Positions 1-64,000 of a stretch of DNA of 64,000 nt are shown here, one piece after another. Origin of the DNA: Prosopocoilus inquinatus. Its lineage: Eukaryota > Arthropoda > Insecta > Coleoptera > Lucanidae. A model generated the notes under the pieces. That model was not told the DNA's origin. It searched no databases and saw only the letters and a list, made by a program, of their open reading frames with translations. The stretch spans positions 24,618,001-24,682,000 of the forward strand of contig CM069872.1 in NCBI GenBank assembly GCA_036172665.1, in the 5' to 3' direction. The translations under genes and the position numbers were made by a program. The stretch's first letter is position 1. The number at the start of each line of letters is the position of its first letter.

Positions 1-500
1 TTAAATTGCTATCAACGTACAAACCCAAAAATTTTGTGACGTTTTTTAATTAAAGTATTTCCTGATTTATTTTAACTAATTTTGGACATTGCATGGATGC
101 CTGTTCTTTGATTTGAAAAAAGAACCACACTCGTTTTGTTAATGTTAACGAACATTCTGTTAATGTTAAACCAATTTTGAATTTTTCCAAAAAAAAGATT
201 ACACTTATTTAAAAGTTCGGGGAATAAGTTTGAAAATACAAGTAGATTTGTGTCATCTGCATAATTCGTCAATTTCATATCAGAATCACTAATAGTGTCT
301 GAGAGATCGTTTAAATAAATCAGAAAGAATAAAGGGCCTGCTATCTCTGCCCTGAGGTACACCAGTTTTAATTAAACGTGTTTCAGAATTATAAGTAAAG
401 CCTTCACAGGTAATAGAGACCATTTGTTTTCTGTCAGTTAAATAAGGCTTAATCCAATTTAGGGCAGGGCCCCTTATTCCATACCTCTCCACCTTTTGAA
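1..500 (-). pseudogene. Non-LTR retrotransposon reverse transcriptase fragment
   Basis: Minus-strand reading gives the palm and thumb of a LINE-type reverse transcriptase. The GVPQG box lies near 360, FLIYLNDL near 320, the catalytic YADDT motif near 260, an NINKT block near 130 and a KFLGLYVDSNL-like thumb motif runs to the window edge. The frame changes near position 355 (GVPQGR and GPLFF are in different frames) and again below 70, so the gene is dead. The downstream part lies outside the window. Clade looks jockey/CR1-like, but I cannot fix it from this piece. Confidence 0.85.
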
Positions 501-589
501 AAAAGATATCATGATTTAAATTATTAACGTATTTGGATGTACTGGAACATACAAATTATGTCTTCTTCTGAAGAAAGAGATTCCTACGG

Positions 590-1035
590 TTGATCCTCGG
601 ATTCAGATTATACCAAGACCGAAAGTTTACAAAAAGAAGTACTAACTCATTTTTGATTTGCGATGATGTAGATTTTAAGATGTGTTACAGATTTTTAAAA
701 GAAGTGGTGCAAGAAATGCTGGATATTCTTGAAATCAATACATTCGAGCAGTGTTTCTCAGCCTTTTGTAGAGCAAGGAATCCTAGAGCACTTATATTTT
801 TTTAAAGGACCTCCTTAGCATTAAAATATGAGATAATTAATGTTTCATCAAAATATCGACATTATGCTGTTTTTATATGACATATTTTTTTGTGGTGTAA
901 TTTCGTTTTCATTTGCGGAGGAACCCAAACACCTCTTTGCGGAACCCAGGTTAAGAAACACTGCATTAGAGCATAAAACAAATAGATATTTTCTAATGTC
1001 AGCAGTTGTTACGTTTCAAAACATGGCATCGATGC
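590..1035 (+). pseudogene. PIF/Harbinger-type transposase N-terminal remnant
   Basis: The reading contains DDVDFKMCYRFLKEVV and MLDILE, resembling the helical N-terminal region of HARBI1-like transposases (an acidic-aromatic segment followed by a 'RFRLSK' type helix). The frame is interrupted at 749 by a small hAT MITE. When the MITE and one target duplication are ignored, it continues in frame with FEHKTNRYF at about 972-1000, where Harbinger proteins typically have a 'TNRN' segment. No catalytic region is present. The similarity is short, so the family call is tentative. Confidence 0.38.
749..963. mobile_element. hAT-type MITE
   Basis: A 215-bp non-coding element begins CAGTGTTTCTCAGCC and ends with the inverse of CAGTGTTTCTTAACC, the classic hAT terminal inverted repeat. 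It is flanked by an 8-bp target duplication with one mismatch (CATTCGAG at 741-748, CATTAGAG at 964-971). Both the TIR and the duplication length fit hAT. It splits the Harbinger remnant. Confidence 0.8.
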
Positions 1036-1879
1036 TTTTCCCTAGAGTCTCGAGTTCATCTGGCAACACTGTGTGCCGCTGCTTCTCCGCATTTTCCTGA
1101 CCAAATATGGTCACGAGTAATTTCATTGGCTATCGAGGCATTAAAGCCGTATTTGACCTTTTAAACTGATTGGCTGGTATTTTTAGCTCGCCGATGCCTT
1201 CCGTTTTGCCTGTTTCACTTGTTGGTTTGCTTTCGCCGGCTAAAGGTGTTTTGTTTGTGCTGTGAATATAACGTAGCTTTTGCTGGAATTTAGCAGAAAA
1301 GCTTATCTATGGTTGTACCGGAATCTTCTCTCACACCACCAGCGAGTTTTGGGGTATTTTAAAGCCTCATCCGAAGCCTGAGCTGTTTGTAAAATCAGGT
1401 AAATTTAGGAATCGCATTTGGCCATTATGGACGCTAACGGCTTTCTTTATTTTTTTTGCAGGCTTTTACTTTTACCGTTTACGTTTACCGTCGATTCCAT
1501 TCTACTTGCGACTTTTGGAGTCACTTTCAGACTGAGTTGCAATTGCAGCTGCAGTTTCAATACCGTTTCCTCCGTACGTATCAAGTTTTCAACTGAGACG
1601 GACTTGCCATCTCCTGGGCTGACGTCGAAACTCTCCCGGCCACAAATCATTGTTCACCAGGTGTCACTGCACCACCAACGTCGCCATCGGGGGAATAAAC
1701 TGAACATAACCTGACAACTTTGACGTTCGATTTCGTGAGTTAACCTTGTTCTCAAATTTTACTCAACGATTTTGATATCGCGTTTCGATGATTGCATGCC
1801 CTTTATGGAGAGCGAATTTCGGCTGAATCCGTAGTTGTACGACCGGCTTAAAGTAGCAGTATCTATAACGTAAGTGTTG
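1036..1879. other. No recognisable feature
   Basis: About 840 bp. Short open frames on both strands (for example 1418-1714) carry no motif I recognise and look like chance ORFs. Nothing else seen. Confidence 0.5.
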
Positions 1880-1925
1880 TTTAGAAAAATTTTGTGCAAA
1901 TCGTTTTTGATTGCAGTGAGAACCT

Positions 1926-1988
1926 CGAGCAGCCTCCGGACAGCTGTTTCAGCCCTGCTTGGGGCTTCTTCAGCAGAAACGTAGCTCG
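1926..1988 (-). ncRNA. Type I hammerhead ribozyme, array A unit 1
   Basis: 63 nt. Reading the minus strand: distal stem I CGAGC, loop UAC, proximal stem I GUUUCUG, core CUGAAGA, stem II AGCCC with loop CAAGCA and GGGCU, core GAAA, minimal stem III CAGCUG, cleavage triplet GUC. The 3' stem I strand here is CGGAGGC, so one A-U pair becomes a G-U wobble. All core bases are intact. Confidence 0.88.
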
Positions 1989-2237
1989 ACATTCCCACTG
2001 CAGACCAAAAACGACTTGCCCAATTTATTCGCAAATGCGATGTAAGAATGATGAACATATAAAATAGCGACATCTTACTATCGCCTTTTGACCTAACATT
2101 GCAGTAGGATAGACAAATTGAAGCGGGATTTGCTCCTAATGAGTCCCTCATGCAAGGCGGCCATGCTTGCTGTCAAAGCATAATGAAAGATTTTAGAAAA
2201 ATTTTGTGCAAATCGTTTTTGATTGCAGTGAGAACCT

Positions 2238-2300
2238 CGAGCAGCCTCTGGACAGCTGTTTCAGCCCTGCTTGGGGCTTCTTCAGCAGAAACGTAGCTCG
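2238..2300 (-). ncRNA. Type I hammerhead ribozyme, array A unit 2
   Basis: Consensus copy: every core base and all stem I, II and III pairs are present. Cleavage is predicted 3' of GUC on the minus strand, next to CAGAGGC. Exactly 312 nt from units 1 and 3. Confidence 0.9.
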
Positions 2301-2549
2301 ACATTCCCACTGCAGACCAAAAACGACTTGCCCAATTTATTCGCAAATGCGATGTAAGAATGATGAACATATAAAATAGCGACATCTTACTATCGCTTTT
2401 TGACCTAACATTGCAGTAGGATAGACTAATTGAACCGGGATTTGCTCCTAATGAGTCCCCCATGCAAGGCGGCCATGCTTGCTGTCAAAGCATAATGAAA
2501 GATTTTAGAAAAATTTTGTGCAAATCGTTTTTGATTGCAGTGAGAACCT

Positions 2550-2612
2550 CAAGCAGCCTCTGGACAGCTGTTTCAGCCCTGCTTGGTGCTTCTTCAGCAG
2601 AAACGTAGCTCG
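2550..2612 (-). ncRNA. Hammerhead ribozyme with weakened stem II, array A unit 3
   Basis: The core is intact. The distal stem I strand is GCUUG instead of GCUCG, giving a G-U wobble. Stem II reads AGCAC against GGGCU, so one pair is replaced by an A-G mismatch. Probably weaker than its neighbours. Confidence 0.8.
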
Positions 2613-2861
2613 ACATTCCCACTGCAGACCAAAAACGACTTGCCCAATTTATTCGCAAATGCGATGTAAGAATGATGAACATATAAAATAGCGACATCTT
2701 ACTATCGCTTTTTGACCTAACGTTGCAGTAGGATAGACAAATTGAAGCGGGATTTGCTCCTAATGAGTCCCCCATGCAAGGCGGCCATGCTTGCTGTCAA
2801 AGCATAATGAAAGATTTTAGAAAAATTTTGTGCAAATCGTTTTTGATTGCAGTGAGAACCT

Positions 2862-2924
2862 CGAGCAGCCTCTGGACAGCTGTTTCAGCCCTGCTTGGGG
2901 CTTCTTCAGCAGAAACGTAGCTCG
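2862..2924 (-). ncRNA. Type I hammerhead ribozyme, array A unit 4
   Basis: Consensus copy with intact core, 5-bp stem II and two-part stem I. The array ends about 50 nt beyond it. Confidence 0.9.
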
Positions 2925-2976
2925 ACATTCCCACTGCAGACCAAAAACGACTTGCCCAATTTATTCGCAAATGCGA

Positions 2977-4037
2977 CGAATATTAGAGAGAGAGAAAACT
3001 AGCCTCGATCAGCTGGGTTAGGGCAAAACGTCAAAATTAGTTTGACAATGTCAAAACGTGGAAACATTCGTTGTCTGTGCGTTTAGTCTGTTAGTTTTCA
3101 AATTGGATTTTGTGGGGTCGTTTTCTCGATTTTAAGTTTATTTTATTTATTTGAAGTGACTTATCAAGTTTTTGTTTATTATTCAATTAAATTCAACATC
3201 CATTAATTTCGCTTCTAGTTTTCACGGGATGTTTTAAATAATTTTGAATGTCATTTTATTAGATTTTTAGTTTTATGTAAGTGACTATTTTATTCTAAAA
3301 AGATAAACAGGTTTCTTAAATATCTTTTATTATCATATTTCAATAATCGCGTTAATAAAATGTAAAATACCTACTTGTTTCGCTGATGATTGCATAAATA
3401 TGCGACAAAAAGATGTAAATGTATCCATCCACAGAGAGGGTAGACGCATTTTAAAATTACTTAAAATATTGAATATATTTCGTATTACACGCATGTGCAA
3501 ATTGTAAAAATAGATTCGATAGTCTAATTTAAAATTGGAATATGAACTACAAATTACGAAGTTCATTAATTTTTGACAATTCGCCATTCAACCACTTACT
3601 CGCCATGGCAACGGTGTTTGCAAACGCATTAAGCAATGTCGGGTCAAAAAGCGATAGTAAGATGCCGCTATTTTATCTGTGCATTAAGCTTAGTTGATAC
3701 CACGTGGTATCGGCCATTTCTGATCTTTGTTACCCTTAGGGGATGCTCATATTATCTTTCTCTCTCTAATGTTAAAGCCGATGCAGTCCTATTCAAAATG
3801 ACACTAGACTCCATCTAATCTTATTACATCATTGGTCATAACTTATGTTTAACCTAGTCTGAATATTTCCACCGTTTTTGATATGAATTTGTGTAAATGC
3901 TTTTAGTGCATTTCGTGTTTAGTTTGTTTTCATTCAAATTCGTAAAATTTGTATCGGGTTCCGCTGCACGAACAAAATTTGACTCCCACTTACTGCACCG
4001 AAAAACTGTCAACGTGCCCGGACACAGGTAAAAATAT
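2977..4037. other. Gene-free DNA apart from a 46-bp insertion
   Basis: AT-rich sequence between array A and Gypsy G1. Apart from the 46-bp hammerhead-repeat fragment at 3635-3680 I recognise nothing. The open frames at 3333-3587 and 3636-3818 have no motif. Confidence 0.5.
3635..3680 (+). mobile_element. 46-bp 5'-truncated insertion of the hammerhead repeat
   Basis: Only the 3'-terminal 46 bp of the repeat is present. It includes the small hairpin AGCGA/CGCT and the terminus TATTTTATCTGT. It is flanked by perfect 9-bp duplications GCATTAAGC at 3626-3634 and 3681-3689. A clean target duplication around so short a piece indicates insertion by 3'-end-primed copying with early termination. The ribozyme itself is not included. 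Confidence 0.85.
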
Positions 4038-4387
4038 TGTTACGTTTCTAGGGTTTAAATTTATTTATTTAAACGAATAAAAAACACTCGGTAAAAACTT
4101 AACCGTAATTTAATACTGCTTACGAACTAATTTATTTTTACAATTTATTTACACACTAAAATCTAACTTCGACGATCGCTGTTAGACTCCTGAGTCCATC
4201 CCGGGCGATTTTATATCCTTTGCTGCCCTCTCGAATTTTCTAACGCTGGAAGATTCGAGTTTGTTCCATCGCCGGAAAAGTCTAGTCTGTTCGATGTAGA
4301 CCCCGGTGGCGTGGCAGCCAATGACGCATAACGAACCGACTTCTTGACGCCTTGAGCTTGACGTAATAAGCCGGGTGGTGCGCCACA
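4038..4387 (-). repeat. 3' LTR of Gypsy G1
   Basis: 350 bp, TGTGGCGCGCC-type start and TAACA end on the minus strand, preceded by a purine-rich polypurine tract (AAGAAGGGGGCAG) just inside it. Same family as the G2 LTRs and the three solo LTRs. Confidence 0.93.
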
Positions 4388-4389
4388 CT

Positions 4390-4975
4390 GCCCCCTTCTT
4401 AAAAACGTTTCGTCTCGAAATGTTCCTGGCGATAGTCTTGAAGGAGGGTGTCGGAATCTACAAGCTGGCCCATTCTTGCAACTTCCCGTCTGGAAGAAGT
4501 AGCAGTCTACGGTTTTGCTGTTGCTGACTGTTGCCTGTGGGTGGTGGCTGCAGACTAGGATTTCAATTCCCGTTCTGTGGAAGATGACTTCCAGCATGCT
4601 TCGAATTACTCTCCAGTCTAGTCCGTCCAATCCGCAGCCCAATTTGGGGATGGCTAACTTCATCTGATGGTTCTCTATTAGCTGTCTCCTCAGGCTATAT
4701 AGGGCTCCCCGCATACTTTGATAGTCAGGTTTACCGCTTGATGTCCTCTTAGTGACTAAATAATGCACGTGGCGCCTCCGATCTGCCGTCGAATCAATGA
4801 TCTGCAAGCTCTTGCCTACCACGGGATGCTGTCTTCGTAGCTCCTCGATTTGGCCAAATTTCTTCCTAAACACCTGAGCGATTCCTTTGGACATTTTCAG
4901 GTCTTCTGCTACTCAGTGGGCCAGACTGTACTCCAGTGGCACTTTAAAGAGATCTTGTTGCTTCTCCGTGGTCAC
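4390..4975 (-). pseudogene. G1 pol C-terminal extension: OARD1/TARG1-like macrodomain plus CCCH zinc finger
   Basis: After the integrase tail the frame continues into a macrodomain of the small ADP-ribosyl-hydrolase class. Visible are YSLAH..VAED at the start, MSKGIAQVFRKKFG (the glycine-rich ADP-ribose loop), HYLVTK with the lysine that is catalytic in that class, and KLGCGLDGLDW with the paired catalytic aspartate. A C-x7-C-x5-C-x3-H zinc finger follows (CYFFQTGSC...CRFRH). A TGA at 4913-4915 replaces a Cys codon present in G2, so this copy is broken. Family function (removing ADP-ribose from carboxylates) is established for cellular relatives; what it does for the retroelement is unknown. 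Confidence 0.85.
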
Positions 4976-5514
4976 TCCAAACCGTGCCTTACTTCCTTCG
5001 GCGTGGTGAGACATGAAGGTTTCGAAGTTCACTTCGGAAACTTGCGCCCTTTGTACTGTCCCTTCATCTGCTTCTCCATGGTAAGGGGCTATCCGGTTGA
5101 AGTGGATTACTTTGGGTTTGCCATGGGGGACCTTCTTGATGCGGTAAACGACGTCGTTGATCCGTTTCATCACTTTGTAAGGACCTTCCCAAGAGGTCTG
5201 CAATTTTGGGGAAAGGCCTCGACGTCTTTAGGGGTTATAAAGCCAGACCAATGCTCCAGGTTGGTATCCCCCGTGTTGAGCGTTGATGTCATAGTGCTCC
5301 TTCATCCGATCGCTGGCCGTCTGTATATTGTGACGCACTTGGTTGTGGATGTCATCCATTTTCCTGCGTAATTTGCTCACGTAATCTTCGTCGGCAGAGA
5401 CTTCGCCAGGCTTCACACCAAACTTCAGGTCGCAGGGCAGTCTCGGCTCTCGCCCGAATACCACTTTCGCGGGAGTCTCCCCTGTTGTCTCATGAACAGA
5501 TGAGCGGTATGCCA
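4976..5514 (-). pseudogene. G1 integrase C-terminal half
   Basis: Contains the end of the catalytic core (MAYRSSVHETTGETPAKVVFGR, with the GxTPxxxxxGR signature), a helical linker, and the SH3-like GALVWLYNP / WEGPYKVMKRINDVVYRI region ending at HFNRIAPYHG. It is separated from the rest of the core by the Harbinger insertion. Reading frame changes near 5228. The segment joins directly onto the macrodomain extension. Confidence 0.88.
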
Positions 5515-5701
5515 TTATGCCGGCAGTACACGCTCGCCGAGGCGACCCGAGCGCGAGACATCTCGAGGCGAGACGCCCCGAGTATCGAGATCCGAGAGCA
5601 CCATGTACATTCTCACGAATGCTCGCGAATAAACCTTGCATCGGTTTTCTTGTGCATTCGTGTAGCCTCGCGCGAGACATTTTCGAGCCCACTAAGTAGT
5701 G

Positions 5702-8315
5702 ATGAAGATAAAAAACGTGGTAATTTGTGCGACTGCAGCATATGCTGCTTATTGTTACTATAAATATTTACACCTTATTTCGATTTCAAAAATCCAGAAG
5801 CCTTGGAAAAAAAGAAGATGGTGGGTGAAAACAATCAATCGAAATAGAACAAGGTATGTATCGTGCGTTAAAAAAATGGTCAAGTAAATTGTATTACGTT
5901 ATTGTTGTTAGAAACGTATTGTTACGTTTCTAGGGTTTATGTTTATTTATTTAAACGAATAAAACACTCGATAAAAACTTAACCGTAATTTAATAAAGCT
6001 TAAAAACTAATTTATTTGTAACAATTTATTTTCACACTAAAATCTAACTTCGACGTTCGCTGTTAGAATTCGACTGCCTGGTGAGTCAACTTTGGCCCAT
6101 TTTATATCCTTTGCGGCCGTGTCGAATCCTCCACGCTGGAGAAGTCTAGTCTGTTCGATGTAGGCCCCGGTGGCGTGACGGCCGATGACGCATAACAGCG
6201 AACCGACTTCTTGACGCCTTGAGCTAAGCCGGGAGGCGCGCCACAGTATTATACAATTATATGGGTTCAAAACAAATCCATGGATATCTAGACCGTTTTT
6301 TTTATTGAACGCTTGTTACTTTTAACAACATTGCAGTTTAATTTGAATTTTTTAATACTCTTTTAATATCTTTAATTTGGATTTTGATTTTTATACAGGG
6401 AACACATGGACACTCAGTTGAGTGAATTGCTGATGGAACCTAGTGGTGAATTTGAAAATTTTACTCGGATGTCTTTGGCGGATTTTGAGTATCTTTTAAA
6501 TAAAATCTCACCAATGATTTCCAAAAGAGATACTTCAATGAGACAAGCAATCACTCCTAAAATACGTCTTGCAATTACTTTGAGATATTTAGCTACAGGA
6601 GACAGTTACAAGAGTCTACATTATTTATTTAAAGTTTCCAGCGAAATAATATCCGGAGGTCTGTGCAACACTGAATCAAGTTTTGAAAGATGAAATTAAG
6701 GTAAATAGATAGGTAGTACTTAAATAATCATTACATACAAAAGTTTTATTATTATTATGCGTAACTTAAGATTTTTTTAACAAAAGCCGTTTACAATACT
6801 GTGTCGGTGTCTCCTGTAAAAGTCATTAATATTGCTTGGCTGATAGCTTCACAATTTTGTGTACGTTGACCCATTTCCATTTGAGCCTGAGTATTTTCTT
6901 CGTTGAACCCATGTGATGAAGCATAGGAGTAATTGGTGTTTGCAGACGTGGGTCGAGAAAATGATGAAGAACTTAGCGACGAATTCGACGGTTGTCCACT
7001 GGTGTAGGATGGCGTTGAAACAGAAACACGAGACCGATGCATTGTCTTGAGGACCATTCCATCAATATCATGCATTAGGAATACTCTTTCAAATTTTTTT
7101 ACTCTTTTCAAATATTTTTCGTAGTTTTTTTGCCAACATTTTGCCGTACAAGTCACATTCGTCTTCTTTCTCATCGTTTTTGGTCACAACATTCTTTAGT
7201 AGTGAAAATGCTTCCTTCATTTGATTTTCCGCTTCCCGCAACTCCGGAGGATTTTTGCGACGTCGAAGTGTTTGTTCAGAGCTCGTTGAGGGTGTTGTTT
7301 GTTGAGAGTTCGTCGAAGGTGTTGCATTTACAGCCTGGGTATCATCATTGATTTCTGATTGTTGAGACGTGGAGTCAAGGTTTTCAAAAGAAATCTGGAA
7401 AATAAAATAATTAATACTGACAATCATTTTTATTACTTACCAGCAATTTAAACAAAATAATAAACCAGAAGGTCAAGCAATAAAAAAAATATTTTGTCTT
7501 TTTTCTAGATGCCGTCAACTAAAGAGGAGTGGATCGAAATTGAAAAAGGATTTAGGAATAATTTTCCACATGCTATTGGTGCAATCGACGGAAAACACGT
7601 TGTAATCAAATGCCCTGATCACACCGGATCAGAATATTATAATTACAAAAGAACTTTCAGTATTTTTCTTCTAGCTTTAGTAGACAGTAACTATCGATTT
7701 ATTTTTGCCGATATTGGAAGCCAAGGAAGAATCAGTGACGGCGGCGTTCTTCGGAACAGTGTATTGTGGAAAAATATTTGTGAAAATAAGTTGAATTTCC
7801 CCCCCCCCCCCCCCCCGCCTTGCCCCTTGCCGGGATCAAACGTTGCTTTACCGTATGTTTTCTTGGGAGATGGTGCTTTTGCGCTAAACGAGAACTTAAT
7901 GAAGCCATATCCTGGCGATCATGGGTTAAATAGCCCAAAACGCATTTTCAATGAAACACTGTCAAGGTCTCGCGTATTATCTGAAAACACTTTTGGAATA
8001 TTAACTGCCAGATTTAGATTCTTCAAAAAGCCAATAGAATTGATGCCAGAGAAAGTGACGCTTTTGACAATGACCTGTGTACTTCTACACAATTTTCTTA
8101 TGAAAAGCTCAAGTTCACAAAACATTTATAACCCGCGGGGCACCGTTGATACATACGATGACAACGGCATTGTTATTGAAGGGGCTAGGAAACAAGAAGT
8201 ACTTCAAAATTGTGCAATTAAATCCACAACATATGTTGCTCGTCGGTCACCAAATAGCGCGATTATAATTAGAGAACATTTTACTAAGTATTTCATGCAT
8301 TTAAATAACATGTAA
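5702..8315 (+). pseudogene. Harbinger transposase (HARBI1-like DDE nuclease), three exons
   Basis: Exon 1, 5702-5853, ends in a GTATGT donor and encodes the N-terminal KKRRWWVKTINRNR segment typical of the family. Exon 2, 6399-6700, encodes the FENFTRMSLADFEYLL and RLAITLRYLATGDSY helical region. Exon 3, 7509-8315, holds the nuclease: first Asp in GAIDGKHV, second Asp in RISDGGVL, a LGDGAF block, and the Glu in SRSRVLSENTFGIL. Introns are 5854-6398 (now enlarged by the solo LTR) and 6701-7508 (containing an exon of the antisense MADF gene). Exon 2 shifts frame near 6645. A run of 19 C residues at 7799-7817 lies inside the nuclease domain and is slippage-prone. Otherwise the domain is of normal length. 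Confidence 0.9.
5920..6245 (-). repeat. Gypsy solo LTR inside the Harbinger intron
   Basis: 326 bp, minus orientation, same family as G1/G2. Perfect 4-bp duplication GTAT at 5916-5919 and 6246-6249. It lies within intron 1 of the Harbinger transposase, so it post-dates Harbinger insertion into G1. Confidence 0.93.
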
Positions 8316-8757
8316 TTAATAAATTTAGTAATGTTGTACTTAAATAAATAAAAATTCTGTAGAACAAATTTATAATAATAATAAAAATAATTATTCAAAT
8401 GAACGTGGGTACTTACCGTATCTTGGGTGTTTATGGTAGGCTGACAGTCATATATTTGACCAAGAAAACTTTCCATGAAGTCAAATGCAAACCATATAGG
8501 TTTGTATATGTCACATCCTCCTGCACCGCTTTTAATGGACGCCTTTTTCTTTCTTAAATGACCTCGGAAGGTGGCCATTAAAGAATCCTTTTTTTCTTCA
8601 GTTCTCCAACAGATTTTCCGGTATTTTCAGATATTCGTTGCCAAGCATCTGCTACTTTTTCCCTTCTTTTGTGATTTTGGTGAGAGGGATCCCATAAACA
8701 GGGTTCCCCATGATAAAATTCCAAAAATTGGAGAGCAAAATCGTTTGCCCACTCCAT
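6791..8757 (-). pseudogene. Harbinger accessory DNA-binding protein with MADF domain, antisense to the transposase
   Basis: Starts at the ATG at 8757 (MEWANDFALQFLEFYHG). A MADF domain follows, with EPCLWDPSHQNHKRREK, VADAWQRISENTG, SVGELKKK and then IKSGAG...IYKPIWFAFDFM. A one-base homopolymer slip near 8585 changes frame between SVGELKKK and MATFRGHLRKKK. The first exon ends at 8417 (GTAAGT donor). The intron spans transposase exon 3, and the second exon begins at 7394 after a CAG acceptor, joining in phase. The second exon is Ser/Thr-rich, then has a RRRKNPPELREAENQMKEAF helix and a BESS-like tail. A further frameshift lies near 7100. In Harbinger elements such a partner helps nuclear import and TIR binding of the transposase. 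Confidence 0.85.
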
Positions 8758-9026
8758 TAGAAACAAAAAAACGAAATTAAGCACTAAAAATTCAAGAAAC
8801 GAGCGTGTACTGGGAACGCGAGATCTCCCGAGAGTATCGTGTACATTCTCGCAGGACCCCCCACTTCACGGTCTCGCTTCCTTTGACTCGTCGTGCTGGA
8901 GACCGCTTCTAGACCGAGCGCTCCAAAGGCGAGGCGAGAGGGCTTTGAACAAGGCGAGAACACGAAGTATACGCTCGCGCTCGGCTGGTCTCGGGTCGCC
9001 TCGCCGAGCGTGTACTGCCGGCATTA

Positions 9027-10040
9027 GAAACAGGGGGATGTACGTGTCCCAGTCTCTCTGATGATCGGAAACGACCTTGGACAAATGTCGGTTGATGGTT
9101 CTATTGAATCTTTCCACCATTCCGTCCGACTGTGGGTGGAGTGCAGTTGTTCTAGCTTTTCGTACGCCGAGCAGAGTACACACGTTCTTGAACAAGGCCG
9201 ATTCAAAGTTCCTTCCTTGGTCTGAATGCAGTTCCATAGGTGCACCATACCGACTGATCCATTCCCTGACAAGGACTTCCGCAATAGTGACTGCCTCTTG
9301 GTTAGGTAGGGCGTAAGCTTCAACCCACTTGCTAAAGTAGTCCATTGCCACGACGATGTACTTGTTTCCACCATTCGTTTCTGGAAACGGACCGGCTACA
9401 TCGATGGCAACTCTCTCAAAACGACTTCCAACGTTGTACTTTTCATGGGGGCCTTGCCCCGCCTGTGGGGACCGTTACTGGCTGCGCAGACTGCACACTT
9501 TCTGCACCAATCCTTCACGTCTTCCTTGCAGTTCACCCAGTAAAATCTTTCGCGCACCTTCTCCATAGTCTTCTTAACTCCCAGATGCCCTCCCGATGTT
9601 CCATCGTGAAGTTCCCTCAGAACTTCTGGCACCCTATTCTTGGGGATCAGTAACTGTGTCTTCTGTTCCACGCCTTCCTGATTCTCTATGCTTCGTTTCA
9701 GAAGACCACGATCCAACACTATGGAGTCCCACTGCGCCCAGTATGATTTTACGGACGGTGCACATGGTGCTACCTCTTCCCAGGTAGGCCTCGCGTCCCT
9801 GCTTTTCCACTCTAGCACTAATTTCAAATCCGGATCGTTCTCCTGGTCTCTTCGCAGATCTTCGTCTTGCCATTTGTCGTCAACAATGGCTGTCCTCGCA
9901 GTCGTGGCTACTTTCTCGTCCAAACGACTACAGTGCTTACAGTCTTCGGCACAGGGTCTTCTCGACAAAGCATCGGCATTTCGATAGCTAGTTCCTGCCC
10001 GATGCTGAATTTCAAAATCGTACTCCTGAAGTACTTCTAT
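9027..10040 (-). pseudogene. G1 RNase H tail, integrase zinc-binding domain and catalytic core
   Basis: Begins at the RNase H/integrase boundary (HRAGTSYRNADALSR). It continues through the integrase HHCC zinc-binding domain (HDGTSGGH...CRKCAVC, about 9610-9480) and the catalytic core with first Asp, DYFSKWVEAY, LHSDQGRNFES and PQSDGMVERFNRT carrying the Glu. A 2-nt deletion near 9440 shifts the frame between zinc domain and core. The core ends abruptly at the Harbinger TTA site, 9026. Confidence 0.88.
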
Positions 10041-12044
10041 TCATCGTGCAACTTGCCCTTCTGGGTTCTTGAAACGGAGAAGCCATTTTAGAGCGGCATG
10101 GTCGGTCCTCAGGAGGAAGCGTCTATCATACAAGTACTTGTAGAAATGTTCTATCGTTTTTACGACGGCTAGCAATTCCCTTCTTGTGACGCAATAGTTT
10201 CGTTCAGGCTTTGATAGGACTTTACTGAAGTAGCCGATCACCTTCTCTTGCCCCTCTTGCATCTGGGAGAGTACGCCACCAATCCCAACGTTACTAGCAT
10301 CTGTGTCCACGACAAACTTGCCTTCCGGGAAAGGATATCTCAGAACAGGAGCACTAATCAAGTACTGCTTTAGTTGTTCAAAACCAATTTGACACTTTTG
10401 GTCCCATTCAAATGGACGACCTTCTTCAGTGAGTTTTGTCAACGGCTTAGCAATGTCTGCAAATCCAGGAACGTAGCGCCGATAGTAAGTGCACAGGCCA
10501 AGGAAACTCCTTATTTGGTGTTTATTTCTGGGAGTTGGCCAGTCTTTCACCACCTGAATCTTCACAGGGTCCAGAGTGATTCCATTTCCATTAACAATGT
10601 GCCCCAGGTAATTCACTTACTTCCGGAACAGGTGGCACTTCTTGAGGCTAAGCTTTAGTCCAGCTCCGCGAAGCCGCTGGAACACTCCTTCCAGGTTCCT
10701 CAGGTGGTCGTCGAACGTTTTTCCCACGACAATTATGTCGTCAAGGTACACCATGCACGTTGTCCAGGACAGACCTTTCAGAACCGTCTCCATTAACCGC
10801 TCGAATGTCGCTGGGGCATTACATAACCCGAATGGCATCACTGTGAATTGCCACAGACCCATTCCAATGGAAAACGCCGACTTTTCTCGATCTTCGGGCG
10901 CCAGCTCCACTTGCCAATATCCACTCTTTAAGTCCAAAGTTGAGAAGATCTTTGAGCCGGCCAGGGTGTCCAGGGTATCATCAATCCGTGGCAGGGGATA
11001 GCTGTCCTTCTTGGTGACATTGTGGAGTAACCGGTAGTCTACACAGAACCTGGTGGACCCATCCTTCTTCTTCACAAGCACTACTGGTGACGCCCACGGG
11101 CTGCTTGATGGTTCTATCACATTATCCTTTTCCATCTCGCGAATAATGCGTTCCGCTTCCTCACGCTTCGCCAATGGTAATCGCCTTGGAGCTTGACGGA
11201 TAGGTCTTTCTTCTCCAGTCTCTATTTTGTGTTTCACGACATCAGTTCTTCCCTTGGATCCATTTTCTACCTCGAATACATCTTGATAACGACCGATCAG
11301 ATTCTTTGCTTTTGTCTTCTGGTCTGGAGTCAATTTCTGAGCTGTTGACATAACCATTTCCCATAACTTCATTGGGACTTTCGCTACTGGCACGTTTGTT
11401 TCAAGTTGGCGGGAGATGGAGGACACCATGGTGCAGTTTCCCAAGATGGTTCCTTTCTTGATATTGACGGAGAAACAATTGACGTTCATCAGGCGGACAG
11501 GTACTTCCTTCTTCGCCATCAACATTTTCCCAACGAGGACTCCTCTTCCAATCCTTTGATCATCAGTATTAGGTTCAACCATAATGACTTGCCCATCTTG
11601 AAAAACACCGTCCAGTTTTGCGTCGACGATAACCTCAGTCCTGCTGGGTAATACAACGTCTTCAGCGAGGACTACTCGAACGGCCACGTCCCCTCGTTGA
11701 TGTAGAACCAACTCCTCATTGACCGCCATCACGCCACGCTTTAAGTCCAATTGGTACCCGTGGGCACGCATGACGTCCATGCACAAAATTGCCTCGTCCT
11801 CTATATCTGCCACCAGTGCACGGTGTTCTATTGGAGTTGAACCAATGGTGATGATAACCTCTACTTCACCGTGGACAGTTGCTGATGTTCCAGTTGCAGT
11901 TTTCAGTTTCCACTTGGTCGGCTCGGTGCGTCCAGATGAATTAATGACGTCGGGTCTTAGGATGGTCTTTGTCGCACCCGTGTCCAACAACATGGTGTGA
12001 GGAATGTCATCAATGGTAACATCCACGAAGACACTGCTGGTCAA
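10041..12044 (-). pseudogene. G1 protease, reverse transcriptase and RNase H
   Basis: Aspartic protease with LLDTGATKTIL near 11990, RT with the YLDDIIV active-site box near 10745 and the LPRIDDTLD and FCVDYRLLHN blocks, then RNase H (VDTDASNVGIGG, RTDHAALKWLL). Compared with G2, stops occur at 10617-10619 (Glu to TAA) and 10041-10043 (Trp to TGA). The RT half, 12044-10617, is otherwise open. Fits a Ty3/Gypsy pol of normal domain order. Confidence 0.92.
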
Positions 12045-12121
12045 CTGCCGTAGGGATATTACTTGGTTGGCTTTCGTCTTTGGGAGCCTTTGAATACGGG
12101 TCGACGTTTACCCGGCTTAGT

Positions 12122-13112
12122 TTAACTGTGGCTTCCTTGGATCCGTCTGGGTTTTGGACATCGCCTACGAACATGTCCTTCCTCCTGGCAATTCCAACAC
12201 ACCAGCGGCTTCTTCTCCTTGAGGACCTGTTCCACAATGCGGCGAACATCCTCGGCGGTGGCATATTCCTTGGATTGCCCCTTATTAGCAGATCCCACCT
12301 TGGCGTTGGCGGACTCTTCCTCTTCTTCCTCTTCGAAGTCCATAGCCGCTCGCACCTTGACATGCCCTCTTGAAACTCGTCTCGCCGCTTCAAATTCCAA
12401 GGCATAAGCCAATGCGTTCTTGGATGTCTTCGGATGGGTCATTCTCAATGCCTGCTGGTTGTCTGGGTCACGGATTCCATCTATGAAGGTCTGCACCGTC
12501 AAACATTTGAGGAATTCAACAGGAGCTGTGGGATATGCCAACTGAGCCAGACGCGCAACGTCTGCTTCGAATTCCTGAAGACTTTCTCCGGATTTCTGAC
12601 AGCGATTCCTCAACTGCGCATGGTATACCTCGGTCAGATGGGCCTGTCCGTAACGCATTTCCATCCTATTCACAAGCTTGTCGAAGTCTTCTTGTTCCTC
12701 TGGCGGCATCGTCTGTAGCACATCGATAGCGTCCCCTCTCAAGGCCACAATTAACGACGTGGCTTTTTCGCTGGCCGACCATCTGTTCGCCTTTGCTGCT
12801 ACTTCGAACTGTTTGAAGTAGTTGGGCCAAGAAGACTTTCCATCGAACGTTGGTGGTTTTATTTTCAATTTCGAATTTTCTGTTGGTCCTTCCACAATTT
12901 GGGTTTCATTATTTTCTAGTGTTTCTACTGGTGGCTGATCCCCGAACACTCGCAACCCCGCCATGATTTGTTCCAGATTTTTGATTTTATTATCATGCTG
13001 GAATATTATTTCTTCCACATTTTCTTGCAGGTTCCTTGTTTCTTCCGATATTTTTACCACTAGTTGATCTTCGAGTCCTTTTGTTTGTTCTAGAAATTTC
13101 TCGTCGAAATTT
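12122..13112 (-). pseudogene. G1 gag, N-terminally truncated
   Basis: Encodes part of the coiled coil (NFDEKFLEQTKGLEDQ) and the retroviral-type gag domain (PPTFDGKSSWPNYFKQFE ... LTEVYHAQLRNRC). An acidic stretch EEEEEE near 12325 and a complete CCHC zinc knuckle (CWNCQEEGHVRRRC) near 12180 follow, with a stop just after it. Pol then follows in a different frame, implying ribosomal frameshifting in the intact family. The SAP-like N-terminus seen in G2 is lost; upstream sequence is array B. Confidence 0.88.
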
Positions 13113-13115
13113 ATA

Positions 13116-13372
13116 CAGTGGGAATGTCGAGCTACGTCTCTGCTGAAGAAGCCCCAAGCAGGGCTGAAACAGCTGTCCAGAGGCTGCTCGAGGTTTTCAC
13201 TGCAATCAAAAACGATTTGCACAAAATTTTTCTAAAAACTTTCATTATGCTTTGACAGCACGCATGGCCGCCTTGCATGGGGGACTTATTAGGAGCAAAT
13301 CCCGCTTCAATTTGTCTATCCTACTGCAATGTCAGGTCAAAAAGCAATAGTAAGATGTCGCTATTTTATCTG
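13116..13372 (+). repeat. Array B, single partial unit of the 312-bp hammerhead repeat
   Basis: Plus orientation, from CAGTGGGAATGTCG to the family 3' terminus TATTTTATCTG. It abuts the truncated 5' end of Gypsy G1. I see no convincing target duplication. Confidence 0.85.
13128..13190 (+). ncRNA. Type I hammerhead ribozyme, array B
   Basis: Core CUGAAGA and GAAA intact with a GUC cleavage triplet. The 5' proximal stem I strand is GUCUCUG, which turns a U-G wobble of the consensus into a C-G pair, so pairing is kept or improved. Confidence 0.88.
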
Positions 13373-13381
13373 TTTAAATTT

Positions 13382-13989
13382 TGTAATATATTGAGTGTTT
13401 TTTCTGTAATTATATTCGTATTGTGCAATGTATTATTATGGCATTGTCATATTTACATACAATGTGAAAAAATATATGTATGCAATTTTAAACGTAGCCT
13501 TTTGTTGCGCCAGTTGCCAAAGAAAATATTTAAATATATTTTAAAATAAAAAATATGCATTTTCAATTTTTCGCGCCTTGTTGCTTTGAACGCCCTCTAC
13601 GTTCACCTTTCACTTTACAATGGACCAATTCGTTTGAGCGAATAGAATTTTACCATTGAGTCGGACGTCTCAGTGGTTGTCTCTGGCTGCATATAAATAT
13701 CCAGGTCCAAGAAACTTCGCTGTTCAGTGATTGTTGCAGCAACAGCAAATATAAAAGACAAGGAATCGTTTAAAGTGTGATTATCAAGGCGAATCCTCCC
13801 GAAAATCACAGAATAATTATTAAACCTGATCTATGCAGTGAGTTATTAGTATTTTTTAAGGAAATTTGCTTCTCGTTTTTGTATCTGTCAATTTCTTAGT
13901 TTGAAATAAAGTGTGAATATTTAAAACATTAAAGTTTAAAACTCCCGCCTTTGCGGTGCCCAAAATCCAGGTGGAGCCACTTCGTTACA
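13382..13989 (+). repeat. LTR-like block, possible solo LTR
   Basis: 608 bp starting TGTAATATAT and ending CGTTACA (short inverted TGTAA/TTACA ends). It contains TATAAATA near 13692 followed about 30 bp later by TTCAGT (a TATA plus initiator pattern), and AATAAAG near 13904 as a poly(A) signal. No matching target duplication is visible, and the family is unlike the other LTRs here. An alternative is unrelated host sequence. Confidence 0.4.
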
Positions 13990-14262
13990 TTTTTATTTTA
14001 TTAAGTGTCACATCTTCCTAGATCTCTGACTAGAACATCTAAGTTCAAACTTGATAAAAACGGGCTGGATAAATGGCTAATCGTAATGCTAAACGTCACA
14101 GTTTCGATATCGTGTTAGTGACGTTGCAAATCAACTAATTCGAGTTAAAAATACGTCGGTGCAACAGCGTTTGTTTTAACATGAATTAAATTTTAATCAC
14201 AGATTAACTAACATGGATTAAGGCATTTAATTTCAAATGTCGGTGCAACTCAACCTAAGATA

Positions 14263-15004
14263 TGCACAGAATGCAACAAACATTTCAGTAACTTATCTAA
14301 TTTAAGGAAGCATGTCAGACTGTTGCACCCAGATAAATTACAAAATAGAGCTCCATTATTTTACAAAAATAAGGATAATTTTAGTTTTTCCTGTACTATT
14401 TGTAACATAAACTTCAATACGGAACGATATTTACGCCATCATTTGAAGTCGCATAAAGAAATTGTAGTGAATCCGTTCAAATTTCAAATAAAAATTCAAA
14501 AAAGTGCCCACTATGTTCTTTCTGTGATTCCAAAACTGAAAATATGTTTCGAGCAAGTGCATGAAATTATTACAATTTACAAAGATGTAGAATTTACTTC
14601 ATTATATGACTTTGAGCAATGGTTGAAAGATGTAGAAAAGAAAACACAATCTAAATTTGTGAATTTTTCTATACCTTACAAAAGAGGAAAGACAAAATTT
14701 AGCATCCCAAATTGCTGCTAAAGTCGACGTTTGAAGATATTTTGGATGGTGTTAGAGATTCTATTTCAAATTTGGAACTGGAGAAAATTCATTTACTGCG
14801 AAGAAAAGATTTATATAATATAGAAAAAAGTTTTAATTTAACTTCAAATTCCGTGAGACATTCCAATGATGCAATTAGCATAGATGCTTGGGTAAGCGAG
14901 ATGAGAAGAGAGAATGGTTGTGTAATACTTTACAAATCTCAAGGAATCGTATTGGTAGACCATCCATGGCTAAAGAGTGAAGATTTTGTCCTGATGATTA
15001 TGAC
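14263..15004 (+). pseudogene. MULE-like transposon protein, N-terminal part with two C2H2 fingers
   Basis: Two C2H2 zinc fingers (CTECNKHFSNLSNLRKHVRLLH near 14263-14328 and CTICNINFNTERYLRHHLKSH near 14392-14455) are followed by a conserved helical region. After a one-base frameshift near 14712 come RHSNDAISIDAWV, CVILYKSQG and LKSEDFVLMIMT. This layout resembles the N-terminus of insect Mutator-like transposases just before the DDE domain. It is cut at 15004 by the hAT insertion, and no catalytic part follows on the other side. Confidence 0.55.
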
Positions 15005-17148
15005 TAGAGACCGGATTTATAAGTTTTTACAAGTTTTTTACGCTAACATACCTAAACTTGGCGTTTTGTATTTATATGTTTGTCGATTAGAGAAGCCCAA
15101 AAATGGTAGTTTTATTTCGCATATAACTTAATATTTTAGACTTTTAGCGCATATTTATTTATTTATCCATATATTGATATAAATAACATTATAATTCCAT
15201 ATACGGTCAATATTCAAGTCTGCAGCTTTTCCAAGAAGTAATTTATTCTTCTCAACGTCTGGCCACTTTATTTTACGATTTCCCGGAATGTGATTTTCTG
15301 GGAATCTGTAGCGACTTGCACTTGCATTTTGCACTTATGTTTTGCATTTCAGTTTGAGATAAGAACTCCGTGAATGTGTGTGACTAGTGACTAGTGTATT
15401 TATCAACGCGAATTAGTTGTTATTTTCTTATTTAATTTAAAGACGAAATAAATTCAGTGCTTATCTTTTCAAAATGCCGAAAGTAGCATCCTCTCGATCC
15501 GAGCTATTGAAAAAATGGATTAAAGCATCTAAACATCTAACTACAGATGGAAAAGTTATTTTTTGCAACGCATGCTCAAAACAGGTAGATACCTTACAAA
15601 TTCTCTTAAAAATCACATTTTCATTTTGACAATATTTTAAGGTGTCGTCAGACCAAAAGTACCAGATTGATCAACATTTGGCTACAAACCTCCATAAGGA
15701 GTCGGAGAAAAGATGTGTGTCTAACTTTAAGCAATCTTTTATTTCTTCAACAGCCAGTAACTCACAGGGCAGTGACACAGGAAATGAATTCTTTTTAGAC
15801 TTGTGCAGTGCTATGGCAGAGTCAAACATTCCTTGGCATAAACTTGAACAAGCAAGTTTTCGAACTTTTTTGGAAAAATATTGCAATCGTCATATTCCAA
15901 ATGAATCGACTTTGCGGAAAAACTATCTAAGTATATGCTACCAGCAACGGATGAAGAAAATAAGAGAGAAGCTTAGCGACAACAATATTTATATAGTAGT
16001 TGATGAAACGACAGATGCCTGCGGTCGTTATGTAGCAAATATGTTAGCAGGAGTATTAAGCAACACAGTTGCACCAATATCTTATTTGGTAAATAGTGCA
16101 GTTTTGAAAAAAACAAATCATTCAACGATCGCACGTTTTATTAACGACAGCTTGACACTTTTATATGCACCTAATCAAGTTAAATCGGAAAATATATTAC
16201 TAATGGTGTCTGATGCAGCAGCCTACATGATAAAAGCAGGACAGGCTTTACAGGTGTTTTACCCAAATCTGATGCACTTCACTTGTATGGCTCACACAAT
16301 GAATAGGCTCGCTGAATTGGTGCGACTAGAATACCCAACAGTAAATAAGTTGATCAATAACGGAAAAAAGGCGTTTCTTAAAGCCCCACAACACTATAAA
16401 GAATTAGCTGCTGACCTGCCATTACCACCAGAACCAATAATTACGAGATGGGGTACGTGGCTTGAAGCAGCAAATTTTTACGCAGATAACTTTAAACAAT
16501 TAAAGGAAATTTTCTTGGAATTGGATGATTCCAATTCAGCGGCTTTAAGAATTTGTAAGGAATGCATGTCGAACACAAACATCGGGAATCAATTAGCATT
16601 CATTAAAACTCATTTTTCGGTTTTAATATCCACCATTAAAAAGTTGGAATCATCCCAGACGGCTCTATTAGATTCTTTTGAAGTGGTCGATGATGCAATT
16701 GAAAGTATAAAATCAATTCCAGGGGAGATAGGAGAGAAGTTAATGGCAAAATTAGACAAGGTTCTATTACGTAATCCTGACTACAATAAAATGAGGAAAA
16801 TCTGTTTAGTTTTAAAAGGTCAAAGTGAAGAGGATTTGGACATGGACCCCAAAGATGTAGCATCCATGAAATTTGAGCCCATTACTTCATGCGATGTCGA
16901 GCGTTCGTTTTCCTCTTATAAAAATATTTAAATAATTTAAATCAACTGTTGATTATATTTTGTAATCCTACTATTTAAGTGTTAAGTGTTAAAATTACTT
17001 ATATGAAACAATTTATGTTTTTATTATTCTAAAGTATGTATAAGTAAAATAAAATTTTTATCGCATATAATATCCATATTTTGATCCATTTTAATCGCAT
17101 AAAAAAACTTATTTTCCACTTTTTTAGCACATATAAATCCGGACTTTA
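15005..17148 (+). mobile_element. hAT element, copy 1
   Basis: 2144 bp, ends TAGAGACCGGATTTAT and the inverse of TAAAGTCCGGATTTAT. Flanks ATTATGAC and GTTATCAC match at 6 of 8 positions, so the target duplication is decayed or the site was altered. It carries one spliced transposase gene and interrupts the MULE fragment. Essentially the same sequence as copy 2 in opposite orientation. Confidence 0.92.
15474..16931 (+). pseudogene. hAT transposase (CGBP1-like subgroup), copy 1
   Basis: Exon 1 (15474-15584) encodes a BED-like zinc-finger start (LLKKWIKASKHL, FCNACSKQ). A 57-bp intron (15585-15641) ends in TTTTAAG, and exon 2 supplies the finger's His (DQHLATNLHKE) and the RNase H-like core. 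Catalytic-region landmarks: VVDETTDACGRY, SDAAAYM, CMAHTMNRLAE, TRWGTWLEAA and VERSFSSYKN. The protein stops right after VERSFSSYKNI, although the next frame still shows LLIIFCN typical of the family C-terminus. A deletion with frameshift has therefore removed the end of the dimerisation region. Copy 2 has the same defect. Confidence 0.85.
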
Positions 17149-17156
17149 GTTATCAC

Positions 17157-17825
17157 ATAATATTAATTACATGCATTAACAGGCATTTTTAATGATGTCA
17201 AGGTAAATGTGTACACAAATAAATAACAAAATATTGAGCAAAATGTTGAACATTCCCTTTTTAAAACTAATTAAGTGCATGACTACCAGATTTGCAGAAG
17301 TTTATTATGACAAAAATGTTTCTTTCAATGTAGCGTAAAAAATTTACCAAAAAGCACGACTCTGAAAAGAGAAATCTTTGTAGAATTATTTTTTGGCAGC
17401 GCTCGGTAGCGTTCGTGTGTTTACGGTGCGTGTATTCTGTGTTTCACTCATACATGCACTGAAACGCATTCGCTCTCACTCATACTCTTCATCTGTCACT
17501 AAATCGGGAGAATGAATGTGCGAATTCGACCCTCTTGCACTAGGCCCGAAGGCGGAGCTAGCGTGTATCACATACCACATTTGATTTCAGCGATTTCATT
17601 CCGAAAATTTCAAATTTGTTTCCCATTTCCTGACCTTATTTTTAAAAATAAAAAAAAAACTAAACGGTTTATTATTATTGAATACTGCGAAATTTCGGCT
17701 AAAGGCTTACATTTTCGAATTTTTTTAATTTAATTTTTTTTAAGGATTTTTTGGCAATTCTCGAAAAACGAGCCTTTAGCCGCCTAACAGAATCTATTTA
17801 AAAATTTTTCGCGAAAAATTGGTAC
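17157..17825. other. No recognisable feature
   Basis: AT-rich sequence with a GC-richer patch at 17395-17570. No coding or repeat structure identified. Confidence 0.5.
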
Positions 17826-17989
17826 GATTTTAATGAAAAATAAGCCCAGGAAATGGGAAAAACGATTTTGGGGCCGAGCAAACAGCCTTAAGGCTGTATG
17901 CTCGCTTAGAACTGAACTTTACGATTTTAATGAAAAATAAGCCCAGGAAATGGGAAAAACGATTTTGGGGCCGAGCAAACAGCCTTAAA
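17826..17989 (+). repeat. Two direct copies of a 64-bp segment, 100 bp apart
   Basis: The segment containing AAGCCCAGGAAATGGG and GGGGCCGAGCAAACAGCC occurs at 17826-17889 and again at 17926-17989, identical as far as I can read. Between them lies a 36-bp spacer. Looks like a local tandem duplication of a 100-bp unit. Confidence 0.85.
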
Positions 17990-18188
17990 CAATTTTTAGA
18001 GGAACAGAAAGAGAAGATATGTTTGCTTCCTCTTTCGTTACCTCCTCCACAATTGATAGTGGGAGAAATCTGTCCACACCTCATGAAAATAATTCATGAA
18101 AAACATGTAAAACGCGTGAATTCAAAACTACATTACATATACATATTTTTTAAAGCTGTTTTCGCGGTTTTGTTAATAGAACTTCAAT

Positions 18189-18348
18189 CTACAAAGTGAC
18201 CAACGCGTTTTTGAAAATATGAACTGGAAGTATATTTAATTTGACCGTAAAGTTCAACTACGATTTTTTAATTTTAATTATTTTTTTTCTAATTTAGTTG
18301 TTAATTATCGTAATAATCGTAGCGAAATTTCCATTGGTCACTTTGTAG
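18189..18348. mobile_element. Candidate small MITE
   Basis: 160 bp bounded by a perfect 15-bp inverted repeat, CTACAAAGTGACCAA and its complement. AT-rich interior, no ORF. I could not find a clear target duplication, so the superfamily is open. Confidence 0.42.
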
Positions 18349-18592
18349 TTCTAGCACTTGAATATGTGGTGTCAAAAAATGAAATAATTTGATTAAGAAC
18401 TAAAGCCTCTACGACACGAATCATTTATTTACGTGAATTGTAAGTTTAACGTAGATATAGGCAAAAGAAACGAAACATTGAAATTACAATCTTTTTTAAG
18501 TCACGACCAAAGACTTAGTTAGGAAGTAAGTTGAAAATCTAACGGGATATGGTCACTGGACGATTAGTAAAAGGCAACTCCTTTGTTTAAGG

Positions 18593-18631
18593 CCTCAATA
18601 TTTCGTTGTATTTAACAACTTCATCAGGAGG
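18593..18631 (-). ncRNA. Hammerhead-like motif in left arm of the foldback
   Basis: Minus strand: CCUC, CUGAUGA, an extra A, stem II GUUGU with loop UAAAU and ACAAC (5 perfect pairs), GAAA, UA, cleavage-type UU, then GAGG pairing with CCUC. The core bases match a hammerhead, but the extra A before stem II, a very short stem III and a weak AUU triplet make activity uncertain. Confidence 0.5.
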
Positions 18632-18827
18632 TTTACTATAAAGTTAACAAGAGGTTAAATAATCCAAATCTTAAGGTTACACTACTTACAACTAGAGATG
18701 GATGAATTGGTCAACAAATACAATGGCTTCAATGATTGTATTTGTTGACCAATTCATCCATCTCTAGTTGTAAGTAGTGTAACCTTAAGATTTGGATTAT
18801 TTAACCTCTTGTTAACTTTATAGTAAA

Positions 18828-18866
18828 CCTCCTGATGAAGTTGTTAAATATAACGAAATATTGAGG
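18828..18866 (+). ncRNA. Hammerhead-like motif in right arm of the foldback
   Basis: Same motif on the plus strand. Stem II here is GUUGU/AUAAC, so a G-C pair of the left arm is a G-U wobble; pairing is kept. Same reservations about the extra A and minimal stem III. Confidence 0.5.
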
Positions 18867-18948
18867 CCTTAAACAAAGGAATTGCCTTTTACTAATCGTC
18901 CAGTGACCATATCCCGTTAGATTTTCAACTTACTTCATTGAAATTACA

Positions 18949-19545
18949 CTTGTACTGATTATAAAATTGAAATGTTTGTCGGAAGTATGAATGTTAGAAA
19001 TGTTTGCTACAATGACAATAACGAGAATATAAAAATAGAAGAAAATATTTTTAAATAAATTATAAAATATTTAAATGTTTGACAATAAATTTCGAACTAT
19101 GTTACTAAATCTTTTCTAAGTGAAATTTTATTAATGTGTTAATAAAATTTAATTTTGTATAAAAGTTTTTGTTATGAATGAATATGTCCTCATGTAAATA
19201 AGCTGTAACACTAATTATGTTTCTACAAAAATTATTAATTAAAACTTAGAATTAAATATTAAATTAAAAATATGCGTTGTTAATGAGGAGAATAAATAAT
19301 ACTAGCAACTGAATATATTTTCGGAAAAAAAATCCAAGTTCAATATTGTTAGTAATTTGACATTACTTCTATAAAGATATTTTTTGCGTTGAAATCGAGA
19401 TCCCAAAATTAACAATAATTAGAGTCAATAGAATAGTCAAGTACTAATTAATATAGTTCTTCTAGAAGTAATCAGAGACATGTGGTTCTAACCGGAAGCC
19501 AAGAATTCAACCGTAGTTCTTTATAATAAAAGAGTTGATTGCACG
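18949..19545. other. No recognisable feature
   Basis: AT-rich non-coding DNA; no ORF, repeat or TIR found. Confidence 0.5.
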
Positions 19546-19547
19546 TA

Positions 19548-20220
19548 CAGGGTGATTACGCGAGAATTCCTACCCCCTTTAACTCCTTTATTTTTGATTT
19601 CAAGAAAAAATGTTTAATACAAAACTTATAGGGACTAATTCAAAGTTTCACTGTGTGCACACAGAAAAACAATTTATGGTCGGATAAACGAGATATCAAC
19701 TAAAGCTTTTTTTAATGGAATACCCTATACACATATAATTACGATTTTCGATTCTAAATTAAGTTCTACTGGGACTACGTATATAATAAAACTAATAATG
19801 TAGAAGGTATCTATAAAATAATTCCTATTTAATTTATTTTATTTTTGAATTTTAGAAGTAGAAAACTCCCATTTATACAAGAGATATGATTCAAAATATC
19901 TTAAAAACTTTTACATTTTGCGTAAAAAAATTAGAACGCTTTAAATATGTTTTACGTTAAATTTTCAGTTATTTTTCCGAATTATTTTTTGTTTCTACCT
20001 TAAACGTTAATTTTTAGAAAATATCTAAATCGATATATGTTAATGGTAAAATTTTATTTAAAATCAAAACTTCGTTTATTTTTTTGGGTGTCTGACACTC
20101 AATGGTTTTCCGTGAATATTTATAGCAGTACTGAAATAAATTGTACGACTTCTTTTATCTTTTTTTCTTCCTAAAATCAAAAATATAAAATTAAGCAGGA
20201 ATTCTCGCGTAGTCACCCTG
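19548..20220. mobile_element. Tc1/mariner-like MITE
   Basis: 673 bp with about 25-bp inverted repeats (CAGGGTGATTACGCGAG on the left, the inverse of CAGGGTGACTACGCGAG on the right). TA dinucleotides flank it on both sides (19546-19547, 20221-20222). No ORF. TA target and CAGGGTG ends fit the Tc1/mariner group. Confidence 0.75.
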
Positions 20221-20222
20221 TA

Positions 20223-21109
20223 CACTGCAAGAAAAAAGGAATGTCTCCCCCATATAATGCAAATGTTCAGGTTAAGCTGTCGAGACCCACATTACAGGGA
20301 GGCGGCCAAGCATTGCAAGCAGGTAATCCCGCTTGCGAAATGTGTCTGAGAGGTATTCAAAATGTTAGACTGCCAGTTTCCGTAAATATAATTATAAAAC
20401 AAAGCGTTGTATTGTAACAATCTTATCGAACCACACTTTTCGTTTTTAATTCCAAGATAAAAATATAAATACGCATGATGGCCATAATCAGGATTCCAGG
20501 GAATAATTGTATTATTGCTTTTAAAAATTATCGATGATGTCACATCATCTTATTCTATTTAGTATTGTGTATCCCTAATTTAAAATAATTTAACTTAGTA
20601 TTTCATTTGCTCCTGGCAAAATAAAATTCACAAAACGAACTATGACACAATCCAAAACAATTTATATTTGAAATGAACACTGAACCTTTACAATTTAAAA
20701 ATAAAACAATAAAATATTAAATGAATATTAAATACAAGTTAAAGGCCGAAATAAATCTTTGAAGAATTCTAATTCTCAAATATTGAAATATTTTTTTTAA
20801 TTAATAATTAATTACCATATGAGAATCGTTTTGTTGAACTTAACTATAAAATCATTAAAAATTTACTTTTATTGTGCATGTATTGCTTAGCAAAAAATGT
20901 ATGACTTTACCAAACAAATAACACTTTGTTTTATAATAATATTTACAGAATTTAGCAGTCGCACGTTTCGAATTTATCTCAGGCAGATTAAATACATTTC
21001 GCAAGCGGGATTACCTGCTTCCAATGCTTGGCTTGCTGTAATGTGGGTCTCGACAGCTTAGCCCGAACATTTGCATTTTATGGAGGAGACAATACTTTTT
21101 TCGTGTCTG
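20223..21109. mobile_element. MITE with long (about 120-bp) inverted repeats
   Basis: 887 bp. Arms contain GTCGAGACCCACATTACAG and GGTAATCCCGCTTGCGAAATG in inverted orientation at 20270-20345 and 20990-21070. Putative TA flanks at 20221-20222 and 21110-21111; the left TA is also the right TA of the preceding MITE. No transposase. Confidence 0.68.
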
Positions 21110-21332
21110 TACTTTCAAGTTGAAATTCGTGAACATTTTCCTACAAAATATATTAAACATTATTCCAATTCACACATAAATGACGTATATTAATTTATTA
21201 AAACTGTTTATCTCATCTTAAACAAGTTATGTCTTCATCATTATTATTTTAAAATTCCCTCCCAAGGATCGTGAATTATCGTGTGCTGGGGCCCGTTCAG
21301 GAATAAGAAAGAGCGCGCTCTGGGTAATATAC

Positions 21333-21652
21333 TGTTACGTTTCTAGGGTTTAAATTTATTTATTTAAACGAATAAAACACTCGGTAAAAACTGTAATTTA
21401 ATAACGCTTACAAATTAATTTATTTGTAACAATTTATTTACATACTAAATCTAACTTCGACGATCGCTATCTAGAACTCGACTGACTCCTGAGTCCAGTC
21501 CGGCCGATTTTATATCCTTTGCTGCCGTCTCGAATTTTCCAACGCTGGAAAATTCGAGTTTGTTCGATGGTGACGTGACGGCCGATGACGCATAATAATG
21601 AATCGACTTCTTGACGCCTTCAGTGTGACGTAGTGCTGAGTGGCTCGCCACA
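21333..21652 (-). repeat. Gypsy solo LTR
   Basis: 320 bp, minus orientation, starts TGTTACGTTTCTAGGG on the plus strand, ends CTCGCCACA. Flanked by perfect 4-bp duplications ATAC (21329-21332, 21653-21656). Same family as G1/G2. Confidence 0.93.
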
Positions 21653-21693
21653 ATACTTTCTCCCTCATGTAAATTCTTTTGCGCGTTTTGCGC

Positions 21694-22468
21694 GATTCGA
21701 CATTTATTTGATTGCTCAGTCTCTTCGTAAATATTGAAGAGTTCAAAATTTACTTACAGAATGCGTCTCTCACAACCTGTTATATTGAGAGATCATTTTC
21801 TCGCTTTAAAAGATAAGACATTCTCACGGCAAATCGAAACGAACGAACGAACGAAAATTTGGAATGTTATTTAATAATTAATTTTAATAACAATTAATAG
21901 CTGAGAAATTTTAGTATTTTCTTTCCTATTCGAATTTCGAATACCTGAGAATACCCAACAACACGCGTTTCTGTTAAACCGGGCAATCGAACGATTCAGA
22001 TCTGCGCTACACCGGGGGTGTTACGATGCGTAATCGGCATCTGGGAAACTGGACGGGCTATTTTCCTCGATGCTGTAGTTATGAGTAAAGGATCGAGGAA
22101 AATAGCCCGTCCAGTCTCCCATATGCCGAATACGCGTCGGAACACCCCCGGTGTAGCGCAGCTCTGAATCGTTCGATTGCCCGGTTTAACAGAGACGCGC
22201 GTTGTTGAGTATTCTCAGGTATTCGAAATTCGAATAGGAAAGAAAATATTAAAATTTCTTAGCTATTAATTATTATTAAAATTAATTATTAAATAACATT
22301 CCAAATTTTCGTTCGTTCGTTCGTTTCGATTTGCCGTGAGAATGCTTGTCTTTTAAAGCGAGAAAATGATCTCTGAACATAACAGGTTGTGAGAGACGCT
22401 TTCTCTAGGTAAATTTTGAACTCTTCAATATTTACGGAGAGACTGAGCAATCAAATAAATGTCGAATC
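21694..22468. repeat. Large palindrome, 378-bp arms and 20-nt loop
   Basis: Arms 21694-22071 and 22092-22468 are near-perfect inverted copies. They share ATTCGACATTTATTTGATTG, runs of CGAA repeats, and CACCGGGGGTGTT near the centre. The 20-nt loop contains TAGTTATGAGTAAAG, which is identical to the junction of target duplication and TIR at the left end of hAT copy 2 (22592-22606). No ORF. Such a structure could extrude a cruciform or give a long hairpin RNA. Confidence 0.88.
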
Positions 22469-22601
22469 GTCGAAATCTAAATTATTTAGACGCAGAATTT
22501 GATCGTGCCTATCGCAAATGCAGCGAGAAATCGAGCCCCGCCGCGCGCGGAATACAACGCCTCTGAGTTTGGACCCTCAGATTCGAGGCCTTAGTTATGA
22601 G

Positions 22602-24746
22602 TAAAGTCCGGATTTATATGTGCTAAAAAAGTGGAAAATAAGTTTTTTTTATGCGATTAAAATGGATCAAAATATGGATATTATATGCGATAAAAATTTT
22701 ATTTTACTTATACATACTTTAGAATAATAAAAACATAAATTGTTTCATATAAGTAATTTTAACACTTAACACTTAAATAGTAGGATTACAAAATATAATC
22801 AACAGTTGATTTAAATTATTTAAATATTTTTATAAGAGGAAAACGAACGCTCGACATCGCATGAAGTAATGGGCTCAAATTTCATGGATGCTACATCTTT
22901 GGGGTCCATGTCCAAATCCTCTTCACTTTGACCTTTTAAAACTAAACAGATTTTCCTCATTTTATTGTAGTCAGGATTACGTAATAGAACCTTGTCTAAT
23001 TTTGCCATTAACTTCTCTCCTATCTCCCCTGGAATTGATTTTATACTTTCAATTGCATCATCGACCACTTCAAAAGAATCTAATAGAGCCGTCTGGGATG
23101 ATTCCAACTTTTTAATGGTGGATATTAAAACCGAAAAATGAGTTTTAATGAATGCTAATTGATTCCCGATGTTTGTGTTCGACATGCATTCCTTACAAAT
23201 TCTTAAAGCCGCTGAATTGGAATCATCCAATTCCAAGAAAATTTCCTTTAATTGTTTAAAGTTATCTGCGTAAAAATTTGCTGCTTCAAGCCACGTACCC
23301 CATCTCGTAATTATTGGTTCTGGTGGTAATGGCAGGTCAGCAGCTAATTCTTTATAGTGTTGTGGGGCTTTAAGAAACGCCTTTTTTCCGTTATTGATCA
23401 ACTTATTTACTGTTGGGTATTCTAGTCGCACCAATTCAGCGAGCCTATTCATTGTGTGAGCCATACAAGTGAAGTGCATCAGATTTGGGTAAAACACCTG
23501 TAAAGCCTGTCCTGCTTTTATCATGTAGGCTGCTGCATCAGACACCATTAGTAATATATTTTCCGATTTAACTTGATTAGGTGCATATAAAAGTGTCAAG
23601 CTGTCGTTAATAAAACGTGCGATCGTTGAATGATTTGTTTTTTTCAAAACTGCACTATTTACCAAATAAGATATTGGTGCAACTGTGTTGCTTAATACTC
23701 CTGCTAACATATTTGCTACATAACGACCGCAGGCATCTGTCGTTTCATCAACTACTATATAAATATTGTTGTCGCTAAGCTTCTCTCTTATTTTCTTCAT
23801 CCGTTGCTGGTAGCATATACTTAGATAGTTTTTCCGCAAAGTCGATTCATTTGGAATATGACGATTGCAATATTTTTCCAAAAAAGTTCGAAAACTTGCT
23901 TGTTCAAGTTTATGCCAAGGAATGTTTGACTCTGCCATAGCACTGCACAAGTCTAAAAAGAATTCATTTCCTGTGTCACTGCCCTGTGAGTTACTGGCTG
24001 TTGAAGAAATAAAAGATTGCTTAAAGTTAGACACACATCTTTTCTCCGACTCCTTATGGAGGTTTGTAGCCAAATGTTGATCAATCTGGTACTTTTGGTC
24101 TGACGACACCTTAAAATATTGTCAAAATGAAAATGTGATTTTTAAGAGAATTTGTAAGGTATCTACCTGTTTTGAGCATGCGTTGCAAAAAATAACTTTT
24201 CCATCTGTAGTTAGATGTTTAGATGCTTTAATCCATTTTTTCAATAGCTCGGATCGAGAGGATGCTACTTTCGGCATTTTGAAAAGATAAGCACTGAATT
24301 TATTTCGTCTTTAAATTAAATAAGAAAATAACAACTAATTCGCGTTGATAAATACACTAGTCACTAGTCACACACATTCACGGAGTTCTTATCTCAAACT
24401 GAAATGCAAAACATAAGTGCAAAATGCAAGTGCAAGTCGCTACAGATTCCCAGAAAATCACATTCCGGGAAATCGTAAAATAAAGTGGCCAGACGTTGAG
24501 GAGAATAAATTACTTCTTGGAAAAGCTGCAGACTTGAATATTGACCGTATATGGAATTATAATGTTATTTATATCAATATATGGATAAATAAATAAATAT
24601 GCGCTAAAAGTCTAAAATATTAAGTTATATGCGAAATAAAACTACCATTTTTGGGCTTCTCTAATCGACAAACATATAAATACAAAACGCCAAGTTTAGG
24701 TATGTTAGCGTAAAAAACTTGTAAAAACTTATAAATCCGGTCTCTA
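22602..24746 (-). mobile_element. hAT element, copy 2 (inverted relative to copy 1)
   Basis: 2145 bp with perfect 8-bp target duplication GTTATGAG at 22594-22601 and 24747-24754. Ends TAAAGTCCGGATTTATA and the inverse of TAGAGACCGGATTTATA. Transposase gene on the minus strand. The sequence is nearly identical to copy 1. Confidence 0.95.
22820..24277 (-). pseudogene. hAT transposase (CGBP1-like subgroup), copy 2
   Basis: Exon 1 24277-24167, intron 24166-24110, exon 2 24109-22820. The exon 2 translation is identical to copy 1 over all 429 residues, including the premature stop after VERSFSSYKNI. The shared defect means both copies descend from one already damaged source, so they must have been mobilised by a functional transposase elsewhere. 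Confidence 0.87.
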
Positions 24747-24876
24747 GTTATGAGTGACTCGGATTTCATCGAACGGCCAGCCTGCTGCGCCCACATTATT
24801 TACAGTAGATATTTGTAATTGTAAAAATATTTTAGAAAAATTTTGTGCAAATCGTTTTTGATTGCAGTGAGAACCT

Positions 24877-24939
24877 CGAGCAGCCTCTGGACAGCTGTTT
24901 CAGCCCTGCTTGGGGCTTCTTTAGCAGAAACGTAGCTCG
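24877..24939 (-). ncRNA. Hammerhead ribozyme with inactivating core change, array C
   Basis: All stems are present, but the core reads CUAAAGA instead of CUGAAGA: the invariant G5 is A. This position is essential in hammerheads, so the copy should not cleave. Confidence 0.85.
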
Positions 24940-25188
24940 ACATTCCCACTGCAGACCAAAAACGACTTGCCCAATTTATTCGCAAATGCGATGTAAGAAT
25001 GATGAACATATAAAATAGCGACATCTTACTATCGCTTTTTGACCTAACATTGCAGTAGGATAGACAAATTGAAGCGGGATTTGCTCCTAATGAGTCCCCC
25101 ATGCAAGGCGGCCATGCTTGCTGTCAAAGCATAATGAAAGATTTTAGAAAAGTTTTGTGCAAATCGTTTTTGATTGCAGTGAGAACCT

Positions 25189-25251
25189 CGAGCAGCCTCT
25201 GGACAGCTGTTTCAGCCCTGCTTGGGGCTTCTTCAGCAGAAACGTAGCTCG
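25189..25251 (-). ncRNA. Type I hammerhead ribozyme, array C minus unit
   Basis: Consensus copy, intact core, GUC cleavage triplet on the minus strand. Confidence 0.9.
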
Positions 25252-25326
25252 ACATTCCCACTGCAGACCAAAAACGACTTGCCCAATTTATTCGCAAATG
25301 CGATGTAAGAATGATGAACATATAAA

Positions 25327-25352
25327 AGCTGTCCAGAGGCTGCTCGAGGTTC
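25327..25352 (+). ncRNA. Truncated hammerhead (3' part only) at the inversion junction
   Basis: Starts at AGCTGTCCAGAGG, so only the stem III end, the cleavage triplet and the 3' stem I strand remain. It cannot fold as a ribozyme by itself. Confidence 0.8.
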
Positions 25353-25595
25353 TCACTGCAATCAAAAACGATTTGCACAAAATTTTTCTAAAATCTTTCA
25401 TTATGCTTTGACAGCAAGCATGGCCGCCTTGCATGGGGGACTCATTAGGAGCAAATCCCGCTTCAATTTGTCTATCCTACTGCAATGTCAGGTCATAAAG
25501 CGATAGTAAGATGTCGCTATTTTATCTGTTCATCATTCTTACATCGCATTTGCGAATAAATTGGGCAAGTCGTTTTTGGTCTGCAGTGGGAATGT

Positions 25596-25658
25596 CGAGC
25601 TACGTTTCTGCTGAAGAAGCCCCAAGCAGGGCTGAAACAGCTGTCCAGAGGCTGCTCG
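25596..25658 (+). ncRNA. Type I hammerhead ribozyme, array C plus unit 1
   Basis: Consensus copy with intact core and stems, plus strand. Confidence 0.9.
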
Positions 25659-25907
25659 AGGTTCTCACTGCAATCAAAAACGATTTGCACAAAATTTTTC
25701 TAAAATCTTTCATTATGCTTTGACAGCAAGCATGGCCGCCTTGCATGGGGGACTCATTAGGAGCAAATCCCGCTTCAATTTGTCTATCCTACTGCAATGT
25801 TAGGTCAAAAGGCGATAGTAAGATGTCGCTATTTTATATGTTCATCATTCTTACATCGCATTTGAGAATAAATTGGGCAAGTCGTTTTTGGTCTGCAGTG
25901 GGAATGT

Positions 25908-25970
25908 CGAGCTACGTTTCTGCTGAAGAAGCCCCAAGCAGGGCTGAAACAGCTGTCCAGAGGCTGCTCG
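25908..25970 (+). ncRNA. Type I hammerhead ribozyme, array C plus unit 2
   Basis: Consensus copy. Predicted cleavage between 25957 and 25958, about 195 nt upstream of the array's 3' end. Confidence 0.9.
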
Positions 25971-26162
25971 AGGTTCTCACTGCAATCAAAAACGATTTGC
26001 ACAAAATTTTTCTAAAATCTTTCATTATGCTTTGACAGCAAGCATGGCCGCCTTGCATGGGGGACTCATTAGGAGCAAATCCCGCTTCAATTTGTCTATC
26101 CTACTGCAATGTTAGGTCAAAAAGCGATAGTAAGATGTCGCTATTTTATATGTAAAAATATT

Positions 26163-29100
26163 GTAAACATTCCGAAGATTATTTCTTACAATTTGTATGT
26201 GGAGCTTATTTCTGCTACAAAAATTTAAATTTCGTTAGAAGCCAACGACGCCGACGACAATGCAACAACATGCTAAAAGGTAACCAATGAAATGTTTGGA
26301 GCGCACCTGCAGCCAAGGCCAACCAATCATAAAATTGGAAATATTTCCCCTTAAATGTCACAGTGTTGGGGATTAACAAGCAAGTAAAATACTGTAACGC
26401 GCCGACACGTCACTGATTTTGTTGTTAAACGGAACAACCAATTACGATAACAAACTGTCTCAACACAATAGAAAAAGAAATTACTCTAATTGACACGTAA
26501 TTCAGAAACCGTCAAAATTTAACTTCTGACTCGTAAATAGGCTATATGTTTTATCTACTTCAATAAAAATCGTGATCGTCTAATTAAATTTGTAGGACCT
26601 TACCTGTGACGTAACTCAAGACTCGTTGCTGGTGCGGTCGCGCAATAAATTTGAGAGATTTAAGGAACTAAGTACGTTAAAATAAAAAGGCGAGATATTA
26701 AATTTAATTTACTTCGTTTATTGAGAAAAACGAGGGGAAAAAACTCCGTTACCAGCCCCCACTAGGAATCTGGTAAACGAGCGTAAAAACCCTCGTGAAT
26801 TTATACGTCAATACAGCGAGTACCAAATATAGCAGTTGCGAGCAATACAGTAAGACTCAGCTAACAATCTCGAATATAGTTGCGATATAACGGTCTTAAC
26901 CAACATTTCTGGTGGAATCGAGTTCGCTCAGCACATTAATTTTCACGGGACTTTGTCCTCGATTTGATTGCCAATAAAAATAATGTCTCTATTGAGCTCT
27001 GTTTAGGTACAGTGATTGCCACTTAAGATCGTACTCTAAAACAACACTCTGACCAAATCAACCAATGTACAGCGTGACACGTGAGTCTACAGTGTACCTT
27101 AATTAGGTGAATTAATTTCCTAATTAGTTAGATGTTTGGGGAACGTGGGTGATACGAGATGCGGTTTTTAGTGATCTATTTTCAGAGGTATACACAGTGA
27201 TCGCTTTTAGTTTTTCACGGATGTCCCCTTGGGACCCCTCCCCCCCCTAAAGCTAGATTAATTAATTCTTCTGGCCAGGAACTTTGTCTACTCGAAACCA
27301 GGTATAGGGGTTGAGGTACAGTGACTCTCGGTTATTTTTCCCCTGTATATTTTCGTCGCCTAAAGCTGTTACCCACTTGGTGGACCCGATTGACCGCTGA
27401 TAATGACCGTACACTATGGGTCCTTAAGTCCAGTGGTCGCAAAGTCAATCCTCTATATTCTCCCGCAATATATCTCAGCTAATAAACCCCAACTGGTAAA
27501 ACCCACGGGTTTGGAGAAATGCTCATTTCATGACTTGAGCGCTTAATTTCGTTTCAATATCTATGGCCTCGGAATTTGTAAGAAATTCGTACTGGAAATT
27601 AACTTGGCCTTGATTTCTGGTGATAAATTAGTGCTGGCCACACTTAATTAGTCGGCAGATATAACTTGCCTTTCGACCAGGGATTCAAACTGGGACAACT
27701 CTCGTAATCACTCAGATCCCAGTTGTGAGCGAGGTCACTAAATGATACGAGGGTTTCCAAAGGTGACAGAAACACTTCTATAATTAGTACACTAGACTGG
27801 AGATTTCAGTAGATTAGTGGTAAAGTTAACTACTTTGGTTGATCAAGTTGCAGAACGCGTACTCCGACGAACCTAGTGACATACACTGATTTAACCTTAA
27901 ATATGACAATTCAACAATTAAAATACTAGTAATTTATAAGGCAAAGTTGGGAACGTCAACCAACTGTGTGTTTAATTATGTAAATTCAAACTGACTCGAA
28001 TGCGAACTCGATTATTGAATTTCAGAGTTCTCTGTCTCCAATTATGACTCGATTAAAAGGGTTTGGAATCAATTAAAACCACCAAAAATGCGGCGATGCA
28101 ATAATGATTAAATGACCTTTTACCTAACTGTCCAAGTCCGAGTAATTTGCGCACCACTCACTCTGTTATAAAACCACTCGCGTCGAGCCCATGTGCGAGA
28201 GCAAAAATTTATTAAAATGCCTTTCAAACACTTGAAACTACACTCGTAATGGTGACCGAAAACACGATTACGGAACACAACTTACTTAAGACAAACTACT
28301 AAATTCAAAATTGCAACTCGGCGTTTGGTATTCAACCGGTCTTTTCTCTCTTCATTAAAATAACTTTTCCCTTTTCCACCCTCGTTAGTGAGCCCCACCC
28401 GATTTTCGAAAAGAGCTTGACAACACCCCCGACCAATCGATACCGTTTTCGAAAAGTTACTCTCCTCCTCCTTTTAGAAAACACCCCAGTAATAAATTTA
28501 CACGCATAACTCACCGTAAATGTGTCCCATCTCGAAGTCTGTTTCTTTTCTTTTAAAATTTTGAACATGCACTCGCTTTACAAGTAGCTGATTGATTGTT
28601 TCCTTTGCGAAAGTTAAAATTCGTTCTAAAGTTATCGCCTTCCAAAAACAACTCGACCCCCCAGTGATTTTGAAAATCATCTCATCTTACATAACCGGCC
28701 CTTATCCTATTAAAGCACGACGGACACTCCTTCACAAAAATGAAACAAAACGAATACATTTTAAAATCTTGGCAATACCCTGCTGTTACTGAAGTGTTTT
28801 GTACTTAAAATTTATTGCCTCTTGTAAACCTGCAACGACCCGTCTCAACTGTTTCCGGCGTTACTAGAACTTCTACGAAAAACAATATTTGTCTGTTATT
28901 TGTAATTTGTTCCATAATCGAAAATCAATCACGATTTGTTTATAAGCAAATCCGCGACCGTTTCAATACCAACCCGAGAGGGGTACCTTCGCGCGGATTC
29001 CTCTTAAGGAGTCCAGGAATTCGTTGATCCGGAAGACGATACACCACGTGCACTTATCGTTTATTTGAAAGAAACACTGACACGCTATTTACAATATTTA

Positions 29101-29235
29101 TTTACAAAAGCTTTTCCTAACACAAACTATAAACAATTATACTAACATTTAATCGCGGTTTTAACACTTAGCTGATATGAAAGTTTGACGCATTGATTTC
29201 GCGACCCGAAAATCCTTTATTTTCGAATACCTCCT
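26163..29235. other. 3-kb stretch with no identified gene or element
   Basis: Moderately AT-rich with scattered GC-richer segments. Open frames at 28332-28680 and 28592-29027 carry no recognisable motif. It lies between array C and the 3' LTR of the BEL element. It may be host intergenic or intronic DNA, or an undescribed non-coding element. Confidence 0.4.
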
Positions 29236-30064
29236 TTTTTGCTTGCGTTGAGCAATTTAAAGTTCAGTAATTACAATGTGGGGGAACGATGGAACTGTTG
29301 GTTGTTGCTAATGACTAAACCGGTGATGGGTCGCGGTTGATAATTTAAAGAATGAACTAGAGAAATTTTACTAATGTATTTCCCTGGAATTAATGACGCG
29401 TCCCTTATTCTGGTAATGTTTATTTTGTATTAAATAATCTAATTGATTATTAGAAACAAATATTTGGGTAAAATTTTGAACAGAAGATAGTTATCATGAG
29501 GCAAAATTTTTAGCACGTAAATTCCTATGGCCACAGTTAAAAAAAGATGTACATTTTATCATCATTTTCATCGGCCTAATTAGTGCTTCAATTATGGATA
29601 TATAAAAAATTATGGAAGCTAAATTATTCAAAAAACCCGTGTCTTACGGTTGCGAATAAGATAAGAGCGCCTAATGGTAGCTTAAATAGTAAGGGGTCGT
29701 TGAATCCTTAAGGCGTAATGCAAACGATGACAAAGGACGGAATTAGAAATTGACGCGTTTCGATGTAAAATGCTCATTTAGTAGGCCTGAGGTTCATTTT
29801 CTTAAATATGAGCGCAAACACTGAAATACATTTTACAATGAACCGAATGAGGCAAACACCGCGGGTGATAGAATTTACTTTAATAGTTCGGTATGAGAAA
29901 ACAATTTGAAAGATTTGGATGTACCAGATTACTGACTAAGCGGAATATCTTCCAGCAAATAAAATGAATAACGTACATGCCAATATGACTAAAATTAAAT
30001 TATAAAATAAAGAAAATAAGAATGTACTTTTTTAACCTTAATCTAAAATAGCCTAATGCTTAAC
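29236..30064 (-). repeat. 3' LTR of the BEL element
   Basis: Begins TGTTAAGCATTAGGC on the minus strand after a purine tract (AAGGCGGGGAGTA). Matches the 5' LTR but contains about 245 bp (29380-29625) absent from it. Left boundary uncertain to a few bases. Confidence 0.8.
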
Positions 30065-30085
30065 ATACTCCCCGCCTTGAAAGAT

Positions 30086-30419
30086 TCAGCTTTCAAAAAA
30101 TAAAAGCCTAAAACTCTTAATCCAAGGGGAGAGGACATAAACGTGTGGCGGCCCGTTTGAAAATACCAGATGAGGTCCTAACAGTGGCGACAGGAAAGAC
30201 GCCGTCGCCGCCGGGGAACACTTCTGTGATGCGTCCAGAGGGCCAACGTAGCGGATGAAGATTCTCCTCTTGTAGGAGCACCAGAGAGCCAGGGGCCAGC
30301 TGAGTTCCCTTGTTGGATTTCCATCTTGTTCCAGACTGCTAAAGTGAGCCTCCAATTAAGAAGTGTGAGGGACTGAGAAAGATAAAGTCGTTTGGATTGT
30401 TAGATATGGGAGTAACAGG
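30086..30419 (-). pseudogene. BEL integrase C-terminal domain (DUF5641 type)
   Basis: Minus-strand reading shows NNPNDFIFLSPSHFLIGGSL (30400-30340) and then, after a frameshift, WKSNKGTQLAPGSLVLLQEE followed by a PLRWPSGRITEVFPG region and LCPLPLD. These are the conserved end of BEL/Pao pol. The sequence is interrupted upstream at 30420 by the MITE. Confidence 0.82.
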
Positions 30420-31126
30420 GAGGCTATTCTCAAATGTCGGGTGGTGACACTAGAAATCGACAATTGTCGAAGACTAAAGTCGCACAAGTTTTGATTTCTG
30501 TATTCTCAAACACTATTCGACAGCGAATTTCGTACGCTACTCCGATTGTCGATGAAGCGATTTGACAACGTTGTATATTAGTTCTATTGAATAGCATTCG
30601 GGCGCAGATTTTATATTATTTAAGTTGGCAAATCTGAAATTTACCACCATAATTTTTGTTTATCAGTATCGTGCAATAGAGGGCTCCCTCGTGCATCCAG
30701 ACAACAAATAATGGAAACAAATAAAAGACAATATTGTAGTGCGCGACAAAAAGAATTGTTAAGTAATTTAGTGCAGGTTGAGAATAATGTAGCAATTTTA
30801 AGTGGAAAATTCACAAAAGACATATGAAATATATCACTTCCACTTCATTTTCTTCTAAATTTTGAATAATAAATAATTCTTCTGCCGTAATTTAATGCAC
30901 GAAATCAACAACCACTTCAATACACCTGCGAAATGAAATTTCATAATCTCGTTCTGTTCATGTCGTACACGACATGACAAATGTAGAGTGGTTTTGACCA
31001 CTCGACAATATCTCTACTAAAAATGTCGAAAATTTGTCGTATGCGACATTTGAGAATTAGCTTTAGTAAACATTTTAGTAATGTCGCATTCGACATGCAC
31101 ATTTGCTGATTTGAGAATAAGGCCCC
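30420..31126. mobile_element. Non-autonomous Harbinger-like element in the BEL integrase
   Basis: 707 bp, ends GAGGCTATTCTCAAAT and the inverse of GGGGCCTTATTCTCAAAT, flanked by 3-bp AGG (30417-30419, 31127-31129). Removing it with one AGG restores the BEL frame (RP|VTPIS). CGACATT and TTCTCAAA subrepeats lie near both ends. AGG is not the usual TWA target, so the superfamily is probable rather than certain. Confidence 0.65.
30711..30827 (+). pseudogene. Residual first exon of a Myb/SANT-like protein inside the MITE
   Basis: A 38-codon ORF (METNKRQYCSARQKELLSNL, then ENNVAILSGKFTKDI). It resembles the first helix of Myb/SANT-like DNA-binding proteins that accompany Harbinger transposases. 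It suggests the MITE derives from an autonomous Harbinger. Short, so tentative. Confidence 0.4.
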
Positions 31127-31129
31127 AGG

Positions 31130-31330
31130 TCTTGAATTTAGAATTGCTTCTATCTGAATTAAAAGGGTATTCATCTTCTCAAAATTTAACGATGTTGTGC
31201 CTAGCATTTTTACAAATGAAGTTTTGCTGACTTTACGGCTGCCTCCCAGATTCCTCCGAAGTGTGGTGATCTTGGTGGAATACAGTGCTATTCTATTCCG
31301 TCATTCGCCATTTTCGTGTGGAGCCTATCT
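31130..31330 (-). pseudogene. BEL integrase core fragment
   Basis: Reading GIEWHCIPPRSPHFGGIWEA followed by VKSAKLHL and LIQIEAILNSRP, conserved in the BEL integrase catalytic core and including its Glu region. It joins abnormally to the A17 region upstream, showing that RNase H and the integrase N-terminus were deleted near 31326. Confidence 0.8.
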
Positions 31331-32384
31331 TTGGTTCCATTTATCGATTGAATATTCCGCGCGTATTCAAACCATGTATGTTGTAGATTAACGGGGATAC
31401 TTTCATCCCATTCCAATTTTAGTTCCCATAATTTTTGAATTAAAATCTTTGCTACCATTACAAGCGAATTAATCCTAAAGGATCGAATATTTTTGCCACT
31501 GACGACAGAATGTAACGTTTGGTAATTTTGCTAGGATGTTTTAGTACTTGAATCGAATATTGCAGGATATCTGAATTTGAATCCCACTGTAATTCTAACG
31601 TACTTATTTCTTTGCTCTTGTCCATGTCCAGAGTAGTAGTTTCAGTTGGTGAATCCGACAGCAAATGCCTTGTATTCGAGTTCCATTTTCTGAGATTGAT
31701 GCCACCTTTTGATAAAATCATAATAACTTCATCCCTGATTTTCTTGGCTTCTGATAACTTGTTGCATCCTGTCAGAAGGTCGTCTATATAGAAGTCTCGT
31801 AGTACTATTTCAGAGCCAGCTGGATAATTGTGACTCTCTTGTGCAGCTAACTCTTACAAAGCTCTAATTGCTAAAAATGACGCAGGGGCTGTCCCAAATG
31901 TAACTGTAGTTAGTTCGAACGTTTTTATGGCTTCCTGCTTATTATCGCGCCACAAGATACGCTGAAAAGGCGTGCAATCATCATGCATAATAACCTGGCG
32001 ATACATTTTTTCCACATCGGCAGTCATTACGTACTTAAACGTCCGGAATCGAGCTATGATGTCAAACAAGTCTTGCTGTAATTTATTACTCTCAGCTTGG
32101 TAGTGATGCTTTTTTCTTTTACAATCGCGTGGTGAGGTAAGTAAAAGTGAGGTACGTCGTCATTTGCGTATGGTAATTCCTTCATGTGGCTTAAATTTAA
32201 GTATTCGTGAATGAATGCTGCATATTCAGTTTTCAATTGGGGGTCTTTGTCCAATTTTCAGTTTCAATTCAGGTGAACCTTCTCTGAAAGGGAGCGAAAC
32301 GATTAACCGTCCCTCGTCGTTTCTTTCAACGGTTTTTATGAAATGTTGTTCGCAAATTTTTTTATCCGGTGTTAGTTTGGCGTG
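31331..32384 (-). pseudogene. BEL reverse transcriptase and A17/connection region
   Basis: Contains AEYAAFIHEYL-type helix, VPHFYLPHHAIVKE and KLRVINYS (RT fingers), MTADVEKMYRQV (the first catalytic Asp) and FGTAPASFLAIRAL. The A17-type segment LRKWNSN and AKIFDPLGLI ends the region. The stop and frame changes at 31722-31860 and 32050 break it. The YVDD box region (31780-31860) is degraded. Confidence 0.82.
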
Positions 32385-32900
32385 CTAGCTGTAAGATTCT
32401 AATTCCCAAAATTTGCTTAGTAAGTCATCTAACTTCGTCGTTGTTGAAATATTCCAAATCGCTTGAGTGAACGTTTTTTCTTGCCTTGAAGCTATTTTTC
32501 CCGATATTACCCATCCTAGTAATGTTTCCAGTAAGCACGGCAGATTACTCCCTAAGTTGATTTGTCCAATGCATAATAATTTAAAGAATAATTCAGTACC
32601 TATTAATATGTCAATATTTTTAGGCTGATAGAACTCTGGATCTGCAAGTTTTATGTTTTCCGGAATCTGAATGATGTCTTTTGATATCGGAGTAAGCGGT
32701 ATTTGTTCTGATATCTTGTCTAATATGAAATAGTTTAACAGTGTTTGAAATTTGCTGTCTTTCGACTGTATTTGCACGTCAACGTTATGGGTTACTCTTG
32801 TGCTGCTTTGACTTACGCCTGCCAAGACGCTTCGCTAAATCTTTTGATATTAAATTAGATTGCGATCCTGAATCTAGAAGTGTGCTTGCCCATTGATATC
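32385..32900 (-). pseudogene. BEL aspartic protease (DUF1758 type)
   Basis: Active-site LDSGSQSNLISKDLAKRLG near 32880-32825 in one frame, then, in a shifted frame, the characteristic IDILIGTELFFKLL and LLGWVISGKI blocks. Frameshift between the two parts. Confidence 0.8.
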
Positions 32901-32949
32901 TAATTTATTGATAATCGCAGTTGACAGCAATACTTGACTCGTTAATTGA

Positions 32950-34087
32950 AGAACAGCGCTGTGATTGAAATTGTAGTTGCTACCTACTGTTCAGACTTTG
33001 CTGGAACTGACTTTACCTCAAATGATTTGTGTAATAAAGTGTAATGGTTCTTATGAGATGTCTTACAGGAGCTTGAAGTACATTGTAATGCTACATGATT
33101 TGATTTTAAGCAATTTGTGCATAATTTTTTCCATTTAACTTCTGTAGTGTGCCAAGGAAATTTGATTAAAACGCAAACTCAACTTAATAATTACATTTAA
33201 TAATAATTATTCAGAAACAGTTACAGTCGACCGGTTCGCGATAAGTTCAGAACGTATCTAAAATCTAGATTTAAGGATGCATAGGAGATGCGTGTTCCTG
33301 GGGGTGAAGGGTAGCAATACGTATCCACCGCAATATGTGTCCATTTGTTGGGCGAACTCGCGATCACTATTGGCTGGTTTTAAAATACACACATGCACTA
33401 TTGTTTTAGTCACTGTAAATCTATGTTCGTAAGATTCTTTCAAGGGGAGTCTGGCATAATATTAATCCGTATGCGTACATACGGGTAGAACTAGCAACAG
33501 CATATAAACATTGCAAAGAAAGATAATAGGAATGTATCCGGCAAATGGATGCAACTTGTGCGTGCACATTACACTTCTTTCCAGCAGCGATCTACTGACA
33601 TCGTAACTAACACCTTACATTGATAAATCGGATGATTTTCTTCGCAAATCGGACATTTTGTGTTGTGTGTGATGATATGTGTAGTTGTGTTGAATTTTGG
33701 TTGAACCTTTTGTGAAGTACTTGGCCGCGTGGTATCACTGATTTTTGGAATCTTAATTAATGCCTCGAGCGCTTGACATTTCCTTGCTAAGAACTCGGTC
33801 ACTCCTTCCCGGTTAATGAATCCAATTTTGATGAGATAATATAAACCAGTAAATCATCCCAATAATCAGTCGGACATTTTAACGATTTTAAGGCGCGTAT
33901 GTGCTTGAGAGCTCCGTCTAGAATATGACATAATTCCTTAAAACTTTCTTTTAGGGCGCACGGTAACTCTAAAATGGCCTTGTTGTACTTCTGAACAATT
34001 AATCTTTCATTGTCATAGCGTTCTCTCAAAATCTGCCACGCGTCAATGTAATTATCGGATGTTATTTCTATTGATTCTAAACACGAT
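32950..34087 (-). pseudogene. BEL gag, C-terminal half with zinc knuckles
   Basis: Helical ILRERYDNERLIVQKY and HILDGALKHIRALKSL region, then zinc motifs CPICEENHPIYQC (near 33640) and CTNCLKSNHVALQC (near 33110). The reading frame between WKEV and KWKKLC is split by the solo LTR 33143-33573. Stops near 33798 separate sub-ORFs. Confidence 0.82.
33143..33573 (-). repeat. Solo LTR of a different family inside BEL gag
   Basis: 431 bp with TG...CA ends (TGTAGTGTGCC and GTGCACATTACA on the plus strand) and perfect 4-bp duplications CTTC (33139-33142, 33574-33577). BEL gag is in frame across it (WKEV then KW). Orientation is uncertain; minus is suggested by a TTAAAT/AATAAT-rich end. Confidence 0.65.
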
Positions 34088-34354
34088 TGTGAGAAACCTG
34101 TGTGGCCAGCATAGTTGCGATAAGATTCGCCGGGGAAGTACCAGCATGTGGGAGGAAGCAGACGCTGAGACAGCAGAAAGCATCAGCTAGTGCGGATGAC
34201 AATTCAAGCCTCGGGCAGTCGAATCAAGACTCAGCAACTGGCAACACTTTGTATTTCGTCTTAAAAATATCCAATTGTTTTTTTTTTAATCTACTAAAAG
34301 TTATTTGTACTAATAAAGCAATTATTTTTGTATTACATCTGTGGTTTTCTAACA
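34088..34354 (+). repeat. Second foreign solo LTR inside BEL gag
   Basis: 267 bp, TGTGAGAAACC start and GGTTTTCTAACA end, AATAAAG near 34313 as a poly(A) signal. Flanked by CGAT (34084-34087, 34355-34358). BEL gag reads through in frame (EAAS then CLESIEITS). Confidence 0.68.
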
Positions 34355-34831
34355 CGATGCTGCTTCTCCTTTCACGGAGGACTTTAGGTGATGAAATTTT
34401 TGAATGTTTGATACGGTTGAATTTGCATTAATTAATGATTCCAAGGTGTCATGAACTGGATACCAGTCCTCATAGCTTCCGTAGAAAACCGGCAAATCAA
34501 TTCGTGGCAAACGAATTTGTGTATTGAGTTGTGACTCCGTGTTTGTAAGTCGATGGTCGTAGATATTGTTATCTTTCGTAATGAAGCTACGTGTATCGTA
34601 TTTTGTTAACGATTGCTCCGTGAGACCTAACGCGTTGTAGAAATTTAATTCAAATTCTTCCCGCTCTTGATCATCTACTTCTAACTCTTCTAATATTTCT
34701 ATTTCCGACTGTATGCTATCAAAATCCGACAAAAGTGACTTTATATTTTCCTTGCGCTCTTTTACGTGAAATACATCTGTGTCTGCGTTACTGGATTTCA
34801 TGAAAGTGACGAATCTTGTTATCATTGCTAT
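34355..34831 (-). pseudogene. BEL gag, N-terminal half (DUF1759 region)
   Basis: Contains LPRIDLPVFYGSYEDWYPVHD and TLESLI, the typical BEL gag DUF1759 motif, preceded by an acidic helical region. The first 19 codons (MADALKSLKHKRGQLKATI) lie at 50046-49991 on the other side of the Copia insertion and join in frame. Confidence 0.88.
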
Positions 34832-34995
34832 TGATGTAAAATTGTTAAGCTGTCTTTACATAGAAGGCTATGTAGGCTTGTAACTATGTGTGAATGTTAG
34901 TATATATTTTTGTCAATTCTATTGCTTTTGCCCTAATAAAAGCATATTGTGAAGTTGTGTTTTTATAAGTATACCAAGAATCCTCCAGATTCACA
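34832..34995 (+). repeat. 5' LTR of the Copia element
   Basis: TGATGTAAAATTG to CCAGATTCACA. Just downstream, TGGTAGCAGAGCG resembles an initiator-methionine tRNA primer-binding site. Confidence 0.88.
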
Positions 34996-35149
34996 ATATG
35001 GTAGCAGAGCGTGGTTCTCTTGGTGTATGAGATATTTGTCTATTTGTCTCCGTCTCTGAAGCTTTGTCAGAAAAAAGTCCAATTGGGTAAATTGCTTTTG
35101 CTGTAAGTTCTTGGGTGGAATTTTTGCTTTGGTGCCGTACGGGTTAAGC

Positions 35150-35523
35150 ATGGATTTCCATGGACTCGAGAAACTTGGTGGGACTGAAAATTGGACCATT
35201 TGGAAGTTCGCAATAAGGAATTTGTTACGCGGGACAGAAGGTGCATATGAAGTATGTATTGACGAAATTAAGAAACCAATAGAGTTGACAAATGATGCCA
35301 CTATAGAGGAGCGAGATACTTACAACGTATTATATAAGGCATGGGACAAAGCTGATTGCAGTACTAGTAAAATTATAGTAAAGACTGTTGAGTCCAAAGT
35401 AATGGCACTGTTAGTTGCATGTGAATCTGCTCGAGATATGTGGGCGAAACTTCATGCAGTGTTCGAACAGCAGACGAAACAGGCCTCACATGCAGTTCAG
35501 TCAGAATTTTTCGGATTTAGTAT
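35150..35523 (+). pseudogene. Copia gag, N-terminal part
   Basis: Begins at the ATG at 35150 (MDFHGLEKLGGTENWTIWKF), the UBN2-type start of Copia gag, and continues through ALLVACESARDMWAKL to SEFFGFS. It is cut at 35523 by Gypsy G2 and resumes in frame at 42145. Confidence 0.9.
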
Positions 35524-35872
35524 TGTGGCGAGCCACCCGGCTTAGCTCAAGGCGTCAAGAAGTCTGTTCGTTATGCGTCATTGGCTGCCACGCCACCGGG
35601 GTCTACATCGAACAGACTAGACTTTTCCGGCGATGGAACAAACTCGAATCTTCCAGCGTAGAGGATTCGAGACGGCCGCAAAGGATATAAAATGGGCCAA
35701 AGTTGACTCACGAGTCTGTCGAATTCGAACAGCAATCGTCGAAGTTAGATTTTAGTGTGAAAATAAATTGTTACAAATAAATTAGTTTTTAAGCTTTATT
35801 AAATTACGGTTAAGTTTTTATCGAGTGTTTTATTCGTTTAAATAAATAAATTAAAACCCTAGAAACGTAACA
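35524..35872 (+). repeat. 5' LTR of Gypsy G2
   Basis: 349 bp, TGTGGCGAGCC to AACGTAACA. Followed by GTGGTGTCAGGTGTGCGG, the likely primer-binding site region. Confidence 0.95.
35686..35720 (+). promoter_or_regulatory. Gypsy LTR core promoter (TATA box and initiator position)
   Basis: TATAAAA at 35686-35692, then about 29 bp downstream TCTGTC. In the 3' LTR and solo LTRs the latter reads TCAGTC, a good insect initiator, so the 5' LTR of G2 seems to have an impaired initiator. Inferred from motif spacing only. Confidence 0.6.
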
Positions 35873-35969
35873 GTGGTGTCAGGTGTGCGGTTTGTGCAAA
35901 TAAATAAACAATTTAAAGTAAATTAAATTTAATCAGATTATTAAATAAGTACAGTATCGGAAAAAAACA

Positions 35970-38900
35970 ATGGCTACGTGTTGTTGAAAGACTTAAAAGT
36001 GGCCGAATTAAAAACCGAATTGGAAGAACGAGAGTTAGAAACCTGTGGTTTGAAAGGCGCACTTCAACAGCGTCTCCGATCCGATTTGTTGACAGCTGGT
36101 GAAGACCCAGAGACCTTCCTTTTCGAAATTTCGTGTGGTCCCGTCGATTTTAATAAAATCTTGAAAGATAAACTTCGAGAACAATCCAGAAATTTCAAGG
36201 ACGAACTTCGAGAACAATCCAGAAATTTGGACGAGAAGTTTCAAGAACAGTCTGGAAATTTAGAGAAGCTTCGAGAACAATCCAGAAATTTAGAGGAGAA
36301 ACTTCTAGAACAATTTGGAAATTTTAAGGACGAGCTTCGAGAACAATCCAGAAATTTGGACGAGAAGTTTCTAGAACAATCTGGAAATTTCAAGGACGAA
36401 CTTCGAGAACAATCTGTAAACTTCAAAGACGAGTTGCGAACTAAATTAATCGAACATTCCAGAAATTTAGAGGAGAAGCTTCTAGAACAAGCTGGAAATT
36501 TCGACAAATTACAGAATAAATTGTTAGAACAATCTAGAGACTTAGACGAGAAATTTCGAGAGCAATCCAGAAATTTCGACGAGAAATTTCTAGAACAAAC
36601 AAAAGGACTTGAAGATCAACTAGTGGTAAAAATATCGGAAGAAACAAGGAACCTGCAAGAAAATGTGGAAGAAATAATATTCCAGCAGGATAATAAAATC
36701 AAAAATCTGGAACAAATCATGGCGGGGTTGCGAGTGTTCGGGGATCAGCCACCAGTAGAAACACTAGAAAATAATGAAACCCGAATTGTGGAAGGACCAA
36801 CAGAAAATTCGAAATTGAAAATAAAACCACCAACGTTCGATGGAATGTCTTCTTGGCCCAACTACTTCAAACAGTTCGAAGCAGCAGCAAAGGCGAACAG
36901 ATGGACGGCCAGCGAAAAAGCCACTTCGTTAATTGTGGCCTTGAGAGGGGACGCTATCGATGTGCTACAGACGATGCCGCAAGAGGAACAAGAAGACTTC
37001 GACACGCTTGTGAATAGGATGGAAATGCGTTACGGACAGGCCCATCTGACCGAGGTATACCATGCGCAGTTGAGGAATCGCTGTCAGAAATTCGGAGAAA
37101 GTCTTCAGGAATTCGAAACAGACGTTGCGCGTCTGGCCCAGTTGGCATATCCCACAGCTCTTGTTGAATTCCTCAAATGTTTGACGGTGCAGACCTTCAT
37201 AGATGGAATCCGTGACCCAGACAACCAGCAGGCATTGAAAATGACCCATCCGAAGACATCCAAGAACGCATTGGCTTATGCCTTGGAATTTGAAGCGGCG
37301 AGACGAGTTTCAAGAGGGCATGTCAAGGTGCGAGCGGCTATGGACTTCCAAGAGGAAGAAGAGGAAGAGTCCGCCAACGCCAAGGTGGGATCTGCTAATA
37401 AGGGGCAATCCAAGGAATATGCCACCGCCGAGGATGTTCGCCGCATTGTGGAACAGGTCATCAAGAAGAAGAAACCGCTGGGAAGGCCAGGACGAAGGAC
37501 ATGTTCGCAGGCGATGTCCAAAGCCCAGACAAAATCCAAGGAAGCCACAGTTAAACTAAGCCGGACCGGTGCAGAGGGGCAAACGTCGACCCGCATTCAA
37601 AGGCCCCCAAAGACGAAAGCCAACCAAGTAATATCCCTACAGCAGTTAACCAGCAGTGTCTTCGTGGATGTTACCATTGATGACATTCCTCACACCATGT
37701 TGTTGGATACGGGTGCGACGAAGACCATCCTAAGACCCGACGTCATTAAGTCATCTGGACGCACCGAGTCGACCAAGTGGAGACTGAAAACTGCAACTGG
37801 AACATCAGCAACTGTCCACGGTGAAGTAGAGGTTATCATCACCATTGGTTCAACTCCAATAAAACACCGTGCACTGGTGGCAGATATAGAGGACGAGGCA
37901 ATTTTGGGCATGGACGTCATGCGTGCCCACGGGTACCAATTGGACTTAAATCGTGGGGTGATGGCGGTCAATGAGGAGTTGGTTCTACATCAACGAGGGG
38001 ACGTGGCCGCTCGAGTAGTCCTCGCTGAAGACGTTGTATTACCCAGCAGGACTGAGGTTATCGTCGACGCAAAACTGGACGGTGTTTTTCAAGATGGGCA
38101 AGTCATTATGGTTGAACCTAATACTGATGATCAAAGGATTGGAAGAGGAGTCCTCGTTGGGAAAATGTTGTTGACGGCGAAGAAGGAAGTACCTGTCCGC
38201 CTGATGAACGTCAATTGTTTCTCCGTCAATATCAAGAAAGTAACCATCTTGGGAAGCTGCACCATGGTGTCCTCCATCTCCCGCCAACTTGAAACAAACG
38301 TGCCAGAAGCGAAAGTCCCAATGAAGTTATGGGAAATGGTTATGTCAACAGCTCAGAAATTGACTCCAGACCAGAAGACAAAAGCAAAGAATCTGATCGG
38401 CCGTTATCGAGATGTATTCGAGGTAGAAGATGGATCCAAGGGAAGAACTGATGTCGTGAAACACAAAATAGAGACTGGAGAAGAAAGACCTATCCGTCAA
38501 GCTCCAAGGCGATTACCGTTGGCGAAGCGTGAGGAAGCGGAACGCATTATTCGCGAGATGGAAAAGGATAATGTGATAGAACCATCAAGTAGCCCGTGGG
38601 CGTCACCAGTAGTGCTTGTGAAGAAGAAGGATGGGTCCACCAGGTTCTGTGTAGACTACCGGTTACTCAACAATGTCACCAAGAAGGACAGCTATCCCCT
38701 GCCACGGATTGATGATACCCTGGACACCCTAGCCGGCTCAAAGATCTTCTCAACTTTGGACTTAAAGAGTGGATATTGGCAAGTGGAGCTGGCGCCCGAA
38801 GATCGAGAAAAGACGGCGTTTTCCATTGGTATGGGTCTGTGGCAATTCACAGTGATGCCATTCGGGTTATGTAATGCCCCAGCGACATTCGAGGGGTTAA

Positions 38901-39178
38901 TGGAGACGGTTCTGAAAGGTCTGTCCTGGACAACGTGCATGGTGTACCTTGACGACATAATTGTCGTGGGAAAGACGTTCGACGACCACCTGAGGAACCT
39001 GGAAGGAGTGTTCCAGCGGCTTCGCGGAGCTGGACTAAAGCTTAGCCTCAAGAAGTGCCACCTGTTCCAGAAGGAAGTGAATTACCTGGGGCACATTGTT
39101 AATGGAAATGGAATCGCCGTGGACCCTGTGAAGATTCAGGTGGTGAAAGACTGGCCATCTCCCAGAAATAAACACTAA
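35970..39178 (+). pseudogene. G2 gag-protease-RT polyprotein
   Basis: The likely ATG (35970, MAT) is out of frame with the rest by about 2 nt. The long frame runs from 35978 for 1066 codons. Domains: a SAP-like DNA-binding motif (LKDLKVAELKTELEERELET), a long repeated coiled coil (36170-36610), the gag domain (PPTFDGMSSWPNYFKQFE), an acidic run, protease (LLDTGATKTIL, about 37700) and RT (LPRIDDTLD; YLDDIIV near 38945). The CCHC knuckle seen in G1 is disrupted by a small deletion near 37480. That deletion also fuses gag and pol into one frame. The ORF ends at a TAA (39176-39178) where G1 has CAA. Confidence 0.92.
36170..36610 (+). repeat. Coiled-coil coding minisatellite in gag
   Basis: About 13 degenerate copies of a 30-33 bp unit encoding variants of LREQSRNLDEKF and LLEQSGNFKDE. 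The 11-residue period suits a hendecad coiled coil, presumably driving Gag multimerisation. The G1 copy keeps only the last of these. Confidence 0.85.
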
Positions 39179-41116
39179 ATAAGGAGTTTCCTTGGCCTGT
39201 GCACTTACTATCGGCGCTAGGTTCCTGGATTTGCAAACATTGCTAAGCCGTTGACAAAACTCACTGAAGAAGGTCGTCCATTTGAATGGGACCAACAGTG
39301 TCAAATTGGCTTTGAACAACTAAAGCAGTACTTGATTAGTGCTCCTATTCTGAGTTATCCTCTCCCGGAAGGCAAATTCGTCGTGGAAACAGATGCTAGC
39401 AACGTTGGGATTGGTGGCGTACTCTCCCAGATACAAGAGGGGCAAGAGAAGGTGATCGGCTACTTCAGTAAAGTCCTATCAAAGCCGGAACGAAACTATT
39501 GCGTCACAAGAAGGGAATCGCTAGCCGTCGTAAAAACGATAGAACACTTCTACAAGTACTTGTATGGCAGACGCTTCCTGCTGAGGACCGACCATGCCGC
39601 TCTAAAATGGCTTCTCCGTTTTAAGAACCCAGAAGGGCAAGTTGCACGATGGATCGAACGACTTCAGGAGTACGATTTTGAAATTCAGCATCGGGCAGGA
39701 ACTAGCCATCGAAATGCCGATGCTCTGTCGAGAAGACCCTGTGCCGAAGACTGTAAGCACTGTAGTCGTTTGGACGAGAAAGTAGCGACGACTGCGAGGA
39801 CAGCCATTGTTGACGACAAATGGCAAGCCGAAGAACTGCGAAGAGACCAGGAGAACGATCCGGATTTGAAATTAGTGCTAGAGTGGAAAAGCAGGGACGC
39901 GAGGCCTACCTGGGAAGAGGTAGCACCATGTGCACCGTCCGTAAAATCATACTGGGCGCAGTGGGACTCCATATTGTTGGATCGTGGTCTTCTGAGACGA
40001 AGCATAGAGAATCAGGAAGGCATGGAACAGAAGACACAGTTACTAATCCCCAAGAATAGGGTGCCAGAAGTTCTGAGGGAACTTCACGATGGAACTTCGG
40101 GAGGGCATCTGGGAGTTAAGAAGACTATGGAGAAGGTGCGCAAAAAATTTTACTGGGTGAACTGCAAGGAAGACGTGAAGGATTGGTGCAGAAAGTGTGC
40201 AGTCTGCGCAGCCAGTAACGGTCCCTACAGGCGGTGTAAGGCCCCCATGAGACAGTACAACGTTGGAAGTCCTTTTGAGAGAGTTGCCATCGATGTAGCC
40301 GGCCCGTTTCCAGAAACGAATGGTGGAAATAAGTACATCGTCGTGGTAATGGACTACTTTAGCAAGTGGGTTGAAGCTTACGCCCTACCTAACCAAGAGG
40401 CAGTCACTATTGCGGAAGTCCTTGTCAGGGAATGGATCAGTCGGTATGGTGCACCTATCGAACTGCATTCAGACCAAGGAAGGAACTTTGAATCGGCATT
40501 GTTCAAGAACGTGTGTACTCTGCTCGGCGTACGAAAAACTAGAACAACTGCACTCCACCCACAGTCGGACGGAATGGTGGAAAGGTTCAATAGAACCATC
40601 AACCGACATTTGTCCAAGGTCGTTTCCGATCATCAGAGGGACTGGGACACGTACATCCCCCTGTTTCTAATGGCATACCGCTCATCTGTTCATGAGACAA
40701 CAGGGGAGACTCCCGCGAAAGTGGTATTCGGGCGAGAGCCGAGACTGCCCTGCGACCTGAAGTTTGGTGTGAAGCCTGGCGAAGTCTCTGCCGACGAAGA
40801 TTACGTGAGCAAATTACGCAGGAAAATGGATGACATCCACAACCAAGTGCGTCACAATATACAGACGGCCAGCGATCGGATGAAGGAGCACTATGACATC
40901 AACGCTCAACACGGGGGATACCAACCTGGAGCATTGGTCTGGCTTTATAACCCCCAAAGACGTCGAGGCCTCTCCCCAAAATTGCAGACCTCTTGGGAAG
41001 GTCCTTACAAAGTGATGAATCAACGACGTCGTTTACCGCATCAAGAAGGTCCCCCATGGCAAACCCAAAGTAATCCACTTCAACCGGATAGCCCCTTACC
41101 ATGGAGAAGCAGATGA
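39179..41116 (+). pseudogene. G2 RNase H and integrase
   Basis: After a second stop (TAG 39218-39220) the frame is open. RNase H has VETDASNVGIGG, RTDHAALKWLL and HRAGTSHRNADALSR. The integrase zinc domain has HDGTSGGH and CRKCAVC. The core has DVAGPFPETNGGNKYIVVVM, LHSDQGRNFES and PQSDGMVERFNRT, and the SH3-like tail begins GALVWLYNP. A 5-bp deletion near 41022 (after WEGPYKVM) shifts the frame, so the last residues are out of frame and the link to the macrodomain is lost. Confidence 0.92.
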
Positions 41117-41147
41117 AGGAACAGTACAAAGGGCGCAAGTTTCCGAA

Positions 41148-41795
41148 GTGAACTTCGAAACCTTCATGTCTCATCACGCCGAAGGAAACAAGGCACGGTT
41201 TGGAGTGACCACGGAGAAGCAACAAGATCTCTTTAAAGTGCCACTGGAGTACAGTCTGGCCCACTGCGTAGCAGAAGACCTGAAAATGTCCAAAGGAATC
41301 GCTCAGGTGTTTAGGAAGAAATTTGGCCAAATCGAGGAGCTACGAAGACAGCATCCCGTGGTAGGCAAGAGCTTGCAGATCATTGATTCGACGGCAGATC
41401 GGAGGCGCCACGTGCATTATTTAGTCACTAAGAAGACATCAAGCGGTAAACCTGACTATCAAAGTATGTGGAGAGCCCTATATAGCCTGAGGAGACAGCT
41501 AATAGAGAACCATCAGATGAAGTTAGCCATCCCCAAATTGGGCTGCGGATTGGACGGACTAGACTGGAGAGTAATTCGAAGCATGCTGGAAGTCATCTTC
41601 TACAGAACGGGAATTGAAGTCCTAGTCTGCAGCCACCACCCACAGGCAACAGTCAGCAACAGCAAAACCGTAGACTGCTACTTCTTCCAGACGGGAAGTT
41701 GCAAGAATGGGCCAGCATGTAGATTCCGACACCCTCCTTCAAGACTATTTCGAGCAGCAACATTTCGAGACGAAACGTTTTTAAGAAGGGGACAG
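41148..41795 (+). CDS. G2 macrodomain plus CCCH zinc finger (pol C-terminal module)
   Basis: Open from 41148 into the LTR. Macrodomain about residues 30-165: YSLAHCVAEDLKMSKGIAQV, HYLVTKKTSSGKPDYQS with the catalytic-type Lys, IPKLGCGLDGLDWRVI with the partner Asp, and a closing strand IEVLVCSHH. A CCCH finger follows (CYFFQTGSCKNGPACRFRH). Residues needed for ADP-ribosyl hydrolase activity in the OARD1/TARG1 class all appear present. In G1 the same module follows the integrase in frame, so in the ancestor it was part of pol. Role unknown; it could counter host ADP-ribosylation or bind RNA. Confidence 0.85.
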
Positions 41796-42144
41796 TGTGG
41801 CGCGCCACCCGGCTTAGCTCAAGGCGTCAAGAAGTCGGTTCGTTATGCGTCATTGGCTGCCACGCCACCGGGGTCTACATCGAACAGACTAGACTTTTCC
41901 GGCGATGGAACAAACTCGAATCTTCCAGCGTAGAGGATTCGAGACGGCCGCAAAGGATATAAAATGGGCCAAAGTTGACTCACGAGTCAGTCGAATTCGA
42001 ACAGCGATCGTCGAAGTTAGATTTTAGTGTGAAAATAAATTGTTACAAATAAATTAGTTTTTAAGCTTTATTAAATTACGGTTAAGTTTTTATCGAGTGT
42101 TTTATTCGTTTAAATAAATAAATTAAAACCCTAGAAACGTAACA
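41796..42144 (+). repeat. 3' LTR of Gypsy G2
   Basis: 349 bp, TGTGGCGCGCC to AACGTAACA, preceded by the polypurine tract AAGAAGGGGACAG. TATAAAA at 41958 and an intact TCAGT initiator near 41987. Confidence 0.95.
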
Positions 42145-42666
42145 GTATGATTTCCGGCGATGATATGGTGACGCATATTGCTCGGTTTGAAGGTCTGGTT
42201 TTACGTACGCAACAACTTAATGTAAAGCCAGATGAATCATTGTTGTTGGTAAGGCTGATACTTTGCCAGACAGTTATGAAAGCTTGCGTCAGTCTTGGTG
42301 GGCAAAACCTGAAGAATGTCAGAATTTGATTGATATGTTGACTTCAGAAGAAAAACGACGATTACAACGTTTGGTAAAGCAAGACGAATTAGTTTTGCTG
42401 ATGGCAACCAAAGCACGAAGAAAAGAAGGTAACTCAGGAGTTACTGTTGGTGCATATTGTAAGTCAACAAAGAAATTTACCAACTCACCACATGAGAAAG
42501 GAAAAGAAAATAAGTTTAAATGTTTTGGCTCCGGCGGCGTATGATTTGTGAATCGTGGATACTGGAGCAACTGATCACATAACAAATCAATTCGGTTGGT
42601 ATTCGTCGTTTGAATATTTTGCAACATCCATAAAAATTCATATTGGTGACAAATCCACGATGGATG
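42145..42666 (+). pseudogene. Copia gag, C-terminal part, first duplicate
   Basis: Continues Copia gag from MISGDDMVTHIARFEGL through, after a frameshift near 42250, LPDSYESLRQSW and the basic region; the CCHC knuckle is broken (FKCFGSGG then stop). Protease start DTGATDHITNQFG is present near 42560, then truncated at the duplication junction (42666). Confidence 0.85.
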
Positions 42667-42677
42667 TACGTAACGGA

Positions 42678-43581
42678 CAGTAACGGTCCCTACAGGCGGT
42701 GTAAGGCCCCCATGAGACAGTACAACGTTGGAAGTCCTTTTGAGAGAGTTGCCATCGATGTAGCCGGCCCGTTTCCAGAAACGAATGGTGGAAATAAGTA
42801 CATCGTCGTGGTAATGGACTACTTTAGCAAGTGGGTTGAAGCTTACGCCCTACCTAACCAAGAGGCAGTCACTATTGCGGAAGTCCTTGTCAGGGAATGG
42901 ATCAGTCGGTATGGTGCACCTATCGAACTGCATTCAGACCAAGGAAGGAACTTTGAATCGGCATTGTTCAAGAACGTGTGTACTCTGCTCGGCGTACGAA
43001 AAACTAGAACAACTGCACTCCACCCACAGTCGGACGGAATGGTGGAAAGGTTCAATAGAACCATCAACCGACATTTGTCCAAGGTCGTTTCCGATCATCA
43101 GAGGGACTGGGACACGTACATCCCCCTGTTTCTAATGGCATACCGCTCATCTGTTCATGAGACAACAGGGGAGACTCCCGCGAAAGTGGTATTCGGGCGA
43201 GAGCCGAGACTGCCCTGCGACCTGAAGTTTGGTGTGAAGCCTGGCGAAGTCTCTGCCGACGAAGATTACGTGAGCAAATTACGCAGGAAAATGGATGACA
43301 TCCACAACCAAGTGCGTCACAATATACAGACGGCCAGCGATCGGATGAAGGAGCACTATGACATCAACGCTCAACACGGGGGATACCAACCTGGAGCATT
43401 GGTCTGGCTTTATAACCCCCAAAGACGTCGAGGCCTCTCCCCAAAATTGCAGACCTCTTGGGAAGGTCCTTACAAAGTGATGAATCAACGACGTCGTTTA
43501 CCGCATCAAGAAGGTCCCCCATGGCAAACCCAAAGTAATCCACTTCAACCGGATAGCCCCTTACCATGGAGAAGCAGATGA
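42678..43581 (+). pseudogene. Duplicated G2 integrase (core and C-terminus)
   Basis: Identical translation to 40213-41116, including the 5-bp deletion that shifts the frame after YKVM. It lacks RNase H and the integrase zinc domain. The apparent ATG upstream (42643) belongs to the Copia part. Confidence 0.9.
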
Positions 43582-43612
43582 AGGAACAGTACAAAGGGCG
43601 CAAGTTTCCGAA

Positions 43613-44260
43613 GTGAACTTCGAAACCTTCATGTCTCATCACGCCGAAGGAAACAAGGCACGGTTTGGAGTGACCACGGAGAAGCAACAAGATCTCTTTA
43701 AAGTGCCACTGGAGTACAGTCTGGCCCACTGCGTAGCAGAAGACCTGAAAATGTCCAAAGGAATCGCTCAGGTGTTTAGGAAGAAATTTGGCCAAATCGA
43801 GGAGCTACGAAGACAGCATCCCGTGGTAGGCAAGAGCTTGCAGATCATTGATTCGACGGCAGATCGGAGGCGCCACGTGCATTATTTAGTCACTAAGAAG
43901 ACATCAAGCGGTAAACCTGACTATCAAAGTATGTGGAGAGCCCTATATAGCCTGAGGAGACAGCTAATAGAGAACCATCAGATGAAGTTAGCCATCCCCA
44001 AATTGGGCTGCGGATTGGACGGACTAGACTGGAGAGTAATTCGAAGCATGCTGGAAGTCATCTTCTACAGAACGGGAATTGAAGTCCTAGTCTGCAGCCA
44101 CCACCCACAGGCAACAGTCAGCAACAGCAAAACCGTAGACTGCTACTTCTTCCAGACGGGAAGTTGCAAGAATGGGCCAGCATGTAGATTCCGACACCCT
44201 CCTTCAAGACTATTTCGAGCAGCAACATTTCGAGACGAAACGTTTTTAAGAAGGGGACAG
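43613..44260 (+). CDS. Duplicated macrodomain plus CCCH module
   Basis: Identical to 41148-41795, with intact catalytic-type Lys and Asp and an intact zinc finger. It is a separated open frame here too, with no promoter of its own visible other than the LTRs. Confidence 0.83.
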
Positions 44261-44609
44261 TGTGGCGCGCCACCCGGCTTAGCTCAAGGCGTCAAGAAGT
44301 CGGTTCGTTATGCGTCATTGGCTGCCACGCCACCGGGGTCTACATCGAACAGACTAGACTTTTCCGGCGATGGAACAAACTCGAATCTTCCAGCGTAGAG
44401 GATTCGAGACGGCCGCAAAGGATATAAAATGGGCCAAAGTTGACTCACGAGTCAGTCGAATTCGAACAGCGATCGTCGAAGTTAGATTTTAGTGTGAAAA
44501 TAAATTGTTACAAATAAATTAGTTTTTAAGCTTTATTAAATTACGGTTAAGTTTTTATCGAGTGTTTTATTCGTTTAAATAAATAAATTAAAACCCTAGA
44601 AACGTAACA
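44261..44609 (+). repeat. Duplicated G2 3' LTR
   Basis: Copy of 41796-42144 created by the tandem duplication, so it is not a separate insertion, although it too is followed by GTAT. Confidence 0.93.
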
Positions 44610-45340
44610 GTATGATTTCCGGCGATGATATGGTGACGCATATTGCTCGGTTTGAAGGTCTGGTTTTACGTACGCAACAACTTAATGTAAAGCCAGATGA
44701 ATCATTGTTGTTGGTAAGGCTGATACTTTGCCAGACAGTTATGAAAGCTTGCGTCAGTCTTGGTGGGCAAAACCTGAAGAATGTCAGAATTTGATTGATA
44801 TGTTGACTTCAGAAGAAAAACGACGATTACAACGTTTGGTAAAGCAAGACGAATTAGTTTTGCTGATGGCAACCAAAGCACGAAGAAAAGAAGGTAACTC
44901 AGGAGTTACTGTTGGTGCATATTGTAAGTCAACAAAGAAATTTACCAACTCACCACATGAGAAAGGAAAAGAAAATAAGTTTAAATGTTTTGGCTCCGGC
45001 GGCGTATGATTTGTGAATCGTGGATACTGGAGCAACTGATCACATAACAAATCAATTCGGTTGGTATTCGTCGTTTGAATATTTTGCAACATCCATAAAA
45101 ATTCATATTGGTGACAAATCCACGATGGATGCACTTGGAAAAGGGACCATTCAATTTGAATCATCTGTTGATGGAAAATGGATACGTTGTCACATGGAAA
45201 ATGTTCTTTTTGTACCGGCTGCCCGGAGAAATCTATTTTCTGTCACGTCTGCCTTAGACAAGGGCCTGTCATTCAATTCATCAAAAGTAGAATGTGAATT
45301 TGTGAAACATGGTGTTGTGAAAGCGCGTGGTGTGCGTTAA
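44610..45340 (+). pseudogene. Copia gag C-terminus (second duplicate) and protease
   Basis: Repeat of the gag segment, now continuing intact into the aspartic protease: DTGATDHITNQFGWY (active site), IHIGDKSTMDALGKGTI, and LFVPAARRNLFSVTSA, which ends Copia proteases. Stop at 45340 and frame changes in gag. Confidence 0.88.
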
Positions 45341-46395
45341 GGCCAGCTATTCAAGATGGAAATTCGAATAATGAAATATGAGCAACCTTATGTCTCCGAA
45401 GCAAATCTTATGTCAAAACAAACATGACAACTTTGGCATGAGCGGCTGGGTCACCAGAATAAGCGTTACGTTCAAAAGTTTCTGAAAGCACGTGAAATTG
45501 ATATCCAAGATGATGGAGAATTTTGTGGTGCATGTGTTCAGGGAAAACAAACTCGAAATAACTTTCAATTACGTCAACAACGTGCAATGGAATCAGGTGA
45601 AGTGATTCACGCTGATTTGTGCGGACCAATGGAATGTACATCACTTGGTGGTGCAAAGTTCTTCCTGTGTTTTACATGTGATTATTCAAAATTTCGCATG
45701 GTGTACTTCTTGAAAGAAAAGTCAGAGACTGCTTCAAAGATTCTAGAAGTGCTCCAAATAGTAAAGAACAATTGTGGACGTACATTAAGAGTATTCCAAT
45801 GTGATGGAGGACGAGAATTTAACAACTTTGAAGTGCAAAATTTAATGAAATCGAACGGAGTAAGCTTTCCTGTTACCAATCCTTACACTCCGGAGCAAAA
45901 TGGCTGTGCTGAACGCACGAATAGGACAGTAGTCACACTGGCTCATACGATGTTGTTAGCTAAGTCTCTGCCTAAAATATTATGAGCGGAAGCTGTAAAC
46001 ACCGCTGTACATGTCCTCAATCACACGGGTCCAAGTCATGAAACTGAAAAGACTCCATACGAACTCTTCATGGGGAAGACGACTCATTTAGACAAGTTTC
46101 ACATTTTTGGAACCAAGTGCTACGTGCATGTGCCGAAAGAGAGAAGAAAGAAATGGGACTCGAAAGGACAAGAGAGTTTGTTTGTTGGCTACTCAGATGC
46201 TATGGATGGATTTCGTGTTTGGATGAAGCCACAGAATCGAGTCGTTTTAAGCAAAAACTTGGTGTTTGAACCAGAAGATATTAGAAAAACGACGGTACTA
46301 TTTCCAGAAGAAATTGTCAATATTTCAGGAGCTGTTAAAGAAGATACTGCGAGTGACTCAGAAACTGAGATTCTTCAGGATCTTCAACTGAAATT
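45341..46395 (+). pseudogene. Copia integrase
   Basis: A pre-integrase zinc region is visible around 45430-45560 (WHERLGHQNKR, CGACVQGKQTRN). The catalytic core has HADLCGPME, FLCFTCDYSKFRMVYFL, FQCDGGREFNNFE and NPYTPEQNGCAERTNRT (Glu). After an in-frame TGA at 45982, the C-terminal HIFGTKCYVHVPKERRKKWD and GQESLFVGYSD region follows. Stops at 45340, 45982 and 46397. Confidence 0.9.
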
Positions 46396-48006
46396 TTGAA
46401 GACCGAATCTTCCGATAGAAAACTAAGAGATAGACGTAATGTTAGGCCACCTGAACGCTTGATAGAGACGATGTTAGCTGAAATTGATAAACCAAGAAGT
46501 TATGCAGAAGCCATAAACTCTGCAGAATGTCAAAAATGGAAAAGAGCTATGGAAGAGGAAATGACGTCGTTGAAGGAGAATTCAACGTGGACTTTAGTTG
46601 AGTTACCAACAAGTCGTAAGTCTGTATCAAATCGCTGGGTATTTCGAATCAAGCGCAAGGCTGATGGTCAAATTAGTCGTTACAAAGCACGACTAGTTGT
46701 TCATGGATATAGTCAGAAAATAGGCATTGATTACAATGAAACCTTTCAGCCCTGTTGCTCGATTTGACACAATTCGATCTGTTTTAAGTGTTTCAGCTGA
46801 CGAGCATTTAAAACTGGCACAATTTGACGTCAAATCGGCCTTCTTAAATGGAGTCCTTAAAGAAGAAATATTTATGGATCAGCCTGAAGGATTCGAAGAC
46901 GGTACCGACCGAGTTTGCAAACTCCAGAAAAGTTTATACGGATTAAAGCAGTCGCCAAGGTGCTGGAATTAGCGCTTCAAAGACGTGATGATGAATTTTG
47001 GACTTTGTGAAAGTAAGGCGGATCCATGCTTATTTTATCGAGAAGATCAACGAAATAAGTTGATAGTGGTACTTTATGTCGACGACGGTTTAGTGGCAGC
47101 GTCAAGAAAGCGTGATATTGAAGAATTCCTGCAGCAGCTAAAAGCAGAATTCAGCATTACAATTGAGCCGGTTGGTTACTTTGTGAATATACAGATTACA
47201 CGTAAAGATGGTGTTATAAAAATTAATCAAGAAAGGTATGCTGAGGATGTACTTCGACGTTTTGCTATGGCTGAGGCAAATCCTATTTCGACATCTATTG
47301 ACCAGTACTTTCAACCAGGGGAAGCAACCGAGCCTGAATTAACTTCTGCTCCATATCGAGAAGCAGTCGATTGCTTGATGTATCTGGCTGTTGCTACCAG
47401 GCCAGATATCGCTTTTGCGATAAGCTATGCTTCGCAATTTCTAGAGAAACCAGAAAAGAAGCACTGGAATTTAGTGAAAAGAATTCTGGCTTATAGTAAA
47501 GGTTCAACACAATTGGGCATTGAGTACCAAGCAAGTACCGAAAACAATAGACTCAAGATCTACAGTGATGCTGACTTCGCAAGTGATCCTGAAACTCAAC
47601 GCTAAGTAAGCGGAATGATTTCCAAATACGGTGGAGGAGCCATCACCTGGGCAAGCAAGCGGTAACCGTGCGTATCCTTGTCAACAACAGAAGCAGAATA
47701 CGTGGCTGTGAGCGAGGCAACAAGAGAAACAGTTTGGTTAATGAGACTCTAACGAAATTGCCCCGTTAAGATATGTTTCTGTTCATCTAGTGGACAATGC
47801 GAGTGCTATCAAATTAGCAAAGAACCCGTAATTTCATAAACGTTCAAAACATATAGATGTGCGATTTCATTACGTTCGAGAACAAATTCAGGCAGGTTAT
47901 TTGACAATCGAATATGTACCTGGTGATAAACAGGCTGCAGATATTCTTACCAAACCTGTTCCGCGTTTTCAATTTGTTCGTATGCGCTCATTAATAGGTA
48001 TGGTAT
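46396..48006 (+). pseudogene. Copia reverse transcriptase and RNase H
   Basis: RT: AMEEEMTSLKENSTWTLVELP, NRWVFRIKRKADGQISRYKA, QFDVKSAFLNGVLKEEIFMD, KSLYGLKQSPRCWN and the active-site LYVDDGLVAA (near 47080). RNase H: IYSDADFASDPETQR and, further on, ITWASKR, SVALSTTEAEYVAV-like and HVDNASAIKLAKNP regions. Ends MRSLIGMV at 48006. A frameshift near 46745 and stops near 46970 and 47603 break it. Confidence 0.9.
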
Positions 48007-48052
48007 AAGCTTTTTTTTCTCTAAAAACAGTGTAAAATTTTAGGGGAAGTAT

Positions 48053-49990
48053 TGATGTAAAATTGTTAAGCTGTCTTTACATAGAAGGCTATGTAGGCTT
48101 GTAACTATGTATGAATGTTAGTATATATTTTTGTCAATTCCATTGGTTTTGCCCACGATATAGAGAACACTGGTACGCTCACTCGCCGCCATTTTCAGTT
48201 TAAAATTTTGAGCAAGTTGAGTAGTTTGTAAAAATTTGCTAGATGGCAGAACCGTATCGCGGACTGTCATATTTATCAAATTCCGCAGCCGATTCTTCTG
48301 AGGCTCTTGTGGTAAACACAAAACACATGGGGAGAGATAAACAGAGGTCAGTACGCAACAACTGGCTTGAGGTTAAATACTGCATTTTAAATTTTAACTA
48401 TGAATTTAAAGCGAAGTTGTCAGGCATAGAAATTTTAATTTAAAGAGGGTATGTATTGGCGAATAATTTAATTCGTTTCCTAATTTAGTTACATTGCAGT
48501 CAAAATAGAAAGGCTTCCCAGAGTTAATTTGTATTGAAGCAAGGAAATTTTAACATAAACATGCTCATGCTCATGCTAAGATTGCTAGCTAACCTAGAAT
48601 ATCCAGCAATCCATCTGGCATTAAACTGACCGATGTACTGATTAAAATGTACTCAATATAACGAGTGGATATAAACTCACAAAAGTACCTATCTAGTAAC
48701 ATCAGTTCTGCATGCAAGTGACACCAAAAGTGCATAAAGTTAAAACACCTAAACGTTATTGCAGCTTGTTTCCTTCAAGTTTGATGACCTTGCAAATTAA
48801 TTCCATCGAAGCTGAAAATATCAAGTGTTATGTGAGAGGCTCATAACCTTCTTTATATTCTTTCTAATTTAATAAACATATTGTTTAATCTGATTACATC
48901 CCTTATTCCAAGATTACCGTAAGAGTAGCACTTGTCTTCATTTGCATCACAAGTTTGAAAAAATTAATGATGCTGACCAACGTAATGAAAGTTTATCTAC
49001 GTTTCACTCTGGCTCTTTCAGAAAATAAAATGATTTATTAATTTCGAAGAAATTGACAAAGAACAGTGAAGCAAATAGCATCTTCTATTCATTTGCACTG
49101 GTTGCAGTCAGAGTTGTAATAACACAAGATGAAGATACTCGTTGTGCGTTGATTCAATGCCAGTGAATCAAAAACATTAGTAGATATTTAAAGCATCATT
49201 AAATTTTCAGTTAACCAGAATAAACTGCTGTCAAACCAATTTGGGTTACAGATGTAGACTTACGATTCATACCATTAATTATGAAATATTGTTAATTATA
49301 GATTTTGGAAAGGCTTCAAGAATGAATCAAAATGCAGGTGTCACAATATTAAAGCAACATTTTGTGTGCTTGATACATTTTCAAGAAAAATTGTAAAAAA
49401 TCGTTGTCAGTGGAAATGAAATCATTCAAAGCACACTGACAGATGATGTTATTCCTCAACTAAATGTTTGCTCCTAGTGAACTAATGCTAATCTCACATC
49501 TGTCCTTTCTTCCACCACTACCAAACAGATACAAGAAACAAACACTACCAATAACCTCTGAAAGGTTTGTAAAAATCAAGGCAAAACGTACTTGCTCGTA
49601 ACATTAGTAAATATCTTTCTACATCTGTTTGATTGCTTGCTAAATTTGACAGTCGCCATTTATTCTGTATTTCATTGCACACCAACCAAAGTTTGCCATT
49701 AATACACACGTAAATACTGAATATACGTCGCCTACAACCGTGCCTACAACACGTAATATAACCTACGGGAGTACATTAATGACGTTTAGTGACAGTCCTT
49801 CATACATTGGTGTCATCTAGCGGTAAAATTTAAATCACGTAACTAGGCACTACTTTTGACTTTCTCGTTTTGTATGGGGAAGATAGGGAAGTGCGCGTAC
49901 CAGTGTTCTGTATATCGTGGTTTTGCCCTAAAAAAAGCATATTGTGAAATTGTGTTTTTATAAGTATACCAAGAATCCTCCAGATCCACA
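48053..49990 (+). repeat. 3' LTR of the Copia element, split by an insertion
   Basis: Left part 48053-48153 and right part 49928-49990 add to exactly 164 bp, the size of the 5' LTR. Preceded by a polypurine tract TTTTAGGGGAAG. Confidence 0.92.
48154..49919. mobile_element. 1766-bp TIR element in the Copia 3' LTR
   Basis: Inverted ends CACGATATAGAGAACACTGG and the inverse of CACGATATACAGAACACTGG, about 25 bp. Flanked by 8-bp GTTTTGCC (48146-48153, 49920-49927), extendable to 9 bp. No transposase ORF. TSD length would suit hAT, P or MULE-type elements; the TIR does not let me choose. Confidence 0.85.
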
Positions 49991-50046
49991 ATAGTTGCCT
50001 TTAATTGACCGCGTTTGTGTTTGAGAGACTTGAGTGCGTCAGCCAT
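49991..50046 (-). pseudogene. BEL gag start codon region
   Basis: Encodes MADALKSLKHKRGQLKATI, the first residues of BEL gag, on the far side of the Copia insertion. It joins in frame with AMITRFVTF at 34831. Confidence 0.88.
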
Positions 50047-50165
50047 GTTAATAAGACGATTATTTTTAACGGAAACTATTTGTAAGAAAGCGATTCGGGA
50101 CTGACAATGTGTTTTAGGAAACCAACTGGAGACTCATCCGGTGGATTGTTGCCTCTGCCCTTGAA
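50047..50165 (-). other. BEL leader (between 5' LTR and gag)
   Basis: About 120 bp of untranslated leader expected to contain the primer-binding site. I cannot assign the tRNA. Confidence 0.55.
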
Positions 50166-50765
50166 TTTTTGCTTGCGTTGAGCTTTGATTCAGTAATTAC
50201 AATGTGGGGGAACGATGGAACTGATGGTTGTTGCTAATGACTAAACCGGTGATTGGTTGCGCTTGATAATTTAAAGAGTGAACTAGAGAAATTTTACTAA
50301 TGTATTTCCTGACTGAATCCTGACAGACGGGAAAAACCGTGTCTAAGGGTTGCGAATAAGGTAAGAGCGCCTAATAGTAGCTTAAACAGCAAGGCGTCGG
50401 CGAGTTCCTAAGGCGTAATGCAAACGATGACAAAGGACGGAATTAGAAATTGATGCGTTTCGATGTAAAATGCTCATTTAGTAGGCCTGAGGTTCATTTT
50501 CTTAAATATGAGCGCAAACATTGAAATAAATTTTACAATGAATTGAATGAGGTATACACCGCGGGTGATAGAATTTACTTTAATAGTTCGGTATGAGAAA
50601 ACAATTTGAAAGATTTGGATATACCAGATTACTGACTACGCGGAATATCTTCGAGCAATTAAAATGAAGAACGTACATGCCAATATGACCAAAATTAAAT
50701 TATAAAATAAAGAAAATAAGAATGTACTTTTTTAATCTTAATCTAAAATAGCCTAATGCTTAACA
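50166..50765 (-). repeat. 5' LTR of the BEL element
   Basis: Starts TGTTAAGCATTAGGC on the minus strand at 50765. Matches the 3' LTR apart from a missing 245-bp block near 50310. Inner boundary near GCTTGCGTTGAGC is approximate. Confidence 0.8.
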
Positions 50766-50917
50766 GTAGTTTTAATGACAACCTGTCAAAATTAAACATA
50801 TATCGTGGGCAAAATGTTGCGATTGAGTAAGGTCTTTAGAAAATGATATTAAATGTATGTATGAAAAATATTTAAGCAAGATTGTGCCTATGAGTGAGTG
50901 AACGCGTGAAGAGGAGA

Positions 50918-52763
50918 CGATCACGAGCATTCAACGGTGGCGTTTAGAGGTGCCGCACATTCCGTATGTAACATTAATTATAAAGTACCAAAATTCATTC
51001 CGGTTTTCTTTCACAATCTCTCTAATTATGATAGTCATTTATTTGTAAACACAATGGCATTAGAAGGGGAGGATGTTGATGTAATTGCACAAAATAAAGA
51101 GAAATATATTTCTTTTGCAAAAATAATCCATGTAGGAGAATACTTTGATTGTAAAGGAAGAAAGCGTAAAATAAATTTTAAAATAAGGTTCGTGGATTCT
51201 TTCCGTTTCATGCAATCATCTTTGCAGAAATTAAGCTCTTATTTGGAAGATTGGCAGTGTCGGGAAATTAGAAAACACTTCAATGAAGATAAATTGTTTA
51301 AATGGGTGATTATAGTGATGTTTATGTAACATCTCTTAGCAGATGTTTTTGAAAATTTTAGAGATCTGTGTATTAATAATTATAAATTGGATCCTTGTTA
51401 TTTCTATACAGCTCCTGGATTAAGTTGGGAGGCAATGTTGCGAATGACAAAAATTAAATTAGAATTATTACAAGATGTTGATATGTTACATTTTTTCAAA
51501 AACGGTATTCGCGGAGGTATAAGTATGTGTAGTAAAAGAATGAAAAATGCAAATAATAGGTTTTTACAAGACTTTTTTAATATATCTTGATGTTACCAAC
51601 TTATATGGTTTCGCGATGATTTCCATGGGGAAATTTTGTGTGGTTATCCACAGAAGAAATTAATAATTTAAATATTTTACAGTTACAGGAAGATTCGGAT
51701 ATTGGGTACATTTTCAAAGTGGATTTGGAATGTCCTGCTCACTTACACGATCGTCATAATGATTTGCCTTTTTGTCCTGAAAACGTTATTCCACCGAATT
51801 CAGTGTACAGTAAACTTATTCCAAATCTTTGTAATAAAACTAATTACATAATTCATTATTTAAACTTAAAACAATGTTTGGAACAAGGTTTAGTATTGAC
51901 TCGAATTCACAGAACGATTAAATTTTCACAATCTCATACATAGATTTTAATTCCAACAAGCGAGCTGAAGCAAAAAACAAATTTGAATTTTTTTTTATAA
52001 ATTATTCAGTAACAGTGTTTTCGGAAAAACAATGGAAAATATTGAAAATCGCGTTGATATTAAATTAGCAACGCATTCGGAAACACATCACCGAAGACTG
52101 GGAGCTGAAGTGTTGATTGCGAAACCAAACTATAAGTCAAGCAAAATATTTGGTAATCATTTAGTCGCAATAGAATTAGCTAAGGTGCAAATAAATTATA
52201 ATAAACCTTTATACGTGGGATTTTCTGTTTTAGACATATCAAAAACAGTGATGTACGATTTTTACTTTAATTTCATAAAACTAAAGTATGACAATCATGC
52301 AAACCTATTATATACGGATACGGACAGTTTAATAGTGAGCATTACTATTAATAATGTATACGATGATATAAAACAGAATTTAGATAAATTTGATACTTCA
52401 AATTATGCGGCAAATAATATGCACCAAATACCTCAAACTCAGACTATGGTTGGAAAATTTAAAGATGAATACGCCGGAGAGATAGTAAAATCGTTTATTA
52501 GCACAGGTGCGAAACCCTATTGTATTAACCTTATTTCAAATTGTACTAAAAGAGCGAAAGCTGTCAAAAAATATATAATAGAGAAACATTTACCTGTAAA
52601 TGATTATAAACAAATTGTCGAACAGGATGATTGTATTTATAGAAAAATGTATTTCGTTCTGATTTTCATACGTGTCATACTGTGTACACAGAATAAACAA
52701 ACAAAATTGCATCATCATATGATGACAAAAATCATACTCTGGCATGGGGCCACTACAAAATAG
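50918..52763 (+). pseudogene. polB: Polinton protein-primed family B DNA polymerase, C-terminal two thirds
   Basis: Begins inside the exonuclease-side region (RGAAHSVCN...FFHNLSNYDSHL). Motif A, LDVTNLYGFAM, lies near 51587-51620 across a frame change. Motif B has NSVFGKTMENIENR near 52005-52050, and motif C YTDTDSLIV is near 52314. The N-terminus and terminal-protein region are absent. Stops or frameshifts occur near 51330, 51590 and 51945. Family and order are clear; the gene is dead. Confidence 0.9.
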
Positions 52764-52984
52764 CTGAAATCGAAAAAATAGAAAATTAAAAGAATTAATT
52801 CGAGATTTAGAGAAAGAATTAGAGAAAAGTAGTTAATTGTAAGTAGAGTATAAGATACGGTATTAAGTAATTAAAAATAGTAGAATATTGGGATATTTAT
52901 GTAAACGTTATATCTTACAGCTGTAGTTAATAAAGATTTATTATAAAATATTGTGTTTCGGTGTCCAAGCATCGTGTTTCGAGC

Positions 52985-53530
52985 TCAACCCGAGGTAACT
53001 AACGCGGACTTTGTTGCCTTTTTTCGCAGTACATTAATTAAATATACATCAGGATGTTTCACTTTTTGTAATTCGTATTCATAAAATCCACCAAGAATAG
53101 CTTCATCGTCTGCATCTTTAATTAGATAAGTTCTGAGAAAAGTATTCTTTACCGATGTTACTGTAAAAATTTCATTCGACCTATTCGGTTTGTACAGTTT
53201 TGCAAATGCTTGTCTGTCTTTTCTGATTTGCACGTGATCTCCAACTTTAAATTTTGCACTTCTTGGATCTACGATTTTAATATTGCTGTAGATTTAGTGT
53301 AAAATACTTTTCGCATTCCTTTGATTTATCTTGTTGGGTTTGTAACCAGTCGTACTGTGGACTATGTTGTTGTACAACTTAGTAGCAATATCTCTCAGTG
53401 GCTCTACAATAGGTGAATAAGTTGTCTGAAGATACTTTTTTGTTTGTGCAATGTCAGATTTAAGTGTTTTTACTTTAGTACGCAAACTTTCGCGTGCAAT
53501 AGCTAACTCAGCTTTAACTTTATCACTCAT
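52985..53530 (-). pseudogene. Polinton integrase C-terminus fused to the start of another Polinton protein
   Basis: The 3' part is the integrase tail: LYNNIVHSTTGYKP, a premature TAA at 53294-53296, then KFKVGDHVQIRK, ILGGFYEYELQKV and VYLINVLRKK, typical of Maverick integrases. The first about 50 residues (MSDKVKAELAIARESL to SPIVEPLRDIATK) do not belong to an integrase. They resemble the N-terminus of a separate small Polinton/insect-repeat protein with an 'I(V/T)EPL' motif. The junction near 53375 is in frame, so a deletion fused the two genes. Confidence 0.72.
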
Positions 53531-53584
53531 GACGCATCCGTTTCCCTTAACGTCTTTAACAGTACTGAAGAACTATGTAGTGGT

Positions 53585-54205
53585 TTCAAAGATGTATGTG
53601 CGTGTCGAATCCTATGCGACATCTTCCTGCGTTGATGGAACAGTCAGTATCGATTACTAAAAAACCAAACGGTTCCTTCCAACAAGCGCAGCATATATCA
53701 TTGAAACTGGTCCGTGCTGAAATCTGCGTTAACGTGGTCATCATAAATGTGCTTTAAATTTGTGGAATCTTGACGGAACAGCACCAAAAAATTACAGTTA
53801 TCACGAATTAATTGTTTAGGAATCGCACTATAAGTTTGACTTAAATAAAAGCAATCGACATTTTTATGACGTCCAAAAGAAAAATATTTAATTAAATTTT
53901 GTATAGTACATTTAACATCATCAAACACAACAACCGAATATTCTTTTACATTTTTAGGTGATACCATCTTATCAATGTCAGAAATTTCAAAGTAATTTAT
54001 CTCGGGCACTGTTGCTAGCAATTGTCGAAGAAATTCATACTTTCCCTGGGATAAGGTCTTACAACAAATGTATAAATTTTTAAAACGCAATCCGTTAGGG
54101 TGTGTTAAAAGCGTAACCAATAGGTTGCTTTTGCCAGCCCCTGATCTTCCGCTAATAATACCACGTTTGCTGATTTTCCATAAAAGATTAAATGGTTATA
54201 TAATC
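53585..54205 (-). pseudogene. Polinton packaging ATPase (FtsK/HerA type)
   Basis: Walker A SGRSGAGKSN lies near 54150-54120, just upstream of the first ATG. Walker B VVVFDDV is near 53935, then FYLSQTY and the arginine-containing FLVLFRQD. After a +1 frameshift near 53700 the conserved C-terminus is readable (CCACWKEPFGFLVIDTD, GRCRIGFD) to about 53585. A stop lies just upstream of the Walker A region, so the N-terminus is lost. In intact elements it would pump DNA into a capsid. Confidence 0.85.
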
Positions 54206-54469
54206 AAATATAATAAAATAGTATATGAAAATTGCGCATCGACTGAAAAATTGTATGCAATACCATTACAACAAAAAAAAATACAAAGCGGTTACATAAA
54301 TAGAAAAAGTTAAAATGATTAATGGGATTTAAAATTTTTCGTAAAAGTTTAGATGGCTATATGATAAAATAGTAAAATTAATAAAAAGTACTCTTCCGAA
54401 TCACTGAAAAATAATAAAGTTATTAAAAGTATTTAAAAATAATTGTTTATTTAAAATACCTCCCAGCTC

Positions 54470-54775
54470 TCATCCATATCGTCTTGCCGGTGCTCCTGCT
54501 GCTGCTCTTGCAAATTTCTCCTCAGAGTCCTGAGGATGATGCGCCTTCGCGTATCTCCTGGCGGCGGCGGGCGGCGCTGTTCGTGGCGCTACGGGTGCCA
54601 CTTCTGGTATTTGATTCGTGGGCGTATATGATGGGGGTGGGTCATTAAGTGAAGCGAAATTTATCGCCCCTTGTTCTCCTCGGATAATTGTTCCATCAGT
54701 CAACTGAAAACGAACGATTAAAACCAATTCTCTCGTTAATAGAAATGAAAGTAACTCACCGTTATTTAGAAGTTT
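54470..54775 (-). pseudogene. Downstream exons of an unidentified gene
   Basis: A GT donor near 54760 and a TTTTCAG acceptor near 54712 bracket a small intron. The following exon encodes LTDGTIIRGEQGAINFASLN and a proline/alanine-rich stretch. A one-base shift would end it with a Gln-rich, acidic tail (DDMDESWEVF). I do not recognise the protein. It may belong to the interrupted ORF just upstream. Confidence 0.4.
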
Positions 54776-55189
54776 TTAAACTCCATGGAGCTGAACATCT
54801 GTAAATTGAAAATATAATAAAAATTAAAGTCGAAATTTTAATATACCTTTTCCAGCTAATCCAATTAGGATCGAAGAACCATTAGAAAAGAAATTGCCAC
54901 AGATATAAATGTCCAGTCACCTGAAAGCATTTATATCTGTGGCCAGATCACGCAACAAGTTTTGAATTTGTTGTACACGGTCGCGGACTTGTGAAATTTT
55001 GTCCAACATTTGATTTACAGTCCGATCAGCCTCGGACTTTAAATTAACTGTATGAAATATATTTTCACACCACCGCAATCTATACTCAACATCATCAAAA
55101 CTTTTTTCGCCCTCATTGCATCGTTTCGCAATGTCAGGAGCAATTTTATTCCAACATTCCTGACCAGCTTTTACAATAATATTCACTAA

Positions 55190-55334
55190 GGGGTCTATTC
55201 TATATCAAAACCGTTAAATGTAAAGGGGTGTTAAATTTTGTTGCTACGGTAACAACCAATCATGGAATTGTATTTAAAATTTTAAAAGTTCTCTAAATTT
55301 TAACAGCTCGTTAAAAAGTTACAGAATACGCCCC
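55190..55334. mobile_element. Harbinger-type MITE in the unidentified ORF
   Basis: 145 bp, ends GGGGTCTATTCT and the inverse of GGGGCGTATTCT, flanked by TAA (55187-55189, 55335-55337). Removing it restores the reading frame (DITDL then VNIIVK). Confidence 0.78.
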
Positions 55335-55869
55335 TAAATCGGTTATATCAGGATTTTTAGGTGAGGAAGGAAAAGAAGGTAGCGAAATATTTTCTACTTG
55401 CACTTTCCCCTGAATTAATTGTGCAGGAGACGGTAAGTTGTGTAAAACCATCTCACAGTGAGATTCAGATGCTGCACTACGAGACGGTCCTGCACAATTT
55501 CTTACGTCCTGCATATAAGATACAATTTTCTGGCCGGGAATAATTTCATCTGAAATTTCTGGAGGTGATTGCATTAAATTTGAAACAGAATTTGGAATTA
55601 AATTTGAAACTAATTTAGTTGGAGGCACCTCAAAATGAGAAATTACTTTAATTTAATTTTTCTAAAAACTTTCATTATGCTTTGACAGCAAGCATGGCCG
55701 CCTTGCATGGGGGACTTATTAGGAGCAAATCCCGCTTCAATTTGTCTATCCTACTGCAATGTCAGGTCAAAAAGCGATAGTAAGATGTCGCTATTTTATC
55801 TGTTCATCATTCTTACATCGCAATTGCGAATAAATTGGGCAAGTCGTTTTTGGTCTGCAGTGGAAATGT

Positions 55870-55932
55870 CGAGCTACGTCTCTGCTGAAGAAGCCCCAAG
55901 CAGGGCTGAAACAGCTGTCCAGAGGCTGCTCG
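55870..55932 (+). ncRNA. Type I hammerhead ribozyme, array D unit 1
   Basis: Intact core and GUC triplet; proximal stem I strand GUCUCUG as in array B. Confidence 0.9.
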
Positions 55933-56181
55933 AGGTTTTCACTGCAATCAAAAACGATTTGCACAAAATTTTTCTAGAAACTTTCATTATGCTTTGACAG
56001 CAAGCATGGCCGCCTTGCATGGGGGACTTATTAGGAGCAAATCCCGCTTCAATTTGTCTATCCTACTGCAATGTTAGGTCAAAAAGCGATAGTAAGATGT
56101 CGCTATTTTATATGTTCATCATTCTTACATCGCAATTGCGAATAAATTGGGCAAGTCGTTTTTGGTCTGCAGTGGAAATGT

Positions 56182-56244
56182 CGAGCTACGTCTCTGCTGA
56201 AGAAGCCCCAAGCAGGGCTGAAACAGCCGTCCAGAGGCTGCTCG
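56182..56244 (+). ncRNA. Hammerhead ribozyme with altered stem III, array D unit 2
   Basis: Core intact; stem III is CAGCCG instead of the palindrome CAGCUG, losing one pair in monomer or dimer form. Confidence 0.85.
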
Positions 56245-56695
56245 AGGTTTTCACTGCAATCAAAAACGATTTGCACAAAATTTTTCTAAAAACTTTCATT
56301 ATGCTTTGACAGCAAGCATGGCCGCCTTGCATGGGGGACTTATTAGGAGCAAATCCCGCTTCAATTTGTCTATCCTACTGCAATGTCAGGTCAAAAAGCG
56401 ATAGTAAGATGTCGCTATTTTATCTGTTTAATTTTATTATTAACATTAGTGATAGGGGTAGAAGTAGTAGACTGTGATAATTGAGATACCCTCATCGACG
56501 AATCGGATATCTCAATTATTTCGGAATTAAATGATGAATTTAGAAGAACATTATCTGTAAGAACTCGAGGTCCTGACTGATTTGACAACCTCGAAGTCAG
56601 GTATAAAGATCGTTGCTTAGTGAATAGTATTTGATTTGGAGGTGAGTGCATATACGATGAGACAGTTCGTCGATTAACTTTCGCATCATTCATAC

Positions 56696-57021
56696 TGTTT
56701 CGCGCCACCCGGCTTAGCTCAAGGCGTCAAGAAGTCGGTTCGCTGTTATGCGTCATCGGCCGTCACGCCACCGGGGCCTACATCGAACAGACTAGACTTT
56801 TCGAGCATGGAGGATTCTAGACGACCGCAAAGGATATAAAATGGGCCAAAGTTGACTCACCAGTCAGTCGAATTCGAACAGCGATCGTCGAAATTAGATT
56901 TTAGTGTGAAAATAAATTGTTACAAATAAATTAGTTTTTAAGCTTTATTAAATTACGGTTAAGTTTTTATCGAGTGTTTTATTCGTTTAAATAAATAAAT
57001 TAAAACCCTAGAAACGTAACA
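56696..57021 (+). repeat. Gypsy solo LTR in the unidentified ORF
   Basis: 326 bp, plus orientation, starts TGTTTCGCGCC, ends GTAACA, with ATAC at 56692-56695 and 57022-57025. The ORF reads through in frame when it is removed (KLKRQR then MNDAK). Confidence 0.94.
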
Positions 57022-57262
57022 ATACGTTGACGCTTCAACTTAAAATACTCTTCCCCAGGCAAATACGATCTTTTGCGGGAACAACCTGCTTTGACTTGAG
57101 TGACAGTTGAACGATTAATTTCTTCTTGGAGGTGAACAGTTTCAACCACTTGCTTTGTGGCAGATGATAAAATACGATTCACCTCCTGAGAAATAAAAAG
57201 GTCAAACATGTCACCCACTGTATTCAGTACCGCATTTGTGATCGGGTCATCTAGCTGCGTCG

Positions 57263-57306
57263 ATGTCAGGTCAAAAAGCGATAGTAAGATGTCGCTATTT
57301 TATCTG
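57263..57306 (+). mobile_element. 44-bp fragment of the hammerhead repeat 3' end
   Basis: ATGTCAGGTCAAAAAGCG to TATTTTATCTG, same 3' terminus as arrays B and D. No clear target duplication. It marks the lost 5' side of the unidentified ORF. Confidence 0.75.
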
Positions 57307-57349
57307 TTGATAAATATGTTAGTAAATATAAAAAATATAGTAAATATAT

Positions 57350-57373
57350 AGTAAGATGTCGCTATTTTATCTG
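57350..57373 (+). mobile_element. 24-bp fragment of the hammerhead repeat 3' end
   Basis: AGTAAGATGTCGC to TATTTTATCTG, 24 bp, again ending at the family 3' terminus. Short but exact. Surroundings are TAGTAAATATA repeats. Confidence 0.6.
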
Positions 57374-57599
57374 TTCATAAAAAAAATACGTTTTACACTC
57401 ACTGTGATTGTTTGCTTGAAAATAATTATATCTGAAAAAGAATCAGAATCAAATTAACTCATCACACATACAAACAACATTGTAGAGAGCAAATATTATA
57501 AATGAATATTATAAAAGCGCTTACCAATAGAGATCAACTTGCTGTGGAATACTGGCGAAGGGCGGCAGTGAGGGGATCGTAGTTAAAGGTTGATGGTGG

Positions 57600-57870
57600 A
57601 GTCAGTTACAGATTTCTGTATTTGAATAGCAATAGATTAGAATAGGTTTCTACAGTTTTAGGAAGATTCTAACATAGATTTCTGTATTTGAATAGGAAAA
57701 GGTGAAAGTATATTTCTACAGATTTCTCTATTTAGATAGGAATAGCCGAAGATGCTAAACAGATTTTTGTAGTAGAGTAGGAATAGTTGGGAGTAGGTTT
57801 CTACACTTCTGCAAGGAAGGTAAAGCAGATTTCTGTATTTCAATAAGAATAGCCGGGTGTATAGATGTCT
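57600..57870 (+). repeat. Degenerate tandem repeat, about 55-60 bp period
   Basis: Four to five diverged units based on CAGATTTCTGTATTTGAATA and GGAATAG, with GTTTCTACA submotifs. No coding meaning seen. Confidence 0.65.
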
Positions 57871-58430
57871 GTAATGCAGTAGTACTTGTGAATGAGTAAA
57901 ACTTATTTCGTAAATTTGTGTAGTTATCGATCCTCATGACACTTTACGTTACAATTTTCTTTTAAATTTATATAAAGTGAAACAGACTACCGATGAATGC
58001 TTACTGACTAATTTGAAATTCTACATTTTATAGAAAAAGTCAATCGATTCTAAGCATTTATGTTATATTTTTTCTGAAAAATATATGTGAATGAGTAAAC
58101 TTATTCCATAAAGCAAACACCTATTACGTAATGTCAATAATCTACCTATTTTATTATCAATTTCGTATTTTGTATTTTCTAAAAAGTATATAGAAAAGTG
58201 ACTTTTTTGTTCTGTTCACCCTGAAAATTGGAAGATACATTAAGTTTTCTGTAAAATTTATGACGAGAGAGACATACTACTAATGAGCTAAGTCTATATC
58301 ATTGTTACAAAAAATGTTACCATGTCCATTGGCTAACCAGAGTTTACTCTCAAATTAATTTACAGTAAGCCTGTGTATATTCTATTTCTTATGAAAAATA
58401 TAACCAACATCGTGTTAATAAAATCATAAA
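57871..58430. other. No recognisable feature
   Basis: AT-rich non-coding DNA between the minisatellite and array E. Confidence 0.5.
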
Positions 58431-58674
58431 CAGATAAAATAGCGACATCTTACGATCGCTTTTTGACCTGACATTGCAGTAGGATAGACAAATTGAAGCG
58501 GGATTTGCTCTTAATAAGTCCCCCATGCAAGGCGGCCATGCTTGCTGTCAAGGCATAAGAAAGTCTTGAAAAAAAATTTTGTGCAAATCGTTTTTGATTG
58601 CAGTGAAAACCTCGAGTAGCCTCTGTACAGCTGTTTCAGCCCTGCTTGGGGCTTCTTCAGCAGAGACGTAGCAC
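58431..58674 (-). repeat. Array E, single truncated hammerhead-repeat copy
   Basis: Minus orientation; its 3' terminus (CAGATAAAATAGCG on the plus strand) is at 58431 and its 5' end is cut inside stem I of the ribozyme near 58674. More diverged than other copies. No target duplication seen. Confidence 0.85.
58613..58672 (-). ncRNA. Hammerhead ribozyme, array E, distal stem I missing
   Basis: Core intact; cleavage triplet GUA instead of GUC (still of the permitted NUH type); proximal stem I GUCUCUG pairs with CAGAGGC. The distal stem I strand is lost at the element boundary, so loop-loop stabilisation is probably gone. Confidence 0.78.
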
Positions 58675-59501
58675 AGCGTGCAACACAACACGAAGCGTGC
58701 GTAAATAAAAAAAAAGGCGAGTTACATCACGCTCACATAAGCTTCGGACGGCGACAGCATACGCCTCGTTACAGTACGCAGCCCGCGACTGCTTGTTATA
58801 AAAAAAAAGGAAACGAAACGTACGAAACAGTAAAGAGAACGAAAGGAAAATAAAAGTAACTTACCTCGTACAGAACTTTACGAGCACGATACGACAATGG
58901 CGGAGTAGCAGTCGGCGAGAAGAGAAAAAAAAATCTCATGGCAAACAGAGAAGCGCTAAAATTTCGCATCCGCAGAATAAATGCGAGGACGATCAAAAAC
59001 CAAGCTTCCATTTACGCCTGAGCCATCAAATACAGCAATAGCAAGCTTGCAAAATTCGTAATACTTCAATTCCAAAATTCCAACAATAGGGAACAGCCAA
59101 CAAGCGCTGCTTCTTCCTGTCACCAAAGAAGGAAAATTGAACTCGTGCCGGAGGAAATGGCACTCCACTCCGATTATTAACGCGCGTCGAACCTTCTCGA
59201 AGACACGCATGCCAAACTCAGAAAGTCAAAAGGAACCAAAGACGATATGAGAAGGAAGAAATCCCAAAACAAATCTTGGAGTCAGAATAAACATAAACGA
59301 CGCACCTTCAAAAGAAAACGCAATCATCCGTCGGAGGAAGAATCGGAAGGGAAAAATAACCCATGCCCCCGCAGAGCGGTCGAAATCCGACTCACGTTAA
59401 AGAAGAAAACTATCGAACGAAGACCACGTCGCGCATAAGACACGACCCAAAAGGGGGCGATATCATGCAGGGGACGTAACAGCAGGGTTTCCACACCTCC
59501 A
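58675..59501. other. GC-richer stretch without identified gene
   Basis: Contains a Lys/Arg-rich open frame (59247-59438) and A-runs. No domain recognised, and the ORF looks like a composition effect. The purine-rich AAAAGGGGGCGATATC near 59449 could be a retroelement polypurine tract, but nothing supports it further. Confidence 0.35.
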
Positions 59502-59620
59502 GCATACGGCATCCAGCATTCGAAATTCTATTCATGATTAGTTGATGTAAAACTTTAACGTTCAGAAATTTTAAATCAACCAATCACAAACAAGAATTCA
59601 AATGACGGGATGCCGTGTGC
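59502..59620. mobile_element. Small MITE candidate
   Basis: 119 bp with inverted ends GCATACGGCATCC and the inverse of GCACACGGCATCC, continuing into CATTYGAATTC. No definite target duplication. Confidence 0.45.
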
Positions 59621-60280
59621 AAGAGCTGTGCAAATCCAACATAAGTTCCGTCGGTTTAAACGTACTGCAATTCTAGTGTATAAAGTTATTGTAGCCTCCA
59701 TAGCAGCCTACTGATTTTTCACTGGGATTTTCCCACTTAATTTGCATTTCACACACACTGACTGTTTACACCCAAATGTAAAAAAAATGCAGATTAAGTA
59801 TTAGATACCTCTGATACAATTATCTGTCTGAATAACATTGACTTATTCATTCATCCATTGGTTAATAGTCCTTCATTTATTCGGTCTTTGGCTCGTTCGT
59901 TGCAGTTTGGACTGCATTTTATTCGAATACTTTTTCTACTACCGAAGACTACATGGACTACAACTATCGAATACCTCGGTAATAATTTAATATCCCATAA
60001 TTTACCATATTTCTTTTCTTTGATGTATATAAACTAATTTCTCAACCGCTTAGTAATAATAATTAAAGACAAATTGTTTCGTTTATTTATTTTATTTTGA
60101 AGTATTTGCAATTGAGCTAGATTTTACATGTAAGGAATTAGTAGCAAATCTGTTCTGTGCATTTTGAAGTCAACCAAAAGAACTTTATTAACTAACGTAA
60201 TAATTTGTCATAATGGAAGATAACTAGGAACAAAAATGGCAATTATTACAGGCACTTATGGTTTTAAAATACCTACATTA
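59621..60280. other. No recognisable feature
   Basis: Non-coding, AT-rich. Confidence 0.5.
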
Positions 60281-60632
60281 CAGGAGTGTTCGATCTTTCA
60301 TTAATTTGTAAATTGTAAGTGATGTAAGAGTAATGAGGGTATGTATAACGACGCATGGAAGCTGTTCAGCGTTAAATGAAATATAATAATATTTGAAGCA
60401 AATGAAGAGCATTCATGCAGAAGTAGGCAAATCCATTTTCAACTAAATAGAGTGAATATACGTTTCTGTATGCTGATTCTCGAACATGGATTTTTTTTCA
60501 TAGCGAAATTAAAATTGGAATGTACTCTGAAAATATATCAACATTACCTAAATTAAGTAATTATTTTAATTATGATTTCAGGTGTAATGCACCACCTTTA
60601 CAATAGTAAAAGATCGAACCTTTCTGTCCTGT
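60281..60632. mobile_element. Candidate TA-flanked MITE
   Basis: 352 bp; left CAGGAGTGTTCGATCTTTCA and right inverse of ACAGGACAGAAAGGTTCGATC, imperfect inverted ends, with TA at 60279-60280 and 60633-60634. Weak TIR match, so tentative. Confidence 0.38.
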
Positions 60633-60634
60633 TA

Positions 60635-62801
60635 CAAAGATACTTAAAATTGTCTATCAAAATACCTTGATCCATCCATTTTTCGGCGAATTCTTTAAAA
60701 TGGACCCGCATAGAAGTGCACTTTTATTCATCACAGTACGATCCCATACAGCAAATTTTAACCTCTGATATCTTAAGTGTCTCCAAATTTCACCGTTTTA
60801 GAAATTTTATATTAATTTTTTCTGCGATTTTTTATTTATTTTAATCGCTCAAGAAATTACGGAGTAATGTAAACTGAAAATATTTATATTATAAAAACTT
60901 TCTTAGTGAGTAAGAAGGATGTGTAAAATCGCAAGAAATTTGGGACACTATATAAAGCAATAGTTTGCAATGTATTGAGGTTTTGTACATACTGTTTCAT
61001 AATTTATTGCTCAAATTAATAATCTTTCAGAACTAAACGGTAATAACTGATATACAGTCTTTGGAAGAACTTGTTTAAACAAGAACATTATGTGACGTCA
61101 ATAAATTTTATTATACTGGATGTGTCATCCAATGGAATTCCTGTTGAATATATGAAAAAATGTTTTATACAAAAGTTTAAAATTTTTTTAAGCTTCGCAA
61201 ATATGAAAATTATTTTGATGTATACAAATATGTCTATACGATGTGGAACTTTTTTTCAAAATTCAATAAGTCAGGTATGTTTCATATAGCAGCCAACACA
61301 TTTTCAAGCAAAACTCGATAAGTCTGAGATTAGTGTTTTCTGATAATACGGGAATTAATTTTGAATGTGTAGCGCCTATCATTACCTCAGAATATATTCA
61401 GGGGCGTAGTTTGTTTACAATACAGGGTGTTCTTTTATTATGTGCAAATAAAAGAACCTCAATATAAGTACACGAAATGCTACCTTCTGCGGACCATAAG
61501 TTTAGAACTGCGAGAAAGATAACAAAGTCAACTTCACCTTCCTCTCGGTACGAATACGCCCACCGATACCGCACTCGATTTTCAACGCAGCGTTTCGTAA
61601 TTATAATCATTGATATCGTTTATTAATTATTTATTTAATTCACTGAGCGAAGTAATATGTTTTGTGATATCAACTATCGATGAATAAATCCGAAAATTTA
61701 TGCACCAATTAGGCAAGCGTGTTAAAAATGTTCTTCCTTCACCCTTTTACGTAAATAAACTTTTGCTGTAATCTCGCTGCTAGCTATGAAAGTATTACTA
61801 CTTACGGTCCATGGAAAAAAGTAAACGTCAAATTTTTATAAGTCAAATAAAAATAATATGGAATGAGAAATTACAATTTGTTTGTACTTCGCTTTTAACT
61901 TGTTCGGCAATTACGAACCGCAGCATCTTGAATTGCACTAGTTTTTAATTTAAAAATACTTAAACTTGTAATTACTTGGAGTGAAGTTAATTCTAAATAA
62001 TCCAGCAATCCAGGCACATTGTAAACGTTTTGATTGACCAGCTGACGAGGGCGGCTGATATACGACGCTCGTTCTCAAGATTTACTGAAGTACTGACCCT
62101 GGCCTATTTCGGCTTCGGGAGGTAATTGAACAGGCGGCCGCGTTCCACTTTTAGCTATGCCAGCAGTTCTCAAACGGTTTAGTGAAAATCTGCCACTGAA
62201 TTTTTCTCGAAAACTGTTAAATTTTTGTTAAGAACGTATGAATTCAATCGTTGCCATTTATGGTGATTACAGGTTTAAATATTTGCACCCAGCATAATAG
62301 AAATCTACAAGCAGATTTGTAATCAAATTTTGTTCAACCTTCTAGAAGAGCTCACAAACACATCGCGCAAATACACATGTGGAAATTATTGAAATTATTA
62401 CGCATAATCATTTTGCTGTTATTGTTTGCTTGCTACTTTCGTTATTTTAAAAGTAGCAAGGGGTTGTAGTCATACAGGCAAATAATGAAGTCGAACCGTC
62501 GCTCGATAGGTACGGTACGCAAATTCCTTGTCAATTTCAAGCAAAACTCAATAAGTCCTTGCAATGTTTCATTCAAAACATTATAAGTCGATGGTGTTCA
62601 AGTAAAACTCAATATGTCCAGAACAAATTTAGATTTTTAAGACAAGTTTCTGATTAATTTTTAATCTGACTTAAAGAATTGGTATACTAGGGGCAATTTA
62701 ATATTTATGTCGCAGGAATTTTGAATAATCTGTATTTTTGCAATTACATTAGTAATTTTGCAAAACATCGAATTATTGTGGAATATGTGCAATCTTACTA
62801 A
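60635..62801. other. Gene-free region with a dispersed direct motif
   Basis: AT-rich; no convincing ORF. A motif TTCAARYAAAACTCRATAWGTC occurs near 61303, 62536 and 62597, probably remains of an old repeat. A perfect short hairpin CTTGCTACTTT...AAAGTAGCAAG lies near 62428-62460. Confidence 0.45.
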
Positions 62802-62929
62802 GGCCCGATTTCTTCATCTCCTGAAAAATTTATTCGCCAGATAGTATCCTCGGAAACTATTATCGATAGAATGGTTTCCAAGGATAACACCTGGCAGATA
62901 AATTTATCAGGAGGTGAAGAAATCAGGCA
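62802..62929. mobile_element. Harbinger-type MITE
   Basis: 128 bp, nearly all inverted repeat: GGCCCGATTTCTTCATCTCC and the inverse of GCCTGATTTCTTCACCTCC, about 50-bp arms. Flanked by TAA (62799-62801, 62930-62932). No ORF. Confidence 0.75.
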
Positions 62930-62941
62930 TAATAAAAACAA

Positions 62942-63079
62942 GTAATTTTGCAAAATTTCTAAACACATTCGTAATATTGAATACAAGCTGATGTCCGTGC
63001 GATCTTACTATAGGATTTTAGTAATTTTGCAAAAATTGAAATGCGCTTCGGTAAGATTGGGTGTCATGTAAAGCTTAGC
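62942..63079. other. No gene; repeated AGTAATTTTGCAAAA motif
   Basis: AGTAATTTTGCAAAA occurs at about 62751, 62946 and 63018. Nothing else identified. Confidence 0.4.
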
Positions 63080-63581
63080 CTACATTACCCATCATCTTTA
63101 GAAATTTTGCGATAATGGTTTTAGTATTACTTTAATGGCATTTGAAATATATTAGCGTTGCTTTGAAATTAGAGAATATACGACAATTATTGTCGATAAC
63201 ATGCTTACTGCTTTACTTTATTAGTCAGTTCTACTAGTAATTGAAACATATTAATTTGGTTGTTATGACAATAGCTTGCAGTGGAGTTAGCGTGAAACAA
63301 GAAAAAAGAAGTTAAATGCTTATTGCAAATAGGTATAAAGTATTGACTGATGGTTTACCTGTTTTTTCGGGTGACTGCCCTCTAACACAAGTTGTCTCAT
63401 AAATAACTATACAATTTCTAGTAAAACTGACTAATAAAGCAAAAAAGTATGCACGTTATTGACAATATTTATTATCTTATATTATCTAATTTCAAAATAA
63501 AGCTAATGTCGATTAAATGCTATTTATTACTAAAACCATTTTTGCAAAATTTCTAAAGATGATGGGCAATAACGTATGTAG
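63080..63581. repeat. Long inverted-repeat element, possible foldback MITE
   Basis: Arms about 165-175 bp (63080-63250 and 63405-63581) share, in inverted orientation, CCCATCATCTTTAGAAATTT, TTTGAAATTAG and TTTATTAGTCAGTT. No ORF; target duplication not determined. Confidence 0.6.
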
Positions 63582-64000
63582 TTTTAAAAAAATTTTAACA
63601 TCTTTAAAATGACAACTGTTAACAAACGTATGTCTAGTTCATATACTCTTATTTACAACTGTCACTTGCCGCAAAAAGTAACCTCAATTTTATATCATTA
63701 AAAAATGCAATATTACTACTTAAAAATTTATTTTTCACAACAAATTTTAGTTATCAAAAGCTTGTTTAGTTCCGTAAAGAAAGAACAGATTGCCGGATAG
63801 AAATCTTAACGTGAAAACTGAAAATGAATAATTTAATACTTACGTTACGTTCTACAAATGTCAGTGAGAAATTGACGATTAGGAAAAAATGGTACCTATA
63901 GAGAAAAATTGTTTAATTTGGCAAGTTCTGTTACTGGTTAAAATTAATGTACTTATTTTTGTGACACCTAGTATACGTATTATGTGTGTGCTATGTTTGA
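63582..64000. other. No recognisable feature
   Basis: AT-rich non-coding DNA to the window edge. Confidence 0.5.

Follow-up and report, generated by a model that had tools for sequence, protein, structure and literature searches.

A 312-bp hammerhead repeat of Prosopocoilus inquinatus with an insertion signature resembling that of Penelope-like elements

Within a 64,000-nucleotide stretch of the Prosopocoilus inquinatus genome (referred to here as the window), a 312-bp repeat occurs that, judging from its sequence, probably (with a probability of roughly 0.78) represents a non-LTR retrozyme following a circular-monomer route, with putative self-cleavage and circular RNA, and presumably copied in trans by a Penelope-like protein. 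The repeat shows a defined unit, a hammerhead, two preferred ends, head-to-head order of its copies and repeated flanks, and Penelope-like elements with the same head-to-head order and two ends are present in this genome. The insertion signature resembles the published Penelope mechanism. The literature, as far as represented by the sources cited here, leaves the mobilising enzyme of animal retrozymes open, with LINEs or Penelope-like elements as candidates, and has hitherto only proposed that a retrozyme is moved by a Penelope-like element. If our reading is true, the signature would count as direct evidence, from the genome, of which enzyme mobilises an animal retrozyme, and the partner could be tested in any genome. 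Corals, mussels, newts and crickets can be screened by sequence alone for this signature, i.e., head-to-head arms, two preferred internal starts with one per arm, and short AT-rich repeats at the flanks.

Arrays of the 312-bp unit in the window

Tandem Repeats Finder identified a period of 312 in the window at 1880-2976, 25327-26153 and 55655-56428, and blastn searches with one unit located two further arrays, at 13116-13374 and 58422-58672; the window total is five arrays and three short stumps. The five arrays and the unit reported by an earlier sequence-only reading were thus recovered, except that array C, which had been described as one array, resolves in blastn into two opposed arms joined head-to-head and is therefore not a single tandem array. 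Its left arm (24825-25327, minus strand) has its RNA 3' end at E2 (q65) and its right arm (25324-26153, plus strand) at E1 (q196), where E1 (q~197) and E2 (q~54) denote the two preferred ends. Array C is flanked by the target duplication TGTAAAAATATT at 24820-24831, possibly overlapping the end of the element, and at 26151-26162, where its initial letters may be part of the end of the element.

The other arrays each consist of one arm: array A (1880-2976, minus strand) comprises approx. 3.5 units with its RNA 3' end at E2 (q59), array B (13116-13374, plus strand) runs from q251 to E1 (q197), array D (55655-56428, plus strand) runs from q48 to E1 (q197) and shows the flank repeat TTTAATTTT, and array E (58422-58672, minus strand) has its RNA 3' end near E1 (q204). 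A clear target duplication was looked for at array A and not found; at array B, the left flank matches a Gypsy-like copy at 36571-36881, whereas the right flank does not. The three stumps, all on the plus strand, carry just the final stretch of the unit, i.e., only its E1 end at 3633-3692 (flank repeat GCATTAAGC) and segments ending at E1 at 57263-57311 and 57348-57378. No filled/empty site pair was found when array flanks were compared with the window and with stretches L001-L020.

With 312 bp in tandem and at most 3.5 units per arm, the repeat falls within the size range of approx. 170-400 bp given for metazoan non-LTR retrozymes; its GC content (43.3%) is below the 50% limit for that group, and the insertions read showed no LTR.

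Hammerhead ribozyme

As the sequence-only reading had counted, twelve type I hammerheads are present in the window on both strands (five on the plus and seven on the minus strand), and the core is intact in 11. Those on the minus strand are located at 1925-1989 (65 nt), 2237-2301, 2549-2613 (mismatch in stem II), 2861-2925, 24876-24940 (core broken, CUAAAGA), 25188-25252 and 58612-58676 (at the 5' end of its arm and without the outer stem I), and those on the plus strand at 13127-13191, 25595-25659, 25907-25971, 55869-55933 and 56181-56245 (variant stem III loop, CAGCCG). Every full unit carries a type I hammerhead with minimal stem III, in agreement with the claim of one ribozyme per unit and, for the most part, with the structure originally drawn; the outer part of stem I, however, reads as six pairs (UCGAGC/GCUCGA) rather than five. 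In the predicted fold of the monomer, stem I extends as a long rod with more internal loops.

The Rfam check that had been suggested for the window gave a mixed outcome. No match was obtained in the window at curated thresholds, and for 1.5 kb of array A HH9 was the sole hammerhead family to be listed (14.5 bits, E 4.2). With a 101-base query, RF00163 (Hammerhead_1) aligned over its full length to 25605-25651, within the hammerhead at 25595-25659, with a score below the cut-off (23.8 bits versus 34; E 4e-4) and in the same register as that hammerhead. For an old repeat copy in L024, no Rfam hammerhead match was found at E ≤ 1.

Metazoan non-LTR retrozymes are described in PMC7229834 as mobile small repeats with type I hammerheads, minimal stem III and target duplications. 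The repeat reported here is like those of coral, mussel and axolotl in unit size, in one type I hammerhead per unit and in a GC content below 50%, and, as in axolotl HHR_Amex1, its one-pair stem III has a palindromic tetraloop cap (PMC7229834, in the portions cited). It differs from them in being known from DNA sequence alone, a comparison limited to those same portions. The assignment to a retrozyme-like family made in the sequence-only reading holds for a mobile 312-nt repeat with target duplications and this ribozyme; it had missed the head-to-head organisation.

Abundance and insertion survey

Exact matches to a 35-place core pattern numbered 15,347 (7679 + 7668) in the 650-Mb genome, as compared to 0 + 0 for the reversed pattern in the same 650 Mb, indicating that the core pattern does not reflect chance. 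We assembled a sample of 40 insertions, comprising seven from the window, five from the adjoining stretches L001-L004, 12 from 22 unselected stretches (L005-L026), ten (L027-L036) that were the best matches to one window unit and therefore represent long, young insertions, and six (L037-L042) from the core-pattern list, chosen for closely spaced cores, three of which already showed the "-+" order in that list. L033 was left out of the scoring because it begins at the edge of its stretch.

Inverted pairs accounted for 21 of the 39 scored insertions and for five of the 12 from unselected stretches. RNA 3' ends pointed outward in all 21 inverted insertions, and 19 of these had E1 at one end and E2, approx. 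143 nt away in the unit, at the other. Flank repeats of at least 9 bp were found in 21 of the 39 insertions, as compared to 3.2% of mismatched flank pairs used as control; target duplications longer than 4 bp are also a feature of metazoan non-LTR retrozymes as portrayed in parts of PMC7229834. When 100 cores from the list were examined for neighbours on the opposite strand within 1 kb, the order was "-+" in 16 cases and "+-" in none; these cores all lie in the initial 5.84 Mb of a single contig, and the count and L037-L042 are not independent. The description of the repeat as tandem arrays consequently needs amending: the tandem 312-bp units stand, while many copies form head-to-head pairs in which the 3' starts lie at two fixed internal sites. 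Metazoan non-LTR retrozymes, in contrast, are described as tandem repeats in the sections of PMC7229834 available to us.

The tandem arrangement of 312-bp units and the damaged older copies, which are common among those read, could also be explained by a satellite that spreads through DNA-level duplication and in which the hammerhead is a relic. This explanation is very improbable in view of the number of exact cores and of the short insertions, which are spread over 12 contigs and show preferred ends and repeated flanks. As summarised in the literature, pDo500 of Dolichopoda cave crickets is likewise an insect repeat with a hammerhead inside it; there it is classed as satellite DNA, unlike the repeat here.

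Penelope-like elements and the candidate mobiliser

Many Penelope-like elements (RT + GIY-YIG) occur in the same genome, including one intact ORF of 788 aa with RVT_1 (53.5 bits) and GIY-YIG (29.5 bits) domains, for which no PDB relatives were found at E ≤ 0.01. For 150 GIY-YIG matches scored of 2232 candidates, neighbours within 10 kb were "-+" in 47 cases, "+-" in none and "--" in one. The control, i.e., the top 150 RT matches, had two neighbours within 10 kb (one "-+" and one "++"), although it under-counts truncated arms since RVT_1 lies farther from the 3' end than GIY-YIG. Four Penelope pairs were read (L008 and L043-L045, the latter chosen from the 47 head-to-head pairs for shortness); each had two 3' ends approx. 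38 nt apart, one per arm, and target duplications similar to those of the retrozyme. The pLTR of the candidate Penelope-like partner carries a hammerhead-like motif (CUGAAGA...GAAA-UACGUA-UU, with one extra U) that gave no Rfam match at E ≤ 1.

In the published passages cited, head-to-head is the commonest arrangement of Penelope elements (PMC3846280), and purified Penelope protein cleaves and extends both strands from two adjacent internal RNA start sites (PMC11167929). The start site did not differ between strands in that assay, which counts against a Penelope mobiliser here. The repeat resembles these elements in head-to-head order, two internal starts and short target duplications, while its starts are approx. 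143 nt apart as compared to the 30-40 reported there (PMC11167929, PMC3846280) and to the spacing in the pairs read here, which speaks against a Penelope mobiliser. Unlike Penelope-like elements, the repeat encodes neither RT nor endonuclease. The best similarity between retrozyme ends and Penelope ends was reached by 6.8% of controls, i.e., common sequence was not above chance, which likewise counts against this mobiliser.

Twin priming likewise leaves the RNA 3' ends pointing outward and produces target duplications of this size. A LINE with an APE-type endonuclease could thus have produced the inverted pairs by ordinary twin priming, and LINEs are common in this genome (14144 RVT_1 candidates of all kinds at first look). 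We regard this as unlikely: 19 of the 21 pairs have two fixed ends, with one on each arm, head-to-head neighbours are more numerous at GIY-YIG matches than at top RVT_1 matches (47 versus 1), and the three LINE-like 3' ends that were read consist of simple repeats unlike E1 and E2. LINE-like target duplications of 15 bp are mentioned for Nematostella repeats in part of PMC4918200 and weigh against a Penelope mobiliser. That source, to the extent cited, also presents plant LTR retrozymes as non-autonomous, hammerhead-bearing and with a proposed circular RNA, as here, but with type III hammerheads in LTRs and larger units, both absent from our repeat.

Proposed mechanism and template

With a Penelope-like mobiliser, the type I hammerheads in a multimeric transcript would cleave it, once per unit, into monomers of 312 nt. 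These may then be closed into circles and copied into DNA in trans by the Penelope-like protein of the same genome. Once the enzyme had opened an AT-rich target by staggered cleavage, each of the two free DNA ends would prime reverse transcription within the RNA, one of them at E1, which is open and AU-rich, and the other at E2. Both reactions would run backwards, in some cases making more than one turn of the unit, and their cDNAs would be joined head-to-head. We lean towards the view that retrozymes parasitise Penelope-like elements: the Penelope enzyme would use the monomeric ribozyme circle, prime from both target ends at its two open stretches, circle repeatedly and leave a head-to-head insertion.

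With the same mobiliser, an uncut linear multimer could instead serve as template, with the hammerhead unneeded for insertion, an alternative that we consider possible though doubtful. In the published assay, as excerpted from PMC11167929, hammerhead mutants left insertion unchanged and the main substrate was unprocessed RNA, so that the ribozyme may not be needed. Alleles are also mixed within arrays C and D (q156/q193) and within L039 (q130), which is not expected from a one-circle template and counts against it. Conversely, rare variants (present in at most two of 19 insertions) in insertions with at least three copies were found in all copies in six cases, in some copies in one and in one copy in 43, and a variant of one unit in all copies arises most simply from a monomer. 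This argument leans on L033, which was kept in the variant count and contributed five of nine all-copy rare variants, and subfamily alleles may explain such cases.

Positions q128 and q136 were excluded from the variant count. One unit per insertion seemed to carry C128G and/or T136A in L027-L036 and array A; as the search query itself has G128 and A136, and none of the six insertions chosen by the hammerhead pattern shows these changes, the observation was dropped as ascertainment, along with the idea of a Pol III B-box that rested on it.

The repeat unit and its abundance

We searched 650 Mb of genome in 173 contigs, the window lying on contig C4. The sequence-only reading had placed a 312-bp repeat at five sites in the window (arrays A to E), which was borne out, and three stumps, i.e., short pieces carrying only one preferred end of the unit (E1, near q197), were found besides. 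Units were numbered in the RNA sense, with q1 directly after the ribozyme cut and q312 directly before it. The hammerhead of the full unit comprises CUGAAGA, a 5-bp stem II, GAAA, C(AGCU)G and UC; its two-part stem I around a UAC/U internal loop is as previously described, but with 7 + 6 rather than 7 + 5 pairs. The twelve hammerheads reported on both strands of the window were all recovered (5 forward, 7 reverse), one with a broken core and one other with a stem II mismatch. Over the whole window, Rfam gave zero matches at its curated thresholds; the suggested covariance model, RF00163, did align full-length in the same register, but at 23.8 bits against a cut-off of 34 (E = 4e-4; 101 bases). 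The exact core pattern matched the genome 15,347 times and a reversed control pattern not once. Most young copies carry CUGAAGA and GUC, and some other copies have CUGAUGA or CUGACGA, or GUA; substitutions at both sites are tolerated by hammerheads. The unit length, 312, is a multiple of three, and in one sense frame each unit has just one stop, leaving 103 codons open (e.g., window 25646-25957); because one-base deletions are present in older copies, this open frame is probably due to chance.

L005-L026, 22 unselected stretches of 10 kb each (220 kb together), held twelve insertions, with 81 to 94% identity to the window unit (length-weighted segment identity); scaled up from 12 per 220 kb, this gives about 35,000 insertions genome-wide (Poisson range about 18,000 to 62,000). 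One of these stretches, L015, contains a long run of unknown bases at about 2459-5070. As two units outside the window were 100% identical over 312 bases, some of the activity is recent.

Anatomy of the insertions

Forty insertions were gathered from the window and L001-L042, 16 of them picked by similarity or by neighbouring cores, and 39 were scored (one at a stretch edge was left out). Two arms in opposite orientation were present in 21 of the 39 and a single orientation in 18; all 21 inverted insertions had their RNA 3' ends outward. Among unselected insertions, 5 of 12 were inverted. Outer ends fell into two clusters, E1 (q192-210) and E2 (q49-75), and 19 of the 21 inverted pairs combined one E1 end with one E2 end (the remaining two joined E1 with q10 and E2 with q226); none of the 21 had E1 twice or E2 twice. 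The 18 single-orientation insertions ended at E1 in 11 cases, at E2 in 6 and elsewhere in 1. Opposite-strand neighbours within 1 kb, in a list of 100 cores, were head-to-head 16 times and never tail-to-tail.

An exact repeat of 9 bp or longer was shared by the flanks of 21 of 39 insertions, versus 3.2% of mismatched flank pairs; the flank windows take in 12 element bases, so the repeats may partly be element end. Their mean AT content was 89%, compared to 67% for distant flanks. Array C (24825-26153), for example, is an inverted head-to-head pair bordered by the flank repeat TGTAAAAATATT.

A probable Penelope-like partner

A genome search for GIY-YIG domains yielded 2232 first-look candidates; 150 were scored, all above the cut-off, and among these 150, neighbours within 10 kb were head-to-head 47 times, tail-to-tail never and in the same (minus) orientation once. 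The control, the top 150 of 14144 reverse transcriptase candidates, gave two such neighbours (one head-to-head, one both plus); it under-counts truncated arms because the reverse transcriptase domain lies farther from the 3' end. RVT_1 and GIY-YIG occur together in one 788-aa ORF, which on its domain content is that of a Penelope-like element. In four head-to-head Penelope pairs (the short pairs L043-L045, and L008 2099-2331 from an unselected stretch), the two arms finish at different 3' ends spaced by about 38 bases (4/4); in L043-L045 the target duplications, read by eye, measure 11 to 13 bp. The very short L008 pair, with both 3' ends, has a retrozyme insertion (2468-2561) about 140 bp away.

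Penelope-like elements of this genome share their insertion order with the 312-bp element. Their start spacing is about 38 bases as compared to about 143 for E1 and E2, and no sequence above chance was shared between retrozyme ends and Penelope ends; both points speak against a Penelope enzyme as the mover. A hammerhead-like stretch near the Penelope 3' end has the CUGAAGA core of the retrozyme, a palindromic one-pair stem III and an extra U; Rfam gave no match to it at E <= 1.

By its anatomy the 312-bp element is a retrozyme, with an insertion order like that of Penelope-like elements, which by sequence are numerous here and include one intact ORF. That a Penelope enzyme mobilises it is our best inference (probability about 0.8); self-cleavage and circles of the 312-nt RNA are predicted steps. 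Published accounts describe non-LTR retrozymes in animals, insects among the named groups, with LINEs or Penelope-like elements as proposed movers (PMC7229834, PMC7761336, PMC11722881). According to PMC11167929, a purified Penelope protein of the anole cleaves both strands and extends them, initiating at two adjacent internal RNA sites that match the genomic tail; no start-site difference was seen between the strands, ribozyme mutants insert equally and unprocessed RNA is the main substrate. The words "retrozyme" and "circular" are absent from its main text. Head-to-head is described as the commonest Penelope arrangement, with a 31-bp tail optional on one arm, and was earlier attributed to self-priming on an antisense template (PMC3846280). 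Nematostella repeats are described with LINE-like 15-bp duplications (PMC4918200). These duplications, the self-priming explanation and the strand and mutant results with the anole protein likewise count against the Penelope reading. Among the titles listed in searches of mainly open-access papers, none linked retrozymes to the head-to-head two-start signature.

Fold and template

The circular fold of one 312-nt window unit was predicted at -109.1 kcal/mol, versus -73.8 +- 5.0 for 100 shuffles (z = -7.0); the ribozyme stem continues into a long rod, which gives way to a branched region. In the folded consensus, two AU-rich stretches predicted to be largely unpaired hold E1 and E2.

We compared variants in 19 young insertions, excluding q128 and q136 and defining rare variants as those in at most 2 insertions. 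Where insertions had at least three copies, a rare variant was present in every copy in 6 cases, in part of the copies in one case and in a single copy in 43; in two-copy insertions, 3 were in both copies and 12 in one. A commoner allele was uniform within its insertion in 20 cases and mixed in 9. Nine rare variants were thus carried by all copies; seven of these were common to both arms, and L033 (a best match to a window unit) alone supplied five of the nine, in a sample that does not separate insertion-specific from subfamily alleles. Alleles switched inside arrays C and D (q156/q193) and L039 (q130), a stretch taken for closely spaced cores. Short of proof, the variant pattern fits insertions each copied from a single template unit, the simplest form of which would be a monomeric circle that is read round several times. 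Because of this check we lowered our estimate for such a circle as template, which is now somewhat favoured, and with it the estimate for a Penelope enzyme copying the circle.

Other features of the window

Near-palindromes of about 785 bp (21687-22475) and 415 bp (18523-18936) did not match the Penelope pieces L043 and L046. An inverted duplication of 2147 bp (15003-17148 and 22602-24748; 99.9% identity) carries in each arm the same 433-aa open frame, presumably a hAT transposase piece. Within a Gypsy-like element, a direct duplication of 2454 bp (40213-42666 and 42678-45131; 100% identity) is either very recent or an assembly artefact, and a 33-bp tandem repeat (36170-36598) lies in the gag-like open frame. 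Open frames at 51987-52763 (+) and 53698-54195 (-) resemble a Polinton/Maverick DNA polymerase and packaging ATPase.
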